Shown: positions 1-64,000 of the stretch, piece by piece
How positions within the stretch are numbered: position 1 is the stretch's first letter
How the letters are laid out: every line of letters begins with the position of its first letter
NCBI GenBank assembly: GCA_015179025.1
Contig: WHUX01000018.1
Location: 186,001-250,000, forward strand
Length of the DNA: 64,000 bases
Direction of reading: 5' to 3'
DNA from: Terfezia claveryi
Taxonomy: Eukaryota > Ascomycota > Pezizomycetes > Pezizales > Pezizaceae
The notes under the pieces: model-generated
Told to the model about the DNA's origin: nothing
Database searches by the model: none
The model's input: the letters and a program-made list of their open reading frames with translations, nothing else
Program-made: the position numbers and the translations under genes

Positions 1-59
1 ATTCCACTCCTAGCGAAGAGAACATACACTATAGGATTGAATATTGATAGCCGAGTATT

Positions 60-127
60 CAGACATCTCCGGCATGCGAATTCACACGTCTCCAGCATGA
101 GTATTCAGATATCTCAAACATGAGTAT
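60..127. repeat. 23-bp minisatellite, left fragment
   Basis: About three units of the same 23-bp repeat that fills 805-1868 (shared core CATTCAGACATCTCC and variants). The array is cut at about 128 by a GC-rich insertion and resumes near 805. Confidence 0.8.
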
Positions 128-790
128 TGTTATGAATCGGTAGCGGGGCAAGGCCAGCACTCGCGTAAGTGGGCTTACGCGGGTGTCGGGGGTCAGCTAG
201 GAGGGCTACGAGCTAGGGGCGAGACCAGAGCTCTAACAAGGCCAGTGTCGAGCGGGACGACATATCCAAACCACCGATGGGAGGGGAGGCAGGAGCGAGC
301 AGGGCGAGGCAGGCACGAGCAAAGCAAGCAGGGCAAGCGAGGCGAGCAAGTGAGGCGAGGAAAAGCAGGCAAGGCAAGCAAAGTGAGCAGGGCAAGCGAG
401 GCAGGCAAGGCAAGCAAGGCGAGCAGGGCAGGCAAGGCAAGCAAGGCAAGCAAGGCAAGCAAGGCAAGCAAGGCAAGCAAGGCAAGCAAAGCGAGCAGGG
501 CAAGCGAGGCAGGCAAGGCAAGCAAGGCAAGCAAGGCAAGCAAGGCGAGCAGGGCAGGCAAGGCAGGCAAGGCAAGTATGGCGAGCAGGGCAAGCAAAGC
601 GAGCAAGGTAAGCGAGGCGAGCAGGCGACTTGGGCGAGACCAGAGTCAAGATGGGGCGACGGGGACTTGGGCGAAACCAAAGTCTAATGGGAGGCGACAT
701 ATCCAAATGCAGGTGCGAGGCAGTCTGAGCTACACTCGAGCAGATATTCGGGAAAGAGGTATTTATGGCCTAGAGCAACTAGATACAGGA
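128..790 (-). mobile_element. LTR-like insertion inside the minisatellite
   Basis: This block interrupts the 23-bp array. Its left edge reads TGTTATGAATC, so on the minus strand it ends CATAACA, the same terminus as the Gypsy-B LTRs. It shares a perfect 14-bp inverted match (CACTCGCGTAAGTG, 158-171) with the LTR at 62628-63141 (63041-63054), and both contain GGCAAG/CTTGCC tandem repeats. A TATA-like CATAAATAC lies near the other end on the minus strand. I could not find a clean second terminus or a target-site duplication, so calling it a solo LTR is inference. Confidence 0.4.
300..625. repeat. 9-bp tandem repeat (GGCAAGCAA)n
   Basis: A run of 9-bp units GGCAAGCAA and close variants, most regular around 425-560. 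Because the period is a multiple of three, all frames stay open and give artificial Lys-Ala-Ser or Leu/Pro-rich proteins on both strands. I do not regard these as genes. Confidence 0.85.
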
Positions 791-804
791 CATGATGGAG
801 AGAA

Positions 805-1868
805 TCAGACATCTCGAACATGCGAATTCACACATCTCCGGCATGAGAATTCAGACATCTCCGGCATGAGCATTCAGACATCTCGAACATGCGAATTCAG
901 ACATCTCCGGCATGAGCATTCAGACATCTCCAGCATGAGCATTCAGACATCTCGAATATGCGAATTCAGATATCTCCGGCATGAGCATTCAGACATCTCC
1001 GGCATGAGCATTCACACATCTCCGGCATGAGCATTCAGACATCTCGAACATGCGAATTCACACATCTCCGGCATGAGAATTCAGACATCTCCGGCATGAG
1101 CATTCAGACATCTCGAATATGCGAATTCAGATATCTCCGGCATGAGCATTCAGACATCTCCGGCATGAGCATTCACACATCTCCAGCATGAGCATTCAGA
1201 CATCTCGAACATGCGAATTCACACATCTCCGGCATGAGCATTCAGACATCTCCGGCATGAGCATTCAGACAACTCGAATATGTGAATTCAGACATCTCCA
1301 GCATGAGCATTCACATATCTACGGCATGAGTATTCAGACATTTCGAACATGAGCATTCACACATCTCCGGCATGAGCATTCAGACATCTCCGGCATGAGC
1401 ATTCAGACATCTCCAGCATGAGCATTCACACATCTCGAATATGCGAATTCAGACATCTCCGGCATGAGCATTCAGACATCTCCAGCATGAGCATTCAGAC
1501 ATCTCGAACATGAGCATTCAGACATCTCCGGCATGAGCATTCAGATATCTCGAACATGCGAATTCACACATCTCCGGCATGAGCATTCAGACATCTCCGG
1601 CATGAGCATTCAGACATCTCGAATATGCGAATTCAGATATCACATCTCCGGCATGAGCATTCAGACATCTCCGGCATGAGCATTCAGACATCTCGAACAT
1701 GCGAATTCAGACATCTCCAGCATGAGCATTCACATATCTCCGGCATGAGTATTCAGACATCTCGAACATGAGCATTCACACATCTCCGGCATGAGAATTC
1801 AGACATCTCCGGCATGAGCATTCAGACATCTCGAACATGCGAATTCAGACATCTCCGGCATGAGTATT
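805..1868. repeat. 23-bp minisatellite with higher-order pattern
   Basis: Roughly 45 tandem units of 23 bp. Two main unit types alternate: one with GCATGAGCATTCAGAC and one with ACATGCGAATTCACAC. Blocks of three or more units recur in the same order, for example starting near 811 and 1042, so the array shows higher-order repeats and unequal exchange or gene conversion. There is no unique spacer between units, so it is not a CRISPR-like array. Confidence 0.9.
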
Positions 1869-2886
1869 CATGCTCGGGCTAGATTCTGTCCAATATGGTC
1901 CGGATGCTTGCTTCTAGATCCTCAGAGCGAGCTGAACGAGCTCTATAACTACCAAACAAACGAGCCTATATTGCTGCAAGTGAGCTTATATTGCCTCGAG
2001 CTTATATTGCTCCGTGCATTCAACTACCACTGTATTATAGTCTTGGAGCAGTGATTTGCTCCTAGAGCAGGATTTTCTTTAGCTATTCTTTTTAACCTGT
2101 GAACTAGGGAGCTAGCAAGCTATTCCGGAGTTCAGGTGTACATCTATGATAGTTGGAGAGGGTGGGTCATGAGCGCTAATACATAGGATATCAACTATCC
2201 ACTTCTTGGAGCAGCGATTTGCTCCCGGAGCAAGATTTTCTTTGGCTATCTGATTAACCTGTGAATTAGGGAGCTAGCAAGCTATTCCAGAGTTCAGGTG
2301 TACATTTATGATAGTTGGGGGGGGGGAGCAAGAGGGGAGGTTATAAGCGCCTATACATAGGATATCAACAATACAGTGTTACAGTCTTGAAGCAGCGATT
2401 TGATCAGCAATTGGGCACAAGTGGATCTATTTCTAGAGGAATAGGGCAGTATGGGCTCGCTCGGGGCAGTATGGGCTTGCTGGGAGCAGTAGTATAAGCT
2501 CGCTCGCAGCAGTATAGGCTTGTATTCAGTAGAGGCTTGTATTACATATTCTGCTCCGAAGCCACTAGCCTATTGCATAGCGTGTTAGCATTGTGCTCCG
2601 AACTCGGAGCTGAATTAGAGTCAATAGAGACCTTTCGCACTCTACTCTAGAGTAACTGGGACCCCGGTAACACCCCTGCTACACCCTGGTCAGCGCAACA
2701 GCTGTGGCTCAACACTTCCTCTAGAGCTTACGAGTGCTCCAGCGTAGAGCAAGAACCACCGTTTCCTGCTCTACAACTTTGACGGCCGATTTCTCAACAA
2801 CCACAACCTCCCCTGACATATCTAAGATACCTGCTTCATCGCAAAGATACCCTTTATTTGTTTCTATAGGCTAGCGAAAAGGCGAG
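1869..2886. repeat. Degenerate direct repeats, no gene
   Basis: Three related copies start at about 2041, 2204 and 2395 (period 163 then 191 bp), sharing GGAGCAGYGATTTGCTCC and GGGAGCTAGCAAGCTATTCC. Around 2440-2520 a shorter repeat with GGGCAGTATGGGCT occurs. No convincing coding sequence is present. The region could include the left end of the Harbinger-like element at 2887-5002, but I found no matching terminal inverted repeat. Confidence 0.6.
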
Positions 2887-3917
2887 ATGTCTAGAGAGCT
2901 AGAAGTACATGGTTCCGCAGGGGTAGAAGAGCTGGCACCTACAGTGGTGGAAGTAGACGAGAAAAAGGTGGAGGTAGTTGAGGAAAAGGTTGAGGAAGTA
3001 CTTGAAGCTCAGGAATCAAAAAAATTTAAATGGCAACCATGGCAAGACCACCTATTAGCAAAGCAGGTACTTGCAGAAGATCCCTTTGGAAGTGTGAGAG
3101 GTCAGACTATGAAATCATGGGAAGCTATATCAGATGCCCTGGCATTGATAAAGCTAGTGGGTATCATGCGATCTGGTATAGCTTGCAAAAGTCGATGTGG
3201 AGCTTTAATTAAAGCACATAAGGTAAAGAACTCGTTTTCGGAAGTAGTTAACTATTTATACTAATATCTATATAATAGGCTGAGAACTTACTATCCCTCA
3301 AAAAAACTGGGACTGATGAAGAGGTATTTAATTATACTCGGGATATGGATGAAATCTTAATTCGGTCAGAGCAACAAGCTCATGATCCCGCAATTAAGGC
3401 AGAAGCAAAGCATAAGCTTGAAAAACTAAAAGATGATGGGAAAAAAATAAGAGATGAAGCAATGAGAGGCCAAGCTAAGTTGGACTCAGTTGGAAAAGAG
3501 AAGGTAAAAGAAAAGCAGCAGAAGAGAAATAATGAGTTACAGGTACTACAAGATTTATTGGAATAGTTAAAAGAGTAGGAAGTTGAGGAGAAAGCCTTGT
3601 TAGAGACTATGTACAAGGAGGAGTCTGAATTCAGAATGACTTTATTACAATAAAGTCAGCGTACGGAAGTATCTATGAACTTATTAGTTGCAGAACTTTA
3701 ATGAGATAGAGAAAACCGAGCACAAGAACATCAGGAACTCTTACTAGCATTACTTGCTACTGCACATCATCAAGGTTCAGGATCTTTGAGTTCAGGTCTA
3801 TTAGGTTCAGGTCCATCGGGTTCAGGTCCATCGGGTTCAGGTTCTTCAGGTTCAAGTCTATCAGGTTCAGGTTCTTCAGGTTCAGGTTCTTTGGGTTCAA
3901 ATTTATCGGGAATTTAG
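2887..3917 (+). pseudogene. Myb/SANT-like protein of a PIF/Harbinger transposon (broken)
   Basis: In PIF/Harbinger elements a Myb/SANT-like protein accompanies the transposase and is thought to bind element DNA. Exon 1 (2887-3222) has an acidic Glu/Val-rich N-terminus followed by a trihelix-like segment with WQPWQDHLLAKQV and CKSRCGALIKAHK. A 56-bp intron (3223-3278; donor GTAAAG, branch CTAAT, acceptor ATAATAG) joins in frame to an exon beginning AENLLSLKKTGTDEE. The frame then runs as a Lys/Glu-rich coiled coil and a Gly-Ser repeat tail to TAG at 3915-3917, crossing about five stops (TAG 3564, TAG 3576, TAA near 3651, TAA-TGA near 3699). Most fit C-to-T damage of Gln or Arg codons. The stop overlaps the stop of the opposing transposase. 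The fold assignment rests on pattern recognition only. Confidence 0.6.
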
Positions 3918-5002
3918 AAGTAGTCCTCTAAAACTGGTGGATATATTTAGTATGGTCTATCAAAGTATTTGCCGATTTGATTTCCATTTAAACAGGTATG
4001 TGCATTGTATAATATAGTAATAGTGATGAAATGTAGTTCAAGTTTTTATTGAAGTGATCACTGATTTAGACTGAAATTTAGAAAAGAGAAAAGCTATTGT
4101 CCTATATCTTTGAATACCCACTCTACTACAATTCCTATAGATGATATTCATTTATTGAATTGTTGTTACTCTGGTGTTAATGAAGCACTCTGATATAGAG
4201 ATAAAAGATGTCGAGAGATGCCATAGGCAGGGTCGTCATAGATTTAGAGAGATATATTATTGGTAGTATATGAATATTGTTCTAGGTATCTTGGAATTCC
4301 ACTTTCTTGCCAAAGATATGCATCATTTCAACGTCCTTCTACTGGTCCAAATAGATGAGCTATAAGTTCATCCGGTGCTACTACTATATGGTATTTGAGA
4401 CAATGCTTTCTTTTCCAACTATTATAACATGTCCTATGATAACGTAGAGGTCGTGCAATTTGCCAAATAGTCCCATTGATGAAACCCTAGTATGTAGAAA
4501 GAGGACACTGGTTTTTATCATGAATAGCTTTAGCATAATCTAATAGACGTTCTGGCATGAAAAAGTAGTGATTAAAATTAAGTAAAAACTTCCACTTATG
4601 TATCATGAAGTCAAGCAATATATTTGTAATCTCAGAAACCTGTTCCACTTACCATCCAAACTTCAAAGCTAGGTCAGATAACCTATTAGGATATATAAGT
4701 CGTGTAAGTAGCATATACAGACTACTTCTAGCATCTTGTAAAATCCTATTTCATTCCTTTATAAGATCTGGTATTTGTAATATGACTATTAGGCGCTCAA
4801 CCTTCTATTGTGTAAATCGGAAGTAGATTCTCCATACCTCATTAGATAGTTCATCTAAGTTGAGATGTCCTTCCTCTCACAGTTAACCTTTCCACTAAAT
4901 TGACTTCTGCTATATTTTCACTTATGTCTTTAGTATCTAGTACTGAATTCTCAACTGCTGGATTCAATGTTGTTGAAGCTGATTTTGCATAATAGCTGAC
5001 AT
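3914..5002 (-). pseudogene. PIF/Harbinger DDE transposase (broken)
   Basis: Reading the minus strand gives a recognisable Harbinger-type transposase. The N-terminal block has LTRLIYPNRLSDLALKFG. The core has FINGTIWQIARPLRYHRTCYN, where the usual first catalytic Asp of the DGT motif is Asn, followed by HLFGPVEGR and NDAYLW with the second Asp, and VVEW with the catalytic Glu. The C-terminus reads CLNGNQIGKYF and ends DYF-stop (3914-3916). Many TAG/TGA/TAA stops and at least one frameshift just before VVEW show it is dead. The start is uncertain: the block is clear up to about 4870 and an ATG lies at 5002. Together with the Myb/SANT-like gene it forms a two-gene element with tail-to-tail genes. 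Confidence 0.72.
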
Positions 5003-5971
5003 GTTTGTATTTGTTTACTCAATTACAGGATAGATTACCCCTTACCTTATAACTTGGTTTAAGCTACAATCCAAGTTGCAAAAGGTCTTTTAAGCTGATC
5101 TAGATTATATCCTGGCCACCCCCTGCCACCTTCCTGACCCCTCCCGGTCACTTTACTTGCAACCTCTACAAAAATTTTATGAAAGGTCTCTAATTTCGGA
5201 GGTGTTTACTACCAGACTCTTAGCTGGTGCAGTAGAAATAATTATTTCGTGACAGATACCTAGAGTCTTGGTATGAGAACAAGTCGATACAATAGTTGGC
5301 AATAAAGTTGCCAATTTTTAAATTGGAACAAAGTTTGTTTTAATTCATTAGACATCTTATATGCTAACGATATCTTGGTGAATATTGGCAAATATTGGCA
5401 AATATTGGCAAATCTTGGCAAGGGCAGCCACATGATTTGAGGGCAGCTATATGATTAGTGCTAACTACCAAGTACTCCTCCAGCTCACTCACTCTTACTT
5501 GCCAGTACAAACTACAGCTTCAATCACTCTCACTTACTAGCATAAACTATAGCTTCAAGTACTAATTATGAACTTGTACCTAATCAATCCTGTTACTTAC
5601 TCAAGGTGTCATATACCTTTTGATCTTAAAGCATAGACATTTATACTAACAGGTAATAGATGAAGGACCTGTAATTACTACAGGGTTGGAATATGCATTA
5701 TTAGGTTAATGGGAAGTTTTTCAATTATTTTATTAGATTTATTGACCTCTTAGCTAATACTATATATAAATCTATAGAGTAAATGATAAGAAGAGCTTGA
5801 GTAACAGCAGCAGAAACCTACTTAACAACAACTAGCATATTCTCGAACTCAGTTTCCTCTAGTACTAGCTTAGGCTCTCACTATCCATAAATTTTAGGGT
5901 CTAACACTACTAAAGGTTGTAGTTGAGTTAGGTCCTAAGGAGCACCAAGCTGGTTTAACTTTTATTGCTCT
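5003..5971. other. AT-rich spacer without gene
   Basis: No coding region or RNA gene recognised. At 5381-5420 there are four tandem copies of a 10-bp unit AATATTGGCA (the last reads AATCTTGGCA). The right end of the Harbinger-like element should lie here but no terminal repeat was found. Confidence 0.5.
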
Positions 5972-5976
5972 GTTTC

Positions 5977-6605
5977 TGTCACAACTATGTACTCTATTAT
6001 CTTTGTCATCACCTGCGATTACAAGTGATGGGTTATTGCTATTGTATCTTTGTTATCACCTGCAGTCGCAAATAATAGATTATCATTACCTTGCTTAGCT
6101 CCCAAGATAAGGATCTTGGGAAGCTTATTCCTTCTATTGCTCTAACAGAATTATATATATATAGCCTCTATCTTTCATACTATCATTAGATCCCTATCCA
6201 ATATCTTGTATACCCAATACAGGACTTTGCTTCTCCCAGCGCTTATGCACCTCTCTTGTATATATCCTTGTCTCACACAAACAACTCTGCACTATAGCTG
6301 CTTCCCTCCGATATACGTAGCAACCACTTCTGCATGTCTCTTGTCCTTACTTCTTGCCTCCAGCCTTTGCCCCATCCCAGCCTTCCCCTGATCATATAGG
6401 TAGCATTCTTACATATATCTTGCCCTAGCCTCTGCCTTCTGAATATCCTGTCTCCCATAATATCGTCCGTGACATCTATAACAGGTATCTATAACAAGCC
6501 TAGTTTTCCTAGTTACACATGCAGTACTCCTATATGTATCTCACCTCATTCCTGTCCTTGCCCCAGTATACCTCTTGATCACCTTGTCCCAAAGTCGTCA
6601 TTATA
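5977..6605 (+). repeat. Gypsy-A 5' LTR
   Basis: Starts TGTCACAACTATG and ends CATTATA (from TTACA). It contains a TATA run at 6151-6164 and, about 32 bases later, ATCCAATAT (6196-6204). This 9-mer is exactly complementary to ATATTGGAT at 6608-6616 just after the LTR, so the RNA 5' end could prime its own reverse transcription. Near the start, a palindrome-bearing repeat (CACCTGCGAT...) occurs twice, as in the solo LTR. Confidence 0.8.
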
Positions 6606-6640
6606 CTATATTGGATCTCTCTGATTAACTAGTATACTTA

Positions 6641-7903
6641 ATGTCTACCCAAGACACTACTCCCATGCTCACAGTCAGATTTCGGGCCTAGCAAGTCCTA
6701 TCCATCCCTATAAACTAGGCTAACTTCGGCAGCTATCACCAAACTATTATTGATATCTACTTTGCCATAGATGCATTAGGTCAATGGCTGGAATTAGCTA
6801 TATATGAAGGACAACAAAAATAGACCAGGGCTAATAATGAAGTCACAATACTTACCGAAGACCTCTTCTCATACTAGGTCGACCTTACCTCCTGCTAAAA
6901 CAACCTCACGACCACCCAGAATGAATTAGTCAATGAAAAAAGAACCATCCAGACCCTGAATAGGGTCCTGAACATGATTAGATTCCAAACAGCCCCAGCA
7001 CCCCAAGCATTCCAAGTACTCAAAACCCAAGATCTCCCTACCCCACCAAAGTTTAATAGTAATAGAACTCGCCTGAAAGATAGAAAAATTCCATCAAGAT
7101 CAAATTGAATGGAGATGCTGCAAAGTTCCCTACCATTCAGTGCCGATTAGCCTATGTATACAGCCTATTAGAAGGCATAGCTTTGGACCAGATCCAACCC
7201 TATATGCTTCAAGTTAATGACTGCTTCAACCTCTCTGACGTCACTGCTTTATTTACAATCCTCAACCGCACTTTTGGAGACCTAGATTCTGTAGGTATGG
7301 CAACTCATACTCTCTAAGAACTAAGATAGAGAGGACATGACCTCTTAGTATATATGGCTACGTTCTCAAAGTTAGCAGCAGAGGTGGAGTGGAACGATCG
7401 GGTGAAGTGGGAACAATTTAAAGAAGGCCTCAATATTGAGCTCAAAAAGGCCCTCCTACAATTTTCAGATATTAAGACTCTTGATAAATATATTGATTAG
7501 GCATCGAAGATGGAGCAAAAATTGGCTAGATTGAGAGCCCAGACTAGCGCCTCCAGTACCTATTGGCCTGTGAGAGTACAGCACTCTCAGAGCCAAATAC
7601 AGCAACCATGACTCCAGAACCTGAGCCCTCAGACCCAAGCTATAGCTAATAAGCCAGCCCACTTGTCCTTTGTAGCTGGCGGCACCACCTTCATAGATAT
7701 ATTATTAGAAAGGCCATGCCTGACATAAGAAGAGAGGGAATATCACCACAACAATAGGTTGTGTATCGCCTATGAGAAAAGGGATTACTTCATTACAGTA
7801 TATCCCCTCTGCAAGAACCACTTCCTAGCCATTCACGCTATCTCTAATACTCTAGCCAGGATTGTAGAGGTAGATGAGTCAGGAAAAGCCCTGTCCCTTG
7901 CCT
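6641..7903 (+). pseudogene. Gypsy-A gag (broken)
   Basis: The coat-like Gag of the element, recognised by colinearity with Gypsy-C gag: an N-terminal coiled-coil part, a retrotransposon-gag block containing AYVYSLLEGIALDQIQPYML near 7150-7210, and a zinc-knuckle relic CIAYEKRDYFITVYPLCKNH near 7765-7825 in which the second Cys and others are lost. Many stops and at least one frameshift. Ends near the TAG at about 7903. Confidence 0.65.
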
Positions 7904-7949
7904 AGTCACTAATACTAGCAAGGGACCTGCATTAGGTCATTTGTCCTTA

Positions 7950-10900
7950 TCTACTTTTTCTATTTCTTCTTTATCTATGTCTATTAATAAGGCTCGCCTC
8001 TTTGGTAAGTACTTTGTTGTATCTATCATGATATCTTTTAATGGTAAAATACTCGTCACTTCTGCCCTTGTAGACTATAGAGCCTCAGGAATTGCCTTTA
8101 TCGACTAGACCTTTGTCAGTAAGCATGCCATACCTACCTCTAAACTCAAGACCCCCCACCTCCTTAATGTTATTGATAGCCAACCTATCTCTTCTGAAGC
8201 CATTACCAACCTCGCCTGTACTTCTGCCCAGATTGGGGGACACTTTGAAAGCCTCCCTATGTCCATTACAAAACTCAAGTATCCAATTGTCCTCGGAATC
8301 CCATAGCTTAGAATGCATAATGTATTGGTCAGCTTTGGCTCTTATACCCTGTAGTTTAATAGCCCTTACTGCAAAAGCTACTGTGGAAACCCAAAGGCCA
8401 CTGTTACTAGGCTGTATTCATTGCCATCTCCAATAATTCACCCAACCTAGATAGTATACCATCCTACACACGTTAATATTCCTTCTGTCCCTCTCGTACC
8501 CCTAAAACTCCTAAACATTAGCTTTATTAGGGCAGGGGCTTTCGCTTACCTTACTAGGAGGCACAAGCTAAAGGCATATGCTCTCTTTATATATGAGGTA
8601 AACCTAGAGATCAATAAGATGAGATTTAAAGAGGAGTGGAAATCTATGGTTCCGAACGAATATTATGAATTCATTGACCTGTTTCGGAAAAAGCTGTAGA
8701 AAAACTTGCCCCCTACTGACCATACAACCACACAATCCTGCTGGTAGAAGGTAAAACCTCCCCTTATAAACCTCTCTATGGGATGTCCTAAGTGGAACTG
8801 GAAGTTCTAAAAAAGTACTTAGAGGAAAACCTTAACAAGAGCTTCATTTACCATAGCTCCTCTCCTGTAGGTGCCCCCATACTATTCGTAAAGAAGTCGG
8901 ATGGCTCTTTTCAGTTATGTGTTGATTATCATAGCCTGAACAAAATAACAGTCAAAAATAGGTATCCCTTACTCCTAATCTAGGAAATATTAGCTAGGCT
9001 TTCCAAAGCAAAGTAGTTCACCAAATTAGATTTGAGGGGGGCTTACAACCTGGTATGGATCGCCAAGGGAGAGAAGTAGAAGACTGCCTTCCGGACACGA
9101 TATGGCCATTTCAAGTACAATGTAATACCCTTTGGTCTAACTAATGCCCGGCCTCCTTTCAGCACTTTATTAATGATACCCTACAAGACTTCTTAGATGT
9201 ATTCTATATGGCTTACCTAGATGATATTCTAATCCATTCGGATACTCTAGTAGAGTACAAAATCCACATCCGACAAGTTTTGGAAAAGTTGGAACAAGTA
9301 GGGTTGTACTTAAAGCCCAAAAAATATGAATTCTACATCCAAGAAGTAAAGTATCTGGGCTTGATAATGACAATGGAAGGTATCAGAATAGATCCTACTA
9401 AAGTTGCAGCAATCTAGGAATAGAAAATCCCTGCCAATCTAAAGGATGTTCAAGCCTTCCTTAGTTTTGCTAATTTCTATCGCTGGTTCATTGTGGGATA
9501 TTCGAAGATCATGGTACTACTGATAGTATTAACTAAGACTAAGGGTATGGAAAAGGGCCAATATTTCTAGTGGGGTTCAGAAGCCTAATCTGCCTTCGAG
9601 AAGCTTAAGGAAGCCTTCTGCTTAGCCCAGATCCTGGCCCACTCCGACCCTGATAGCGAGTGTATCGTAGAAACAGATGCCTCCGACTATGTGTCTGCCG
9701 GAATCCTGTCCCAGTATGTGAATGGTATTCTCCACCCAGTAGCCTATTTTTCAAAAAGTACTCCCTAGCAGAGGGTAATTATAAGATCTATAACAAAGAA
9801 TTAATGGCTATTATAAGGGCATTCGAGGAATGGAGACTACACCTAGAATCGGCAAAGGGGGTTATCGAGGTCCTCTCTGACCATAAGAACCTATGGTACT
9901 TTACAACCATCAAATTACTAAACTACTAATAGGCTAGGTGGTCAGAATTCCTTTTTCGGTTTAACTTCAAAATCAAATACTGCCCTAAAAAGGCTGGTGG
10001 CAAACCGGATGCATTAACCAGGAGATTAGGAGATCAGAACATCTCCTAAAAGAGAGGGATAAAAGGCTGAAGTACTAGAATCAGATAGTATTGAAGCTGG
10101 AAAATCTCAACCTAGCAGCTAATACCCTTGCTAAAGCCAGAGCTAATTTTCTTCTATAGCTATAGCAGGCATATATGGAGGACTTCCTAGTTAAGGATAT
10201 AATTACTGCAGTAGATTTCAGCTAGCGCTGCCACTCCAAGATCTCTCTAACTGAATGTGCTGTCTAGGAAGGCCTTCTTTATCACTCCAAATGGCTCTTT
10301 GTGCTGAAAGGAGAGCTGCGCCTATAATTGATTAAGGAATACCATGATGCCCTAGCAGCAGGCTACCCTAGAGTTACTAAAATCCTAGAGCTGCTAGCCA
10401 GGTAGTATACCTAGATTAATCAGTAGAAAGACGTAGAAAGGTAGGTATGGAACTGCCATACCTGTAAACGATCAAAGCCTACATACCATGCCTTCTATGG
10501 AACCTTGAAGCCTCTAGAGATCCTAGATAGACCCTGGCAATACCTGACTATAGACTTTATAATTGGTTTGCTAGAGGACTTGGGATTCTATGCCATCCTG
10601 ATGGTGGTGGATCAGCTAATAAAAATGAGGTATATGATACCTTGCCAGAATATCTGCTCTGCCCCAGATCTAGCCAATCTCTACCTCACTAATGTGTTCC
10701 GGTATCATGGCCTCTCCGAATCTATTGTATCTAACTGAGGGCCTCAGTTCACCTCGGAATTCTAGAAAGCATTCTGCAATCTTTTGGAGATCAAGATAAG
10801 CCTCTCGACAGCCTACTACTTCCAGACTAATAGCCAGTCAAAAAGGATAAATGCTATCATAAAACAATATCTATAGGCTTATATCAACTACCAGCAGAAT

Positions 10901-11600
10901 AATTGAGTGTCCTTGTTAGCAACCTGTAAGTTTGCTACAAACAACTAGTTCTCAGAGTCCTTGAAAACCTCCCTCTTTTTGGCCAATTATAGTTGGCACC
11001 CCTAATTTGTAGATGCCCTAGTGCCCCTGCAGAGAGTCCACCCCCCAGCCAAGGAGTTTGCAGCTGGAATTGCAGAGCTCTACTCTACCCTAAAAGCCAA
11101 GCTGGGATATGTATAAGGTAGGTAAGCTAAGTATACTAATAGCTCATAGTTGCCAGCCTCCAAGTATCAGCCAGGAGATAAAGTATGGCTCTCTAGCTAG
11201 CACTTCTAGACAGAACGACCTTCTTGTAAGCTAGATTATAAGTTCTTGGGGCTATATGAGATATTAGGGAATATGGGTACCTACACCTACTAGTTGAAGT
11301 TTCCTAAAGACATCAAACATTACCTAGTCATTTACGTCTCAAAGATCGAACCAGCTGCCAATAATCCCCTCTCCGGGCAAAAGTACTCCCCCCCTCCTTC
11401 CATAAGAATTGCAGGTGAAGAGGAGTAGAAGGTTGAGGAGGTACTAGATTCCAAGAAGCACTATGGGCGAGTTCAGTATAAGGTCAAGTGGTTAAGGGAC
11501 GAGGAGACTATGTGGCAACCTGCAGAAGACTTGGAAAACATGTAGAACTTGGTTACTCTATTCTACTAATGATACTCGAGGAAGCCTCACTCAGTTAAAT
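7950..11600 (+). pseudogene. Gypsy-A pol (broken)
   Basis: Degenerate polyprotein. Visible blocks: reverse transcriptase with [16 protein letters not shown] (about 8868-8915) and the active-site motif MAYLDDILIHSD (9208-9243); RNase H with [17 protein letters not shown] (about 9668-9718); integrase with LTIDFIIGL near 10545; and a C-terminal chromodomain YKVKWLRDEETMWQPAEDLE (about 11478-11537). Gln codons have become TAG throughout. It reads to the double stop TAA-TGA and a final TGA near 11600. Confidence 0.75.
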
Positions 11601-11742
11601 GATGTCAGATCTTTTATATCCATGTTGTTGTTTAGAGTTAGGGTTCTTGTTCTTACTTTTGTTATTGTTTTCTGTATTGATTTTGCCAGTTATCATGCCC
11701 AGACCTCCTAGTTGCTGGAGCTCCAGCCTAAAAGAGGGATAG

Positions 11743-12333
11743 TATTTGCAGGTGATGGGTTATTATCATCATGTCTTTGTTATCACATGCAGTCACAGGT
11801 GATAGATTATTATTACCTTGCTTGGCTCCTGAGATAGAGATCTTGGGAAGCTTATTCCCTCCATTACCCTGACAGAATTATATATATATAGCCTCTGTTC
11901 CTTATACTATTATTAGATCCCTATCTAACATTTTGTATATTGAATACAGGACCTTGCTTCTCCCAGTGCTTGTGTACCTCCCTTGTATACATCCTTGTCT
12001 CATACAAACAACTTTGTAGCATAGCTGCCTCCCTCTGACACATGTGGCAACCACTTCCATGTATCTTTTATCCTTGTCTCTTGCCTCCTGCCCTTGCCCC
12101 GTCTCAGCCTTCCCCTGATCACATATGTAGCATTCTTATATATGTCTTGCCTTAGCCTCTGCCTTCTGAATATCCTGCCCCCCATGACATTGTCTGTGAC
12201 ATCCATGACAGGTGTCCGTAACAAGCCTAGTTTTTCTAGTTATACATATAGCGCTCCTACATATGTCTCACCTTATTCCTATCCTCACCCTAGTATACCT
12301 CTTGGTTGCCTTGTCTCCAGAGCCATTGTTACA
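11743..12333 (+). repeat. Gypsy-A 3' LTR (5' edge deleted)
   Basis: Follows the polypurine tract AAAAGAGGGATAG. Compared with the 5' LTR, the first roughly 40 bases are missing or altered (starts TATTTGCAGGTGATGGG). It ends GTTACA directly before the GTTTC duplication. TATA run and transcription-start region are kept. Confidence 0.75.
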
Positions 12334-12496
12334 GTTTCGAGTTAAATATTTAAAGGATCTAGCTTTTCTAAGCTCAATTTTACTCACCCACCTAACCTCT
12401 ATAGCAATATTGAAGAATACTAGTAATAGGTTAGAGGAGAAGTGGTGACTGGACACTCTAGATATTAGGAGAAATCTGCAGTTTTAATATGACTAT

Positions 12497-13113
12497 TGTT
12501 ACAGGCGAGCTGTAACTACGAGAATACTTTTCGGGGAAAGATAGATAGTAGCGAAGTAAAGTATAAACGCAGCTATAACTCGGGTGTAATGCGAACTCGA
12601 TAAAAGTAAAGCTATATGAGACTTAGAACACCGCTTGGGTCTTATTGTATTAACTATGTAAAAGCGGTAGCTTATATAGAAGCGTTGATCTGATAACCCA
12701 TTATCAGATCTGACGACACTTCCTATAATGGCTTAGTAGCACTGACGTCAGGTAGTTGCCTAGAAGAGGAAGACGCTTCCTGTTTTAGGAACTCTGCAGG
12801 CTGACATACATTGATTAGGCAGCCCGAACTACAACGCTTTGCAGTCAGGCTGTCTTACAGGAGATAAGCTTGAATACAACGAATAACAACATAGGAATAT
12901 CATATATTAGAACATCATAGAAACACACTGAAGAGAATACATGCATGAGATCCAATATCAGAGAACACACACTTCCTTTACCTAATCCTTTTAACGTCTG
13001 CACTCCCGACGCACTACCCGCATCTGTATGGGTGATCAGGCCATCACAGTCAGCAATGTAGTAGGGTATTGGTTATCCCGGTGGAGGGTAGGTCTCTTAC
13101 CTGAGTCATAACA
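12497..13113 (-). repeat. Gypsy-B 3' LTR
   Basis: 617 bp; on the element strand it starts TGTTATGACTCAGG and ends CCTGTAACA. The adjoining polypurine tract on the element strand is AACGGGGAGTAA (plus strand 13114-13125). Confidence 0.93.
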
Positions 13114-13408
13114 TTACTCCCCGTTTCCAGGCAGCTGTCCACAGCTGAATACAAGTTCCTCCTGACCCTAGGTTTGGAACAAGTACTTAGTAAAGACTCA
13201 GGTAACGGCGGTGGCTAGGTACTAACCAAACATCATTAGATACCTCTCTCCCTGACAGGGTACCACAAGACCGGTGTGTCTACACATGCATGCCATGGCC
13301 GTTAAAAACCAAACCTCTTGCCAAAAAACCCACAGGGAAAAGGCGACGAGTAGGAGGGTAAAAGGTACCATGTCTTCACTCATAAACCACTGGACGTAGG
13401 TCCAAACC

Positions 13409-16400
13409 TCAGACGTCTCTTTCATCTCGTGGCTTATTGGGGAATTTCTCTCGGTACTCTCTGAGCTTCTCTGGGCAGTTATCCAACTTGTCAAAGATCT
13501 CCCAAGTGTCTTCAAACTCCGTATATCCTTCCCAACGCACCCTATACTTGACTATTCCTCTATTCTTGCGGGAGTCCACAATGGATTTGACTTCAAAGAT
13601 ATCTGGTTCATCTTCGTCTATATCTTGTGGCTTGTCTCATCGTCTGAATGGCTTTAGGAGGGTAACATGAACAACATTATGCCATCGTGTGCCTTGTGGA
13701 ACTTCGAGCCTGTATGCGTGTGAACCAATAGCTTCAATGACCTTGTAGGGCCCTATCTACTTGCTGGTAAGGGAACGGTTGTTTCCAGCTCGTATCTGTA
13801 GGTTCCGGCGGTCAACCAATACCCAATCGTCAATAGCAAACCTGCGTGCCTTTTCGAGGTGTATAGCACTTCTTTTATGATTGATTTGCTTGAGGGTATC
13901 ATGAATTTGGTTGTGTACAGTTGTCATTCGGTCTAGCCATTCTTCTGCAGCGGGGGAGGAGAATTCATAGTCATCTGAAAGGTGAATGGTGCGAGGGTCG
14001 AAGCCATACAGACTTCGGTAAGGGGAGTACTTATGGGTAGAGTGGGCGGCAGTATTATAGGCAAACTCAGCTAAGGGTAGCCATCGTTTCCAACGAGCTT
14101 GCCTATCGTGACAGTAGATGCGGAGGTACTGCTTAAGTGTTTGGACTGCTCGTTCAGCAAGTCCATCGGTTTGAGGGTGATAGGCAGTGGAGAGGCGGAG
14201 GGTTATATTGAGCTTTTGGTTAAGCTCCTTGAGGAATCTAGAAGCAAACTATGAACCACGGTCAGAGGTGATATATCGGGGGAGGCCATAGAGTCTCCAT
14301 ATCTCGTTAATATAGGTGTCAGCAACATCGGATGCTGTCCATGTAGTCTTTGCCGGAATATAGTGTTGTACTTTTGTAAACCGGTCCGTGATAACGAGTA
14401 TTGCATTGAAACCTTCTGACTCTGGTAGCTCACCAACGAAGTCCATAGCTATTTCCTCAAATGGTCGTTCTCCAGTTGGCATCAGTACCAACTTCATTTG
14501 TCTGCTATGCTTATCTGCCTTTGCTTTTTGACACTTAGTACATCCTGCCACATAATTCGCAATATCTTCCTGCCACTTATCCCACGTAAAATTCCTTGAC
14601 ACTAGCTCTTGAGTACGATGTCTTCCCCAATGTCCTGCCACTTGACTATCATGGTGCTGTCTTAGCACTTCCAACTTAAACTCGGAGAGTACCACCCATA
14701 GTCCATCCTTCTTCTGCCATCCGGCCACATCTATTCCTTCTACTTCAACATCTTCGGCTTCCTCTTCATCCTCTTCTCCAAGTACCATTAGCTGTCCATC
14801 TTCGAAAAATCTAGCATCCATGCCGGATTTCTCTTCCCCTGAACGTCTAGACAGGCCATCAGGCTTGCCCATCTTCGAACCGGGTCTGTAGTGAATATTG
14901 TAGATGAACTCAGACATGCGGAGGTACCAGGTAGCTTGACGGGAGTTGAGCTTCTGTTTGGTGTTGAAATATTGTAACCCTTGGTGGTCTGTATAGACGT
15001 TCACTGAAACGCCAACCAACCAATCTCGCCACTTCCGGAAGCAATCCACAATTGCAAACAACTCCTTATCATGGATAGGCCAGTTGCGTTGAGCTGCGGA
15101 GAGGGTTTTTGCATGGTATTCAATAGGATGAAGCTGCTTTCCTCCATTGACAATATGATACTGAGAGAGGATACCAGCGATAGCTTAGTTGCTAGCATCA
15201 GTCTCTATGATTGTCTCGAGTTGTCTGTCAAACTGTGTGAGGATAGGAGCAGTGAGGAATCGTTCCCGGAGGTCATCAAAGGCTTGCTGTTGCTCATGTC
15301 CCCAACTGAAAGGAACATCTTTCGTTAAGTCGATTAAGGGACGTGCCTTTGCACTGTAGTTGGCAATGAATCGACGGTAGTAGTTAGCGAAGCCTAGGAA
15401 TGCTTGAACCTCTTTCTTCTTAGTAGGAATAGGCCACTTGGACATGGTTTCAAGCTTGGAAGGGTCCATTTGGACGTGTTGACCATTGATAATATGACCG
15501 AGGAATAAGGTCTCCTGGACATGGAACTCGGACTTCATGAGGTTAACAGCTAACCCATGTTGGATGCATTGCTGAAGAACTTTTTCGACTATTTGTTGAT
15601 GTTCTTCCTCTGTCTCACCTCCGTAGATGAGTATGTCGTCCAAGTACCAGATACATCCTTCCATATCCTTAAAGATCGTATCCATCATCTCTTGAAATGT
15701 AGCGGGGGCATTGGTCAACCCAAATGGCATCACGGTGTACTCGAATAGTCCCTTCTTCGTTCTGAATGCTGTCTTCCATTCATCTCCTGGTGCAATCCTG
15801 ATGAGGTTATACCCGTTTTTGAGGTCCAATCGTGTGAACCATTTACCTCCACGAGTTCTATCGAGCAACTCGGAGATGAGAGGGAGTGGGTATTTGTTTG
15901 GTACTGTGAGACGGTTAAGGGCTCGGTAATCGACACATAGCCTTAAAGATCCGTCTTTCTTTCGAACAAATAGGATAGGAGCACCAGCAGAGGAGCGTGA
16001 GCGTCGGACTTTGGTAGTGGGGAGGTTCTCATCAAGGTACTTCTGAAGGGCTTCGTCTTCCTCCCATGTGGTCTTGTAGATAGCCCCGAATGGTATCTTT
16101 GTGGTTGGGTCTTGGAGGGGGATTTCGTGGTCCCATGGCTTGTGTTCAGGGAGTCTAGCTGCCTGTTCTGCGGTAAAGCAATGTGCGTAACGAGAGTATC
16201 GTTCGCTTGCGTCAATGATAAGCACGATCTCGCCATCCTCTAGTGGCTCTTCAACTTCAAGAACAGAAACAGTAGGAATCCATCTAACGAAACACGGGAT
16301 AATCAAACCTGTAGAGACCTGTCTCAGGCACCTGTCCTGAGTATCCACCGAAAATCTATTTTCTTCCAACCAAGACAAGCCCAAGATAACATCCTTCTTC

Positions 16401-16700
16401 CCAATATCCAAAATTTCGGCATCCATCTTGAACTTACCCAAAAAACGAGAAGAGGAATCCAACATATCAAACCTAGTATTAACTACATATTTTCCTCCAG
16501 AAATTCGAGATCCATCTCCCTGCCTAACCTTAACTTCCCTGGCTCTTTTCCAAATTCCCAACTTAACTGCTAATCTTTTCCCAACAACTGGAGCACTAGC
16601 TCCACAGTCTACCACTGCTTTAACTTCTTCCCCAGCAATAAAAATCCGGACCGTCAGGAGAGGTGAATGTCTAGGAGTACGTCCGACGGTAGGTGATGTA
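13409..16700 (-). pseudogene. Gypsy-B pol: PR-RT-RH-INT-chromodomain with four stops
   Basis: One continuous frame from inside the end of gag down to TGA at 13409-13411. Taking Met at 16615 as residue 1: protease DCGAS at residues 3-7 (the upstream block VRIFIAGEEVK lies before this Met, so the frame opens earlier); RT with YLDD at about 324-327; RNase H ETDAS near 471; integrase with HHDSQVAGHWG, CTKC, MDFVGELP, SDRGS and HPQTDGLAERAVQTLK; then a chromodomain YRVRWEGYTEFEDTWE near the end. Internal stops: TAA 15185-15187, TAG 14249-14251 (Gln of DRGSQF), TAG 13757-13759, TGA 13637-13639 (Arg). The last three fit C-to-T or G-to-A change; the first does not clearly. pol is in the -1 frame relative to gag and overlaps its end, so Pol would need -1 frameshifting. 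Confidence 0.9.
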
Positions 16701-16704
16701 CTCC

Positions 16705-18444
16705 TTACTCGTTTCCCGACTCTTCTCCTTCGGAACCAAGCTCTGTAATCCGAAGTTGTCCTTTATCTGTTCGAGCTTTCTTGTTGGCTGGTACAAGCGC
16801 CTGGCTTGTACTAGTGGTAGTTTTTGGTTTATAGGAATAAGGTTCAGAGGCATGCTTCCCATATGTACACTCTTTTGCCTTATGATTGGTTCTCCCACAT
16901 TTCACACATCGTCCTTCCTGTATTCTACTTTTATATATTGGAGAGGGGATGCGAGTATTATTGTAGGAGGTAGGAGCTGTTCCTCGGAGTTGTGTTCCTA
17001 TATCTAAGGAGCGCTTCTTAGTTATTGATGGGGCAGTGGCAGTTTGGCGGTTTCGGCTCTGGAATTCAGTACTGATGATATCCATCTCGATAAGTTTCTG
17101 TCTCCATTGATGTGGGAAGGTGCGAAGGTTTTCATAGTGAGCCATTAATTTGCGGAGCTCATGGGGAAGATTGGAGATTATAATATTGATAACCTGTATC
17201 TCGGATAGTTTGGCATAATTGTTAAGCCTATCTACCTCCGTTAGATAATCCAAGATAGAACCAGTCTTTTTTAATGCTGCTAGGTCATGATACGCTCGAT
17301 CTGCCTGGTAGTGGTCCCCATAATATAGTTCCATGGCTTCCTTAACCTCCTTCCAAGTATGATACTTAACTCGGTTAGCCTTCCACCAATCTAATGCTTT
17401 TCCATCCATTGATAACCCAACATATGCTAGCTTCTGGTCTTCATTTCGGGTGAGAGTGATGAGAAAGTAATCATCCATTTGAAGGATCCAGCCTTCGAGA
17501 TGCATTCGTTCTCCCTTGAATTTATTCGGGGGTGGTGCTTTGCCTGCTATCTGCTTATCTTCAAAGATTCCTAGTCCTACTGGAGGTGGAAGTGGAGGAG
17601 TGGGATCTCTGGGTCGTCTTTGTTCGACTGGTGGTGGAGGAGGTGGTGGTATACCTCCTGCTGCTTGCTCGAGTCTTTGTGCTGTATTTGCTGGAGGGTG
17701 TATAGGCTGAGGAGCCTGTACCCGACGTTCTACCCTTTCAAGTCGGTCTTGAAAGTTAGTGAATTGTCCTTTCATACTACTGATTTGTCCTTCGATACTA
17801 GCAAACTGTTGCTGGTATTGATCATTGTAGAAGTCAGCTTGTCCCTTGAGATATCGGAGGTTGTGGTAGATTGTCTGGAATTCTTTTGTCTGGTTTGTTT
17901 GTCCAGAAATAATAAGATTCTGGATTTGTGTGAGTGCACTTTGCGTATCATTCGATAGTTGTGCATGTTTGTTGGCAGCAGCATTAGCTGTATTCTGGAT
18001 ATCTGCTGCACTTCGCTGAATGAACTCGGTATGTGCTGTCTGTGTCTGTTGTAGCTGTTGTACCTGTGCGAGTGCAGCTTGCTTTTCTGCCTCTAAACGC
18101 TGAACTTGTGCCTTCATGGCGGCATATCCAGGATCAACAGGGGTCTGGTGGCGAGCTACTAGTCGCTTGCCTTTAGTGGAGGGTCCTGGATTATTAGATG
18201 GAGCTACTGATGGGGCAACTGATCGTATAATAGGTTCAGGAGAGGAGGAGGATATTGATCCGAGTCCTATTTGTTGACGGGGGGTGCCCCAGCGTTCCTG
18301 AAATTGTGGAATCTGAGAAGAGGGAGCATAGTATTGCTCGATGAATTGTTCAGCTCGTTGCTGGGCCTGGACAACACTATCATTGTCAGTGTCAGCCATA
18401 GGCTCATCAGAGGCTTCACCAAGTAATCCTCTCAACATCGACAT
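16705..18444 (-). CDS. Gypsy-B Gag, intact
   Basis: 579 residues, structural protein of the virus-like particle. The N-terminal third is Gln-rich and predicted coiled coil (VQRLEAEKQAALAQVQQL). A Pro-rich linker (IPPPPPPPVEQ) follows. The retrotransposon-gag core starts around APPPNKFKGERMHLEGWI and includes ALDWWKANRVKYHTWKEV and YHDLAALKKTGSILDYL. A CCHC zinc knuckle CVKCGRTNHKAKEC lies near 513-526, with a short acidic tail. No stop interrupts it, in contrast to pol and to gag of Gypsy-A and Gypsy-C. The Met at 18444 follows a 58-base leader after the LTR. Confidence 0.92.
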   Translation of the reverse strand: MSMLRGLLGEASDEPMADTDNDSVVQAQQRAEQFIEQYYAPSSQIPQFQERWGTPRQQIGLGSISSSSPEPIIRSVAPSVAPSNNPGPSTKGKRLVARHQTPVDPGYAAMKAQVQRLEAEKQAALAQVQQLQQTQTAHTEFIQRSAADIQNTANAAANKHAQLSNDTQSALTQIQNLIISGQTNQTKEFQTIYHNLRYLKGQADFYNDQYQQQFASIEGQISSMKGQFTNFQDRLERVERRVQAPQPIHPPANTAQRLEQAAGGIPPPPPPPVEQRRPRDPTPPLPPPVGLGIFEDKQIAGKAPPPNKFKGERMHLEGWILQMDDYFLITLTRNEDQKLAYVGLSMDGKALDWWKANRVKYHTWKEVKEAMELYYGDHYQADRAYHDLAALKKTGSILDYLTEVDRLNNYAKLSEIQVINIIISNLPHELRKLMAHYENLRTFPHQWRQKLIEMDIISTEFQSRNRQTATAPSITKKRSLDIGTQLRGTAPTSYNNTRIPSPIYKSRIQEGRCVKCGRTNHKAKECTYGKHASEPYSYKPKTTTSTSQALVPANKKARTDKGQLRITELGSEGEESGNE

Positions 18445-18490
18445 AGTTGTAGGGAATTGTAGGGTGTTGGTGTCTATAGAGGTGTATAGA

Positions 18491-18502
18491 CAAGCGGTGT
18501 AA
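18491..18502 (-). promoter_or_regulatory. Gypsy-B primer binding site (self-priming type)
   Basis: Directly next to the 5' LTR the element RNA reads TTACACCGCTTG. Its ten bases ACACCGCTTG are a perfect complement of CAAGCGGTGT in the LTR transcript (plus-strand 18634-18643). There is no TGG start as for a tRNA primer. In the Tf1/sushi group the RNA 5' end itself is the primer; the layout here matches that. Confidence 0.7.
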
Positions 18503-19119
18503 TGTTACAGGCGAGCTGTAACTACGAGAATACTTTTCGGGGAAAGATAGATAGTAGCGAAGTAAAGTATAAACACAGCTATAACTCGGGTATAATGCGA
18601 ACTCGATAAGAGTAAAGCTATATGAGACTTAGAACACCGCTTGGGTCTTATTGTATTAACTATGTAAAAGCGGTAGCTTATATAGAAGCATTGATCTGAT
18701 AACCCATTATCAGATCTGACGACACTTCCTATAATGGCTTAGTAGCACTGACGTCAGGTAGTTGCCTAGAAGAGGAAGACGCTTCCTGTTTTAGGAACTC
18801 TGCAGGCTGACATACATTGATTAGGCAGCCCGAACTACAACGCTTTGCAGTCAGGCTGTCTTACAGGAGATAAGCTTGAATACAATGAATAACAACATAG
18901 GAATATCATATATTAGAACATCATAGAAACACACTGAAGAGAATACATGCATGAGATCCAATATCAGAGAATACACACTTCCTTTACCCAATCCCTTTAA
19001 CGTCTGCACTCCCGACGCACTACCCGCATCTGTATGGGTGATCAGGCCATCACAGTCAGCAATGTAGTAGGGTATTGGTTATCCCGGTGGAGGGTAGGTC
19101 TCTTACCTGAGTCATAACA
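18503..19119 (-). repeat. Gypsy-B 5' LTR with promoter
   Basis: 617 bp, mirror partner of 12497-13113. On the element strand a TATATAA box (plus 18678-18684) precedes the self-priming sequence by 34 bases, placing the RNA start at about 18643 and giving an R/U5 of about 140 bases. Confidence 0.93.
18678..18684 (-). promoter_or_regulatory. Gypsy-B LTR TATA box
   Basis: TATATAA on the minus strand, the only good TATA box in the LTR; the same box occurs in the other LTR. Distance to the complementary start sequence is 34 bases, normal for a TATA-driven start. Confidence 0.6.
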
Positions 19120-19140
19120 ACTATCATCTTTATACACCAT

Positions 19141-19657
19141 TGTCACAACCGTGTTCTTAGTCTTAATTTGATACTCGAACAGGCTTGTTCGGGTATTGTT
19201 GATAGGTTATTGTTATTGTTGCCCTTGGCATCACCTGCGATACAGGTGATGGGTTATTGATATTGTTGCCTTTATCATCACCTGCGATCACAGGTGATAG
19301 GTTATCATTACCTTGCTTAGCTTCCGAGATAAGGGATCTTGGGAAGCTTATTCCTTCCATTGCCTTGGCCCAGAATTATGTATATATAGCTCCTGTCCCT
19401 CGTACTGTCGTTGGATCTCTATCCAATGTCTTGTATATCCAATACAGGACCTTGCCTCTCCCAGCACTTGTGCACCTCCCTTGTGCACCCCCCTTATCTC
19501 ATGCCCCTTGCCTTCTGCCTCTCTCGCCCTTGCCCTTGCCCCCATCCTAGCCTTTTCCCCTAGTCACACACGTAGCGTTCCTACGTGTATGTCACCCTAG
19601 CCTTGCCCTTGCCCTGACGTACCCCTTGGTCGCCTTGTCCCCAGAGCTATCGTTACA
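19141..19657 (+). mobile_element. Solo LTR of the Gypsy-A/C family
   Basis: 517 bp from TGTCACAACCGTG to ATCGTTACA, flanked by ACCAT (19136-19140) and ACTAT (19658-19662), a 5-bp duplication with one C/T difference. It is the least mutated LTR of this family here: TATATATAG at 19381-19389, then ATCCAATGT at 19421-19429. Two tandem copies of a palindrome-bearing unit (CACCTGCGATCACAGGTG) lie near its start, and a perfect 8-bp hairpin (ACACGTAG/CTACGTGT, 19568-19588) lies downstream of the start. Formed by LTR-LTR recombination. Confidence 0.9.
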
Positions 19658-19842
19658 ACTATATGTTTTCTATCTCTACAATTGAATTAATAAGTAGATA
19701 GGAGAAATCTGCAGTTATAACTTTAATATAACTATCATCTTTGTATGCTATATATTTCCTATCTCTACAATTAAATTGACAAGTAGAAAAAGTTAAGAGT
19801 CTCAGTGGAATGCAGTACTTTGGTGTTTGAAACTGATAGTAG

Positions 19843-19925
19843 TGCATAGTGCAGTGGTAAGTTCTTTACTTTACAGTTATATTTACTTATTGAGGGCTCA
19901 AGTTCAAATTCTAATAGAGGCAAGA
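19843..19925 (+). repeat. tRNA-like sequence, probable SINE or tRNA relic
   Basis: An A-box-like TAGTGCAGTGGTAAG (19847-19861) is followed at normal spacing by a B-box-like AAGTTCAAATTC (19900-19911), the pattern of a Pol III promoter with C-to-T damage. It does not fold into a clean tRNA that I can draw, so a tRNA-derived SINE head is the best guess. Confidence 0.4.
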
Positions 19926-21260
19926 AGTTAATTGCTTTAATATCATTAGAAGGATAAGGGAGTAGAGTTGTCAGATATCTATTCCTTAATACTCCAGTTC
20001 ACTATATCTCTACCAAACTACAAGTCTATAATGAGGGCGACCTAAGAAGTAGTATAATAGCACTCAGAGTATAGTAAACTGGAGCAACTTGTTTTACCTT
20101 TTTGACTGACATAAGTGTTTTTTTTGAATTTTTCTATGAAATGGCAAGCTTATATGAGCCATTAAATATGACTAGCTATTATCTTTACCCGAGTAGTAAT
20201 TATTGCTAAATCAGAGGAACTACATTATCATCAATCTTAGTTACCTTGTAGATTTAGTGCATTTAGAGGACATTAAGAGTGAATACTCTAGTTAGCAGGA
20301 ATGAAGATGGCTGTGACTCTAGTAGGTCTAGATCCAGCATATGGTCAGTACTAGATCATAAAAGGTAGTGACTACACCAGTAGTGGTAGAAAATCCCTCA
20401 TCTTTTAGTAGTCTGGTTGGTACTTTGGTGGGGTCTGTTCTCACTCTATTATTATTCAGCCTTATCTTTTTTGTATTAATAGAAAGCAAATTATTAGAAC
20501 CTAAAGCTTTTAATAGTCCATAATACAGAACAGTTATTTTATGCAATATACTTAGTTCTCAATAGGGAATTATAGCAAAACTATAGATAATAGAAATTCT
20601 GAGGTAGCATGGGATCATATGCTTGCTTAGACTTTGGTGGAGCTTCATTATGTATAGTACTGAAGCGTGAATATAATAACATATGATAATATCCAAAAAG
20701 GGGGAGGTAGAATAGCTTAGAGATTAAAGGCTAACTTTGGAATAGTTTTCTCTTATCTTCCTTAATCCATTAGTCATCATATATAATATACTGTTTAGAT
20801 TTCCTCACAACTAACTATAAGTTGAGCTTCATTCTGAGTGTACATCTTTCTATAGTTCTTTGGTTTACTATGGAAGCTTTTGCTATTTAGTATCATAATC
20901 CTCAGTTCTTGTATCTCTGTTTATCTTCTCTATATCTTCAGGTCATTATTATAATATATTCTTATATTTCCGCTTCTTTCTATGATATTGTTTAGTGTAG
21001 AAAAGAATACAACTGAAGTGCAGGATTTTCTGCTTGGCATAAATAGTTAAAAGTGCTAGTATTGCAGAGTTATTTAGAAGGCAAGCCAAAATAATTCTTG
21101 ATGAAGTTAAAAGCAGATAAAAAGACTACCTACAATACTGCTGCTAGAGCTTTAAGGCAATGATTTTCTATACTATTCAATGAGATCTATCAGTTTCTAG
21201 ATATTGTTAAAGCCTATGAGAAGCCTAGGGCCCAGGTACTACAAAATCAGCTACCAGACA
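19926..21260. other. AT-rich region without recognised gene
   Basis: No gene, RNA or clear mobile element recognised. Short open frames here have no family features and AT-rich codon use throughout. Confidence 0.4.
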
Positions 21261-21264
21261 AAAA

Positions 21265-21562
21265 CTAATTTGGAGGCAGCTATCTCTAGTAAATTTAGAC
21301 TGAAAATGCTAGGGATCAGACTCTTTACACTCAAACCATAGTCTATTTTGAGCTTTCTAATAAAGACTTGAGACAAGTCTTAGAAACCCCTCCAGCAGGA
21401 ATAGTTATTATTGCAGATAAATTAGTAGAGTTAGGGAAGAAAGACTTAGAGATTGAAATTGAGTATTTGTCTGATAAAAACTTAGGACTAGTAGTCTTAG
21501 AAACCAATCTAGCAGTAATGATCTTTATTACAAATGAGTTAGTAGTGGATGAAAACTAATCT
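21265..21562 (+). repeat. First copy of a ~190-bp tandem repeat split by Gypsy-C
   Basis: The stretch from ATCTCTAGTAAAT to GCAGATAAATTAGTAGAG resembles two more copies at about 27856-28010 and 28035-28180 on the other side of Gypsy-C. Its translated part (GIVIIADKLVELGKKDLEIE) resembles the other copies (GMITITDKLV, EMITIAYKLV), so a repeat-containing protein gene may once have stood here; it is now broken and I do not recognise it. Confidence 0.45.
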
Positions 21563-21567
21563 AAGGT

Positions 21568-22100
21568 TGTTACAACCATATTCTTAGTCTTGATTTGATA
21601 CTAGAACAGGCTTGTTTGGGTGTCATTAATAGGTAATTGTTATCTTAGCTTCCGAGATAGGAATCTCGGAAAGCTTATTCCTTCTATGGCCTTGACCTAG
21701 AATCATGTATATATATCTTCGCTTCTTCGCTCTCTCGTTGGATCTCCATCTAATATCTTGTATCCTAATACAGACCTTGCCTCTCTCTGCAAAGGTGTAC
21801 TCCCTTGTACACCCCCCTTGTCTTGCCTCATCCCATGAACAACTCTGCAGCACAGCTGCCTCCCTCAATATACGTAGCAACTGCCTCCGCATATCTTGTA
21901 TTCCTTGCCCTCTGCCTCTCTTGCCTTTTGCCCTTGCCCTCTATCTCAGCCTTCCACTAGTTACATACGTAGCATTCCTACATATGTCTTACCCTAGCCT
22001 TTCTCCAAATCACATATATAGTACTCCTACATATACGATTCCCTCTTGCCACTACTCTGGCGTACCTCTTGGTCGCCTTGTCCCCAGAGCCATCGTTATA
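21568..22100 (+). repeat. Gypsy-C 5' LTR
   Basis: 533 bp, TGTTACAACC to CGTTATA. ATGTTGGAT at 22103-22111 after the LTR would pair with ATCCAACAT; the matching LTR site reads ATCTAATAT here (21748-21756) and ATCTAACAT in the 3' LTR (27498-27506), as expected if C-to-T damage hit a former perfect self-priming match. Confidence 0.85.
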
Positions 22101-22136
22101 CTATGTTGGATCCTTTGGACCAACTGGTATGTAGTC

Positions 22137-23306
22137 ATGTCAGGAGCAGCTCTCCCACCACCCACCATCAGGTTCCAGACCTAGAGAAACTCCCCTATAC
22201 CCTCAGGCCTGAATGAATTGAATACCTATCATTAAGAAATCATCGACATCTTTGAGGCCATAGATCGCATTGGGGCCGAACTCGGCAACAGCCTGGCCGT
22301 GGCTGAACAAAAGCTGAGATCTGCTAATGAAGAGATCACAGTCCTCCAGACGGATCTCGACTATATGAACCTTACCTTAGCCAATGAATGGACTATAGTC
22401 CAAAACCTCAGCCACACTCTAGGGAACCTTGTAATACCAACAGCAGCCAGTAGCAATAAGATCGAAAGCATTCTGACTCCCTCCAAGTTCAATGGGGACC
22501 GGGTTCGTCTATGAGCCTGGAAGAATGCAGTCAACCTCAAGCTAAATGGGGACTCTGCTAGGTTTCCGTCGGAACAACATCGACTGGTATACGTTTTCGC
22601 CTTGCTGGAGGGGAAAGCTTATAACCAGATTCAGCTATACGTCCTTGAAATCGGGATCAAGCTCAACGATATCTCGGCCCTTTTCACTATCCTGGATAGG
22701 GCGTTCAGAGACCCCAATACCATTAGCACTCCCAGTAGGGCCCTCCGAGCCCTCAGGCAGAAAAACACTGATCTGTCCACTTATATGGCAGAATTCTTGA
22801 GACTGGCGGTGGAGGTCTGATGGAATAACCAGTCCAAACTGGAGCAATTCCAGGAAGGGCTAAATGACGAAATCCAGCAGGCCATGGTCAGCCTCTCGGA
22901 GGCCAAAACCCTTGACGAATTGATTGACCAGGCTTCTTGTGTGGAACAGCAGATATCCTGGCTCTGCAACCGCCCCCCGTTCAGGCCAGCACCCCATCTC
23001 CCACAATCCCAGCAACACCATGCTACCAAAGCAGCTCAAGCCCCTGCCCCCACCAATCAATCAGCATACCCATTGTTGGTGGCAGAAGGGCCCACCCCCA
23101 TGGATTTATCATCAGGAAGGCCTTGCCTGACACAAGAAGAGAGGGAATGTTGCCGAATGAACAGGCTGTGCATAGCATGTGGAAAAGAGAACCATTTTAT
23201 TGCGGCATATCCTCTTCGAAAAAACCACTCGATGGCTGCCTATGCTATCTCCGAATCCAGGATCGAAGAAGTAGATGAGTCGGAAAAAGCCCTGTCCTTT
23301 GTCTAG
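22137..23306 (+). pseudogene. Gypsy-C gag with four internal stops
   Basis: A single frame of about 389 codons from ATG 22137 to TAG 23304-23306. Stops: TAG and TAA in the first 30 codons, then two TGA codons (before AWKNAVNLKL and before WNNQSKLEQF) that replace Arg by C-to-T. The middle matches retrotransposon Gag (FALLEGKAYNQIQLYVLE, LFTILDRAFRDPN). The zinc knuckle reads CIACGKENHFIAAY, the last Cys replaced by Tyr, which a single G-to-A change explains. Confidence 0.8.
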
Positions 23307-23359
23307 TCACTGACACTAGCAAGGGACCTGCATTAAGTCATTTGTCTTTGTCGTCTTTC

Positions 23360-26300
23360 TTTGTTCCTGTATCTATGTCTGTTGATGAATCTTACTTGTT
23401 TGGCAAGCATTTTGTAGTACTAATAACTATTAAATTCAATGGTAAAACAGTGGTAACATGAGCTCTCATAGATTGTGGTACTTTGGGAATAGCTTTCATT
23501 GATCAGACCTTTGTCAGTAAAAATTTAATACCAACAGCCAAACTCAAGACCCCCTGCTTTCTTGATATTATTGATAGTCGTCCAATCTTTTCTGAGGCTA
23601 TCACTGATCTTGCTTGCCTGCCTAGCGCTATTGGTGACCATTCAGAGAGTCTACCAATGTTTGTGATTAAGCTCAAATACTCTATTGTTCTGGGAATTTC
23701 TTGGTTCCGAATACATGATGTCTCCATTAACTTTAGCTTTTACACCTTGACTTTCAATAGTGGGTATTGCAAGAGGCACTGTGGTACTCCACGAACTGCT
23801 ATTAAGGGGTTATGTATACTACCCTCCCGGTAGAGGACTCTGCTTAGGTAGTACACCAGACTGCATATATCAATATTGACAACCCTCCTGCTTCTATTCC
23901 TGTTCCCCTTGTTTTCCCAATATTCCCCGCTTCCCCAAAACCCCTAAGTATTAGCTTTATTGGTGCAGGGGCTTTCACTTACCTCACCAGGAGGTACAAG
24001 CTAAAGGCACATGCCCTCTCTATACATGATATAAACCTAGAAATCAACAAGACAAGGTATAAAGAAGAATAGAAGTCTATGGTCCCAGATGAATACTATG
24101 AGTTTATTGACCTATTCTCGGAAAAGGCTATGGAAAAGCTTGCCCCCCACCGACTATATAACTATACAATCCTGCTGATTGAAGGAAAAACTCCCCCTTA
24201 TAGCCCTCTCTATGGAATGTCCCAAGCGGAATTGGAGGCCCTAAAGAAGTACCTGGAGGAAAACCTCAACAAGAGCTTCATTCGCCATAGCTCTTCTCCA
24301 GTAGGTGCTCCTATACTATTTGTGAAAATATGGCTCTTCTTCAGTAGGTGCTCCTATGCTATTTGTGAAAAAATCGGATGGCTCTCTTCGGTTGTGTATG
24401 TACTATCATGGCTTGAACAAGATAACGGTCAAGAACAGATATCTCCTATCTCTGATCCAGGAAATATTAGTCAGGCTCTCTAAGGCAAAATAGTTCACTA
24501 AACTGGATTTGAGGGGAGCCTATAACCTGGTCTGAATAGCTGAAGGTGAAGAGTGGAAAACAGCCTTCTACACCTAGTACAGCCACTTCAAGTACAACGT
24601 CATGCCCTTCAGATTAACCAATGCCCCAGCCTTCTTTCAATACTTTATTAATGACACCCTATGAGACTTCCTGAATGTATTCTGTATGGCTTACTTAGAC
24701 AATATCCTAATCTATTCGGATACTCTAGCAAAGCACAAAATCCATGTCTGATAAGTCTTAGAAAAGCTGGAACAAGCAGAGTTGTACTTAAAGCCTGAGA
24801 AATATGAATTCCACATCCAAGAGGTGAAGTATCTAGGCTTGATAATCACAATGGAAAGTATCAGAATAGATGCTGTAAAGGTCGCAGCAATCCTGGAATG
24901 GGAAATCCCTGCCAATCTCAAGGATGTGCAGGCTTTCCTGAGTTTTGCTAACTTCTATCGCCGGTTCATTCTGGGATATTCAAAGATCGTGGCACCATTG
25001 ACAGCATTAACTAAGACCAAGGGCATTGAAAGAGGCCAATGCTTTCAGTGGAGTCCAGAAGCCTAGTCTGCCTTCGAGAAGCTCAAGGAAGCCTTCTGCT
25101 CAGCCCCGATCCTTGCCCACTTCGACCCTGACAGTGAGTGTATCGTAGAAACGGATGCCTCCGATTATGTGTCTGCTGGAATCTTGTCCCAGTATGTCAA
25201 TGGTATTCTCCACTTAGTGCCCTATTTCACCAAAAAGCACTCCCTGATAGAGTGTAATTATGAAATCTATGATAAGGAGTTAATAGCTATTATGTAAGTA
25301 TTTGAGGAATGGAGGCCCCACCTGGAATCAGCAAAGAGAATCATAGAGGTTCTCTCAGATTACAAGAACCTGAAGTACTTCACAACTACCAAATTACTAA
25401 ACCACTGACAGGCTAGGTAGTCGGAATTCCTCTCTCAGTTTAACTTTAAGATCAGATACCACCTCGGGAAGGCTGGTGGCAAGCCTGATGCATTGACCAG
25501 GAGATCAGGAGACCTCCCTAAAGGAGGGGATAAAAGGCTGAAATACCAGAATCAGGTAGTACTGAAGCCAGAAAATCTCAATTTGGCAGCCAATAGTCTA
25601 GCTAATACTGATACTGTTGCTGACGCCAGAGCTAGTCTCTAGCAACAGGTACGACAAGCATATGAGGAGGACCCCCTAGCTAAAGACATCATTACCACAT
25701 TGGAATCTGGACAATGTCATCAGATCAAGATTTCCCTAGCCAAATACACTACTCAGGATAGCCTTTTCTACCACTTGGACCACCTCTACGTACCTGCAGA
25801 CAATGAGCTATGCCTGCAATAGATTATAGAATACTATAACATACTAGCAGCAGGTCACCCTAAAGTAGCTAAGACGTTAGAGTTACTGTCCAGGCAATAT
25901 ATGTGGATTGACTAATGGAAAGAAGTGGAGCAGTACATATAGAATTACCATGTCTGCAAGCATGCCAAACCTACCCACCACGCTCCTTATGGTACCCTGA
26001 AGCCCCTGGAAGTCCCAGAACAACCCTGGCAACACCTGACTATGAACTTCATCACCGGATTGCCAGAAAACTCAGGATTCAATGCTATCTTGATAGTAGT
26101 AGATCAGTTAACAAAAATAAGGTATGTGATACCCTGTTAAGATACCTGCTCAGCCCCCGAATTGGCATCCCTTTACCTAGATAATATCTTCTATTACTAT
26201 AACCTCCCAGCATCGATTGTCTCAGACCGTGGCCCTTAGTTCGTCGCCGACTTCTGGAAAACATTCTATAAGCTATTAGGTATTAAAGTACACCTGTCTA

Positions 26301-27100
26301 CAGCATACTACTCTCAGACTAATGGCCAGTTAGAACATATAAATGCCATCATAAAGCAATATCTAAGGGTGTACATTAATTACCAGTAGAATAACTGGGT
26401 TTTATTGCTGGCTACCTGCCAATTCTCTACCAACAACTACTTCTCTAAGACCCTGAAGACCTCCCCATTCCTGGCCAATTATGGCTAGCACCCTCAATTC
26501 ATAGACTCTTTGGCACCTCTACATAAGGCTAGGGAGAATGCCCCAGCTAAGGAGTTCACTATGCAGATTTCTAAACTTCACTCTACCCTGAAAACTGAGC
26601 TGGGATATGTGTAAGCCAGGCAAGCTGAATATGCCAATGGATCATAGTTGCCAGCCTCGAAGTATCAGCCAGGAAATAAGGTGTGGGTCTCCAACTGGCA
26701 CTTCCGGATAGAACGGCTATCTCACAAGCTCGACTACAAGTTCCTAGGTCTATTCTAGGTGTTGGCTGCTATAAGCACTTATGCCTACTGGTTGAAGTTC
26801 CCTAAGGACATCAAATACCATCCAGTTGTCCACATATCGGAAGTTGAGCCTGCAGCAGATAATCTCCTCTTAGGATAGAAGCATTCCCCCCTTCCTCTCA
26901 TGGTGGTTAAGGGTAAGAAGGAGTGGAAGATCGAAGAGGTATTGGATTCAAGGAAAAGGTACGGTTATCTGCAATACAAGGTTAAATGGTTAAAGGATGA
27001 GGAGGCTACTTGGCAACCCATAGAGGACTTGAAGAATGTGTAAGATTTAGTTGCCCTGTTCTACCAGCAATACTTAAAGAAGCTTCACCCAATGGAATAA
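23360..27100 (+). pseudogene. Gypsy-C pol (broken)
   Basis: Protease part around 23440-23720 (ALIDCGT with IVLGISWF downstream); RT from about 24079 ([30 protein letters not shown]) to MAYLDNILIYSD near 24690, where the second catalytic Asp of YLDD is Asn (GAT to AAT); RNase [18 protein letters not shown] near 25150; integrase 25880-26900; chromodomain YKVKWLKDEEATWQPIEDLK near 26980-27040. Stop TAA 27098-27100. A 43-bp direct duplication at about 24290-24375 shifts the frame. Confidence 0.8.
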
Positions 27101-27279
27101 TGTTGTGCCTTTTGAGAGTCATATAGTGGGGCCCATCAGACTCTCGTCCTTCTCGTTCTTCTTGTTGTTTAGAGCTGGAATCCTTGTTGTTACCTTTGTT
27201 GTTGTTTCCTATGTTGATTTTATTGGTTGTTGTGCCTAAGCCTACTAGTCACTAAAGCTCCAGCCTAAAGGGGGGATAG

Positions 27280-27850
27280 TGTCACAACTGTGTTCTTAGT
27301 CTTGATTTGATACTAGAATAGGCTTGTTTGGGTGTCGTACTGTTTTGATACTCAAACAAGCTTATTTGGGTATCATTGATGGGTGATTGTTATCTTAGCT
27401 TTCGAGATAGGAATCTTGGAAAGCTTATTCCTTCCACAGCCTTGGCCTGGAATTATATATATATATTTTCACTTCTTAACCCTCTCGTTGGATCCCTATC
27501 TAACATCTTATATCCTAATATAGACCTTGCCTCTCTTCACGAAGGTGTACTCCCTTGTATACTCCCCTCATCTTGCCTCATCTCGTAAACAACTCTATAG
27601 CACAGCTGCCTCCCTTGACACATGTGACAACTGCCTCCGCATGTCTTATGTTCCTTGCCCTCTGCCTCTCTTGCCTCTTGCCCTTATACCTTATCTTAGC
27701 CTTCTCCTAGTCATACATATAGTATTCTTACATGTGTCTTATCTTAACCTTTCCCCAAATCATATGCATAGTGCTCCTACATATGTGATTCCCTCTTGCC
27801 ACTACCCCGGCATACCTCTTGGTAGCCTTGTCTCTAGAGCCATTATTACA
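27280..27850 (+). repeat. Gypsy-C 3' LTR
   Basis: 571 bp, after the polypurine tract AAAGGGGGGATAG; TGTCACAACTG to CCATTATTACA. It is longer than the 5' LTR because a ~40-bp piece with GATACT..AACAAGCTT..TTTGGGT is present twice near the start. Confidence 0.88.
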
Positions 27851-27855
27851 AAGGT

Positions 27856-28304
27856 AGTTATCTCTAGTAAATTAAAGTACTATTGATTAGACTCCTTACA
27901 CTCTAACTGCAACCTATATTAAGCATTTGTCCTTAAGACTGGTAGTCCCTAAAGCTACCTATCTAGTAGGAATGATCACTATTACAGATAAGTTAGTGGA
28001 TTCCAGAAACTGATTTAGTGGGAATGATCATTATAGTAGAAGTGGATTAGACTCCCTATACCTAAACCATCATGGTAGCCTATATTGCGTATTTATCCAG
28101 TGAAGACTCAGGAGTAGTTTCAAAGGCCGATTTAATAGAAATGATCACTATTGCATATAAGTTAGTAAAGTCATTAGAAAAAAAAGCGAATTTAGAAAAT
28201 TTGAAACAAGTGTCTATCTATACTGAAAATAAAATAATAGAAGAGACTCAATATACTAATACCAAATCTCCAACTAATTACAAACTGAAACATTCATCTA
28301 AATA
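27856..28304 (+). repeat. Second and third copies of the ~190-bp repeat
   Basis: Copies begin near 27858 (ATCTCTAGTAAATT) and near 28035 (GTGGATTAGACTCC). They continue the array split by Gypsy-C. The third copy keeps the longest open frame (28072-28305, 77 codons, Lys/Glu-rich end), function unknown. Confidence 0.45.
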
Positions 28305-28305
28305 A

Positions 28306-31120
28306 AACTAAAACTATATTTTAATTTAAGCCTTTAAATGCTAGGTACATATATATAGATCTACCTCACATCTTTACCTATCAGGTTGAAAAAATTTTGG
28401 TTCTCTACTATTCCCAAATGCAACCTAGGGTTTCCCTAAGCTAGTTACAAGCCTAGATAAATACAGAATAGGGAACTGAAAGGATTAGACCAGAACATAT
28501 ATATAATACATACATGCATATGAGAAGACTTGGTAAGAAATAGCTACCACTAATATCTAACCTATAAAGAAGCTAATTTTCAATTGGCAGTAATAGCTCT
28601 ATACTTTATAGCCAGAGTAATTGATAGCAAAACAATGACAGCAATATCAACTAAGTTTAGAGGGAATCCAATTTGAGACTAATGTTTACCCTATTGTAGC
28701 TGTATTGCTTTGTGAAAGGTGGCATGGCTAGACAAGTCCACCCATTCTGGCCATCGTAGAGTCTAATTATCAATTCATATTATTAATATAGCCTCGTGCC
28801 ATCATGGAGGAGTCTAGGTCTCGGGAAAAAAATTACATTGAGAATAGGAACCAGACTAGACTAAGGAAGAGCTTGTCGGACAACAGGCATTTGATATTGA
28901 TCTTTTCAGAATCATTTTAATCATTACATATAATATTGCTATAATAGTATCGCTAGATAATACGGCCTTATAAGAGGGTGCATTTTGTCTTTGATTATAG
29001 TTATTTCAATCTACAGGTGTGGGAGCACATGCAGCTGGCCGGCTTGCTTGACCTTGACTCAAGGTATCGACAAACAAACTGCTTCATAGCCCAATATGGC
29101 AAACGCGGCGTCGCATAGGTATTGTACATACCTACATATATCTTAGCTTCCGCAAAAATCCCGAACAGGTATGTGCTGGCCATCTTGGTGGTAGGTACTT
29201 AAGGTATTGAGCGACCTGGTATATAGTACCTCCGACCTAATCCGAGTGAATGTAAATCCACTTACTTCGCTAGGACTTGGAATGCTCTCTTCGACAATTG
29301 CATGTTCTACCCATGCTTCCTTTTCCATCAAGTCAGAGAACTCGTATGTTAGGCGCAATGTGTACATTACTATCTACACCTGCTTGTGTAGTTTGTCCTA
29401 TGAAAAGTAAACAAGCTAGGCGAGGTGGATTTGGCAAAAGGACTATTACTGCCAATATGTCTTATATTCAGCTGCCTCCTTCGAAAATGATCTCATCCTG
29501 CTCACAAATTGTTGTGGATAGTACGATCCTACAAAGTCAAACAGGCCAACAATTGTCTTGGTAGTTTTTAGTTTGAATTTCCTTTTGTTTTTTCCCTCGA
29601 TAGTACATCAACAGACAACGCTGAGCGATCGATCTTGACACCCAAATATTTTTTTATAATTATAAAGAGAGGAAAAACGAAAAAAAAAAAGGAACACCTG
29701 TTTCCACGTATTTTTAGGTTATATTATATATATATCGATCAGAATAACAATATACAATTTTCTTTTCGAAGCCATTATTCAGTGTGTTGCGTATCTTGTG
29801 CCGGCACACACGAATCATGAGACAACTAGGTAATATAATCGACATACAATTAGAGAAAATATACTAATTTATCCTGAAGCAACTAACTATTAATAACTGC
29901 CAATGAGAACGAGTTGAAGCTCATTACTTTGAGCTCCCAAAATCTAGTTTCTTTTTTTATACAGATTACTCGTAAGCGGTCCCATGTGGGGTGCACAGGC
30001 AAGTGAATCTGCCAGTCCTGCATTCTCAGGTTTCGGTTACAAAGGCGAATGGTACTTTGTCGCATCTGCCTAACATTCCCTCTGTATTAGCTTTCCTCTA
30101 GGCCTGTCCGTTCCCGCTCAAGCCATCATTTGGTGTAGGTAGCTGAAATATGACTCGATGGTATCCAGCAATTCCCCGTCTCCCTCCTTGCCCCAGTTTG
30201 GTTCATATAACTCTTCTTTTAGAGCCATCTCGGTAAAGCCAGCTCCCTGTTGTTATCTTCTATTTCTATACAAAGTTGTGAGGCAATAAAATGTAGAAGT
30301 ACTCCGTAGTAGTGCATCCCCTCACCACTCAGGTTCACAAAGAAAATTTGCTAATACCTAATTCCGGGGATTTAGCTGTTCATCAGCTGAATCGCATATA
30401 TCTTGAAACTGCAACAACATGAGGACTAGCACCCCGAAGAGAATCATCACTGGTATCCAAAGCACTCACAGGTTCCTTTCGCTACTAGATGAACTCCCCA
30501 CTAAAAACATCCTATAACCTACCTTCTGCGAGGCAATCTACCTATCAATAACCACTCGTCATTCGTCCTCTCCTAATATAATTCCTTCCACTGGTACTGG
30601 CTAATGTACCATGCCGGGATTATGTAGCCACTGGGTTTCGCCATGCTCCGTATGGCACCCTAGGGGCCTCGGGGCATCCTAATCACAGTTCCATGGCTCT
30701 CGCCGGCACGGGAACCTCGTACCGACAGTGAGAGCGAGATCTTTCACTCCACCTCGACCAGGACCATGACAACCTACCGCTGAAGTGCTGCATATAAAGT
30801 TCAAAAATACCATGGGGATGAAGGCCGGGGCTTCAAGGACTGTGTATAGTTGGAATAAGCAAACTGGGATAAGTATTGAGGGGTTGCAATTGAGTTCTTC
30901 GGTGGGAAAACTGACTACCACTACATTGCAGATCACCCAAATCAACTCTCTGTCTGAGTGAAAGAATCAGAGTGCTGGTTATGTGGCGTCCGAATGTCAG
31001 CTGTTCTGGACCTAGCCATTCCCATTCTGATTCTTTGCACTCGATGTATTTTTGATGATCATCACTATCGCATCCTGCTACCACGCTCACTGTTTTTGAC
31101 GCTGCTACCCACTATTGGAT
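28306..31120. other. Gene-poor stretch
   Basis: No gene that I can support. A possible weak tiny-insertion core AACCAGACTA lies at 28849-28858 with only rough flanking repeats. Minus-strand open frames at 29001-29367 and 30679-31090 have neither splice-supported continuation nor known motifs. 29640-29760 is A/T-rich low complexity. Confidence 0.4.
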
Positions 31121-31765
31121 TACACTAAACTCGCGTTATAAGAAACCCACGATATAAGAAACCTCGCGATATATTCTGCGGTCCCGACAGAATTTGTATG
31201 GGGAAATAAGAAACTCGGGTTATTGGCAAGTTTCTTAATTTAGATACCTATTTCACTTTAGATTCTGATTCTGATCGGGAAGGTATATAAGATGTACCTA
31301 TTATTTCCTATCAAGCTGCAGTTAGAGGTTTTGCAGCCCTAGGTCTCTTTCGTCTTCAATATCCTCATGTCAATTCACAGCGAGGAGAGAAGGTGGAGGC
31401 TGTTCTGTATCGAGAAAAGCGGGATCTTGAGATTCTACAATGCATGGTTCGAGGGGCAGACCATCAGTGCTGTCACCGGTTTTTTTAAGCCTCTCTCGGA
31501 CATTTCCTAGTTTTGGTATGTATCCCGTGTTATAAGAAAACTCGCGAGTTCATTAGTTAATATGGGACGCCCATAATAAACTTAATTAAAAGTTTCAACT
31601 TTAGTCCAAGTTTAGGTCTAAGTCGCGAGTTTTCGGCCAAGTTAGACCTGCTAAGGCTTAGAGGTGAAACCTTTGAACAGAAGTGAAACCTTTCAAGCAA
31701 GTTGAGACAAAAAGGCTATGGAGAATAAGTAGTTTGAGACTTTGGGGAGGCCTTAGCTATATCCC

Positions 31766-31857
31766 GAGACCCTATTGAGGTTTCCTTCTCTATAGAGACC
31801 CTATCAAGGTTTCCTTCTCTGCAGAGACCCTATTAAGGTTTCATTTTCTGTAGAGAT
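31766..31857. repeat. 29-bp tandem repeat, three copies
   Basis: Units start at 31766, 31795 and 31824 with GAGACCCTAT and AAGGTTTCCTTCTCT; a truncated fourth starts at 31853. Lies inside the pogo-like element. Confidence 0.85.
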
Positions 31858-32159
31858 CAAGGCGAGGTCTCCTACCGCCTCTACTAGCTCTCATTGTAAG
31901 AGGTTGTTTATTGTTATCTGTCGTTGTTATCCATCTCGTTATCTTTTATTTTCGTCGGGAAGTTTATTTCGCTGTCGGCCTTGGCTTTCCGAGGCCTCCT
32001 GTATATATACCTTGATCTCTCGCACTCTAGCGTACAGCACTTGGTACTATCATGAAGTCAGCCTAAGTTCACCCCGTGATCTTGACTAATCTCACTTGTA
32101 CCAATCTAGTCTGTAGTACCGATCATGTCACGGCTAGTCTCGTGCCGTCCTTGATTCAA

Positions 32160-32345
32160 ATTTGCATCAGACATATATTTTGCTTCTATTGGAGTCTTTT
32201 GCTAGGTTTCCGTTAGTCTGGTTGCATGGGTTTCCGTAGGGTTAAATTTAAATTCGTAGAGACATTTATTTGGCTTCTATTCGAGTCCTTTGCCAGGTTT
32301 CCGTGGAGTGAATTTACATGAGATTTTGCATTGGCTTCTGTCACG
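32160..32345. repeat. ~97-bp tandem repeat, one copy carrying a tiny insertion
   Basis: Two similar units: TTGCTTCTATTGGAGTC...AGGTTTCCGT (from about 32180) and TGGCTTCTATTCGAGTC...AGGTTTCCGT (from about 32270), with a partial third. Unit 1 has 24 extra bases relative to unit 2 (see 32205-32237). Confidence 0.75.
32205..32237. repeat. Tiny insertion 1: 15-bp core in 9-bp direct repeats
   Basis: GGTTTCCGT (32205-32213), core TAGTCTGGTTGCATG (32214-32228), GGTTTCCGT (32229-32237). The neighbouring repeat unit has a single GGTTTCCGT at 32296-32304, which serves as an empty site. Confidence 0.75.
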
Positions 32346-32589
32346 AGCCCTAGTAGTGACTTCACTAGTAAGACCTATGTAAAGTTTCCATAGGACGAGA
32401 CCATAATATGCGAAACCTAAAAAAAGTTTTGTTCGAAACTTCAAAAGGTTTATCTGAGAGCTCTAAAAGTTTCCCAGGAAACCTTTGGTGGTTTCCCATA
32501 CAATTGTTGATGCGAAACCTCTTTTGGTCTCACTCTTGAGACCTGACCAAATGAACCACAGTGAGTTGCGTGTAACGCGAGTTCACTGT

Positions 32590-33558
32590 ATGCCAAAAGG
32601 CTAAGTTGGCCATATAAGTTCCTCCAGAAATATCCTTATGCACAGAGGTCTCCATAACGCATACCTCCCCCCAGAGAGGCCTCTCATTATTGACAGTCCA
32701 TCCGACAGCATTTTGATATGGTGAAGATGTTATGTATTTTAAGGACCTATGTAGAACGTTATAACCAGACGACAGAGGAGCAATCGCCTATCAGTCCTAA
32801 TCTTGGTGGATTACCTGATAAGGTTTGACCAGACTAGATTAGGATTACCGGTAGTCCCAGAGCACTGCTCCGGTTTATGTCAGCACCTTGTATCTGTACT
32901 CCATCCAGAAGTATCTAGATATACATAAAGAAATCTACAACACCAGGGATGGCACTAAGAGCTGCCCGCACTGATAATTATTGTTGGTAATATTTTATTA
33001 TTGAGTACAGTTCATGTTTTTCCGCACTGATGTATGTATTTCATCTTCCATTTTTTTATTTTCTTTAAATACTCATTACTATTTTGGTACCCTCACTAAA
33101 TTACTACATTTGGTTATCGCATTCCCGGGGAAGACAACTCAAGATCTGTCCTCCCGAGGATTGCATTCCCGGGAAGGACAGAACACCAATAAAGCTCTGG
33201 GGGGGCCAATAGTCACCCTGAACCACTCGTCCTCATTCACAATCTGCGAGACAGCTCTAGAGGCTTAGACAACACTCAAAGCACACTCCGATGTAACCAC
33301 TTCCAGGGTTGCTAGCTAGCAATATCCAAATCAAACAAGATGGCATCAACATTGTGGTAGTGGTAGGTGGTCGGGTGATTCTGGTGAGAGGCTATGCGGG
33401 TTAAGAACGAAACCGTTTTTGGTCGCGCGTTGGTCCCATCATAATTAACCTCAGATTCCTGGGTGAATACTCACCTGACCTTGCTTGCGTGCTTTGTAAT
33501 TTTCGATCCATCAACCAGATTCCTCCCCTTCCTTTCTTGATTTCTTCCTCATCCCTAT
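32590..33558. other. Stretch without recognised gene
   Basis: Apart from the weak tiny insertion at 32817-32845, I see no gene, RNA or mobile element. A short inverted pair CCTAATCT/AGATTAGG lies around 32797-32843. Confidence 0.35.
32817..32845. repeat. Tiny insertion 2 (weaker), opposite orientation
   Basis: GATAAGGTT (32817-32825), core TGACCAGACTA (32826-32836), GATTAGGAT (32837-32845). The flanks match at 7 of 9 positions. Confidence 0.4.
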
Positions 33559-34016
33559 TCACACTCTCCCGCAGCTCTTTGCCCTGTTTGAGATTTTTTT
33601 CCCTCTCAATCCGGATTCCTTCCCTCTCTTTGCAGATTCCTTCCTTCTCTTCCAGATCCCACCCTCATCCCTCTCCACACTCTTCCATAGCTCTTCCTTA
33701 CCTCTAGTTAATGTCCTCTTCTCCGTTTTTATCCATTCCCGCTGTCTTGTAACTACCCCCGTTGCCAATTCAATTTGATTCTTCCATTCCGCTGCTCGCC
33801 TCCTTGCCGCTACCAGCACCTCCGTCAAACTCTTGTTCTCAAGCTTGGTTCATTGCCACGAGGTTGTTCAATGGGAGGCAGAGGGGGGGAAGGCCGCAGA
33901 GGACTGACATGGACTGGTGGAGTGGTTGATGCAGTGGAAGGGGGTGTAGTGGGGGGGGGATCAGCTTGGGCCCAGTAGGAAAAAAGGCTGAGCACCAAAG
34001 TATATGGTAAAACCAC
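33559..34016 (-). CDS. Possible small gene, low support
   Basis: Two adjoining minus-strand open frames. One (33825-34016) starts MVLPYTLVLSLFSYWAQA, shaped like a signal peptide, followed by a Pro/Thr/Ser-rich stretch. The other (up to about 33840 down to 33559) is a highly charged coiled coil (LVAARRRAAEWKNQIELA). They are in different frames and would need an intron; the coding strand is also a purine-rich low-complexity strand, which can create false frames. Unrecognised, and it may not be a gene. Confidence 0.25.
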
Positions 34017-34494
34017 TTTGTTGAGGGTGACAATGAACGGTACAGTAATCGGTCGGTTTCATGTATCTGTTGTGATGCAGAAGGTTGTTCATTCTCTCAA
34101 ACTATGCTAAAGCTCGCATACATACGAAAAGTTAGATTAGCTCGATTAGACTAGTTTTTCTTAAGGTTCCACAACGGGAAAGGGGAGGGACGGTTCCGGA
34201 GCTATATCTGTCTTTTTTTTGTTCCTTTCCATCATCGCATCATCTTCGTTAAATTCATATTCCTCACAAAGATCGTGGGTGGAGCTCTACTCTGTGTGTG
34301 ATTGTTTAGTCCTTGTTGAGATAAGAGTGATCCTCTTATCTCAGTGTCCTTCACTCCGCCGAGAGCACTCTCCGTCCTGCCCCGCCGACACTACCTCCAT
34401 CCCTCATTCAACACCCCCCATCTTGCATCCCCTCATCCTCACAACGAACTCAAACTTTAACGTTCTCCTTGTCTGCTGGATTACTTGCATTAGG

Positions 34495-34558
34495 TAGCTC
34501 TCCTTCTATGTATTATTCCATCGACATCTGAATCTCTGTCTACTAATACCTTGAGCAG
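34495..34558 (+). other. Likely 5' UTR intron of the coiled-coil gene
   Basis: GTAGCTCTCC donor, CTACTAATACC branch-like sequence and GAGCAG acceptor, just upstream of the start codon at 34607. Confidence 0.35.
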
Positions 34559-34606
34559 ATATACCTTTTGTTCTCTCAGGAGTCGTTTGACTCCCATCTT
34601 CCCATT

Positions 34607-35934
34607 ATGTCCAAGCAGACGTTTGCCAAAGCAATGTACTGCGAGTATGTGGCACAGATACCTCGCTTGCACCCAGAGGAGACTGTGGAGAGCATGGCCG
34701 TGCGGGTTGGAACTGCTATGGTTAATAATATGGGGCCAACTGTCCCTGAGTTCCATATTGAGGATTGCGTATTTGCGAAGCCCTATCGTGGTGAGTTTGC
34801 TATGTAGGCTCCGTTAATTTTTACTGACTAAGAGATTATAAGAAAACACGATTGCTTCCAAAAAGCAGAAAGAGGTCCCTTCTGGGGAACTTCTCATGAT
34901 TATGACCCCACCATCTGGCACTAATCCCGTCATACACACCCTTAAGGCTTGCAAAACCGCGTGTAGCGAGTCAGAGAGACAAGCCAAAGAAGCCCAGGCT
35001 GAAGCTAACGCTGAAAGGCTGATGCGTGAGGGTGAGCCTATCCCAGATGAGCCCTTCACTGAAGATATACTCTACTAACAATGGTGGCTTCTCTTTAGAA
35101 AGTGAAGCCGATAACCAGAAGCTGGAAAATAAGTACAAGCAAGCGGAGCGTAAGCTTCAGCAAGCCATGGATGACCGTGACAGAGCGCAGAGTGAACGTG
35201 ATAGTGCTATCAATGGAAAGGCTAAATCCGAGCAGGATTGGGACAGAGTCCTTATGCCTCTAAAAGAAAAATTCTGTACGGAGTGGGAAAGGGGACAGGA
35301 AGCAAAATTTGAGCGTCTTAGGAACTCCATTAAGGAGGATTTCAACAAACAACTGGCAGACCATCAAAAAGAGATCATGGACCATAAAAAAGAGATCATG
35401 GACCATAAAAAAGAGATCATGGACCATAAAAAAGAGATCATGGACCATAAAAAAGAGATCACGGACCTTAGGGTCACTACAAGGATTGTGAGTTCTAATT
35501 ACAGGATTCTATATCGCTTTCCATGCTAAGTTGGGCTAATCAAATCATAGCATACACAAGTACTGTCAGGATTGGCACTGAGGAACATGCTCAATGAATG
35601 TCGGGATTCATTTGCTAAAACGGCAGGATATGGTGATGGTTGGAGGGAGGTGAAGAAGGAGCTACAGGACAGAAAGATCACCCTCACCGAGGTAAAAGGG
35701 AAAATGGAGGGCGCTCTTCAACATGTGGACTGGGGATCAAATGGGGTGGGAAAGGTGGTGAGCTTCGTAATTGATAATTGGCCTATTAGGAGAGTAGGAA
35801 ATATATCAGCCCATGGTGGTGAGGGTGCCGAGGCTATGGTTTATAGGGATCAACTGGAGATGGTGATTGAGAGCATGAAGGATGAGAGTGACAAGAGGTT
35901 GTTGAAAAAACTCCAGGAATTTCTCCAGGAGTAA
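34607..35934 (+). CDS. Coiled-coil protein of unknown function, 379 aa
   Basis: Four exons: 34607-34790, 34843-35025, 35099-35487, 35551-35934, total 1140 nt. All introns are 52-73 bp with GTGAG donors and CTGAC, CTAAC or CTAAG branch points, and the phases agree, which strongly supports a real gene. The N-terminal ~120 residues hold MSKQTFAKAMYCEYVAQIP; then a long charged coiled coil (ESERQAKEAQAEANAERLM, KYKQAERKLQQAMDDRDRAQ); then a heptad-like repeat HKKEIMD five times, encoded by a 21-bp DNA repeat (35374-35465); then a compact C-terminal helical part with LRNMLNECRDSF, RRVGNISAHGG and LLKKLQEFLQE. The coiled coil suggests oligomerisation. I recognise no family. No signal peptide or membrane segment. 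Confidence 0.8.
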
Positions 35935-37482
35935 ATTGTAATTGTATATTTAAAAAGATATGTGCTTAAGGGGGGTTACGCCGAGCAATGCTCATATCCA
36001 AATTGGGAGAAGGATAAATTCCTTTGCAATGTGGGGCATCAGTTTGAGACTAGCATGAGAATAATTCCAATATCAGTCACGCTCCGCAATATTACTCACG
36101 AACCATTTCCATTCCATTTTCTAACCATTCCATTTTCTAACCACATCACGAAAAAAAATAGTTAGACGCCGCTGACGCCACCGGAGCCAAACTGCCCTCC
36201 AACTATTGTCTCCGGGAGACCGCTCTCCAACTCCTGTCTGCGGGAGCCCTCGCCGACTGCTAGTCTCCCATGTCCTCCCACTGGGTGCCAATCTCATGGC
36301 TGCCTCCGGTCGCCTTCCCTGCATCTTGACGCTACGGCGGGGATGCATATCCAGCTTCAGGCCTCCTAGGTCCAATGAACCATACCAATGGTTTAGGGGG
36401 TACCAGCAAGCAGGCATAGCAAATGTCCATCGTATTTCTAATTATTTATGTACACAAGAGATTAAGATATTGAGACAGTACTACCATTGTCCCTGGCCAA
36501 CCCTTGTCTATAGCACCTGCCGCTTCCGTAGACCCGCGAGCCATAGTTCCTGGCGCCAATACTGAGCATGCTAGTTCATGGAAGAGATACCAGTTTCCGC
36601 CAAGGGTGGGCCTGAACTGGGAGGTTGAAAACCCACATGCATCCATGAGGCACATACCTTATACATGCATCTGATGGACAAGCTGCATGGACTTCAAGTA
36701 AAATCAAGTATTCAAGCAAGACGTGACGACATTACGAGGGCCAGTGGCAGACCAATTTACTATGTTGATCTATTATGTATATCCTTACGCTTACCCTGAA
36801 GCTACCAAACACCGACCAAAGAACTTTATTTCAGAAAAGTGTCTAATAAACCACAATGCTCAATAACCATGGGAGGTAATTTTCTCTACCCTAAAGTCAA
36901 AAGAATGATTGATAAAGGCCAATAATTCTCTGCTACTACCGGAAACTCTGGTTTTCAGAGTTAACTGGTAAGTAGCATTCACGGGATCCGGGAGACACTA
37001 AAAGCACTTATTCTAGTTGTTTATATGAAATAGGAGCGCAAACTACTGATATGTTTTTTGGGGGAAAATGTATTAAAGATAGTTGCCTGCTTTTCTGATT
37101 TGGGAAGTGCCTTACGGTTAGGTGTAGTGAAAGAAAGGGGAATAAAATTCTTATTATAGAAGTCACAATCGCTGATAGAAAAAAAAAAAAAGGCAGAGTA
37201 TTTGTTTACGTACCGTCCCCTTCTTGAACTTTTCAGAAGCGGAGGTATCAGCTCGTTGACTTGAGTGCCACGTGTTACCCTGATGTTATACCCTCCAAAA
37301 AAAAGCTATTTAATGTTTCGGCTTAGTCTCTTGGTTATTTATAGATCCCTCCGGTTGGCCCACTGAAATTTCCTTCTAGGTCGCAATACAACATTCATAG
37401 ATGGCTTCCGGCTAATGCCCATTTTTGGGTTGCAGAGGTCGTATTGATCGAAGAGAGTAGAGAGACTTTATCTCAGGGTGCT
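35935..37482. other. Intergenic, no gene seen
   Basis: Short frames only. 36160-36260 is GC-richer with imperfect repeats (CTCTCCAACTCCTGTCT, CTCCAACTATTGTCT). Several A or T runs around 37170. Confidence 0.4.
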
Positions 37483-37953
37483 TCAATCGATATAATTACT
37501 TTGTAGTCTTATGCAAATAGCTATATAGAGTAGCCTAGTAGTCAAGGGCTTGGCATGGCTATTTCTGGCTAACCTTCCTGCATGTTCCAGTGGTAAGTAT
37601 TTAGCATAATTCTGTAAAGAAGTTAAAAACATAGAATCCGCCTGGTGATAGCAGTCAAGCATGACAGGAGCATAGAGTTCATCATCACTCATCGCCATCG
37701 TCAACATTATTAGCCGCGAAAACGACAAAGCGCTGCAAGCATGCGGGATGAAAGGAATGAGCACAGAAATCTCAGGTAAAAAGCAAACAAAACAAAAAAA
37801 CCAAGCACACCTGCTGGTGCCATAGCACGCAGCTTCAAGGTGACTAAACCCTCCAATCAATCCTTTCATGTGGCAATTTTTGGAGTCAGTTGGACAATAA
37901 TCTTTTTGCGCCGGATTTTCCCCGAATATTGAGAGCGAATAAGTTTTGTACAA
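37483..37953 (-). CDS. Hypothetical ORF, doubtful
   Basis: 156 codons without family features. A hydrophobic middle (WFFCFVCFLPEISVLIPF) corresponds to a T-rich stretch that looks more like an intron (GTGTGCTTGG ... GCTTGCAG). If so, the flanking parts are exons of an unknown gene. Weak. Confidence 0.2.
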   Translation of the reverse strand: MYKTYSLSIFGENPAQKDYCPTDSKNCHMKGLIGGFSHLEAACYGTSRCAWFFCFVCFLPEISVLIPFIPHACSALSFSRLIMLTMAMSDDELYAPVMLDCYHQADSMFLTSLQNYAKYLPLEHAGRLARNSHAKPLTTRLLYIAICIRLQSNYID

Positions 37954-38052
37954 TTCCTTTGGTGCTTACGCATCTTTTAAGGGGTGTCGTGCGATGACGA
38001 ATATTCTAGACCCAAATATTAATGCTTGTTCAGGCTAAATACGGAAGGAATC

Positions 38053-38635
38053 TCACCTTGAAGAGCTACATGATGAGGATAATCCCTTCTCGTCTACCGT
38101 GATTTGCATTTCACCACTAGATGTAGTAAGCGAGGAATCACAATTCCAACGAACTCCCAGGAAACCAAGACACCAGCTCTTGAAGCACCTGGCAGCCCCT
38201 GCGATTCTATGGCATATACCCGCCGTAGACGAGGTTGACCGCCACCCTTTCTGCTCAACGTCCACAAATCCTGCATTCAACAATTGACGTTTAATCAACA
38301 ACGCAGTTTCATCTGGAGTTGGAAGATGTGGAACAGCCTTTAGTGGGGCTGGAGGGCTCTGTCCTAGTGAACTAGGCTTTGACAAATGGTGTAGACGAGC
38401 CTGTGGTGCTGCCACTGGACCAGTTTCGACTACTTCAATCCATCCACCTGGTTTTGTCTGTCTAAAATCCAGCCAATGAACATTAGCCTGTTATCTTTCT
38501 ATAAATGAATGTACCCCGTCTGGGAGGCATAATGGATGCGCGGGTGAATCACTCAAATGCGAGACGGAATATCCTAGCTCCATCTTGTATCCCGGATCTC
38601 TGGTAGCGAATGTGCACAAAGTCGAAGAGTTGGTG
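38053..38635 (-). pseudogene. Remnant of a class I SAM-dependent methyltransferase (LaeA-like)
   Basis: Minus-strand pieces resemble the second half of fungal LaeA-like methyltransferases: LFDFVHIRYQRSGIQD (about 38590-38635), then KPGGWIEVVETGP (about 38400-38445) and IKRQLLNAGFVDVEQKG (about 38250-38300). A plausible intron (GTACATTC ... TTTTAG, about 60 bp) separates the first two pieces. The SAM-binding glycine motif upstream and the C-terminal part are not recognisable and stops interrupt, so this is probably a decayed gene. Confidence 0.4.
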
Positions 38636-38639
38636 TGTT

Positions 38640-40815
38640 TGTGGCTGCTGCTGCGTTTCACATGCGGGCACGTTGCCGGCCTTTACCGTACTATTAACCC
38701 TTGCAGCACCACTATCAGCTTTAGGTGCTCTAATCAGATGTTCACCATTTGAGCGTGAATGTGCTCCGCATGAGCATAGTATGACGAGAGGGAAGAAGTA
38801 TATTTACTGGTTCAATTGACTTGGAGCCTTATCATTTTCCGCCATAATCTCTGCTTGGGTAGACTTTCTAGAAGAACATTAATATCTGGTACCCGAGTAC
38901 CAAGCTTCAACCACTTACTCTGTGATGCCAAGTGCACATACGTCGGACTCGACGTCAGTGTCAAGTAAGGTTGAGGAGCGGGTCACCTACATCATCTCAT
39001 CCCGTCAGCTATCATGTTTCTGCAGGGCAAATTGGAGCGGCATTTAGAAGACAAGATGAGCCAGTAATGAGAGATGAACCCAACATTAGAAATAGCGGTC
39101 ACATGAGAAGCACCCTTGCCTTCAAAAAAGACGAACCGGAGAATGAGACTATCAATGTTTGATATAACTATGAAGCATAGCACTTACAGACGATTCTGTC
39201 TCAACGCTTCCATTACTGAAAAGGGATAACATCATTAACCAATTAAACACTAATCAAGCAATATCTGGTGTGCCTTGTCTAGGTATTGCGCTTCGATTTG
39301 AACGGAAGAAGGCCAGTTAGTTGGCCAGCAGCGTCCGGTAGGAGATGGGTGGAGGAGCTGACGAGACAGAGGATGTCGACGTGGTAATTGATTCCGCGAA
39401 CAACTTGCAATATCTTTCTTTCTTCGGACTTCAGTGCTGGAGATGGCAGGATGTGGTGGATTAGTTGGCCAGCGCATAAGTATACTAACAGGGCCTCTCT
39501 CTACCGGCCGCACCCCAATATTGCTTCCGTATCAATGAGAGTGTATCCCCCAGTATGCGGCCTTGATGAGCTGTCAAGACAACAGAGTTAAATAAGAAAA
39601 CTGTGCTTGCATTCAAGGACCTGCATGAAGGACGTAAGAGGGTACCAGGGGGAGCTTGATATAGGAAGAAGCCGGATGCATGGCTCCAGAATTCACAAAG
39701 TGAGGGTGTCTTCCCGGGTGCCAACTCGCAATTCCAGGATGTTTCTTTTAATGCCGGGATACTTGACTACTCAGGACCAGTCATTATTGTGCATGTTACG
39801 TCCTAATCTGGTCCATTAGCAAGGTAAACGGATGTTGCAGAGGAGGGGGCAAAACGTGCCAATGAGCTCTCCTATTCACCATATCGTTAAAAATCAAACA
39901 GTTATCTATTCTTGATCGGGAGCCGTCCATGTGTGGCCTCATCCATGGGCAATCCAGGATAGCTGTTGTTACTTCGTCCTACTCGTTCCTTATGCACAAC
40001 GGCAGCTTGCAATATAATGATACCAGGAACACAAGCCAGCTTCTGTGAGGGACTCTGTTTATTTTCCAGCACTGGCAGGTGATCCACACATTTGCTGACG
40101 TGTAAAATTTTACCCTAGGCACCACCCCACCCATATTTGTTTTCACGGTTCCGCCATGCGGGCTCTGACGTGTCAACCGCGATCTGGTCTGCAACCCCAA
40201 AGTCTCGGTACGGTGTGCAGCCCAATGCATTTTGCTCATGCTAGTGAGGTGCCTTTTGCATACAATCTGGGTATACTTGTTATATGTATTCGTATGTATG
40301 TATGTTCCCTATCTGGGCCTAACCCCGGAGTGCTTTTCCCCATAACAACAGACTTGTTATAGTCTGAGACGATGTTGGGTCCAGGAATGCTTCTTTTACG
40401 TCAACTGTATGTTGCGCAGTGATCAGGAGGTTTATTCGCTAATTAAGCACTCTGTCCAATTAACACAGTAGTGATGCACTTCCTAATTTGGTGCAGCAAA
40501 ATACTTGAAAATAATTGGCTCGGGATTCGCTGAGACATACTTGTATCTCTGTATCTCTGGAGGAGCTTAAACGCCATGCATGACCGGAGAAACTTTTGCG
40601 CATCACCACAGGCTGGGACGGGCCAAGTTTTGTCTACGAACCACTGTAGCTTCATGTGCAATGATATGAGCGGAGATGAGCTTTCGCTGAATGACATTCG
40701 GCTAGAATACAAATACGAGTACAAGCCCCAACACTCCCCGCTCCTCCGTGACAAAACTATCTAACGGAATTATGTTGAAAACCCAAACTCCGCAACATAC
40801 TGAAGGATTGATATC
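38640..40815. other. Stretch without supported gene
   Basis: Several short frames on both strands, none with splice-supported structure or family motifs. Confidence 0.35.
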
Positions 40816-40817
40816 AT

Positions 40818-41434
40818 CTAATAGTTCCTGGCCATGTTTTGGCACGCTTTCTACAATTCAGAATACCATTAGCATCAACTCACTTGACTCGGGTAGTATC
40901 GGCAATTTCCCCAAGGGACAATGGTGACTTACCAGTTGCTCAAGGTACCATCCACAAACTGACATATCACCCTTGTAGTCGTCCATGCACTTTGTGAGGC
41001 TCTTCGCATCCGCCTCACAGTAGACGTTACTTCGGTCACCATAGCTGTTGGACGGAGCTTGGACTTGGGGTTGAGCAGGAGCAGCCTCAGCGGCGGCTGG
41101 CTGAGAGCCCCCACCACCGAAGAGTCCGGTGATACCGGCACCGACCATGTGGCCTACTGTAGAACCGACAGCCACACCACTATACAACAGTCAATATCAA
41201 AGCTTCCCAAGTGTAGGGTACAATAACATACGCTGCGGTGGAGGCCATCTGACCAAAGAGGCCTGGGCCCTGGGAGGCGGTTGCAGGAGGGTGCGCCTGG
41301 GCTGCAACTGGTGGGGGGGCATGCTGAACCCTAGCCGGGACAGCAGCGGTCGAGGCGGGCCTGCTTTGTTGCTTAGGAGCGGAAGGGGCAAAAGTTGGGC
41401 GCCTAGGCGCAGCTCCTCCGCGTTGACGAGGCAT
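40818..41434 (-). CDS. MIX17: CHCH-domain mitochondrial protein (CHCHD2/CHCHD10/Mix17 family), 160 aa
   Basis: Twin CX9C protein of the mitochondrial intermembrane space, imported and oxidised by the Mia40 pathway; relatives affect respiration and cristae. Exons on the minus strand: 41232-41434, 40933-41179, 40818-40850 (483 nt). Introns of 52 and 82 bp have GTATGT and GTAAGT donors. The N-terminus is basic and Pro/Ala-rich (MPRQRGGAAPRR), suiting a targeting sequence. The family's central hydrophobic block is clear: MASTAAGVAVGSTVGHMVG. Twin CX9C: CEADAKSLTKC and CGWYLEQLKAC, the second completed by the small last exon (KACQNMARNY). All four Cys are present and the length is typical. Confidence 0.93.
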
Positions 41435-42248
41435 CTTGATTGTTATATGAGAGAATGAATAAACCTGCGTAGCGTTGATTGATCGAGATCGACAGGGAAT
41501 TGAAAGAGGCTGCAGAGAAGGGAACCGAATATATACGGGGTACCTGGATTAGTAACACTTAGAAACTAGAAAATTCATCGTGGCTTGGCAGGGAGTAGTT
41601 ACATGTTACCACAATGTATAGCTGTATGACATTTGAGCTAAATAAACATTAATGTTTCTCTTCCAAAGTACTGTACCCGTTTGCCAAAAGTTTCTACTTA
41701 CATTATGTACCTTGGACTTATTCCGCAGTCCCCTCTATTGAGAATATATTTAACACTGTTGTTGTGCTCCAGCTACATATCTTAGCTGCTGATTATTCAG
41801 CGGCATCGCCGTATTATAACATGAGACTAGCCTTACGGATGTGTGCAGATGACCCCGTCGAAACCCTAGACCCAAACTAGGCTAGAGCGAACATGCGGCA
41901 CAATATGTAGCCACATGTGGCGCCTATAGGAGAAGGTAATCTGGTGCCAACCAGACTTGGTGCCAACCAGACTAGGTAATCTGGTGCTATGCAGAGGTAT
42001 GTATGTAGTTACATTCAGCTACGCATCGCCTTCGGCTCAGCTTCGCTTCATTGAGATTCTGGATAATGCCGATTGACCGTTCGGGGGGTCGAAACGTTCA
42101 ATTTTACGATGCTGCATCGCCGGAAGTCGCTCTAGGAGGAATGATTCAGAATGGTTCGTTAACAGAAGCAACTTTCTGGGCATGCTGGGGATCCTGCTAA
42201 TTACTGAGACGCCTATCCGAGTACGAGAGAGGTTTGGGTCACATAGTT
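41435..42248. other. Intergenic region upstream of the HNH relic
   Basis: Contains the divergent 5' flanks of MIX17 and the HNH gene and the tiny insertion at 41935-41987. No gene seen. Confidence 0.45.
41935..41987. repeat. Tiny insertion 3: doubled core in exact direct repeats
   Basis: GGTAATCTGGTGC occurs at 41935-41947 and 41975-41987. Between them lie two head-to-tail copies of the core on the minus orientation (CCAACCAGACTT, then GTGCCAACCAGACTA). The last 15 bases equal the core at 43228-43242 in reverse complement. Confidence 0.7.
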
Positions 42249-43139
42249 ATGGCGACAAATACTAAGCTGGAGGCCGGACACTATGATGTCTATTGCGATA
42301 GTAAGTACTGAGATCTAGGAGTATGTCGATTGATCTGTGCTAATGAGTAAGTCCGATTAATGTCAACAATGAACCGTGGGTGTTTCGCTTAATTTCTCAT
42401 AACGTATTAGGCAGAGATGGAGCGTTTATGACTGGAATTCGCGCTCGCGATGGAAGATGTGTTATTTCTGGAGTCATGAATCCAAGATTAAGAGTTGCTC
42501 GTGGGGAGTGGGCTGGTTTTGAAGCAGCACATATTTTTCCATTAGAAACGAAGAATCCAGTATGGATTCAGGGAATTTTTCGGTCGGTGGATTACAGATA
42601 TGGATGATAATAATGGATCAATTCTTTACAGAACGGGATGTTGCTTCAGTCAACCATTCATCAGCTATTTGACCAATACCTGATATCGGTAAATCCTAGT
42701 CTGGTTAGGTGAATCCGGATGTGAGTATTGTATTAAATCAATAGTTGTTGAAGTTGATACTAACTAGCTGACAGGACAATTACAAGGTTGTTGTGTTTAG
42801 TGATGATTATTTAGGATTGGACGGAAGAGTGCTTGATCCAGTGTGTCGAAATCCGAATGATTTGTATTGTGTGTCAGACGAGCTTTTGAGATGGCATTTC
42901 TGACAGTCCATATTCGCAAACATGAGGGGAGTGGGAGAGACGATATTCGAGAATGATTTTTCAGGGGGTGATATGATTGGGGTGATAAGCAAGGAGCCAT
43001 ATGCAAAGGAGAGATTGGAAATAATGGAAGTCGAGAGGTTAATAGAATTTTTTTATTTTTATTTTTTAAGAATGTTTTCAAAGTATTCTATTATTGAAAG
43101 GGCGGGGGGACAATGCTCTCCTAGCAGTACCTACCTATA
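42249..43139 (+). pseudogene. Fungal HNH nuclease-domain protein (broken)
   Basis: Members carry an HNH_2-type metal-dependent nuclease fold; cellular role unknown. Starts near ATG 42249 (MATNTKLEAGHYDVYCD) followed by an intron (donor GTAAGT 42301). The HNH block is clear: RDGRCVISGV, GFEAAHIFPLE, then WITDMDDNNG, QNGMLLQSTIHQLFDQYLI, FSDDYLGLDGRVLDPVC, ELLRWHF and MRGVGETIFE. A proper intron (GTGAGT ... GATACTAACTAG ... GACAG, about 42721-42774) precedes DNYKVVVF. Breaks: frame changes around 42572-42580 and 42617-42630, a 20-bp insertion at 42697-42716 (tiny insertion 4), and TGA for Arg after RWHF (CGA to TGA). The coding pieces are otherwise well kept, so inactivation looks recent. Confidence 0.75.
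42688..42716. repeat. Tiny insertion 4, inside the HNH gene
   Basis: GGTAAATCC (42688-42696), core TAGTCTGGTTA (42697-42707), GGTGAATCC (42708-42716). Without the 20 bases 42697-42716 the codons read ISVNPD and join the next exon in frame. Confidence 0.7.
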
Positions 43140-43218
43140 GTCTTGGCATGAGACTAGATGCCCAAAGTGCAGGGGAACTAATATTTTGTATTAGTCATCG
43201 ATCCGGGGATTAAAGTAA

Positions 43219-43251
43219 CCACTCACCTAGTCTGGTTGGCACCCACTCACC
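43219..43251. repeat. Tiny insertion 5: 15-bp core in exact 9-bp repeats
   Basis: CCACTCACC (43219-43227), core TAGTCTGGTTGGCAC (43228-43242), CCACTCACC (43243-43251). The best-preserved example. Confidence 0.8.
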
Positions 43252-44104
43252 TTAGTTAAAATTCGTCGAGTGCGATTGGTACGTTAGGTCCGGCGTGGAG
43301 GAGCTAGGACAGAGACTGGTTCCAGAGAGGGGACTTTTGTTTCCTCTTCATGACTACCGAACTCTCCCTGATGACTAACCTTTCCCCATCGTCAACTGTT
43401 TTGTCCACTATTTCTCATCCATCTCAGCTCACCCTTTGTCTAACATTGCACAACCCCTCGGTAACTAGTTCTAACTGGTATGTATCTGTCTGTGCAACCA
43501 GACTACTGTCTAGTCTATCCTCGCTGGACATGTTGCTCGATGTAATCCATTTCTGACTTGTGCGAAGCGTAACGCTACGAGGGTCTAATCGAGACTAAGC
43601 GTAACGTAGGTACCTAAAGCGGCTTCATCTGATTTTAACATTGAAGAGACCGACTTTAACGCTATATCGCTCGGCATCTAGTCTAATTTAGGAAAGAGAG
43701 TAATCATAAGGTTAATTTTGCAAGCATCTAATTACATTGATCGCGGCTACATAAATGACGTACAGTACATGTGAAGTTGTTTATTATTGAATGTTCTGTT
43801 TTTTATTGGGGAGTTTTGTCTCATTGAATGTGTTTTTATTTCATTTACTTTGTTTGCTTAATGATTCGGGGTGCATATAATGGAGGTTACGAGTATTGTA
43901 CTCAGTTATAGAAACGCGTCACATGACTTGTCGGATACAACCCGTCGTCATTGATCGTGCCCCGCCAAGCCCAATCAAGCTTGACTCTTGATCCGTTGGC
44001 CCCGCCAAAACCCTTACTTATCTGCGTGAAAAAACAATCGGTATTACTCTCAACACTGACGACAAAACTCCATCCCATTTTCACATAAGATTCTCTAAAA
44101 CCCA
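43252..44104. other. Intergenic, upstream of MMS2
   Basis: No gene seen apart from tiny insertion 6. The 250 bases before 44105 should hold the MMS2 promoter; no TATA box stands out. Confidence 0.4.
43486..43514. repeat. Tiny insertion 6 (weaker), opposite orientation
   Basis: CTGTCTGTG (43486-43494), core CAACCAGACTA (43495-43505), CTGTCTAGT (43506-43514). Six exact flanking bases, more if one indel is allowed. Confidence 0.4.
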
Positions 44105-44815
44105 ATGGCCAAAGTCCCCCGGAACTTCCGTCTGCTGGAGGAGTTAGAGAAGGGAGAGAAAGGGCTTGGAGCTGGTGAGTTATTATAGGCTATTGTAGTT
44201 GATATGACCTGGGAGGGCTTTTGATCGCTGATCAGCTTTTGGAAAATAGATGGCTGCTCATACGGTCTTGTCGACTCGGACGATGTGATGATGTCCAATT
44301 GGAACGCAACCATCTTGGGCCCTCCACATGTATGTATACCTACTTAGCTGTTGCATTGCAATGGAGACTCGGAGAGAAAGGACTGAATCCGCCTGAATTA
44401 CTCATTTAGTCCGTCCACGAAAACCGCATCTATTCCTTAAAATTCCATTGCGGTGATAGCTACCCAGACCAACCTCCTACCGTCTCCTTCATTTCTAGGA
44501 TCAACCTCCCCTGTGTGAACCAGTACGGCAATGTGAGTCAGCCATTGCCAAAGCTTGGTCGTTTCAAGATTGAACCACTCCCGAACGTTGAACATTAATC
44601 CCCCACCCACATAGGTCGATATCTCCAAACTCCAACGAGTAGCCCAATGGAACAGAGACTTTACTATGGAAAAGATCCTCGTAGCTCTCCGAGAGTAACT
44701 CCCCCACACTCCATCTTCCCATTCTTCACCCACTGACTTATAATCTCATTATAGATTCATGGCCCACCCGAGCAACAAGAAACTCCCCCAGCCTGCAGAA
44801 GGCACAACATACTAA
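44105..44815 (+). CDS. MMS2: Ubiquitin-conjugating enzyme variant Mms2, 137 aa
   Basis: Non-catalytic E2 variant that pairs with Ubc13 to build Lys63-linked ubiquitin chains, for example on PCNA in error-free post-replication repair. Five exons: 44105-44174, 44250-44329, 44410-44532, 44615-44694, 44755-44815 (414 nt). All introns are 60-82 bp with GT..AG ends and correct phases. Recognisable blocks in order: PRNFRLLEELEKGEKGLGA, CSYGLVDSDDVMMSNWNATI, LGPPHSVHENRIYSL, YPDQPPTVSFISRINLPCVN, RVAQWNRDFTMEKILVALRE and KKLPQPAEGTTY. The E2 catalytic Cys context is absent, as expected for a UEV. Length is normal. It was found only by joining exons; no single frame is long. Confidence 0.96.
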
Positions 44816-45427
44816 ACTGAGCACACACCAAGCACGATGTCTTCACTGCACGACGACATCCCATGATACATGATACATGATAACACTTTTTTTGCACAAG
44901 TTCAATGGCGTGGGTTGGAGCTTGGTAGATGTCTTTTTGCTTATTTTGTTTGATTTCTCCTTATAAGCATGAGGTTAGCTGTTACCGGGTGCGTTTGGTT
45001 GGGTGCTGTAGAGATTTGTTTGATGATTTGCTTTTAAAGTCAAGAGTATCCAAACCGAATTCTACATGCTATACAAGACAAGAGTCTATCAGATCTGGGG
45101 GAAATCTCAGCGCTCGTTGGTGAGAATTTACTGCTATTATTGCCAAGTAACGGAAGCATTAGCACAATGTGTACAACCAACTAAATGAATATTTTTATTC
45201 CATCTTTAATTAGGAAACCCCCCTCGCAAAATAAAACAGAATAAATAAATAGACGGCAGAAATCTTGGACTACTTTTGAAATAATGGTGCAAGAGTAGGA
45301 ATAATGCTGATTGAATGATAATTATGTCCTGCGGCAAGACATGTACATTATCAGGACATGACGGACAACAAGAGGAAAAACTAAATTGGAGACCAAACGT
45401 AGAAATCAAAAACACTTTGGTTCCTCT
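44816..45427. other. Intergenic between MMS2 and the convergent coiled-coil gene
   Basis: 3' flanks of two convergent genes; no further gene seen. Confidence 0.5.
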
Positions 45428-46897
45428 CTACAAGTCATTCTTTCCTACCGCCACGCTCCCAGCCTCGCCTCCCCCCTCGTCACCCGCCTTCTCCCCCCCT
45501 AATATTTCCTGAATCTGACTCATCTTCTTCCGTAGCTGCTCCTCTAATGCATTATACTTACTCTGAATCGTTGCAATCTCCGTTTTCATCCTTTCGTTCT
45601 CTGCAGTTAATCTAGCATTTGAACCGCGGATGGAGTCGATTAGTGAGTTTCTCTCGGAAGCGAGAATGCGGGAAATTGAGCTTATAGGGATATCGATTGA
45701 TATTGTTCGCTCCGGAGATGAGGAGGAGATTGTGCCGTTGGTATGGGTGGGGGTCATCGAAGAGGTGGAGACTGTGGGCGAAACTGTGGAGATGTTACCA
45801 TTCTGAATGTAGGAGGCAGTCGCAACTTGGGATTGGGGTTGCTGAGATGCTGCTGCTAATTGTGGGTGAACTTGTTGAATGTTGTTTAGTTGAGGGGGAG
45901 GCCCGTTGACTGTGGTGAAGGATGTTGAAGGGCCTGCACCTGGTGGTGGTGGGAAGTTCACTTGGGCTTGAGATAACGGTGGTAAGGAAAGGGTTTGTGG
46001 CGAGAGGTGTGATTGCAGTTGCAGTTGCGACTGTGGCTGAACGTTGGGACCCTCGAGGTCTTGACCACCGTCAGAGTCCGTGGAGTGTTTGGTCTAGATA
46101 ATTGGGAGCTCCAGTGAATATTCTTATGACACGAGACATCTGATTCTTTCGATACATGTCATGTATGTATACCAGCTATAGTAGCCTTCACAGAAGTATA
46201 ACATGCCGATTGATCAAGATCAGACAGAAAAATATACGCAGAAAATCACAAAGAGAATTGATATAGCTACCTACCCGTTTTCTCGGCCGCTTTGAATCTG
46301 GGAACCGTCCATCATCGTCAGTGGTATTGGTACCCTGCGCAGCCGAGGACGATTAGCTCGTGTCTCAGTTGTATATGGACTTGTATCGTCCAGAAAGGGC
46401 CCTTACACTCTCACTCGTCCATACCACTCGGACACCTCCACCCTCCACAGCCTTCTCCAATAGGTCTAAGTTCGGGCGGCTAATTGAGCTCAGCTGCACA
46501 AAAGGGAACTCCGTCCCAGGCTCGACTTCGAAACGCCATGAAACCGTAGATGACGGTTTTGTTGTCTTGATGTCTTTTGGGTCCACGTGATGAGTTGTTT
46601 GAGTTTCTGTTGTTTATCAAGAGGTAAGTTAATAGTGTTAGCAGTGCTTGGAGAAGTTATTAGCAAGCGATACGGTATTTGTGACAACGACCTTTCGGGG
46701 TCAGATGAAGAAACAAAAAATGAACCAATCTGCGAGAAAACAATATCGCTGTGGGGGGTTGATGAAAGGGGTAGCGTACTAATTAGCTCGACGAGCAGCT
46801 CTTTTGCACGGGTGCAGCGCTTCTCTCTTGCGCGATTGGAGTAATGCGACGGGCTCTGGAGTTGTGAGGGCAGTTTCGGCGAGGCTGAACTCGTCAT
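45428..46897 (-). CDS. Predicted nuclear coiled-coil protein, unknown function
   Basis: Minus-strand gene. Supported downstream exons: to about 46412 (ending WTSES), 46275-46342 (GTNTTDDDGRFPDSKRPRKR) and 45428-46094 (TKHSTDSDGGQD to GKNDL-stop), joined by introns GTAAGG..GCGCAG (about 70 bp) and GTAGGT..ATCTAG (about 180 bp). The first exon probably starts MTSSASPKLPSQLQSPSHYS at 46897; its intron (ending AACAACAG near 46605) has an unclear donor. Features: a conserved-looking block WRFEVEPGTEFPFVQLSS and SRPNLDLLEKAVEGGGVRVV, a bipartite-like nuclear signal KRPRKR, a long Gln/Pro/Ser/Thr-rich linker, and a C-terminal leucine-zipper-like coiled coil (RLTAENERMKTEIATIQSKY). This architecture suggests a nuclear or chromatin-associated protein, but I do not recognise the family. 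Confidence 0.65.
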
Positions 46898-47622
46898 GAT
46901 CCCGTCCCTTCCCTCCGATAATTTTATATTATTTTATTTTATTTTATTTTTGTGGTAGGCCAGTCAAGACGAGGCGACGCAAAGGAATGGGGCGGGATTG
47001 GATTGAGGCGTAGCGGAGGCGTTGTTACGGCGAGGGGGGGGGAGGGGGCGGTTGTGTGGTGGTGTTCACCAGACGGGGGTTTGTGTGTGGGGGTGGGGTG
47101 AGGGAAGGGCGAGGGAGCTATCAAGCCAATAAGTACCTGACGTCCGGTCCGGAGGTAGCTTTTGGTAGGGGTTGTGGGGGTTGGGTCAGACAGATACTGG
47201 CAATAAGTATCGTGGGACCGTCTGTCGGGCGTGGATATGGGGGGGGGTCAGAAGGGGGTCAGAAGGAGTCAAGATGTGATCCAATTCAACGCTCCAACGA
47301 GGTTTGTGACCGAGGAAATCAAGATCAGGATCAGGATGGGGGGAGATCAGGGTTGACGTTGGGACTTCTCAGCGATATGAGGTGGGGAGAACCGTCTGGA
47401 GACGAGTCAACGTCATTCCTTTCAAGCATGTCATATCTTATGGCCTAGCGGTCTTGCAATTGGCGGGGCTTGGCATGCGCTGCGGTCACAAAGGGACTGG
47501 TGGGGTGCAGCACCCCCACAGAGCAAGGCATACCGAATATCAATCACAGGCAAAACACCCGACTCCTAGCCTGCCTCCTGTCTGGTGGTCGAAGACGACG
47601 ATTGGGTAGTAAGAATATTATA
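46898..47622. other. Intergenic, G-rich plus strand, divergent promoters
   Basis: Between two divergently transcribed genes. (ATTTT)n runs at 46918-46950, then GGGGG/GTGGGGG-rich sequence to about 47130. No gene seen. Confidence 0.5.
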
Positions 47623-48590
47623 ATGGCAAGCCAGAGGTGAGTCGTCTTCTTGTCCCCTTGTTGTCTACGAGACAGAGGTTCGCCTACCAGGCCTCTCCTA
47701 TTTTGTAAGCTTGACTTGCAAAAGCTAACCTACGTTCTCGGCATATTTCCACAGTGCAGATGCCGCAACCAATCCGCGGGGCATCCCAACAGCCCCGTTC
47801 GTCGAGAAGGTCGAGGACTACATCGCGACGCGGGCAGATGTTGAGCCAGCGTTGAGAAAGTTCCAGGAGATGATCTCGTAGGGACCTACTCTCCCTTGCA
47901 CACAAATTCAATCGATGTTAATCAACCTCATGCAGAAAATACCAATTCATGGAAGTCAACACCCAACGCCGGGCTCTTTCGCTGAGTGACAAGATACCAG
48001 AAATACAAAAGACCTTGGACACCGTGCGGTTTCTCAAAGTCCGGAAAGTGAGTGTACTCACGGCGCGGTTTGCAGTCTTGAGGGAAGCCAACAGGAGACT
48101 GATAAATGGGGTTGGGAGGATGCGATAGGATTCGGGTGAGCCGTTTGAGACGAACTTTGAGTTGAACGACACATTATATGCGAAAGCGAGCGTCAAGGCA
48201 GGCGAGGAGGTGTACCTATGGCTGGGGGTATGAATTACCCGTCATTGGGTGGGGAACCTCCCATGCATGGCTGACATATAGTGGGACCAGGCCAATGTGA
48301 TGCTTTCATACCCGGTTGCGGAAGCTGAAGAGCTTCTCCAAGGGAAGCTCGCTGCGGCGAAGGAGAGCTTGGGGAATTGTGAAGAGGACCTGGATTTCCT
48401 GAGGCAGCAGATAACAGTGAGTATAACCTTGGAAGAGAAACGAAAACCCATAAAAGTACAACTTCTGTGTTGTGTATATGCTGATAATGTACAATGGCTA
48501 TAGACGCTGGAAGTGAACACTGCGAGGTTGTACAACTGGGAGGTTGCACAGAAGAGAAAAGAAAAGGAGGCTGAAGGGTCGGAGAAGTAG
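47623..48590 (+). CDS. PAC10: Prefoldin subunit 3 (Pac10/Gim2/VBP1), 186 aa
   Basis: Alpha-type subunit of the hexameric prefoldin chaperone that hands nascent actin and tubulin to the CCT chaperonin. Six exons: 47623-47636, 47755-47877, 47936-48047, 48129-48227, 48291-48416, 48504-48590 (561 nt). The first exon is only 14 nt. Blocks in order: GIPTAPFVEKVEDYI, KFQEMISKYQFMEVNTQRR, LDTVRFLKVRK, FETNFELNDTLYAKASV, EEVYLWLGANVMLSYPVAEA, ELLQGKLAAAKESL and VNTARLYNWEVAQKRKEK. These give the two helical arms and the beta hairpin of alpha prefoldins. Phases agree at every junction; length is typical. Probably intact. Confidence 0.95.
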
Positions 48591-48884
48591 ATATGCTATA
48601 GCTAGTTGAATATGCGCGTTATAATCTATCGGTGAATTAACAAAAGTCGCTACATAGTGCATAAATCTAAATGCAACAACATGGAATGTCTTACCCAGCA
48701 CGAGCTTGCAAAAACGCTGGGACTAGACTTGACTTCCAAGTACAACACTTGAGCCTAATCGGATTTGCGCCTTGCTGTAAATATTTGCGCGAATTCATGT
48801 CGTAAGTTAAGTAGGTTGTCCAATTTGTCCTTTGCGAAGCATGGTGCGGGGCACAGTTTGATTTAGCAACCCCGTATGGGTTTG

Positions 48885-48960
48885 TGGTTTTTGCCGGTAG
48901 GGCAAGGCCCGTTCTACCAGAGCCTGTGTTCGATTCCCAGTAGCTCTGTAAAGGAGTTAA
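48885..48960 (+). repeat. tRNA-like fragment (B-box), possible SINE or relic
   Basis: Contains GTGTTCGATTCCCAG (48926-48940), a good B-box with an almost complete T stem (CTGTG/CCCAG, one mismatch). The A-box side is poor and I cannot fold a full tRNA. Confidence 0.3.
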
Positions 48961-50760
48961 AAAAGAATTTTCCTGTACTGTAGCAGGCGTCGGTGCCGAG
49001 TAGGAAAAAAATAGTTAGGTAGCTCGACTCGGGCCGACGCGGCACAGTTTACGGATCTTACCCACCTCTGCAATGAACAATTCCCTTCGAAATTGCTGGT
49101 TCGAGGCTAGAACTCTCACTCTATTTCCTAGGCAAGTTACTCTCGAAAAACTCTGGTTTTGATTTTATGGACTACTTTTTGTATCCGGACTTATGTAGAT
49201 GAGCATGATGCTGCCACTCCCTAGGCAGAGCAAGTGCAAGTTATGCTAACCGAAGTAGCCCCGTGATAAAGAGCCCCAATAATATACGGAGTATACAACA
49301 CCTTCTACTTCTCGGTAGCCATCATATTCCTTGCAAGATTGCAGTTCCGAGAACTAGTTCCGGTGTTCATGCACAATTAGTACCTACAATGACTTGTCCA
49401 TCCTTTTTTCGGAACACTGAATTTCTAATTATCACAAGCAACTTCTGGATCTTGATACCAGACTGATATGACCTAACCCCAGCCCTTGGGCTATCGGCTC
49501 CGGTTACCGCTCATGCGTAGACCACCCTCACGCGAGAACTCGTAACACTATAGTTGGAATATGAGGTATCCCACTCTTGTTTGCGTCTTATTCTTGCTAT
49601 CACCCATTTTTAAAGCAAAAACGGTCCCATTATCCTCCTACCCAGTTAGGTTAGACAAACCAAACTTTGAACTCACCGATGACAGATGTTTATAACGTTA
49701 TGCTGGAGGTTGCCTTGTTATCCAGACTCTCTACTTTTACGTCCGTGTACAATGCAGGCCACAGTATTCATGTAAAAGTGGCATATCTCCGTTTTTCTGT
49801 CCATGTGTCCTTTCGAGCCTGTTGAAACTCCCTCCGTACATTGCTTTCCTTGCACTCTGTTCCACAGCTGCGTGTGCTACTTCTCTGCATGATCCATGAC
49901 TGCTCAATTGCTCTACAGCATCCTGCGGCTGTGCGTGGCCTTCTGCTGCATTCTATACCCGCACAGAAATGTGTGTTTATGGAGAAGGAGGTTGATGCCT
50001 CGAAGGAATTTGAATACTCGTGGAGGAGAGAGCTACGGTAAACCCATAGAAAAGTGGGTTGAGGATCCAGTGGAAGGAGGGGTTTGAGGGTATTCGGCGA
50101 GATGAGAGAGTAGAAGAGGATCCATCTGATATCTTGTTCTGCGGTAATACTGTGGCTTGATAACTATGCCGGTCTGCCACCTCTGTAGCATCGATGTGGA
50201 AGTAGAAAGTACTGACTCGCTAGGCACAACAGACTAAACTCGCTAGAAAAAATAGATTTGCTTAAAACGGAAGCTCGGCTTAGTCTGGTTGGCAGCTCGG
50301 GCTATAGGTATCGTTTTTCATAGGCACATGATCGATCAATCATAGAATAGAAATACAACACTTTGCAGATTCCTCACAGGATCGTGAGTCGAGCTTTTTA
50401 ATTCTGAGTGTGATTGATTTATCTCTTTCTTCAGTTTTGGCAGTACTAGAAAGACCCGGCGTGACTCTATTCTTCTGGGTAAGTCGGATCTAAGCACACT
50501 TATTCTTTACTCCGCTGCAGAGTCGTACCAGGCTGGAACTCTGCATGATTCTAGTATTGCATTGAAAGATTTGCATGTTTGTTTACTAATAACGTAGAGG
50601 CTAGTACACAGGTGACAACGCCAAGTAACTAGCCCCGTCCGCCGCCAACGCCAAGATTGTCAACTTTTCCTGGCAAACTACGGAGTAACTTCCCCCACAA
50701 AGCTCCAGCTGCTCAATAACACAGCTCAAACCAACCCACCACATCCTCCACACCACAAAA
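48961..50760. other. Intergenic, no supported gene
   Basis: Only short frames. Contains tiny insertion 7 at 50272-50303. The final 150 bases are the NOP16 promoter region. Confidence 0.4.
50272..50303. repeat. Tiny insertion 7
   Basis: AGCTCGGCT (50272-50280), core TAGTCTGGTTGGC (50281-50293), AGCTCGGGCT (50294-50303). The flanks are identical apart from one extra G. Confidence 0.65.
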
Positions 50761-51619
50761 ATGGGTCGCGAACTTCAAAAGAAAAAGAACCGTAGCTCCA
50801 TTCCTCGCCACACTAGGCGGCGGAACCCGCGAATCCACAAGATCAAGAGTTTCGGGAACGAGATCATTGCGCAGAATTGGTATGTTGCGTTAGCTTTGCT
50901 GACTGGAAATACTGGCGGGAACTGAAATGCTGACCTTGTGGTTTCGTGTAGGAATAAAAATGAGACGCTGCAGCAAAAGTATGTAGTTTGTTACTTCTTA
51001 GGCTCCTGTTGGGAGGGAATCGGGAGAATAGGTGAATGGATAATGAATGAGGTTAATGCCGGTTATTGATTTTATTTTTGTGGCATTAGCTATAAACGCC
51101 TTGGGCTCGCCGTAAAGCTCAATAAGCCCACCGGCGGAGTCGAGAAATCCCTTTCTAGTTCTACATCCACCACCACCCCCGCGGCCGCGGGTGCCTTTCC
51201 CCCCAGCGTCTCCCTCACTGCCCCGCAGTGCCCCATTGCACCAGGCGAAGCCCGCATCGAGCGCGACGCAGATGGAAACATCGTCAACATCATCTACGGC
51301 GCCACGGCGAAGCTCGTCTCGACCAACTCGAAGCCACGGCTATGCAGCAGAATGGGCACTCGGGAGAACCGACAACAGAAGTTGTCAAGGCGCTGATAGA
51401 ACGTGCAAGTAGGGGGTAAAGGTGGAGCGGAACCAGAGTGGGAGGGAGAAGCAGTGGATTGAGAGGTTGGTGGAGAGGTATGGTGAGGATTATAGGAAGA
51501 TGAGCTGGGATCGGAAGCTGAATCCGCATCAGCAGAGTGAGGGGGATATCAGGAAGAGGGTGGTGAAGTGGAGGCAGATGAAGGAGAAGGGGGCGAAGGG
51601 GGAGGCAGGCGCTGCTTAG
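50761..51619 (+). CDS. NOP16: Nop16, 60S ribosome biogenesis factor (two frame breaks)
   Basis: Nucleolar protein needed for maturation of the 60S subunit. Exons 50761-50879, 50952-50978 and 51090-51619. Exon 1 is the family's basic start MGRELQKKKNRSSIPRHTRR with IHKIKSFGNEIIAQNW; exons 2-3 give NKNETLQQNYKRLGLAVKLN. The C-terminal block QWIERLVERYGEDYRKMSWD and RKLNPHQQSEGDIRKRVVKW is a strong family hallmark. Within exon 3 the frame changes twice: somewhere at 51296-51330 and at the G5 run 51412-51416. One extra G in that run would restore the frame. Given strict conservation of both sides, assembly error or a very recent mutation is more likely than old decay. Confidence 0.88.
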
Positions 51620-51839
51620 ATTCTTTTTTCTTTTTCTTTTTTTTTTTTTTATTTTAAGATTTGTTCGATTCTGATTGTATCAATACTTTGCCTTTCGATG
51701 TATTGGCGTTTAGGGGATCTCAAAAAGTCGAAGGACATGTAGGTACCGGTAAGAAGTAGTACGTGAGAACCACAGTAACCTTACCTAAGTATATGTAAGT
51801 ACAGTTATATCAATCATATCCGCCTAACTATCGCGACCC

Positions 51840-51900
51840 ACATCCGTCCGTCCGTCCGTCCGTTAGATATTCTATCTACATATCTATCTATCTATCTATC
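51840..51900. repeat. Microsatellites (TCCG)n and (TATC)n
   Basis: TCCGTCCGTCCGTCCGTCCG around 51846-51863 and TATCTATCTATCTATC around 51885-51900, in the NOP16-MET1 spacer. The spacer also holds T-rich runs at 52008-52052. Confidence 0.85.
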
Positions 51901-52421
51901 GCACATCCCTCACACACCAAATAAAATTAAAAAAACAGCCATATCCCCCCGCGTAGCAATTTTCCGCGGAACAAATTCCCCAACCACATGCCAAGACACA
52001 TGAAATTTTTTTTAAATTTTTTTTTATTAATATTTTTTTTATTTTTTTTTAGATGACCTTGGTGGGGGAGGCCCCGATTTCGATACGATGGAAAAAAAAA
52101 CTAAGTACAGGGGCTTTTAGGACTGGTGGTGCTGCGGTGTGGTGGGGTGAGGTATGGCGAAGTTGGGGGACTCGGAGGCTTTCTCCGGTGTTTTGTTCTC
52201 TTGGATGGATGAATGCCCCCCCGTATTCGAATATCTAATATATATTGGTATATGTATAATATACATATATATATATACATACCTGAATTGACCCAATGTG
52301 CGAAGACCTAGACTAACTTACTATACCCCTCCTCCATCCCATCCAATCCTGCTCAATTGGCCTTCCTCACACATATTTGGAGCTCGTTCAAGGAAACCCC
52401 CCCCCCCTCCGGTAACGCATC

Positions 52422-54146
52422 ATGCCCTCCATTCTCATCGCCACAGACTGCACCTCCCACATCCACCTCATTGTCGGGCACACGCCTCTCGCCTCCGCCC
52501 GCGCGACCCGCTCCCTTGAGCTCGGCGCCCGTGTAAAACTCCTCGCACCTGCAGACGCTCCCCTACACTACAACCTGACGCAGCAGATCTCCTCCGGCGC
52601 CGTCGAATGGATCCAGAGAGACATAGTGACGAGGGAAGATTTGACGACGCTGGGGAGGGAGGAGGTGATGGGGGTGGTGGATGCGGTGTTTGTTACGTGA
52701 AGGTGGGCTGTGCACAGAGTACGTATTACCCACCAACTTTCTTTTCCCCTATTCTATAAGACAGGCGACTAATTGTGTGCTTTTAGATGCGCAGATTTCG
52801 GCGCTGTGTAAGAAGCTGCGGATCCCCGTGAATGTCGCAGACTCGCCGTCGCTCTGCTCATTCACACTACTCTCGACGTACACCGACGGCCCCCTGCACA
52901 TTGGCATCACAACCTCAGGAAGGGGATGTAAACTCGCGTCTCGAATCCGCAGGGAAATCGTCTCGCACCTCCCACCACGGCTGGGGAGACATGCGATCGC
53001 TTTGGCCGCCTACGGAGGAGGATCTGGCAGGAGGATTATGCTGCCGTCGACGCTGGGGGAGAGGGCGTGCCGGTGGAGGAGGATGAGGATTTAGGCCAGG
53101 GCGCGGCTTTTAATAAGCTTGTCGTTGAGAATGAGGAGGGGTGGGAGGAGAGGAAAGGGAGGAGGATTAGGTGGCTGAGTCAGATGTGTGAATATTGGCC
53201 GCTGGAGAGGTTGTGTGCGTTGGGAGAGGGGGATGTGGAAGAGTTATTGGAAGGGTATAAGAAGGGGGGAGATCGTGCAGTGGCGCCAGCAGGAGGAGCA
53301 CCACTCCTATCCAATGGATCAGAATCAGAAGCCGTGGTGCATCATGCGCAGTCGATCCCTCCCCCTCTTCCCATCCTCCCAAAGCAAGGCAAGATCCTCC
53401 TTGTAGGATCTGGCCCAGGCCACCCTGACCTCCTCACCACCGCCGCCCTCAACGCAATAACCTCCGCGGACCTCATCCTCGCAGACAAACTCGTCCCTCC
53501 TCCCGTGCTCGCGCTCATCCCCCGGCGCACGCCCGTGCACATTGCACGGAAATTCCCCGGCAACGCCGACGCCGCGCAGGAAGAGCTCCTCTCACTTGGC
53601 CTCTCCGCCTTACAATCCGGAAAAACGGTGGTGCGGCTAAAGCAGGGAGATCCGTACATCTACGGCCGTGGCGGCGAGGAGTATCTCTTCTTCTCCGCAA
53701 ACGGCTACGCGCCTATCGTCGTCCCCGGGATCACTAGCGCCCTCAGCGCGGGTGTGTTTGCAGGCATCCCGCTCACGCATAGAGGTGTAAGCGACCAAGT
53801 CTTGATCTGCACGGGAACAGGGAGGAAGGGGGAGCTGCCGGTGTGGCCGGAGTATGTAAAGGGAAGGACTACGGTGCTGTTGATGGCGCTGCATAGGCTG
53901 GGAGATGTTGTGGAGGGCTTGAAGAGTAGGGGTTGGGAGGGGGGCATGGCGTGTGCGGTGGTGGAGAGGGCGAGTTGTAGAGATCAGAGGGTCGTGAGGT
54001 CTACCTTAGGGGAGGTGGTTGCGGCGGTGGAGGAGGTGGGCAGTAGACCGCCGGGGTTGCTGGTCGTGGGGGAGGCGTGCGGAGTGCTGGGTGGTGTGTC
54101 GGATGGGAAGAGGTGGGTCGTGGAGGAGGGGTTTGGTGGGTTTTGA
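52422..54146 (+). CDS. MET1: Uroporphyrin-III C-methyltransferase with siroheme-synthase-like N-domain (Met1 type)
   Basis: Siroheme pathway enzyme: SAM-dependent methylation of uroporphyrinogen III to precorrin-2, supplying siroheme for sulfite and nitrite reductases. The N-terminal part (MPSILIATDCTSHIHLIVG, VDAVFVT, KKLRIPVNVADSPSLCSF, LLSTYTDGPLHIGITTSGRG) is the NAD-binding dehydrogenase/ferrochelatase-like domain found in filamentous-fungal Met1 proteins. The C-terminal SUMT domain is intact: LLVGSGPGHPDLLT, IARKFPGNADAAQEELLSLG, LKQGDPYIYGRGGEEYLFF, VVPGITSALSAGVF, LICTGTGRKGELP, VVERASCRDQRVV, PPGLLVVGEACGVL. One intron at about 52733-52794 (GTATTA..GCGCAG). Frame breaks: near 52696 and at the G4 run 52983-52986, where one added G restores LRRRIWQEDYAAVDAG. 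Stop 54144-54146. Confidence 0.9.
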
Positions 54147-54953
54147 TTGGGAGATGTGTGTTGTATGTTATAAGTTGAAGTTGAGGGTAATGGAAACCCT
54201 TTTTTATTTTTTATTTTATTTTTTTATTGATTTTTTTTCCTTTTTTTTTTTGATTTGATGTGGTAAATGAACCAAATACCTTGGATCGTATATAGTTTGG
54301 GTGGGGGGAGGGGGGAGGGGGGGGGGGGAGAGGGAGAAGGGTAGGGGTACTTTATTTTTAAAAAATATATATATATGTATCTACTGTATATCAGAAGTAT
54401 ACTTCATATAACGTCTAACTGGGTACAGTAAGAGTTACCGGTGTACCTTACTACAAAAAAATAACCCTTATTTTCTTCATCAATCTTATAATAATAAGAA
54501 ATAAATAAAAAAGCAATATACGAGTCCCATTCTATTACGGTACCCTAACTAAACTCCTTATGTAAGTCCACATTATTATTATTATTATTATTATTATTCC
54601 GCCCCTCTCACACCCCCACCTCCCCCAACAAAAAAAAAATAAAAAATAAAAAATAAAAAAATAAAAAAGGTAGATCGTACAGTATATATGTTACAATCTT
54701 TTTAGACAAAAAAAAAATTAAAAAAAAATTAAAAAAATCCTGTCGGCAAAAACAATTTATATTTTCATTCTCTAGTTGCGATATTATAATATGCGTTTCG
54801 TTGGATTATAGCCCTCTCTAGTTATGATTCTCCTCCCACTATACTGTATTCAAGTGTCGGGGATGGCCAAAGTCGGAATATATTTTTTTTAAAAAGAATG
54901 GTTCAGTTTTGGTATCACTGTACGAAAGCTCTCAAGATCCATGGTATAGAGGT
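54147..54953. repeat. Low-complexity spacer between convergent genes
   Basis: T-rich runs 54197-54252, G-rich run 54301-54332, (ATT)n at 54572-54597, A-rich runs 54630-54735. No gene. MET1 and CAB4 converge here. Confidence 0.75.
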
Positions 54954-56292
54954 TCACAAACCAACCACCAAACCCCCGATCATCCATGCCCTTCCCAACA
55001 CCTCCTCAAATCCCCCCCTCCTTCTCCCCCTTCTCGCCTGCCTCCCCCTCCTCCTCCTGATATCCGTACTACTCATCTTCAACCCTCCCCCTCCTTCCTC
55101 CTCTACAACCCCAACAACAAACATCTCCAACCCTGCCCACCCCTTCACCTTCCTCTCCCTATTAACCGCCTCCCCCCACCCCTAGTCTCCTCACTCACGA
55201 CCAACGCCGAAATCCCCTCCTCCGTGACCGTTGGTCCAAACGCATCATTGATCTCCACAATTTCCACCATCACCTTCCCCCATCCTCCGAGAGTTTGATT
55301 CTCGAGAAAAATTTTAGCCCCTCCTCCTTCTCCTCCTTAGTTTCAATTGCTGCCGCAGGGGAGAAGGTCAAGATGCTAGTGATGAAAGTGAGTGTGTCGT
55401 GGGCACGTTGAGTCCAAGGGTGAAGGAATTCCGCGTGTTTCTTGTTCTCAAGGAGTTTAGGGCCCGTGAGGCCTACGATCAGGCGGGGTGGTGATGGGGG
55501 CAGCGAGCCAGGGGAAGGTGCGCAGGGGGATCGAGGAGCAATGCGGCTGTGGTTAGGAGGAGCTTATGACCTGCGTGGAGGTGGTCGAAGGTTCCTGCGA
55601 CTATTCATTGGGATATGAGCTTTTATTATACAACGGTAGAGAGAGTATTCAAAGGGCAAGTTATTTACCAATAACAACATCATGCCTCCTCGCCTTCTCC
55701 TCATTCGACTCATGTTTTCCATCCGCTTCCCCCTCTACCTTCCCCCCCTGGGCGCCCCCCGGCGGCGTAAACTCCACAACCATTACCCCCTCCACACTAA
55801 CCCCCATCTTCCCCACCCAACTCGGGCGGCTCCATCCTTCGCCTCCAACAACATACACCACCTTCCCCCACCTCCTCCCCGCCTTCGGGCCCAGTATCAA
55901 CCTAACACTAAACACCGGTCCGAGCCCCCACTCCCCAATCCGTCCCTCCCCCTCCCCATCCTCATCCTCATTCTCATCCCAATAAAACACAACTCGAACA
56001 TCTACGTCCCCCCCATTCTGCTTACTCCCTTCAGTCTTCCCTAGCTCCCTGAGAGACGTAGCTACAAGTGAGTATATGGCGGTTAATATCCTCTGCGTGC
56101 GGTCGCAGGATGCGGAGCGAGGCGAGCCGGGGGCAAGGAATGGCGCGAAGAGGGCGATGGTGAGGCTGGGGTGGGTAAGGCATTGGAGGTGGTGTGGGTG
56201 GGCGGGCGGTAGTGTTTAACAATCTGCTGCTGCGAGGCGGAAGGGGGCGGGGGAGGTATGTGGTGGATTAGGAGGGTGGAGGTTGAAGGCAT
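54954..56292 (-). CDS. CAB4: Pantetheine-phosphate adenylyltransferase (several frame breaks)
   Basis: Coenzyme A pathway: transfers AMP from ATP to 4'-phosphopantetheine. Exons 55669-56292 and 54954-55600 around a 68-bp intron (GTAAAT..GAATAG). Exon 1: MPSTSTLLIHHIPPPPP, then LTHPSLTIALFAPFLAPGSP, ILTAIYSLVATSLRELG and VVFYWDEN. Exon 2 has the nucleotidyltransferase signature GTFDHLHAGHKLLLTTAALL, RLIVGLTGPKLLENKKHAEF, EIVEINDAFGPTV, ISALVVSEETRGGG, and the hallmark SSTDIRRR. Frame breaks occur near 56185-56195 and at homopolymers: G5 at 55496-55500, C5 at 55277-55281, C6 at 55172-55177 (plus strand). In the last two, one extra base restores the frame exactly. An essential single-copy gene is unlikely to be this broken, so assembly error is the better explanation. 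Confidence 0.87.
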
Positions 56293-57307
56293 TGTCAGTG
56301 GCTGTTGCTTCAGAGTCTATAGGCTACAGACTTCCAAGAAAATTTAAAAAAAAAAAAAAAAAAAAGTCTCATGCCAAGACTCTAGTCGATCGCATTTGCT
56401 GATAGCACTATAAAGTTGATGTATTGTAGCTGAGTCCGTAAGGTTTAAGTGAGTAAGCACTGGAGGTGTGTACAACTATAACGTTATAAACAAATATGAG
56501 ACTAAAAATGATAACTAGACTATAAATTGTGTGGTAGAGAGACTACTAAGATAGGACTAGCTTAATTACAAAAAGGGTAGACTGAGAGATACCGGAAAAG
56601 GTATAAGCCAAAAGAGGACTTAGGGTGGCTACGAAGGGATAGGCTAATCAGACTAAGGACTATGCCTCTACGAGTCTGATTCATCCAACGCTACCGAAAC
56701 AAGAAGCGTACTACATTGGGAGACTTTCCTGCATGATTACTTACTCAGTATTAGCATGGCGATCTGAAGCTCTAGAGCAGACAGGATGCCTCATTTTCTT
56801 CAGTCTATGGTCATAGATGTCAAAAATACGAGAGTTCATCTATTATAACCTGACTGCAAAGTTACTACCAGAGCTACGGTAGTGTTGTGGTCAATTCCAA
56901 AAAGTTGACGAACCAAGATGTCGCCTTCACATTTAACAAACTAACTATATACTGTATATATGTACATATACCAGTGGTTTTGCCGGTGCTTCTGCTGGGG
57001 ATCCTAGTGTACATTTATAATGTAGATTTAAAGGCGAAGTAGTCTGGTTAGGGCGAAGGGCTATTATAGGTACTCTAACTGCCAGGGCAAGGCCACAGAA
57101 GCAACCTGCTCGGCGATAGGAAGCTTTTATTTTTGCTTTTTATGCGCGCGTGCCAAGACAAAGCGGGGTGGCTTAACACGTAGCTCGACAATTCAATCGG
57201 CTTCCCACGGTTTTCAGGTAACCCCCCCCCCCGCAGTGCTTCTTCTCCTTTACTATAGGCACACGACTGCGATACCTAAGTGCAATATCCAGTGACTGTC
57301 CAGAAAC
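56293..57307. other. Intergenic with dispersed-repeat fragment
   Basis: 56755-56832 resembles 63266-63345 (GATGCCTC, TTTTCTTCAG, CAATCTGAAGCT shared with few differences). Contains tiny insertion 8 and an A run at 56346-56366. No gene seen. Confidence 0.45.
57031..57058. repeat. Tiny insertion 8
   Basis: AAGGCGAAG (57031-57039), core TAGTCTGGTT (57040-57049), AGGGCGAAG (57050-57058). Flanks match at 8 of 9 positions; the shortest core. Confidence 0.55.
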
Positions 57308-58429
57308 ATGTCCTTCTTACCTACGGCCTGCCCAACCCTCGACGCTATCGACGCGAAAATTGCAGAAGTTTTAACTGCTCTTCAGCAAGAGGATGCAGCT
57401 TCTGTGAATCATGCGCCTGGGATTACATCCCCAACCAGCCTTGGCTTTTCACAAACTATTGATCATACGCTGCTGAAACCGGATGCGACAGAGGCACAGG
57501 TTGATGGGTTGTGTGATGAGGCGAGGAGATTTGGGTTCAAGGTAGGGATGATTGTATTTTAAGAAAGAATTCGAAAGGAGAAGGCTCTGTGGAAGCTAGT
57601 CATTGTAGTCTGGGCCGCTGGGTCAATGAAAATGCTGATGATTAATGATTGCAAGCAATTTCGGTAGGATATAGTCTTGCTGTGTAAATAGCAGTTGGGC
57701 CAAGCGTGTCACCGACAATCTCTCCGGCTCGGGTGTTTCGACTTGTGTCGTCGTTGGGTTCCCGCTCGGGGCTATGGCTAGTGAAGCGAAGGCATTGTAC
57801 TTCCCCCGGCCTTCTACATTGTTAGTCTCGTATACTTACTTACCCTGAACGCACTACTGCAGTGAAACATCCACAGCAATTAAAAATGGCGCTAGAGAAA
57901 TCGACACCGTCCTCCCTGTTGGACACCTCAAATCTTTAAACTACCCTGCTGTTTTCGACGACCTCGCTGCGACGATTGTGGCGGCAGCGCCATACCCAGT
58001 CAAGGTGATCATCGAGACGGCGCTCTTGACTGACGCCCAGAAGGTAGCAGCATGTTATATTGCCGCTGAGGCGGGGGCGGTGTTTGTTAAGACTTGTACG
58101 GGGTTCAATGGGGGTGGAGCGAATGTCAATGATGTGAGATTGATGAAGAAGGCGGTTGAGTATAAGGGAGGAAAGGTAATGGTAAAGGCGAGTGCGGCAG
58201 TAAGGGATTTTTGGTGAGTTTTACTTTATCCCTTGGTGACATACGGCATAGTTAGGGGGAAAAAAAAAAGTATTGATCAATAGATGAGAAATGAGGCTAA
58301 AAGTATCCCTTCGGCTAATGTTTTATTGGTGTTAGGAAATGTTTGGAGATGCTACAGGCGGGGGCGGATCGGATCGGGACATCATCGGGAGTACAGATCA
58401 TGGAAGGCGCGAAGGGGAAGGGGTATTGA
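57308..58429 (+). CDS. Deoxyribose-phosphate aldolase, 266 aa
   Basis: DeoC/DERA family class I aldolase: 2-deoxyribose 5-phosphate to glyceraldehyde 3-phosphate and acetaldehyde, in deoxynucleoside breakdown. Exons 57308-57541, 57675-57796, 57863-58213, 58336-58429 (801 nt), with correct phases and GT..AG introns of 66-133 bp. Motifs: TIDHTLLKPDAT, CVNSSWAKRVTD, VVVGFPLGAMASEAKA, REIDTVLP with the catalytic Asp at 133, FVKTCTGF with the Schiff-base Lys at 195, and MVKASAAVRDF with the second active-site Lys at 227; IGTSSGVQIMEG binds phosphate. All key residues are present and length is typical of fungal members. Intron 1 contains a weak copy of the tiny-insertion core (TAGTCTGG near 57606). 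Confidence 0.94.
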
Positions 58430-60214
58430 ATGTATGATCCTCCCGCAATGGTTACTATTCTGCACAATTAGAGCTACCGCCCAAATTTGCTTGCACTTCC
58501 TCATTGATCGTTGTCAAGAAAGTAAGAAAGTATATATCACAGCGGCTACTTAAGCAATTCAGTGTGGACCAAAATCCCTATCTTTATCTTCAAAAAATGT
58601 CTCATTTCGAAATCAGTGTAAACCCTGCCGTCGCCCCTTCCGCAGCTGGATATATTCGCCCCTTCCCCAGCCGCAATATTGTGTCATAAGTGTTTGATGG
58701 TTGTTCCATTTAATGAGGTAGTTGTGGCACTTTAAGCGTAGGTGAAAAGCTTACCCAGCTATAGGGAACCTGGACTAATATCCTTTAGAATGAACGTGCA
58801 CAGCTCCTTGATATAAGGAAGCTTAGATTACTTAGGGATATGTTGGGTAGTCAAAGGAAGTGGGCAACGGCAGATAAGTTGGCAGAGTGGGCTAGTGAAA
58901 GAGTTCTAAGAACTGAAATCGACGGTCTTGAAACTATCTGGGGCGTGGTCTGCGAGAAAGGATTCCTGACAAGAAGCGATATGGTATACAATGGGACTGT
59001 CGGAGGGCCCGGCTATTGCCTACATCGATACAAGGGCCGGAACAGCAGTACCATATGATTAGGCAATGAGTTGAAGTTAAGCAGCCTTCCCTGGGTATTC
59101 TGGGACAGGGAGGAGCAGAATTTCAATTTTTTCAGACCAGATCCCTCTCCCACAAACGGCAAATATTGTTTGTTGGGTGCTAGGTGCTAAGTGCTAAGGA
59201 GCGTAAGAGTCTGGGAAGAGACCACAAGTCAACACTTGTAGGTATTCTGGCTACATGCATCAGAATACCACTCACAGAGAGCTTATATCCATTGGTTGTC
59301 ACTTATTTGCATGGCAGGAACATAAGCTGCATGACGTACGACATTGCCCCTGCCTCCGTCTTGCTGTGCCGGTCGCGGGAAATTAATATAATTCCTCAAT
59401 TTGGTAAATGTGAATCGAACAAAACATTCTACTACACTCAAAAAACACCATATGAAGTCATTTTTGGCCACCCCATCCACATCACATACCCTTCCTGTTG
59501 ATTAGTGGGAGACGGGGTGAATTCCGGAAAAATTATCTCAAGGCCTTCAAATATGAAGTACATGCTTGTGTAGTTAACAACTCATCACCTTCATCTCGTT
59601 TATTGCTACCGTAGAAATCTACAACGTTTCCTATGCAATAGGTACTTTGAAAACTAGTTTCTTATCTACGGGGTTTCTTATAGACGGGGCCTTATGGTTC
59701 AGGCTATATAGACCATCTTGTGCTGAATATCGATGCGCTATATGGGATTCATTGAAGTTTTGGAGCATCATAAGTATAATATTTTTTTTGTAAATATCTT
59801 GTTGCACGATTTCTTTTTACCGTAGAAAAAATATCCCAGCTATTTCTTACTTATAGGATCCAGGTAAGTTGCAAAACGGTACTTTCTTAATCGCAGGTAC
59901 TTATTTATCAAGTATGTAGATTGCTAAGTAAGGTTCTGCAATTCCTCAAATTTAAACCAAAACGAAGCAGGTTCTACCTAGAATTATACAATAGGTTACT
60001 TTTGGTAAACAGTAAATTCAAAATAAAATAAAACAATCATGTGACAGATTCATTCGCTAGAATCATATTAGTCACACTACAGTCACCAGTCAGTAGCCTT
60101 ATGTAATCTGGACGGAGTTAGCATTATGTAATACTAATGGATGTTCCCTCCCCACTCACCGCAAACATCCACAACCCAAGTTTGCATCCAACTCTTCTGC
60201 TACCCTGTAACACA
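58430..60214. other. Intergenic, no supported gene
   Basis: AT-rich in the second half. A frame ending TPYEVIFGHPIHITYPSC (about 59440-59501) resembles a scrap of retroelement integrase but is too short to call. Contains the possible 5S fragment. Confidence 0.35.
59019..59118 (+). other. Possible 5S rRNA-derived fragment
   Basis: TACATCGATACAAGGG ... GTTGAAGTTAAGCAGCC (59019-59088) resembles the first half of a 5S rRNA, including the near-universal GAAGTTAAGC at the right distance, followed by a shortened second half and a T run. Helix I does not pair, so at most a pseudogene or a 5S-derived SINE. Confidence 0.25.
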
Positions 60215-61847
60215 ATGTCCGATCTCGTCTCCCTTTTCTGTCTAGTTCATGGGGATTCATTCAATGGAGTTTTTATAGTTAAAATCGAAAGACAGGAGCC
60301 TGTTGCGGCTCTGAAGAAGCTCATTATCTTCGAAGGGCCAAGCAGTTTAAGGGACATGCGTGCGCCTGATCTTAAACTCTGGAAATGGAATAAACCCGAC
60401 ATGGTTACAGACTCGGACCTGGATAGCAACACTGTGCTGAATCCGATGGTCAAAATTGATGGCATTTTCAAAAATGGCCCTCCTCAAGAAGCGTGCGTTC
60501 ATATCATCATTAAGACTCCTGAGCCTGGTAGGTGAGACTCATTTCCTTCTTAAGTACGCATATTTGCGCCTTCACGGCATGAGGATGCACATCAAAATCT
60601 TCTTCTCTTGATACTCCATATTGACAAGCAATACTGATGTTACTGTTTCATATAGAACCTCAACTTCAGGGTAAGTTCCTCCGAGCTTCTCTCTGTCACC
60701 CTTCCGAGTCTTTTCTATCCCAAAGATCCTTATAACAATACGAGAGTGTTCCTCACAACTGTGCTAATTACTTTCTTCTGTTATTTTATTAGAAGTGGAT
60801 AGGAATATAAGCCTAGAAACCTTTGTGACTATTAAACATAATGAAATCATGCAACAGCTCGATTGTAAGAAACCCCTATTGAATCCTTGCAACTGCAATT
60901 TTGTCTAATTTTTCTTAGCTTTGCGTGATGACAAGAAGGAGACAATTTCGATTTCTAGAATCAGCCGAACAGTGTACAGAAGCTTTCTCGATGAAATTGG
61001 CTTGCAAAGAAGGGTGATGGAAATTGACGTGCCACCAACAAAGAAACGTATTTACCCCTTTGTTTGGGGCGATAGGAAAGGGGATGCTCATGCCAGCGAG
61101 TACATGAAATGGTTCACAGAGAATGTGACTATTCCAAGCTATGAAACACTTTATAACGCGTCCAAAGACTCTAATCTTTTGTCCTCAACCAGTGCGAGTA
61201 CCAAATTTAATTTCAACGGAACACTAGATCTAGCGATTGTGGCAGCGAAGTACGAAAGATGCGGGTATCCCTCCGGTGGCGTGTTCATGGGAATCGAGGT
61301 CAAGAAGAACGTAGAACCCAGGAACGACATGCAAGCGGTTGTGGAACTGGTTCTCGCAGATATTCCGTCTGAGTATCCAGTTATTATGCTTCTTACCGAT
61401 TTAGGAAGTATTTGGCGCTACTTTTGGTTCCAGATGGGCACTATTGCCTCCTGTCAGCTTGATTTGCCCAGGGGCATCGCCTTTTTTGACTTGATCGCCA
61501 ATGAGTTCAAGTCTTCTACGACCAGCATACCTGCTACGCTCACCTCCACCTCGCCGCATCTCCCTTACCAGAACCGATGCAAACGATATGCAATTGAGCG
61601 AGGCAATGATGTACATGAGACTACAACGCCAAGTGAAGGGATTGAAAACGTATTGAAGAGGCCCAAGATCGATTGGATGACGATATTGCCAGAAAGCGAT
61701 GTGGCAGACATGCGTCACGTTTTCGACGTAATGTCTCCAAGGGAAGTCTTAGAATGGAAATCCAGGAAGACAGTGGAGTTTCTTATGAAAACACCGGCTT
61801 TGCAGTCCACCGTGAGGGGGACGGACTGGAAACTCATGTACATATGA
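60215..61847 (+). CDS. Crinkler (CRN) family protein with PD-(D/E)XK nuclease-like C-terminus, 442 aa
   Basis: CRN proteins are modular effector-like proteins known from oomycetes and some fungi; several act in nuclei, and many carry nuclease-like C-terminal domains. Exons 60215-60527, 60656-60670 (15 nt), 60793-60864, 60919-61847 (1329 nt), all phases consistent. Residues 1-105 match the ubiquitin-like CRN header (LFCLVHGDSFNGVFIVKI, LKLWKWNKPDM, CVHIIIKTPEP). A middle helical part follows. The C-terminal region has FNGTLDLAIV (Asp 237), then FMGIEVKKN (Glu 260, Lys 262) and a following Gln 272, the D-(D/E)XK-Q pattern. No signal peptide is seen, usual for fungal CRNs. An in-frame upstream ATG (60137) is less likely, because the header normally starts just before LFCLV. 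No stops or frame breaks. Exact target and role unknown. Confidence 0.82.
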
Positions 61848-62400
61848 GAGAGTCCAGGGAGGAGGTTTCAGAGGCAGAATATGTGTTGTTATTAGAAGGA
61901 GCTACAGGACTAAGGAGCTACAGGACCGAATATTGAACACAGGGTGAAGGCATGGCCTTTCATTGAAAAGCCAAGTTCTTTGGGATGAGTTTGTCCTTAC
62001 CGTGCTAATCTGTTCTGTTCTTGCCTTGCTCGTTTCCTCTTGTTTTGCATTTCCTGGAGAATAATCGTGGGATTATGGTGCCGGCAACAAGAAAATGACC
62101 GTTAAGCTGTTGTTTAGTTAATTACCTCCGTTAAGCTCAGTTAAGCTGTTTACCTCCGTTAAGCTAATGTCACTAGCTCAGCTAGTATATGTTTAACCTT
62201 TCGCTTGGTTAAAGTTATTTACAGTTTTTTTCAGTATTTACTCGCATGATACTCGCAATCAATCTGCTCATAGCTTAAAAGCATGTGGCTTTCATGTCTA
62301 GCTTAGATTCACTCACTTTCATGTGTCAAGCTCGGTCTTTACCTACAAAGCATGTATTTAAAGTCCTCGCTCTTCCAGTATCTAGCTACTCAGATCAATA
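61848..62400. other. Spacer downstream of the CRN gene
   Basis: No gene. Short direct repeats GTTAAGCT...ACCTCC around 62100-62165. Confidence 0.4.
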
Positions 62401-63141
62401 TTCAATCCACTTCGAATATCTCATTCAACTGGCTCATCATTCTGCTTCACACAGTTCAGCTCACTTCTCCCACCTTGTTCTATCTAACCTGGGCACCTCG
62501 CACAGCCGGCCAAAGACTTGGACAATGCCCCTGATCTTATTTCCCTGTTACACAAGCGATACCCCCAGAAGCCCCGCTCTGTTCTTCCTATTCTGGTCGC
62601 TGGAGCTCCTGCCTAAAGGGAGGGTAGTGTCACAACACCATTGTTCTCGTTCTTCTCGTTTCCTCACTTTCGTATTATCGTGTTATCCGTGTTGTCGCAT
62701 TATCGGTTATCGCGGTATCGGACAATCGCTTAGCTTGGGGAAACATCAGCCTTCGTCATAATTCAAGTTGAGCACTCTTGTATATAGACCCCTCTCTTTG
62801 CTCTCTTTGTTATGTCCCCTATCCAACGTCTTGTATATACTATACTGTGCTTGGTTTACGTACCTGGGTATTGCCTTGCCTTGCCTTGCTCCTTGACCTT
62901 GCCTTGTCCCTCGATCTTGCCTTGCCTCTCAACCTTACCTTGCCTCTCGACCTTGTCTTGCTCCTCGACCATACTTTGCCTCTTGACCTTGCCTTGTAAC
63001 CCTACCGCACCCCTCCATTACCTGCACACATGCATAAGCCACTTACGCGAGTGTCGGCATTACTAGTCTGCCCTCGCCTTCCACCCCGTACCCCGACTGT
63101 TGTATCCCTCAATTATTCCGATATCCTCGCACCTCGTTACA
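62400..63141 (+). mobile_element. Gypsy-D: 3' end and LTR of a truncated Gypsy element
   Basis: The LTR runs 62628-63141 (514 bp, TGTCACAACACC to CTCGTTACA). It is preceded by the polypurine tract AAAGGGAGGGTAG and by CTGGAGCTCCTGCCTAAAG, which matches the 3' end of Gypsy-A and Gypsy-C. The rest of the element is missing or unrecognisable to the left. TATATAGA (62780-62787) and ATCCAACGT (62821-62829) keep the family's promoter and self-priming layout. A (CTTGCC)-rich tandem block fills 62871-62998. Confidence 0.72.
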
Positions 63142-63265
63142 TGTGTGTACTAAAGGAGAACTAGTATGATTCCCAAAGTAGTACTCGAAATGGTAGGGGC
63201 CAAATCGGGACTGGCTAGTGTGACTTCCCAAAACAGTAATCAAGCAATGCTAGGCAAAATAATAC

Positions 63266-63345
63266 TAGCCTGGCAATCTGAAGCTTAGATATGGCAGAGC
63301 GGACGGGATGCCTCGTTTTCTTCAGATGGCTGTAGATACACAAAG
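63266..63345. repeat. Dispersed repeat, second copy
   Basis: Similar to 56755-56832 over about 75 bp. It may belong to the 5' flank of the transposase fragment that follows. Confidence 0.45.
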
Positions 63346-63499
63346 CGAAAAAGGTCTTTCTATAAACAGGCCGATACCCGGAATGTTGAAACATATGGAA
63401 CACGGAATTGGAGCCAGCGATAATCTCCGACAGGGGTTTGATAGCTAGAGCAAAGTGCTATCTTGGCAAACTGTTCACTCCTAGACACTATTTTAGCGA

Positions 63500-63990
63500 C
63501 AAAACGAGCAAGTGCATCACAGGAATTTAAGCTAGCAACAATTACCTGGAGGAAAAACTCGGTACCCCCCCACAAGGGTTGGGATTAAGGAAGTATGCTA
63601 TTGCTAAGCGGTTAAATATTTCCGAGAGAATGCTTGGTCGGTGGATCAAAAATGAAGGCCTTATTCTTGCAATCAGGAGCAGACAAAAGAAAGCAACAAC
63701 AGGTCGAATGGCACAGTTTCCCAGAAATGGAAAATTATATTCATGAAAGGTTCCTGAAGCTGCGTGAGGCTGGAGTTATTGGCAGAGGCAAAAGCCTGGT
63801 ATATAATTACATACTGAAGAATAATAAAAAGGATCACACTCAGACGAAGCTCAACTCACGATCTGTGAGGAATCTGAACTGTGTGAATGTCTATGTCTAT
63901 GGACCTCGTCTGTGTAAAAAGGAAGAAAAACGAGAACCTCATATATGGAAAACCCACCGATCTGCCAAACCCGCCCGTACTTCCATTTAA
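63500..63990 (+). pseudogene. Pogo/CENP-B-type transposase, N-terminal fragment (broken)
   Basis: One frame gives a psq-like helix-turn-helix: LRKYAIAKRLNISERMLGRW followed by IKNEGLIL (about 63577-63675). After a frame change near 63720 a second frame gives FPEMENYIHERFLKLREAG (about 63720-63777), typical of the CENP-B-type HTH that follows in pogo transposases. The DDE domain is not present before the window ends. The downstream frame to 63990 is not recognisable. Confidence 0.5.
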
Positions 63991-64000
63991 AGCAATATTG

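Follow-up and report, generated by a model that had tools for sequence, protein, structure and literature searches.

Tiny insertions with one fixed end and 9-bp target duplications in the genome of Terfezia claveryi

The window, a stretch of 64,000 nucleotides of the T. claveryi assembly GCA_015179025.1 (contig WHUX01000018.1, positions 186,001 to 250,000 of the forward strand), includes short sequences that lie directly between two copies of a target-site duplication (TSD) of about 9 bp. The first-pass annotation had named six such sites and four weaker candidates. The sites with their strands are as follows.

32098..32124, + strand: weak site; TSD 8/9 GTACCAATC/GTACCGATC, 9-bp insert TAGTCTGTA
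32205..32237, + strand: 9-bp TSD GGTTTCCGT, 15-bp insert TAGTCTGGTTGCATG, TSD; perfect repeats
32817..32845, - strand: weak candidate; TSD 7/9, 11-bp insert TAGTCTGGTCA
41935..41983, - strand: exact TSD CAGATTACC, doubled 31-bp insert TAGTCTGGTTGGCACC AAGTCTGGTTGGCAC
42688..42716, + strand: TSD 8/9 GGTAAATCC/GGTGAATCC, 11-bp insert TAGTCTGGTTA
43219..43251, + strand: exact TSD CCACTCACC, 15-bp insert TAGTCTGGTTGGCAC
43566..43606, - strand: exact TSD, 23-bp insert TAGTCTCGATTAGACCCTCGTAG of the TAGTCTCGAT subfamily
50214..50245, - strand: TSD 8/9, 14-bp insert TAGTCTGTTGTGCC
50272..50303, + strand: TSD AGCTCGGCT/AGCTCGGGCT, with a one-base gap or 7/9 ungapped, insert TAGTCTGGTTGGC
57031..57058, + strand: TSD 8/9, 10-bp insert TAGTCTGGTT

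Three of the six sites named earlier are perfect (32205-32237, 43219-43251 and 41935-41983), two match at 8/9 (42688-42716 and 57031-57058), and 50272-50303 attains just 7/9 or needs the gap. None of the four weaker candidates holds alone: the flanks match at 7/9 at 32817-32845 and at 57606 (the latter at an offset of 37 only), and at just 6/9 at 28849 and 43486-43514. A 7/9 match alone is weak, as shuffled flanks give at least 7/9 in about 11.5 of 133 copies. Three window sites with at most one mismatch had been overlooked, namely 43566-43606 (exact), 50214-50245 and 32098-32124 (both 8/9). In a MAFFT alignment, a diverged tandem copy at 32263-32345 has a single GGTTTCCGT and lacks the insert of 32205..32237.

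The pattern of an insert with flanking repeats is real and genome-wide, as had been proposed. In the 72.6-Mb genome, the 15-bp core with at most two mismatches was found at 3141 + 3137 sites, as compared with 31 + 34 for the reversed control. Detailed scans were made on a sample of about 272 kb and 30 loci. This sample is biased, since the region C2:190001-390000 was picked for its richness in core matches (215 per Mb, as compared with 86 per Mb genome-wide) and the 30 further loci were picked by the exact core. An exact 9-bp repeat flanked 31 of 133 core copies, as compared with 0.66 when the flanks were shuffled. A scan of the sample that was blind to the core returned TAGTCT as the commonest first hexamer of inserts between exact 9-bp repeats. 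TAGTCT alone had an exact 9-bp repeat at 47 of 364 occurrences, whereas a sample of 60 hexamers matched in composition (mean 162 occurrences) gave a mean of 0.22 and at most one. Copies sharing an identical 60-base context were counted once in the hexamer, duplication-length, run-on, target-motif and distinct-site counts, and low-complexity targets were left out of the core-blind scan, the hexamer test and the target-motif, short-spacer and 200-2000 bp tests described below.

The duplication has a constant length of 9 bp. Once targets containing the end letters of the element itself were excluded, the anchored duplication was 9 long in 33 and 10 long in 8 of 353 occurrences (34 and 9 of 362 before), where 0.15 and 0.05 were expected. 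Among 40 exact duplications, 29 were exactly 9 and 8 exactly 10 long; run-on past 9 was no more than chance, and hence there is no sign of junction microhomology. No strong target motif was seen, each position in 80 rows holding at most 0.14 bits. Single mismatches inside the duplication favour its inner side, positions 1-2 accounting for 16 of 28, a pattern that looks as if the inner junction had been trimmed.

That these sequences are insertions follows from repeat copies that have neither the insert nor the second 9-mer. In the sample, an empty paralogous site with a single 9-mer was found at 97.8% identity, and genome-wide all 40 scored places (74 candidates) corresponding to the same insert were empty with a single 9-mer. 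For another insert, 39 of 40 scored places (189 candidates) were empty, the fortieth being the filled locus itself. The earlier claim of integration with target-site duplication is thus borne out by the fixed length together with these empty sites.

The 80 rows of the sample, 76 of which were one-ended at first count, were reduced to 74 distinct sites by dropping four rows with the element's own end letters in the duplication and two opposite-strand rows of sites already counted. Three composites and two sites with only the last five letters of a second end were put in their own classes, leaving 65 one-ended and four two-ended sites. The second 9-mer at the border of the one-ended sites is exact in 37 of 65 and has a changed base in 28 of 65. 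The lengths of the one-ended inserts fall into classes: 9 bp (n = 2), 10-11 bp (n = 16), 12-13 bp (n = 4), 14-15 bp (n = 17) and 23-38 bp (n = 26), with none at 16-22 or 39-44 bp. The size of 10-15 bp given previously therefore needs widening to 9-38 bp, inserts of 23-38 bp being common. The shared core survives as a shared start, the invariant part being TAGTCT and not the whole 15-mer. The dominant type is GGTTGGCAC, other subfamilies continue with GGTTGCAC, GGCTTG, CGATC or CATG, and CGTGCC and CGAACCC are each seen in one or two inserts. At the variable end, the match of inner ends to AGACTA was no closer than that of internal ends taken at random (1.46 and 1.43, before row cleaning). Many longer inserts end just beyond the centre of a small palindrome, and the tails of the 26 longer one-ended inserts pair with their own arm (mean stem 2.65, as compared with 1.94 when permuted, 0 of 1000 as high). 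Two-ended copies also exist: both exact 15-mers lie within 60 bp in 46 copies genome-wide, some being full palindromes and many having unequal arms, and a search for TAGTCT end pairs with a matching duplication, up to 12 kb apart, returned only pairs of 30-34 bp, the two-ended site of 18 bp having emerged in the count of distinct sites. The distinction between fixed and variable ends, the common 23-38 bp inserts and the TAGTCT subfamilies had all been missed at first pass.

Long elements with the same terminus were also sought. One element of 2.3 kb, with inverted repeats of about 650 bp, has ends of the TAGTCT kind at both termini. Barring overlaps, nested or local tandem copies and this one long element, no repeat family above 45 bp starts at the usual core end in the 272 kb and 30 loci. 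Neither were exact duplications in excess at 200-2000 bp (1 found, 1.24 expected) for 112 copies without a near duplication. The MULE transposase domain has 21 matches in the genome, and no transposase gene flanked by TAGTCT ends came to light, the C773 element being the only one of these 21 places read to its ends. This Mutator-like element was rejected as the source because its termini are GAGATAACATTTG and its duplication is 10 bp, as read by eye. For Merlin transposons, which make duplications of 8-9 bp, the one Pfam model used for the transposase (PF12762, IS1595-type DDE) had no match in the genome. A 20-mer search returned one bacterial contig, where about 0.5 is expected by chance, and none among viral contigs.

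The explanation we favour, with a nearly even chance of being right, is that one arm of a foldback terminal repeat is joined to the target by a DDE transposase, probably Mutator-like, with a 9-bp stagger, and that the other side is sealed through end joining by the host; the mechanism is what we infer. The mobile unit would be a single arm of a foldback (palindromic) terminal repeat, the 3' end of which the transposase would join to one target strand, the other strand being cut 9 nt away. The far side might then be closed by end joining, onto the opened palindrome tip in the case of the products of 23-38 bp and onto a shortened arm in the case of those of 14-15 and 10-11 bp. The outcome would be duplication, one arm and duplication; retention of the second arm as well would leave a two-ended element of 18-60 bp. 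The reading draws on the fixed duplication without a strong target motif, the 65 of 74 one-ended sites and their length classes, the lack of excess at 200-2000 bp, the inner-side mismatches without microhomology, the tail stems, the 46 two-ended copies, the 2.3-kb element and the empty sites. We know of no experiment showing insertion of a single arm by a Mutator-type enzyme.

Several observations count against insertion of a single arm, besides the termini of C773 and the fruitless search for a TAGTCT-ended transposase gene. The anchored duplication reaches at least 7 in just 15 of 47 core copies in the C2 region and the window. Five of the 28 single mismatches fall at the outermost duplication position, and imperfections are therefore not confined to the inner side. 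A tail stem of at least 3 bp is present in just 12 of the 26 longer one-ended inserts, and whole-insert folding of 31 inserts was no better than that of shuffles (mean z -0.26). Insert L028, whose empty site is the best of all, keeps five letters of the second end. As for the 2.3-kb element, its flanking 9-mers match at 7/9 only and its left end has a doubled cap.

An unlikely alternative is a stereotyped excision footprint, in which a longer two-ended element with a 9-bp duplication would have been cut out exactly at one end and inside the arm at the other, leaving a single arm. The discrete length classes, the existence of a long element that terminates in the same manner and the frequent alteration of the inner duplication side, as end joining would do, all agree with such an origin, and exact 9-bp duplications are slightly raised at spacers 0-9 (70 over ten spacers, as compared with 47 over the eleven spacers 16-26). 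However, if each side were repaired on its own, roughly 86 extra remnant-free duplications would be predicted, given the ratio of 65 one-ended sites to 6 with all or part of a second end and the 32 exact TAGTCT cases at spacers 8-45 in the C2 region and the window; the excess is at most about 27. This test speaks only moderately against a footprint. The lack of a repeat family above 45 bp at the usual end in the sample, the exceptions named above aside, and the lack of an excess of long inserts with the duplication at 200-2000 bp also count against it. Of the two readings offered originally, a tiny inserted sequence is thus a somewhat better fit than an excision footprint, there being no length tail to 2 kb and, in the 272 kb and 30 loci, no long family at the usual core.

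It is rather improbable that the inserts began as ordinary tiny two-ended palindromic MITEs and lost the second arm later through palindrome instability. The unequal arms of many of the 46 two-ended copies, the 2 of 74 sites retaining just five letters of the second end and the many longer inserts halting near the palindrome centre would fit this, but a random deletion is not expected to end at the duplication border, where all 65 one-ended sites have their second 9-mer, 37 of them exact. Very unlikely is an origin by target-primed reverse transcription, as in SINEs and LINEs, from a small RNA with 5' truncation and a 3' end that stays constant (...CCAGACTA). It would account for one fixed and one variable end, but it fits poorly with a duplication constant at 9, the lack of a strong nick-site motif and of a length tail, and the absence of any sign of junction microhomology; nor did an Rfam scan of the window give a match above the gathering score. 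An assembly or library artefact, such as oligonucleotides put in during tagmentation by an enzyme with a 9-bp stagger, is scarcely credible: Tn5 tagmentation likewise yields 9-bp duplications, but the core is unlike the Tn5 mosaic end, there are several diverged subfamilies, the duplication carries a base change at 28 of the 65 one-ended sites, and two tiny inserts recur at matching positions in the two arms of the C773 element and, as judged by match span, also lie on contig C81.

Compared with known systems, the tiny inserts share a fixed duplication of about 9 bp with Mutator-like elements, which make 9-10 bp duplications in this genome and have long terminal repeats with internal tandem arrays (the C773 and 2.3-kb elements), but they mostly have one end and no interior (65 of 74 one-ended). 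Like MITEs, they are non-coding, high in copy number and flanked by a target duplication. Unlike MITEs, which end in a pair of inverted repeats and whose length usually exceeds about 50 bp, they measure 9-38 bp and have two TIRs in just 4 of the 74 sample sites, with 46 exact close pairs as against 6278 core sites genome-wide. They show neither the variable duplication length of SINEs and LINEs nor a strong nick-site motif. One-ended transposition (Tn3-family, IS91 and Helitron-type) likewise has one precise and one variable end, but its products measure hundreds to thousands of bases, whereas the tiny inserts are bounded near 38 bp. The exact 15-mer and such inserts were not found described in open-licence full-text literature. 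Cut-and-paste excision footprints (abstract of PMC4561436) similarly leave a few terminal bases beside duplicated target bases; the tiny inserts differ in that most of them consist of a single arm, 10-38 bp long and falling into discrete classes, with arm-free remnants only slightly raised. The Galileo and Styx solo-TIRs are also single terminal repeats, defined by the lack of a partner nearby, and new Styx solo-TIRs arose from local triplication; the portions of these two sources available describe no units of 9-38 bp with a fixed duplication (PMC3573991, PMC10853768).

The inserts may possibly, and with somewhat less assurance than attaches to the mechanism, represent mobile DNA of a new class, made up of single-ended insertions of a hairpin arm, up to about 38 bp long, in which a transposase joins one foldback end and the host closes the other, with thousands of copies in this one genome. 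If so, we know of no smaller family of mobile DNA. Repeat finders of the usual sort probably overlook insertions this short, so that mobile families altering genes in steps of about 18 to 47 bases may be present in genomes without having been noticed. Insertion of one arm would also suggest that a transposase can use a single end in nature, where such use has so far been approached mostly in vitro. Since many sister copies of some insert-bearing repeats are empty, both timing and mechanism are directly testable by comparison of strains.

The core TAGTCTGGTTGGCAC, the 15-bp sequence of the dominant insert type, occurs at up to 2 mismatches 3141 times in the forward and 3137 times in the reverse orientation across the assembly (72,558,070 bp, 794 contigs; the window is C90:186001-250000), as compared with 31 + 34 occurrences of the reversed core used as a control. 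A second type, in which TAGTCT is followed by CGATC, was found genome-wide at 271+246 sites versus 1+1 for the control. The sample used for statistics, picked in part for its richness in the core, consisted of the window, 30 loci of 3 kb each, 200 kb of contig C2 and ~8 kb of contig C773, or ~0.5% of the genome.

In this sample, an exact 9-bp repeat was present 8-60 bp downstream in 31 of 133 copies of TAGTCTGGTT (up to 1 mismatch), with 0.66 obtained for shuffled flanks. A scan blind to the core, for pairs of exact 9-mers 8-45 bp apart, returned 807 pairs, and the most frequent first hexamer of the insert was TAGTCT (47), followed by AGTCTG (14), which is TAGTCT shifted, GTGCCA (12), the opposite end of the 15-bp inserts, and a fourth hexamer (9) contributed mainly by one tandem array. 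TAGTCT alone had an exact repeat at 47 of its 364 occurrences, as compared with an average of 0.22 for 60 sampled hexamers that share its composition. Match lengths were then measured from this fixed end at 353 TAGTCT occurrences (362 before targets containing the element's own end letters were excluded); lengths of 7, 8, 9, 10 and 11-13 were observed 13, 13, 33, 8 and 4 times, against expected values of 0.70, 0.23, 0.15, 0.05 and 0.04, and one match exceeded 16. The duplication is therefore 9 bp long, at times changed or trimmed. Only 15 of the 47 core copies in the C2 sample and the window carry an anchored duplication of at least 7; age, nesting or cutting may account for the others.

The tiny elements are insertions, as places lacking them show. 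When the flanks of a 31-bp insert in locus L028 were joined, they aligned gap-free to C2:275628-275716 (97.8% identity), where the 9-mer is single, and genome-wide all 40 scored places (74 candidates) span the junction at no more than 4 bases from the insert-free length. For a 27-bp insert near C2:336352, 189 candidates gave 40 scored places, of which 39 are empty and the other is the filled locus itself. The window offers a further case, the repeat unit at 32263-32345, in which the insert of 32214 is absent. Further filled and empty sites were found in the terminal repeats of the following element and its relatives:

C773, 253000-260900 (loci L052, L051 and L053): Mutator-like element with inverted repeats of 2.7-2.9 kb that are rich in 38-bp tandem units.

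Two tiny inserts were read at matching places in both arms of this element, which indicates that insertion came before homogenisation or rebuilding of the arms. The match span implies both inserts at C81:6723-6982 and one at C773:242858-243090; related repeats aligned without them on C527, C223, C179 and C91 (both sites) and on C79 (first site only).

The initial set of 80 rows, with up to 1 mismatch in the duplication, was reduced to 74 distinct sites, of which 65 are one-ended, 4 (inserts of 18-34 bp) also have the second, inverted end, 2 retain only the last 5 letters of that end and 3 are composites. At every position of the target and its surroundings, the signal is at most 0.14 bits (80 rows). 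The one-ended inserts measure 9 bp (2), 10-11 bp (16), 12-13 bp (4), 14-15 bp (17) or 23-38 bp (26), and none falls at 16-22 or 39-44 bp. After TAGTCT, the types in the sample continue with GGTTGGCAC, GGTTGCAC, GGCTTG, CGATC or CATG, and more rarely, in one or two inserts each, with CGTGCC or CGAACCC. Of the 112 copies that had no near duplication, 6 have an exact one 45-200 bp away (0.23 expected), at least 3 of these being nested or tandem composites, and there was no excess at 200-2000 bp (1 versus 1.24 expected). In C2, the two strands are used nearly equally (18 versus 19 rows), and 14 of 37 rows lie less than 150 bp from another, as compared with 1.9 for random positions; 4 of these rows are both strands of two sites, which corrects the figure to 10 of 35. 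Dense clusters at C2:195876-196241 and C2:207192-207411 have tiny inserts within or adjoining one another, and include a 58-bp tandem repeat with one tiny insert per unit.

The variable, inner end did not resemble the cognate end (1.46 versus 1.43 matches). In the 26 one-ended inserts of at least 23 bp, the tail is more complementary to the insert's own arm than permuted tails are (2.65 versus 1.94, 0 of 1000 permutations being as high). A stem of at least 3 bp was found in 12 of the 26 (14 of 33 before cleaning), and these inserts stop just beyond the palindrome centre. The stems, read directly, vary: CCTC/GAGG, CTCT/AGAG, CTCC/GGAG and CCCG/CGGG. The upper bound near 38 bp and an inner end that lies at a palindrome tip suggest that what is inserted is a single foldback-end arm that was opened at its tip, and that the shorter products would be trimmed forms of it.

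The first-pass annotation had offered excision footprints of a larger element as an explanation. This reading is weakened by the count of exact 9-bp duplications with spacers of 0-9: there are 70, versus 47 for spacers 16-26 (eleven spacers), and ~86 extra ones would be predicted if the two sides were repaired independently, although an asymmetric cut at excision would escape this test. As for joining by reverse transcription, the fixed duplication and the lack of any sign of microhomology (29 of 40 exact duplications are exactly 9 bp and 8 exactly 10) point instead to DDE strand transfer. For insertion of a single arm, the outer side would be joined by the enzyme, and the inner side would be a free broken end sealed through end joining. 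Mismatches in the duplication are mostly inner (16 of 28 at positions 1-2; position 9, the outermost, has 5 of the 28), as expected for such an arrangement.

Genome-wide, the usual type has 46 two-ended copies in which the two 15-mers are exact and lie no more than 30 bp apart; they include full palindromes, and many have unequal arms. A 2.3-kb element (L041:1862-4167) has inverted repeats of ~650 bp with 25-bp tandem arrays, and each end starts with a different TAGTCTGG cap. Its flanking 9-mers match at 7 of 9 positions. Of the 14 places in the genome that resemble its 165-bp end, 5 can be aligned starting at base 1. By eye, the 25-bp arrays resemble a 23-bp tandem unit, TCAGACATCTCCGGCATGAGCAT, present in 46 copies at window 805-1870.

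The 9-bp stagger and a long-repeat element make a Mutator-like enzyme the candidate. For the MULE transposase domain the genome yielded 21 matches, and for Merlin-type transposases (one Pfam model, PF12762) none. The C773 element, which encodes MULE and SWIM domains and a DBD_Tnp_Mut match below threshold, is the only MULE element read to its ends; it was rejected as a source, its termini being different and its duplication 10 bp (TTTGAGAAAT, ends by eye).

Two other features of the window were recorded:

14249-18444, minus strand: LTR-type retrotransposon, with three adjoining ORFs that encode gag, reverse transcriptase, RNase H and integrase domains.
53067-54146: tetrapyrrole methylase.

The methylase, the one protein used to identify the host, is 100% identical over its length to a record named Terfezia claveryi, which makes the host this desert truffle or a very close relative. 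A second T. claveryi record matches the methylase at 93% identity; the two records may point to cryptic species or to two versions of the gene that share this name.
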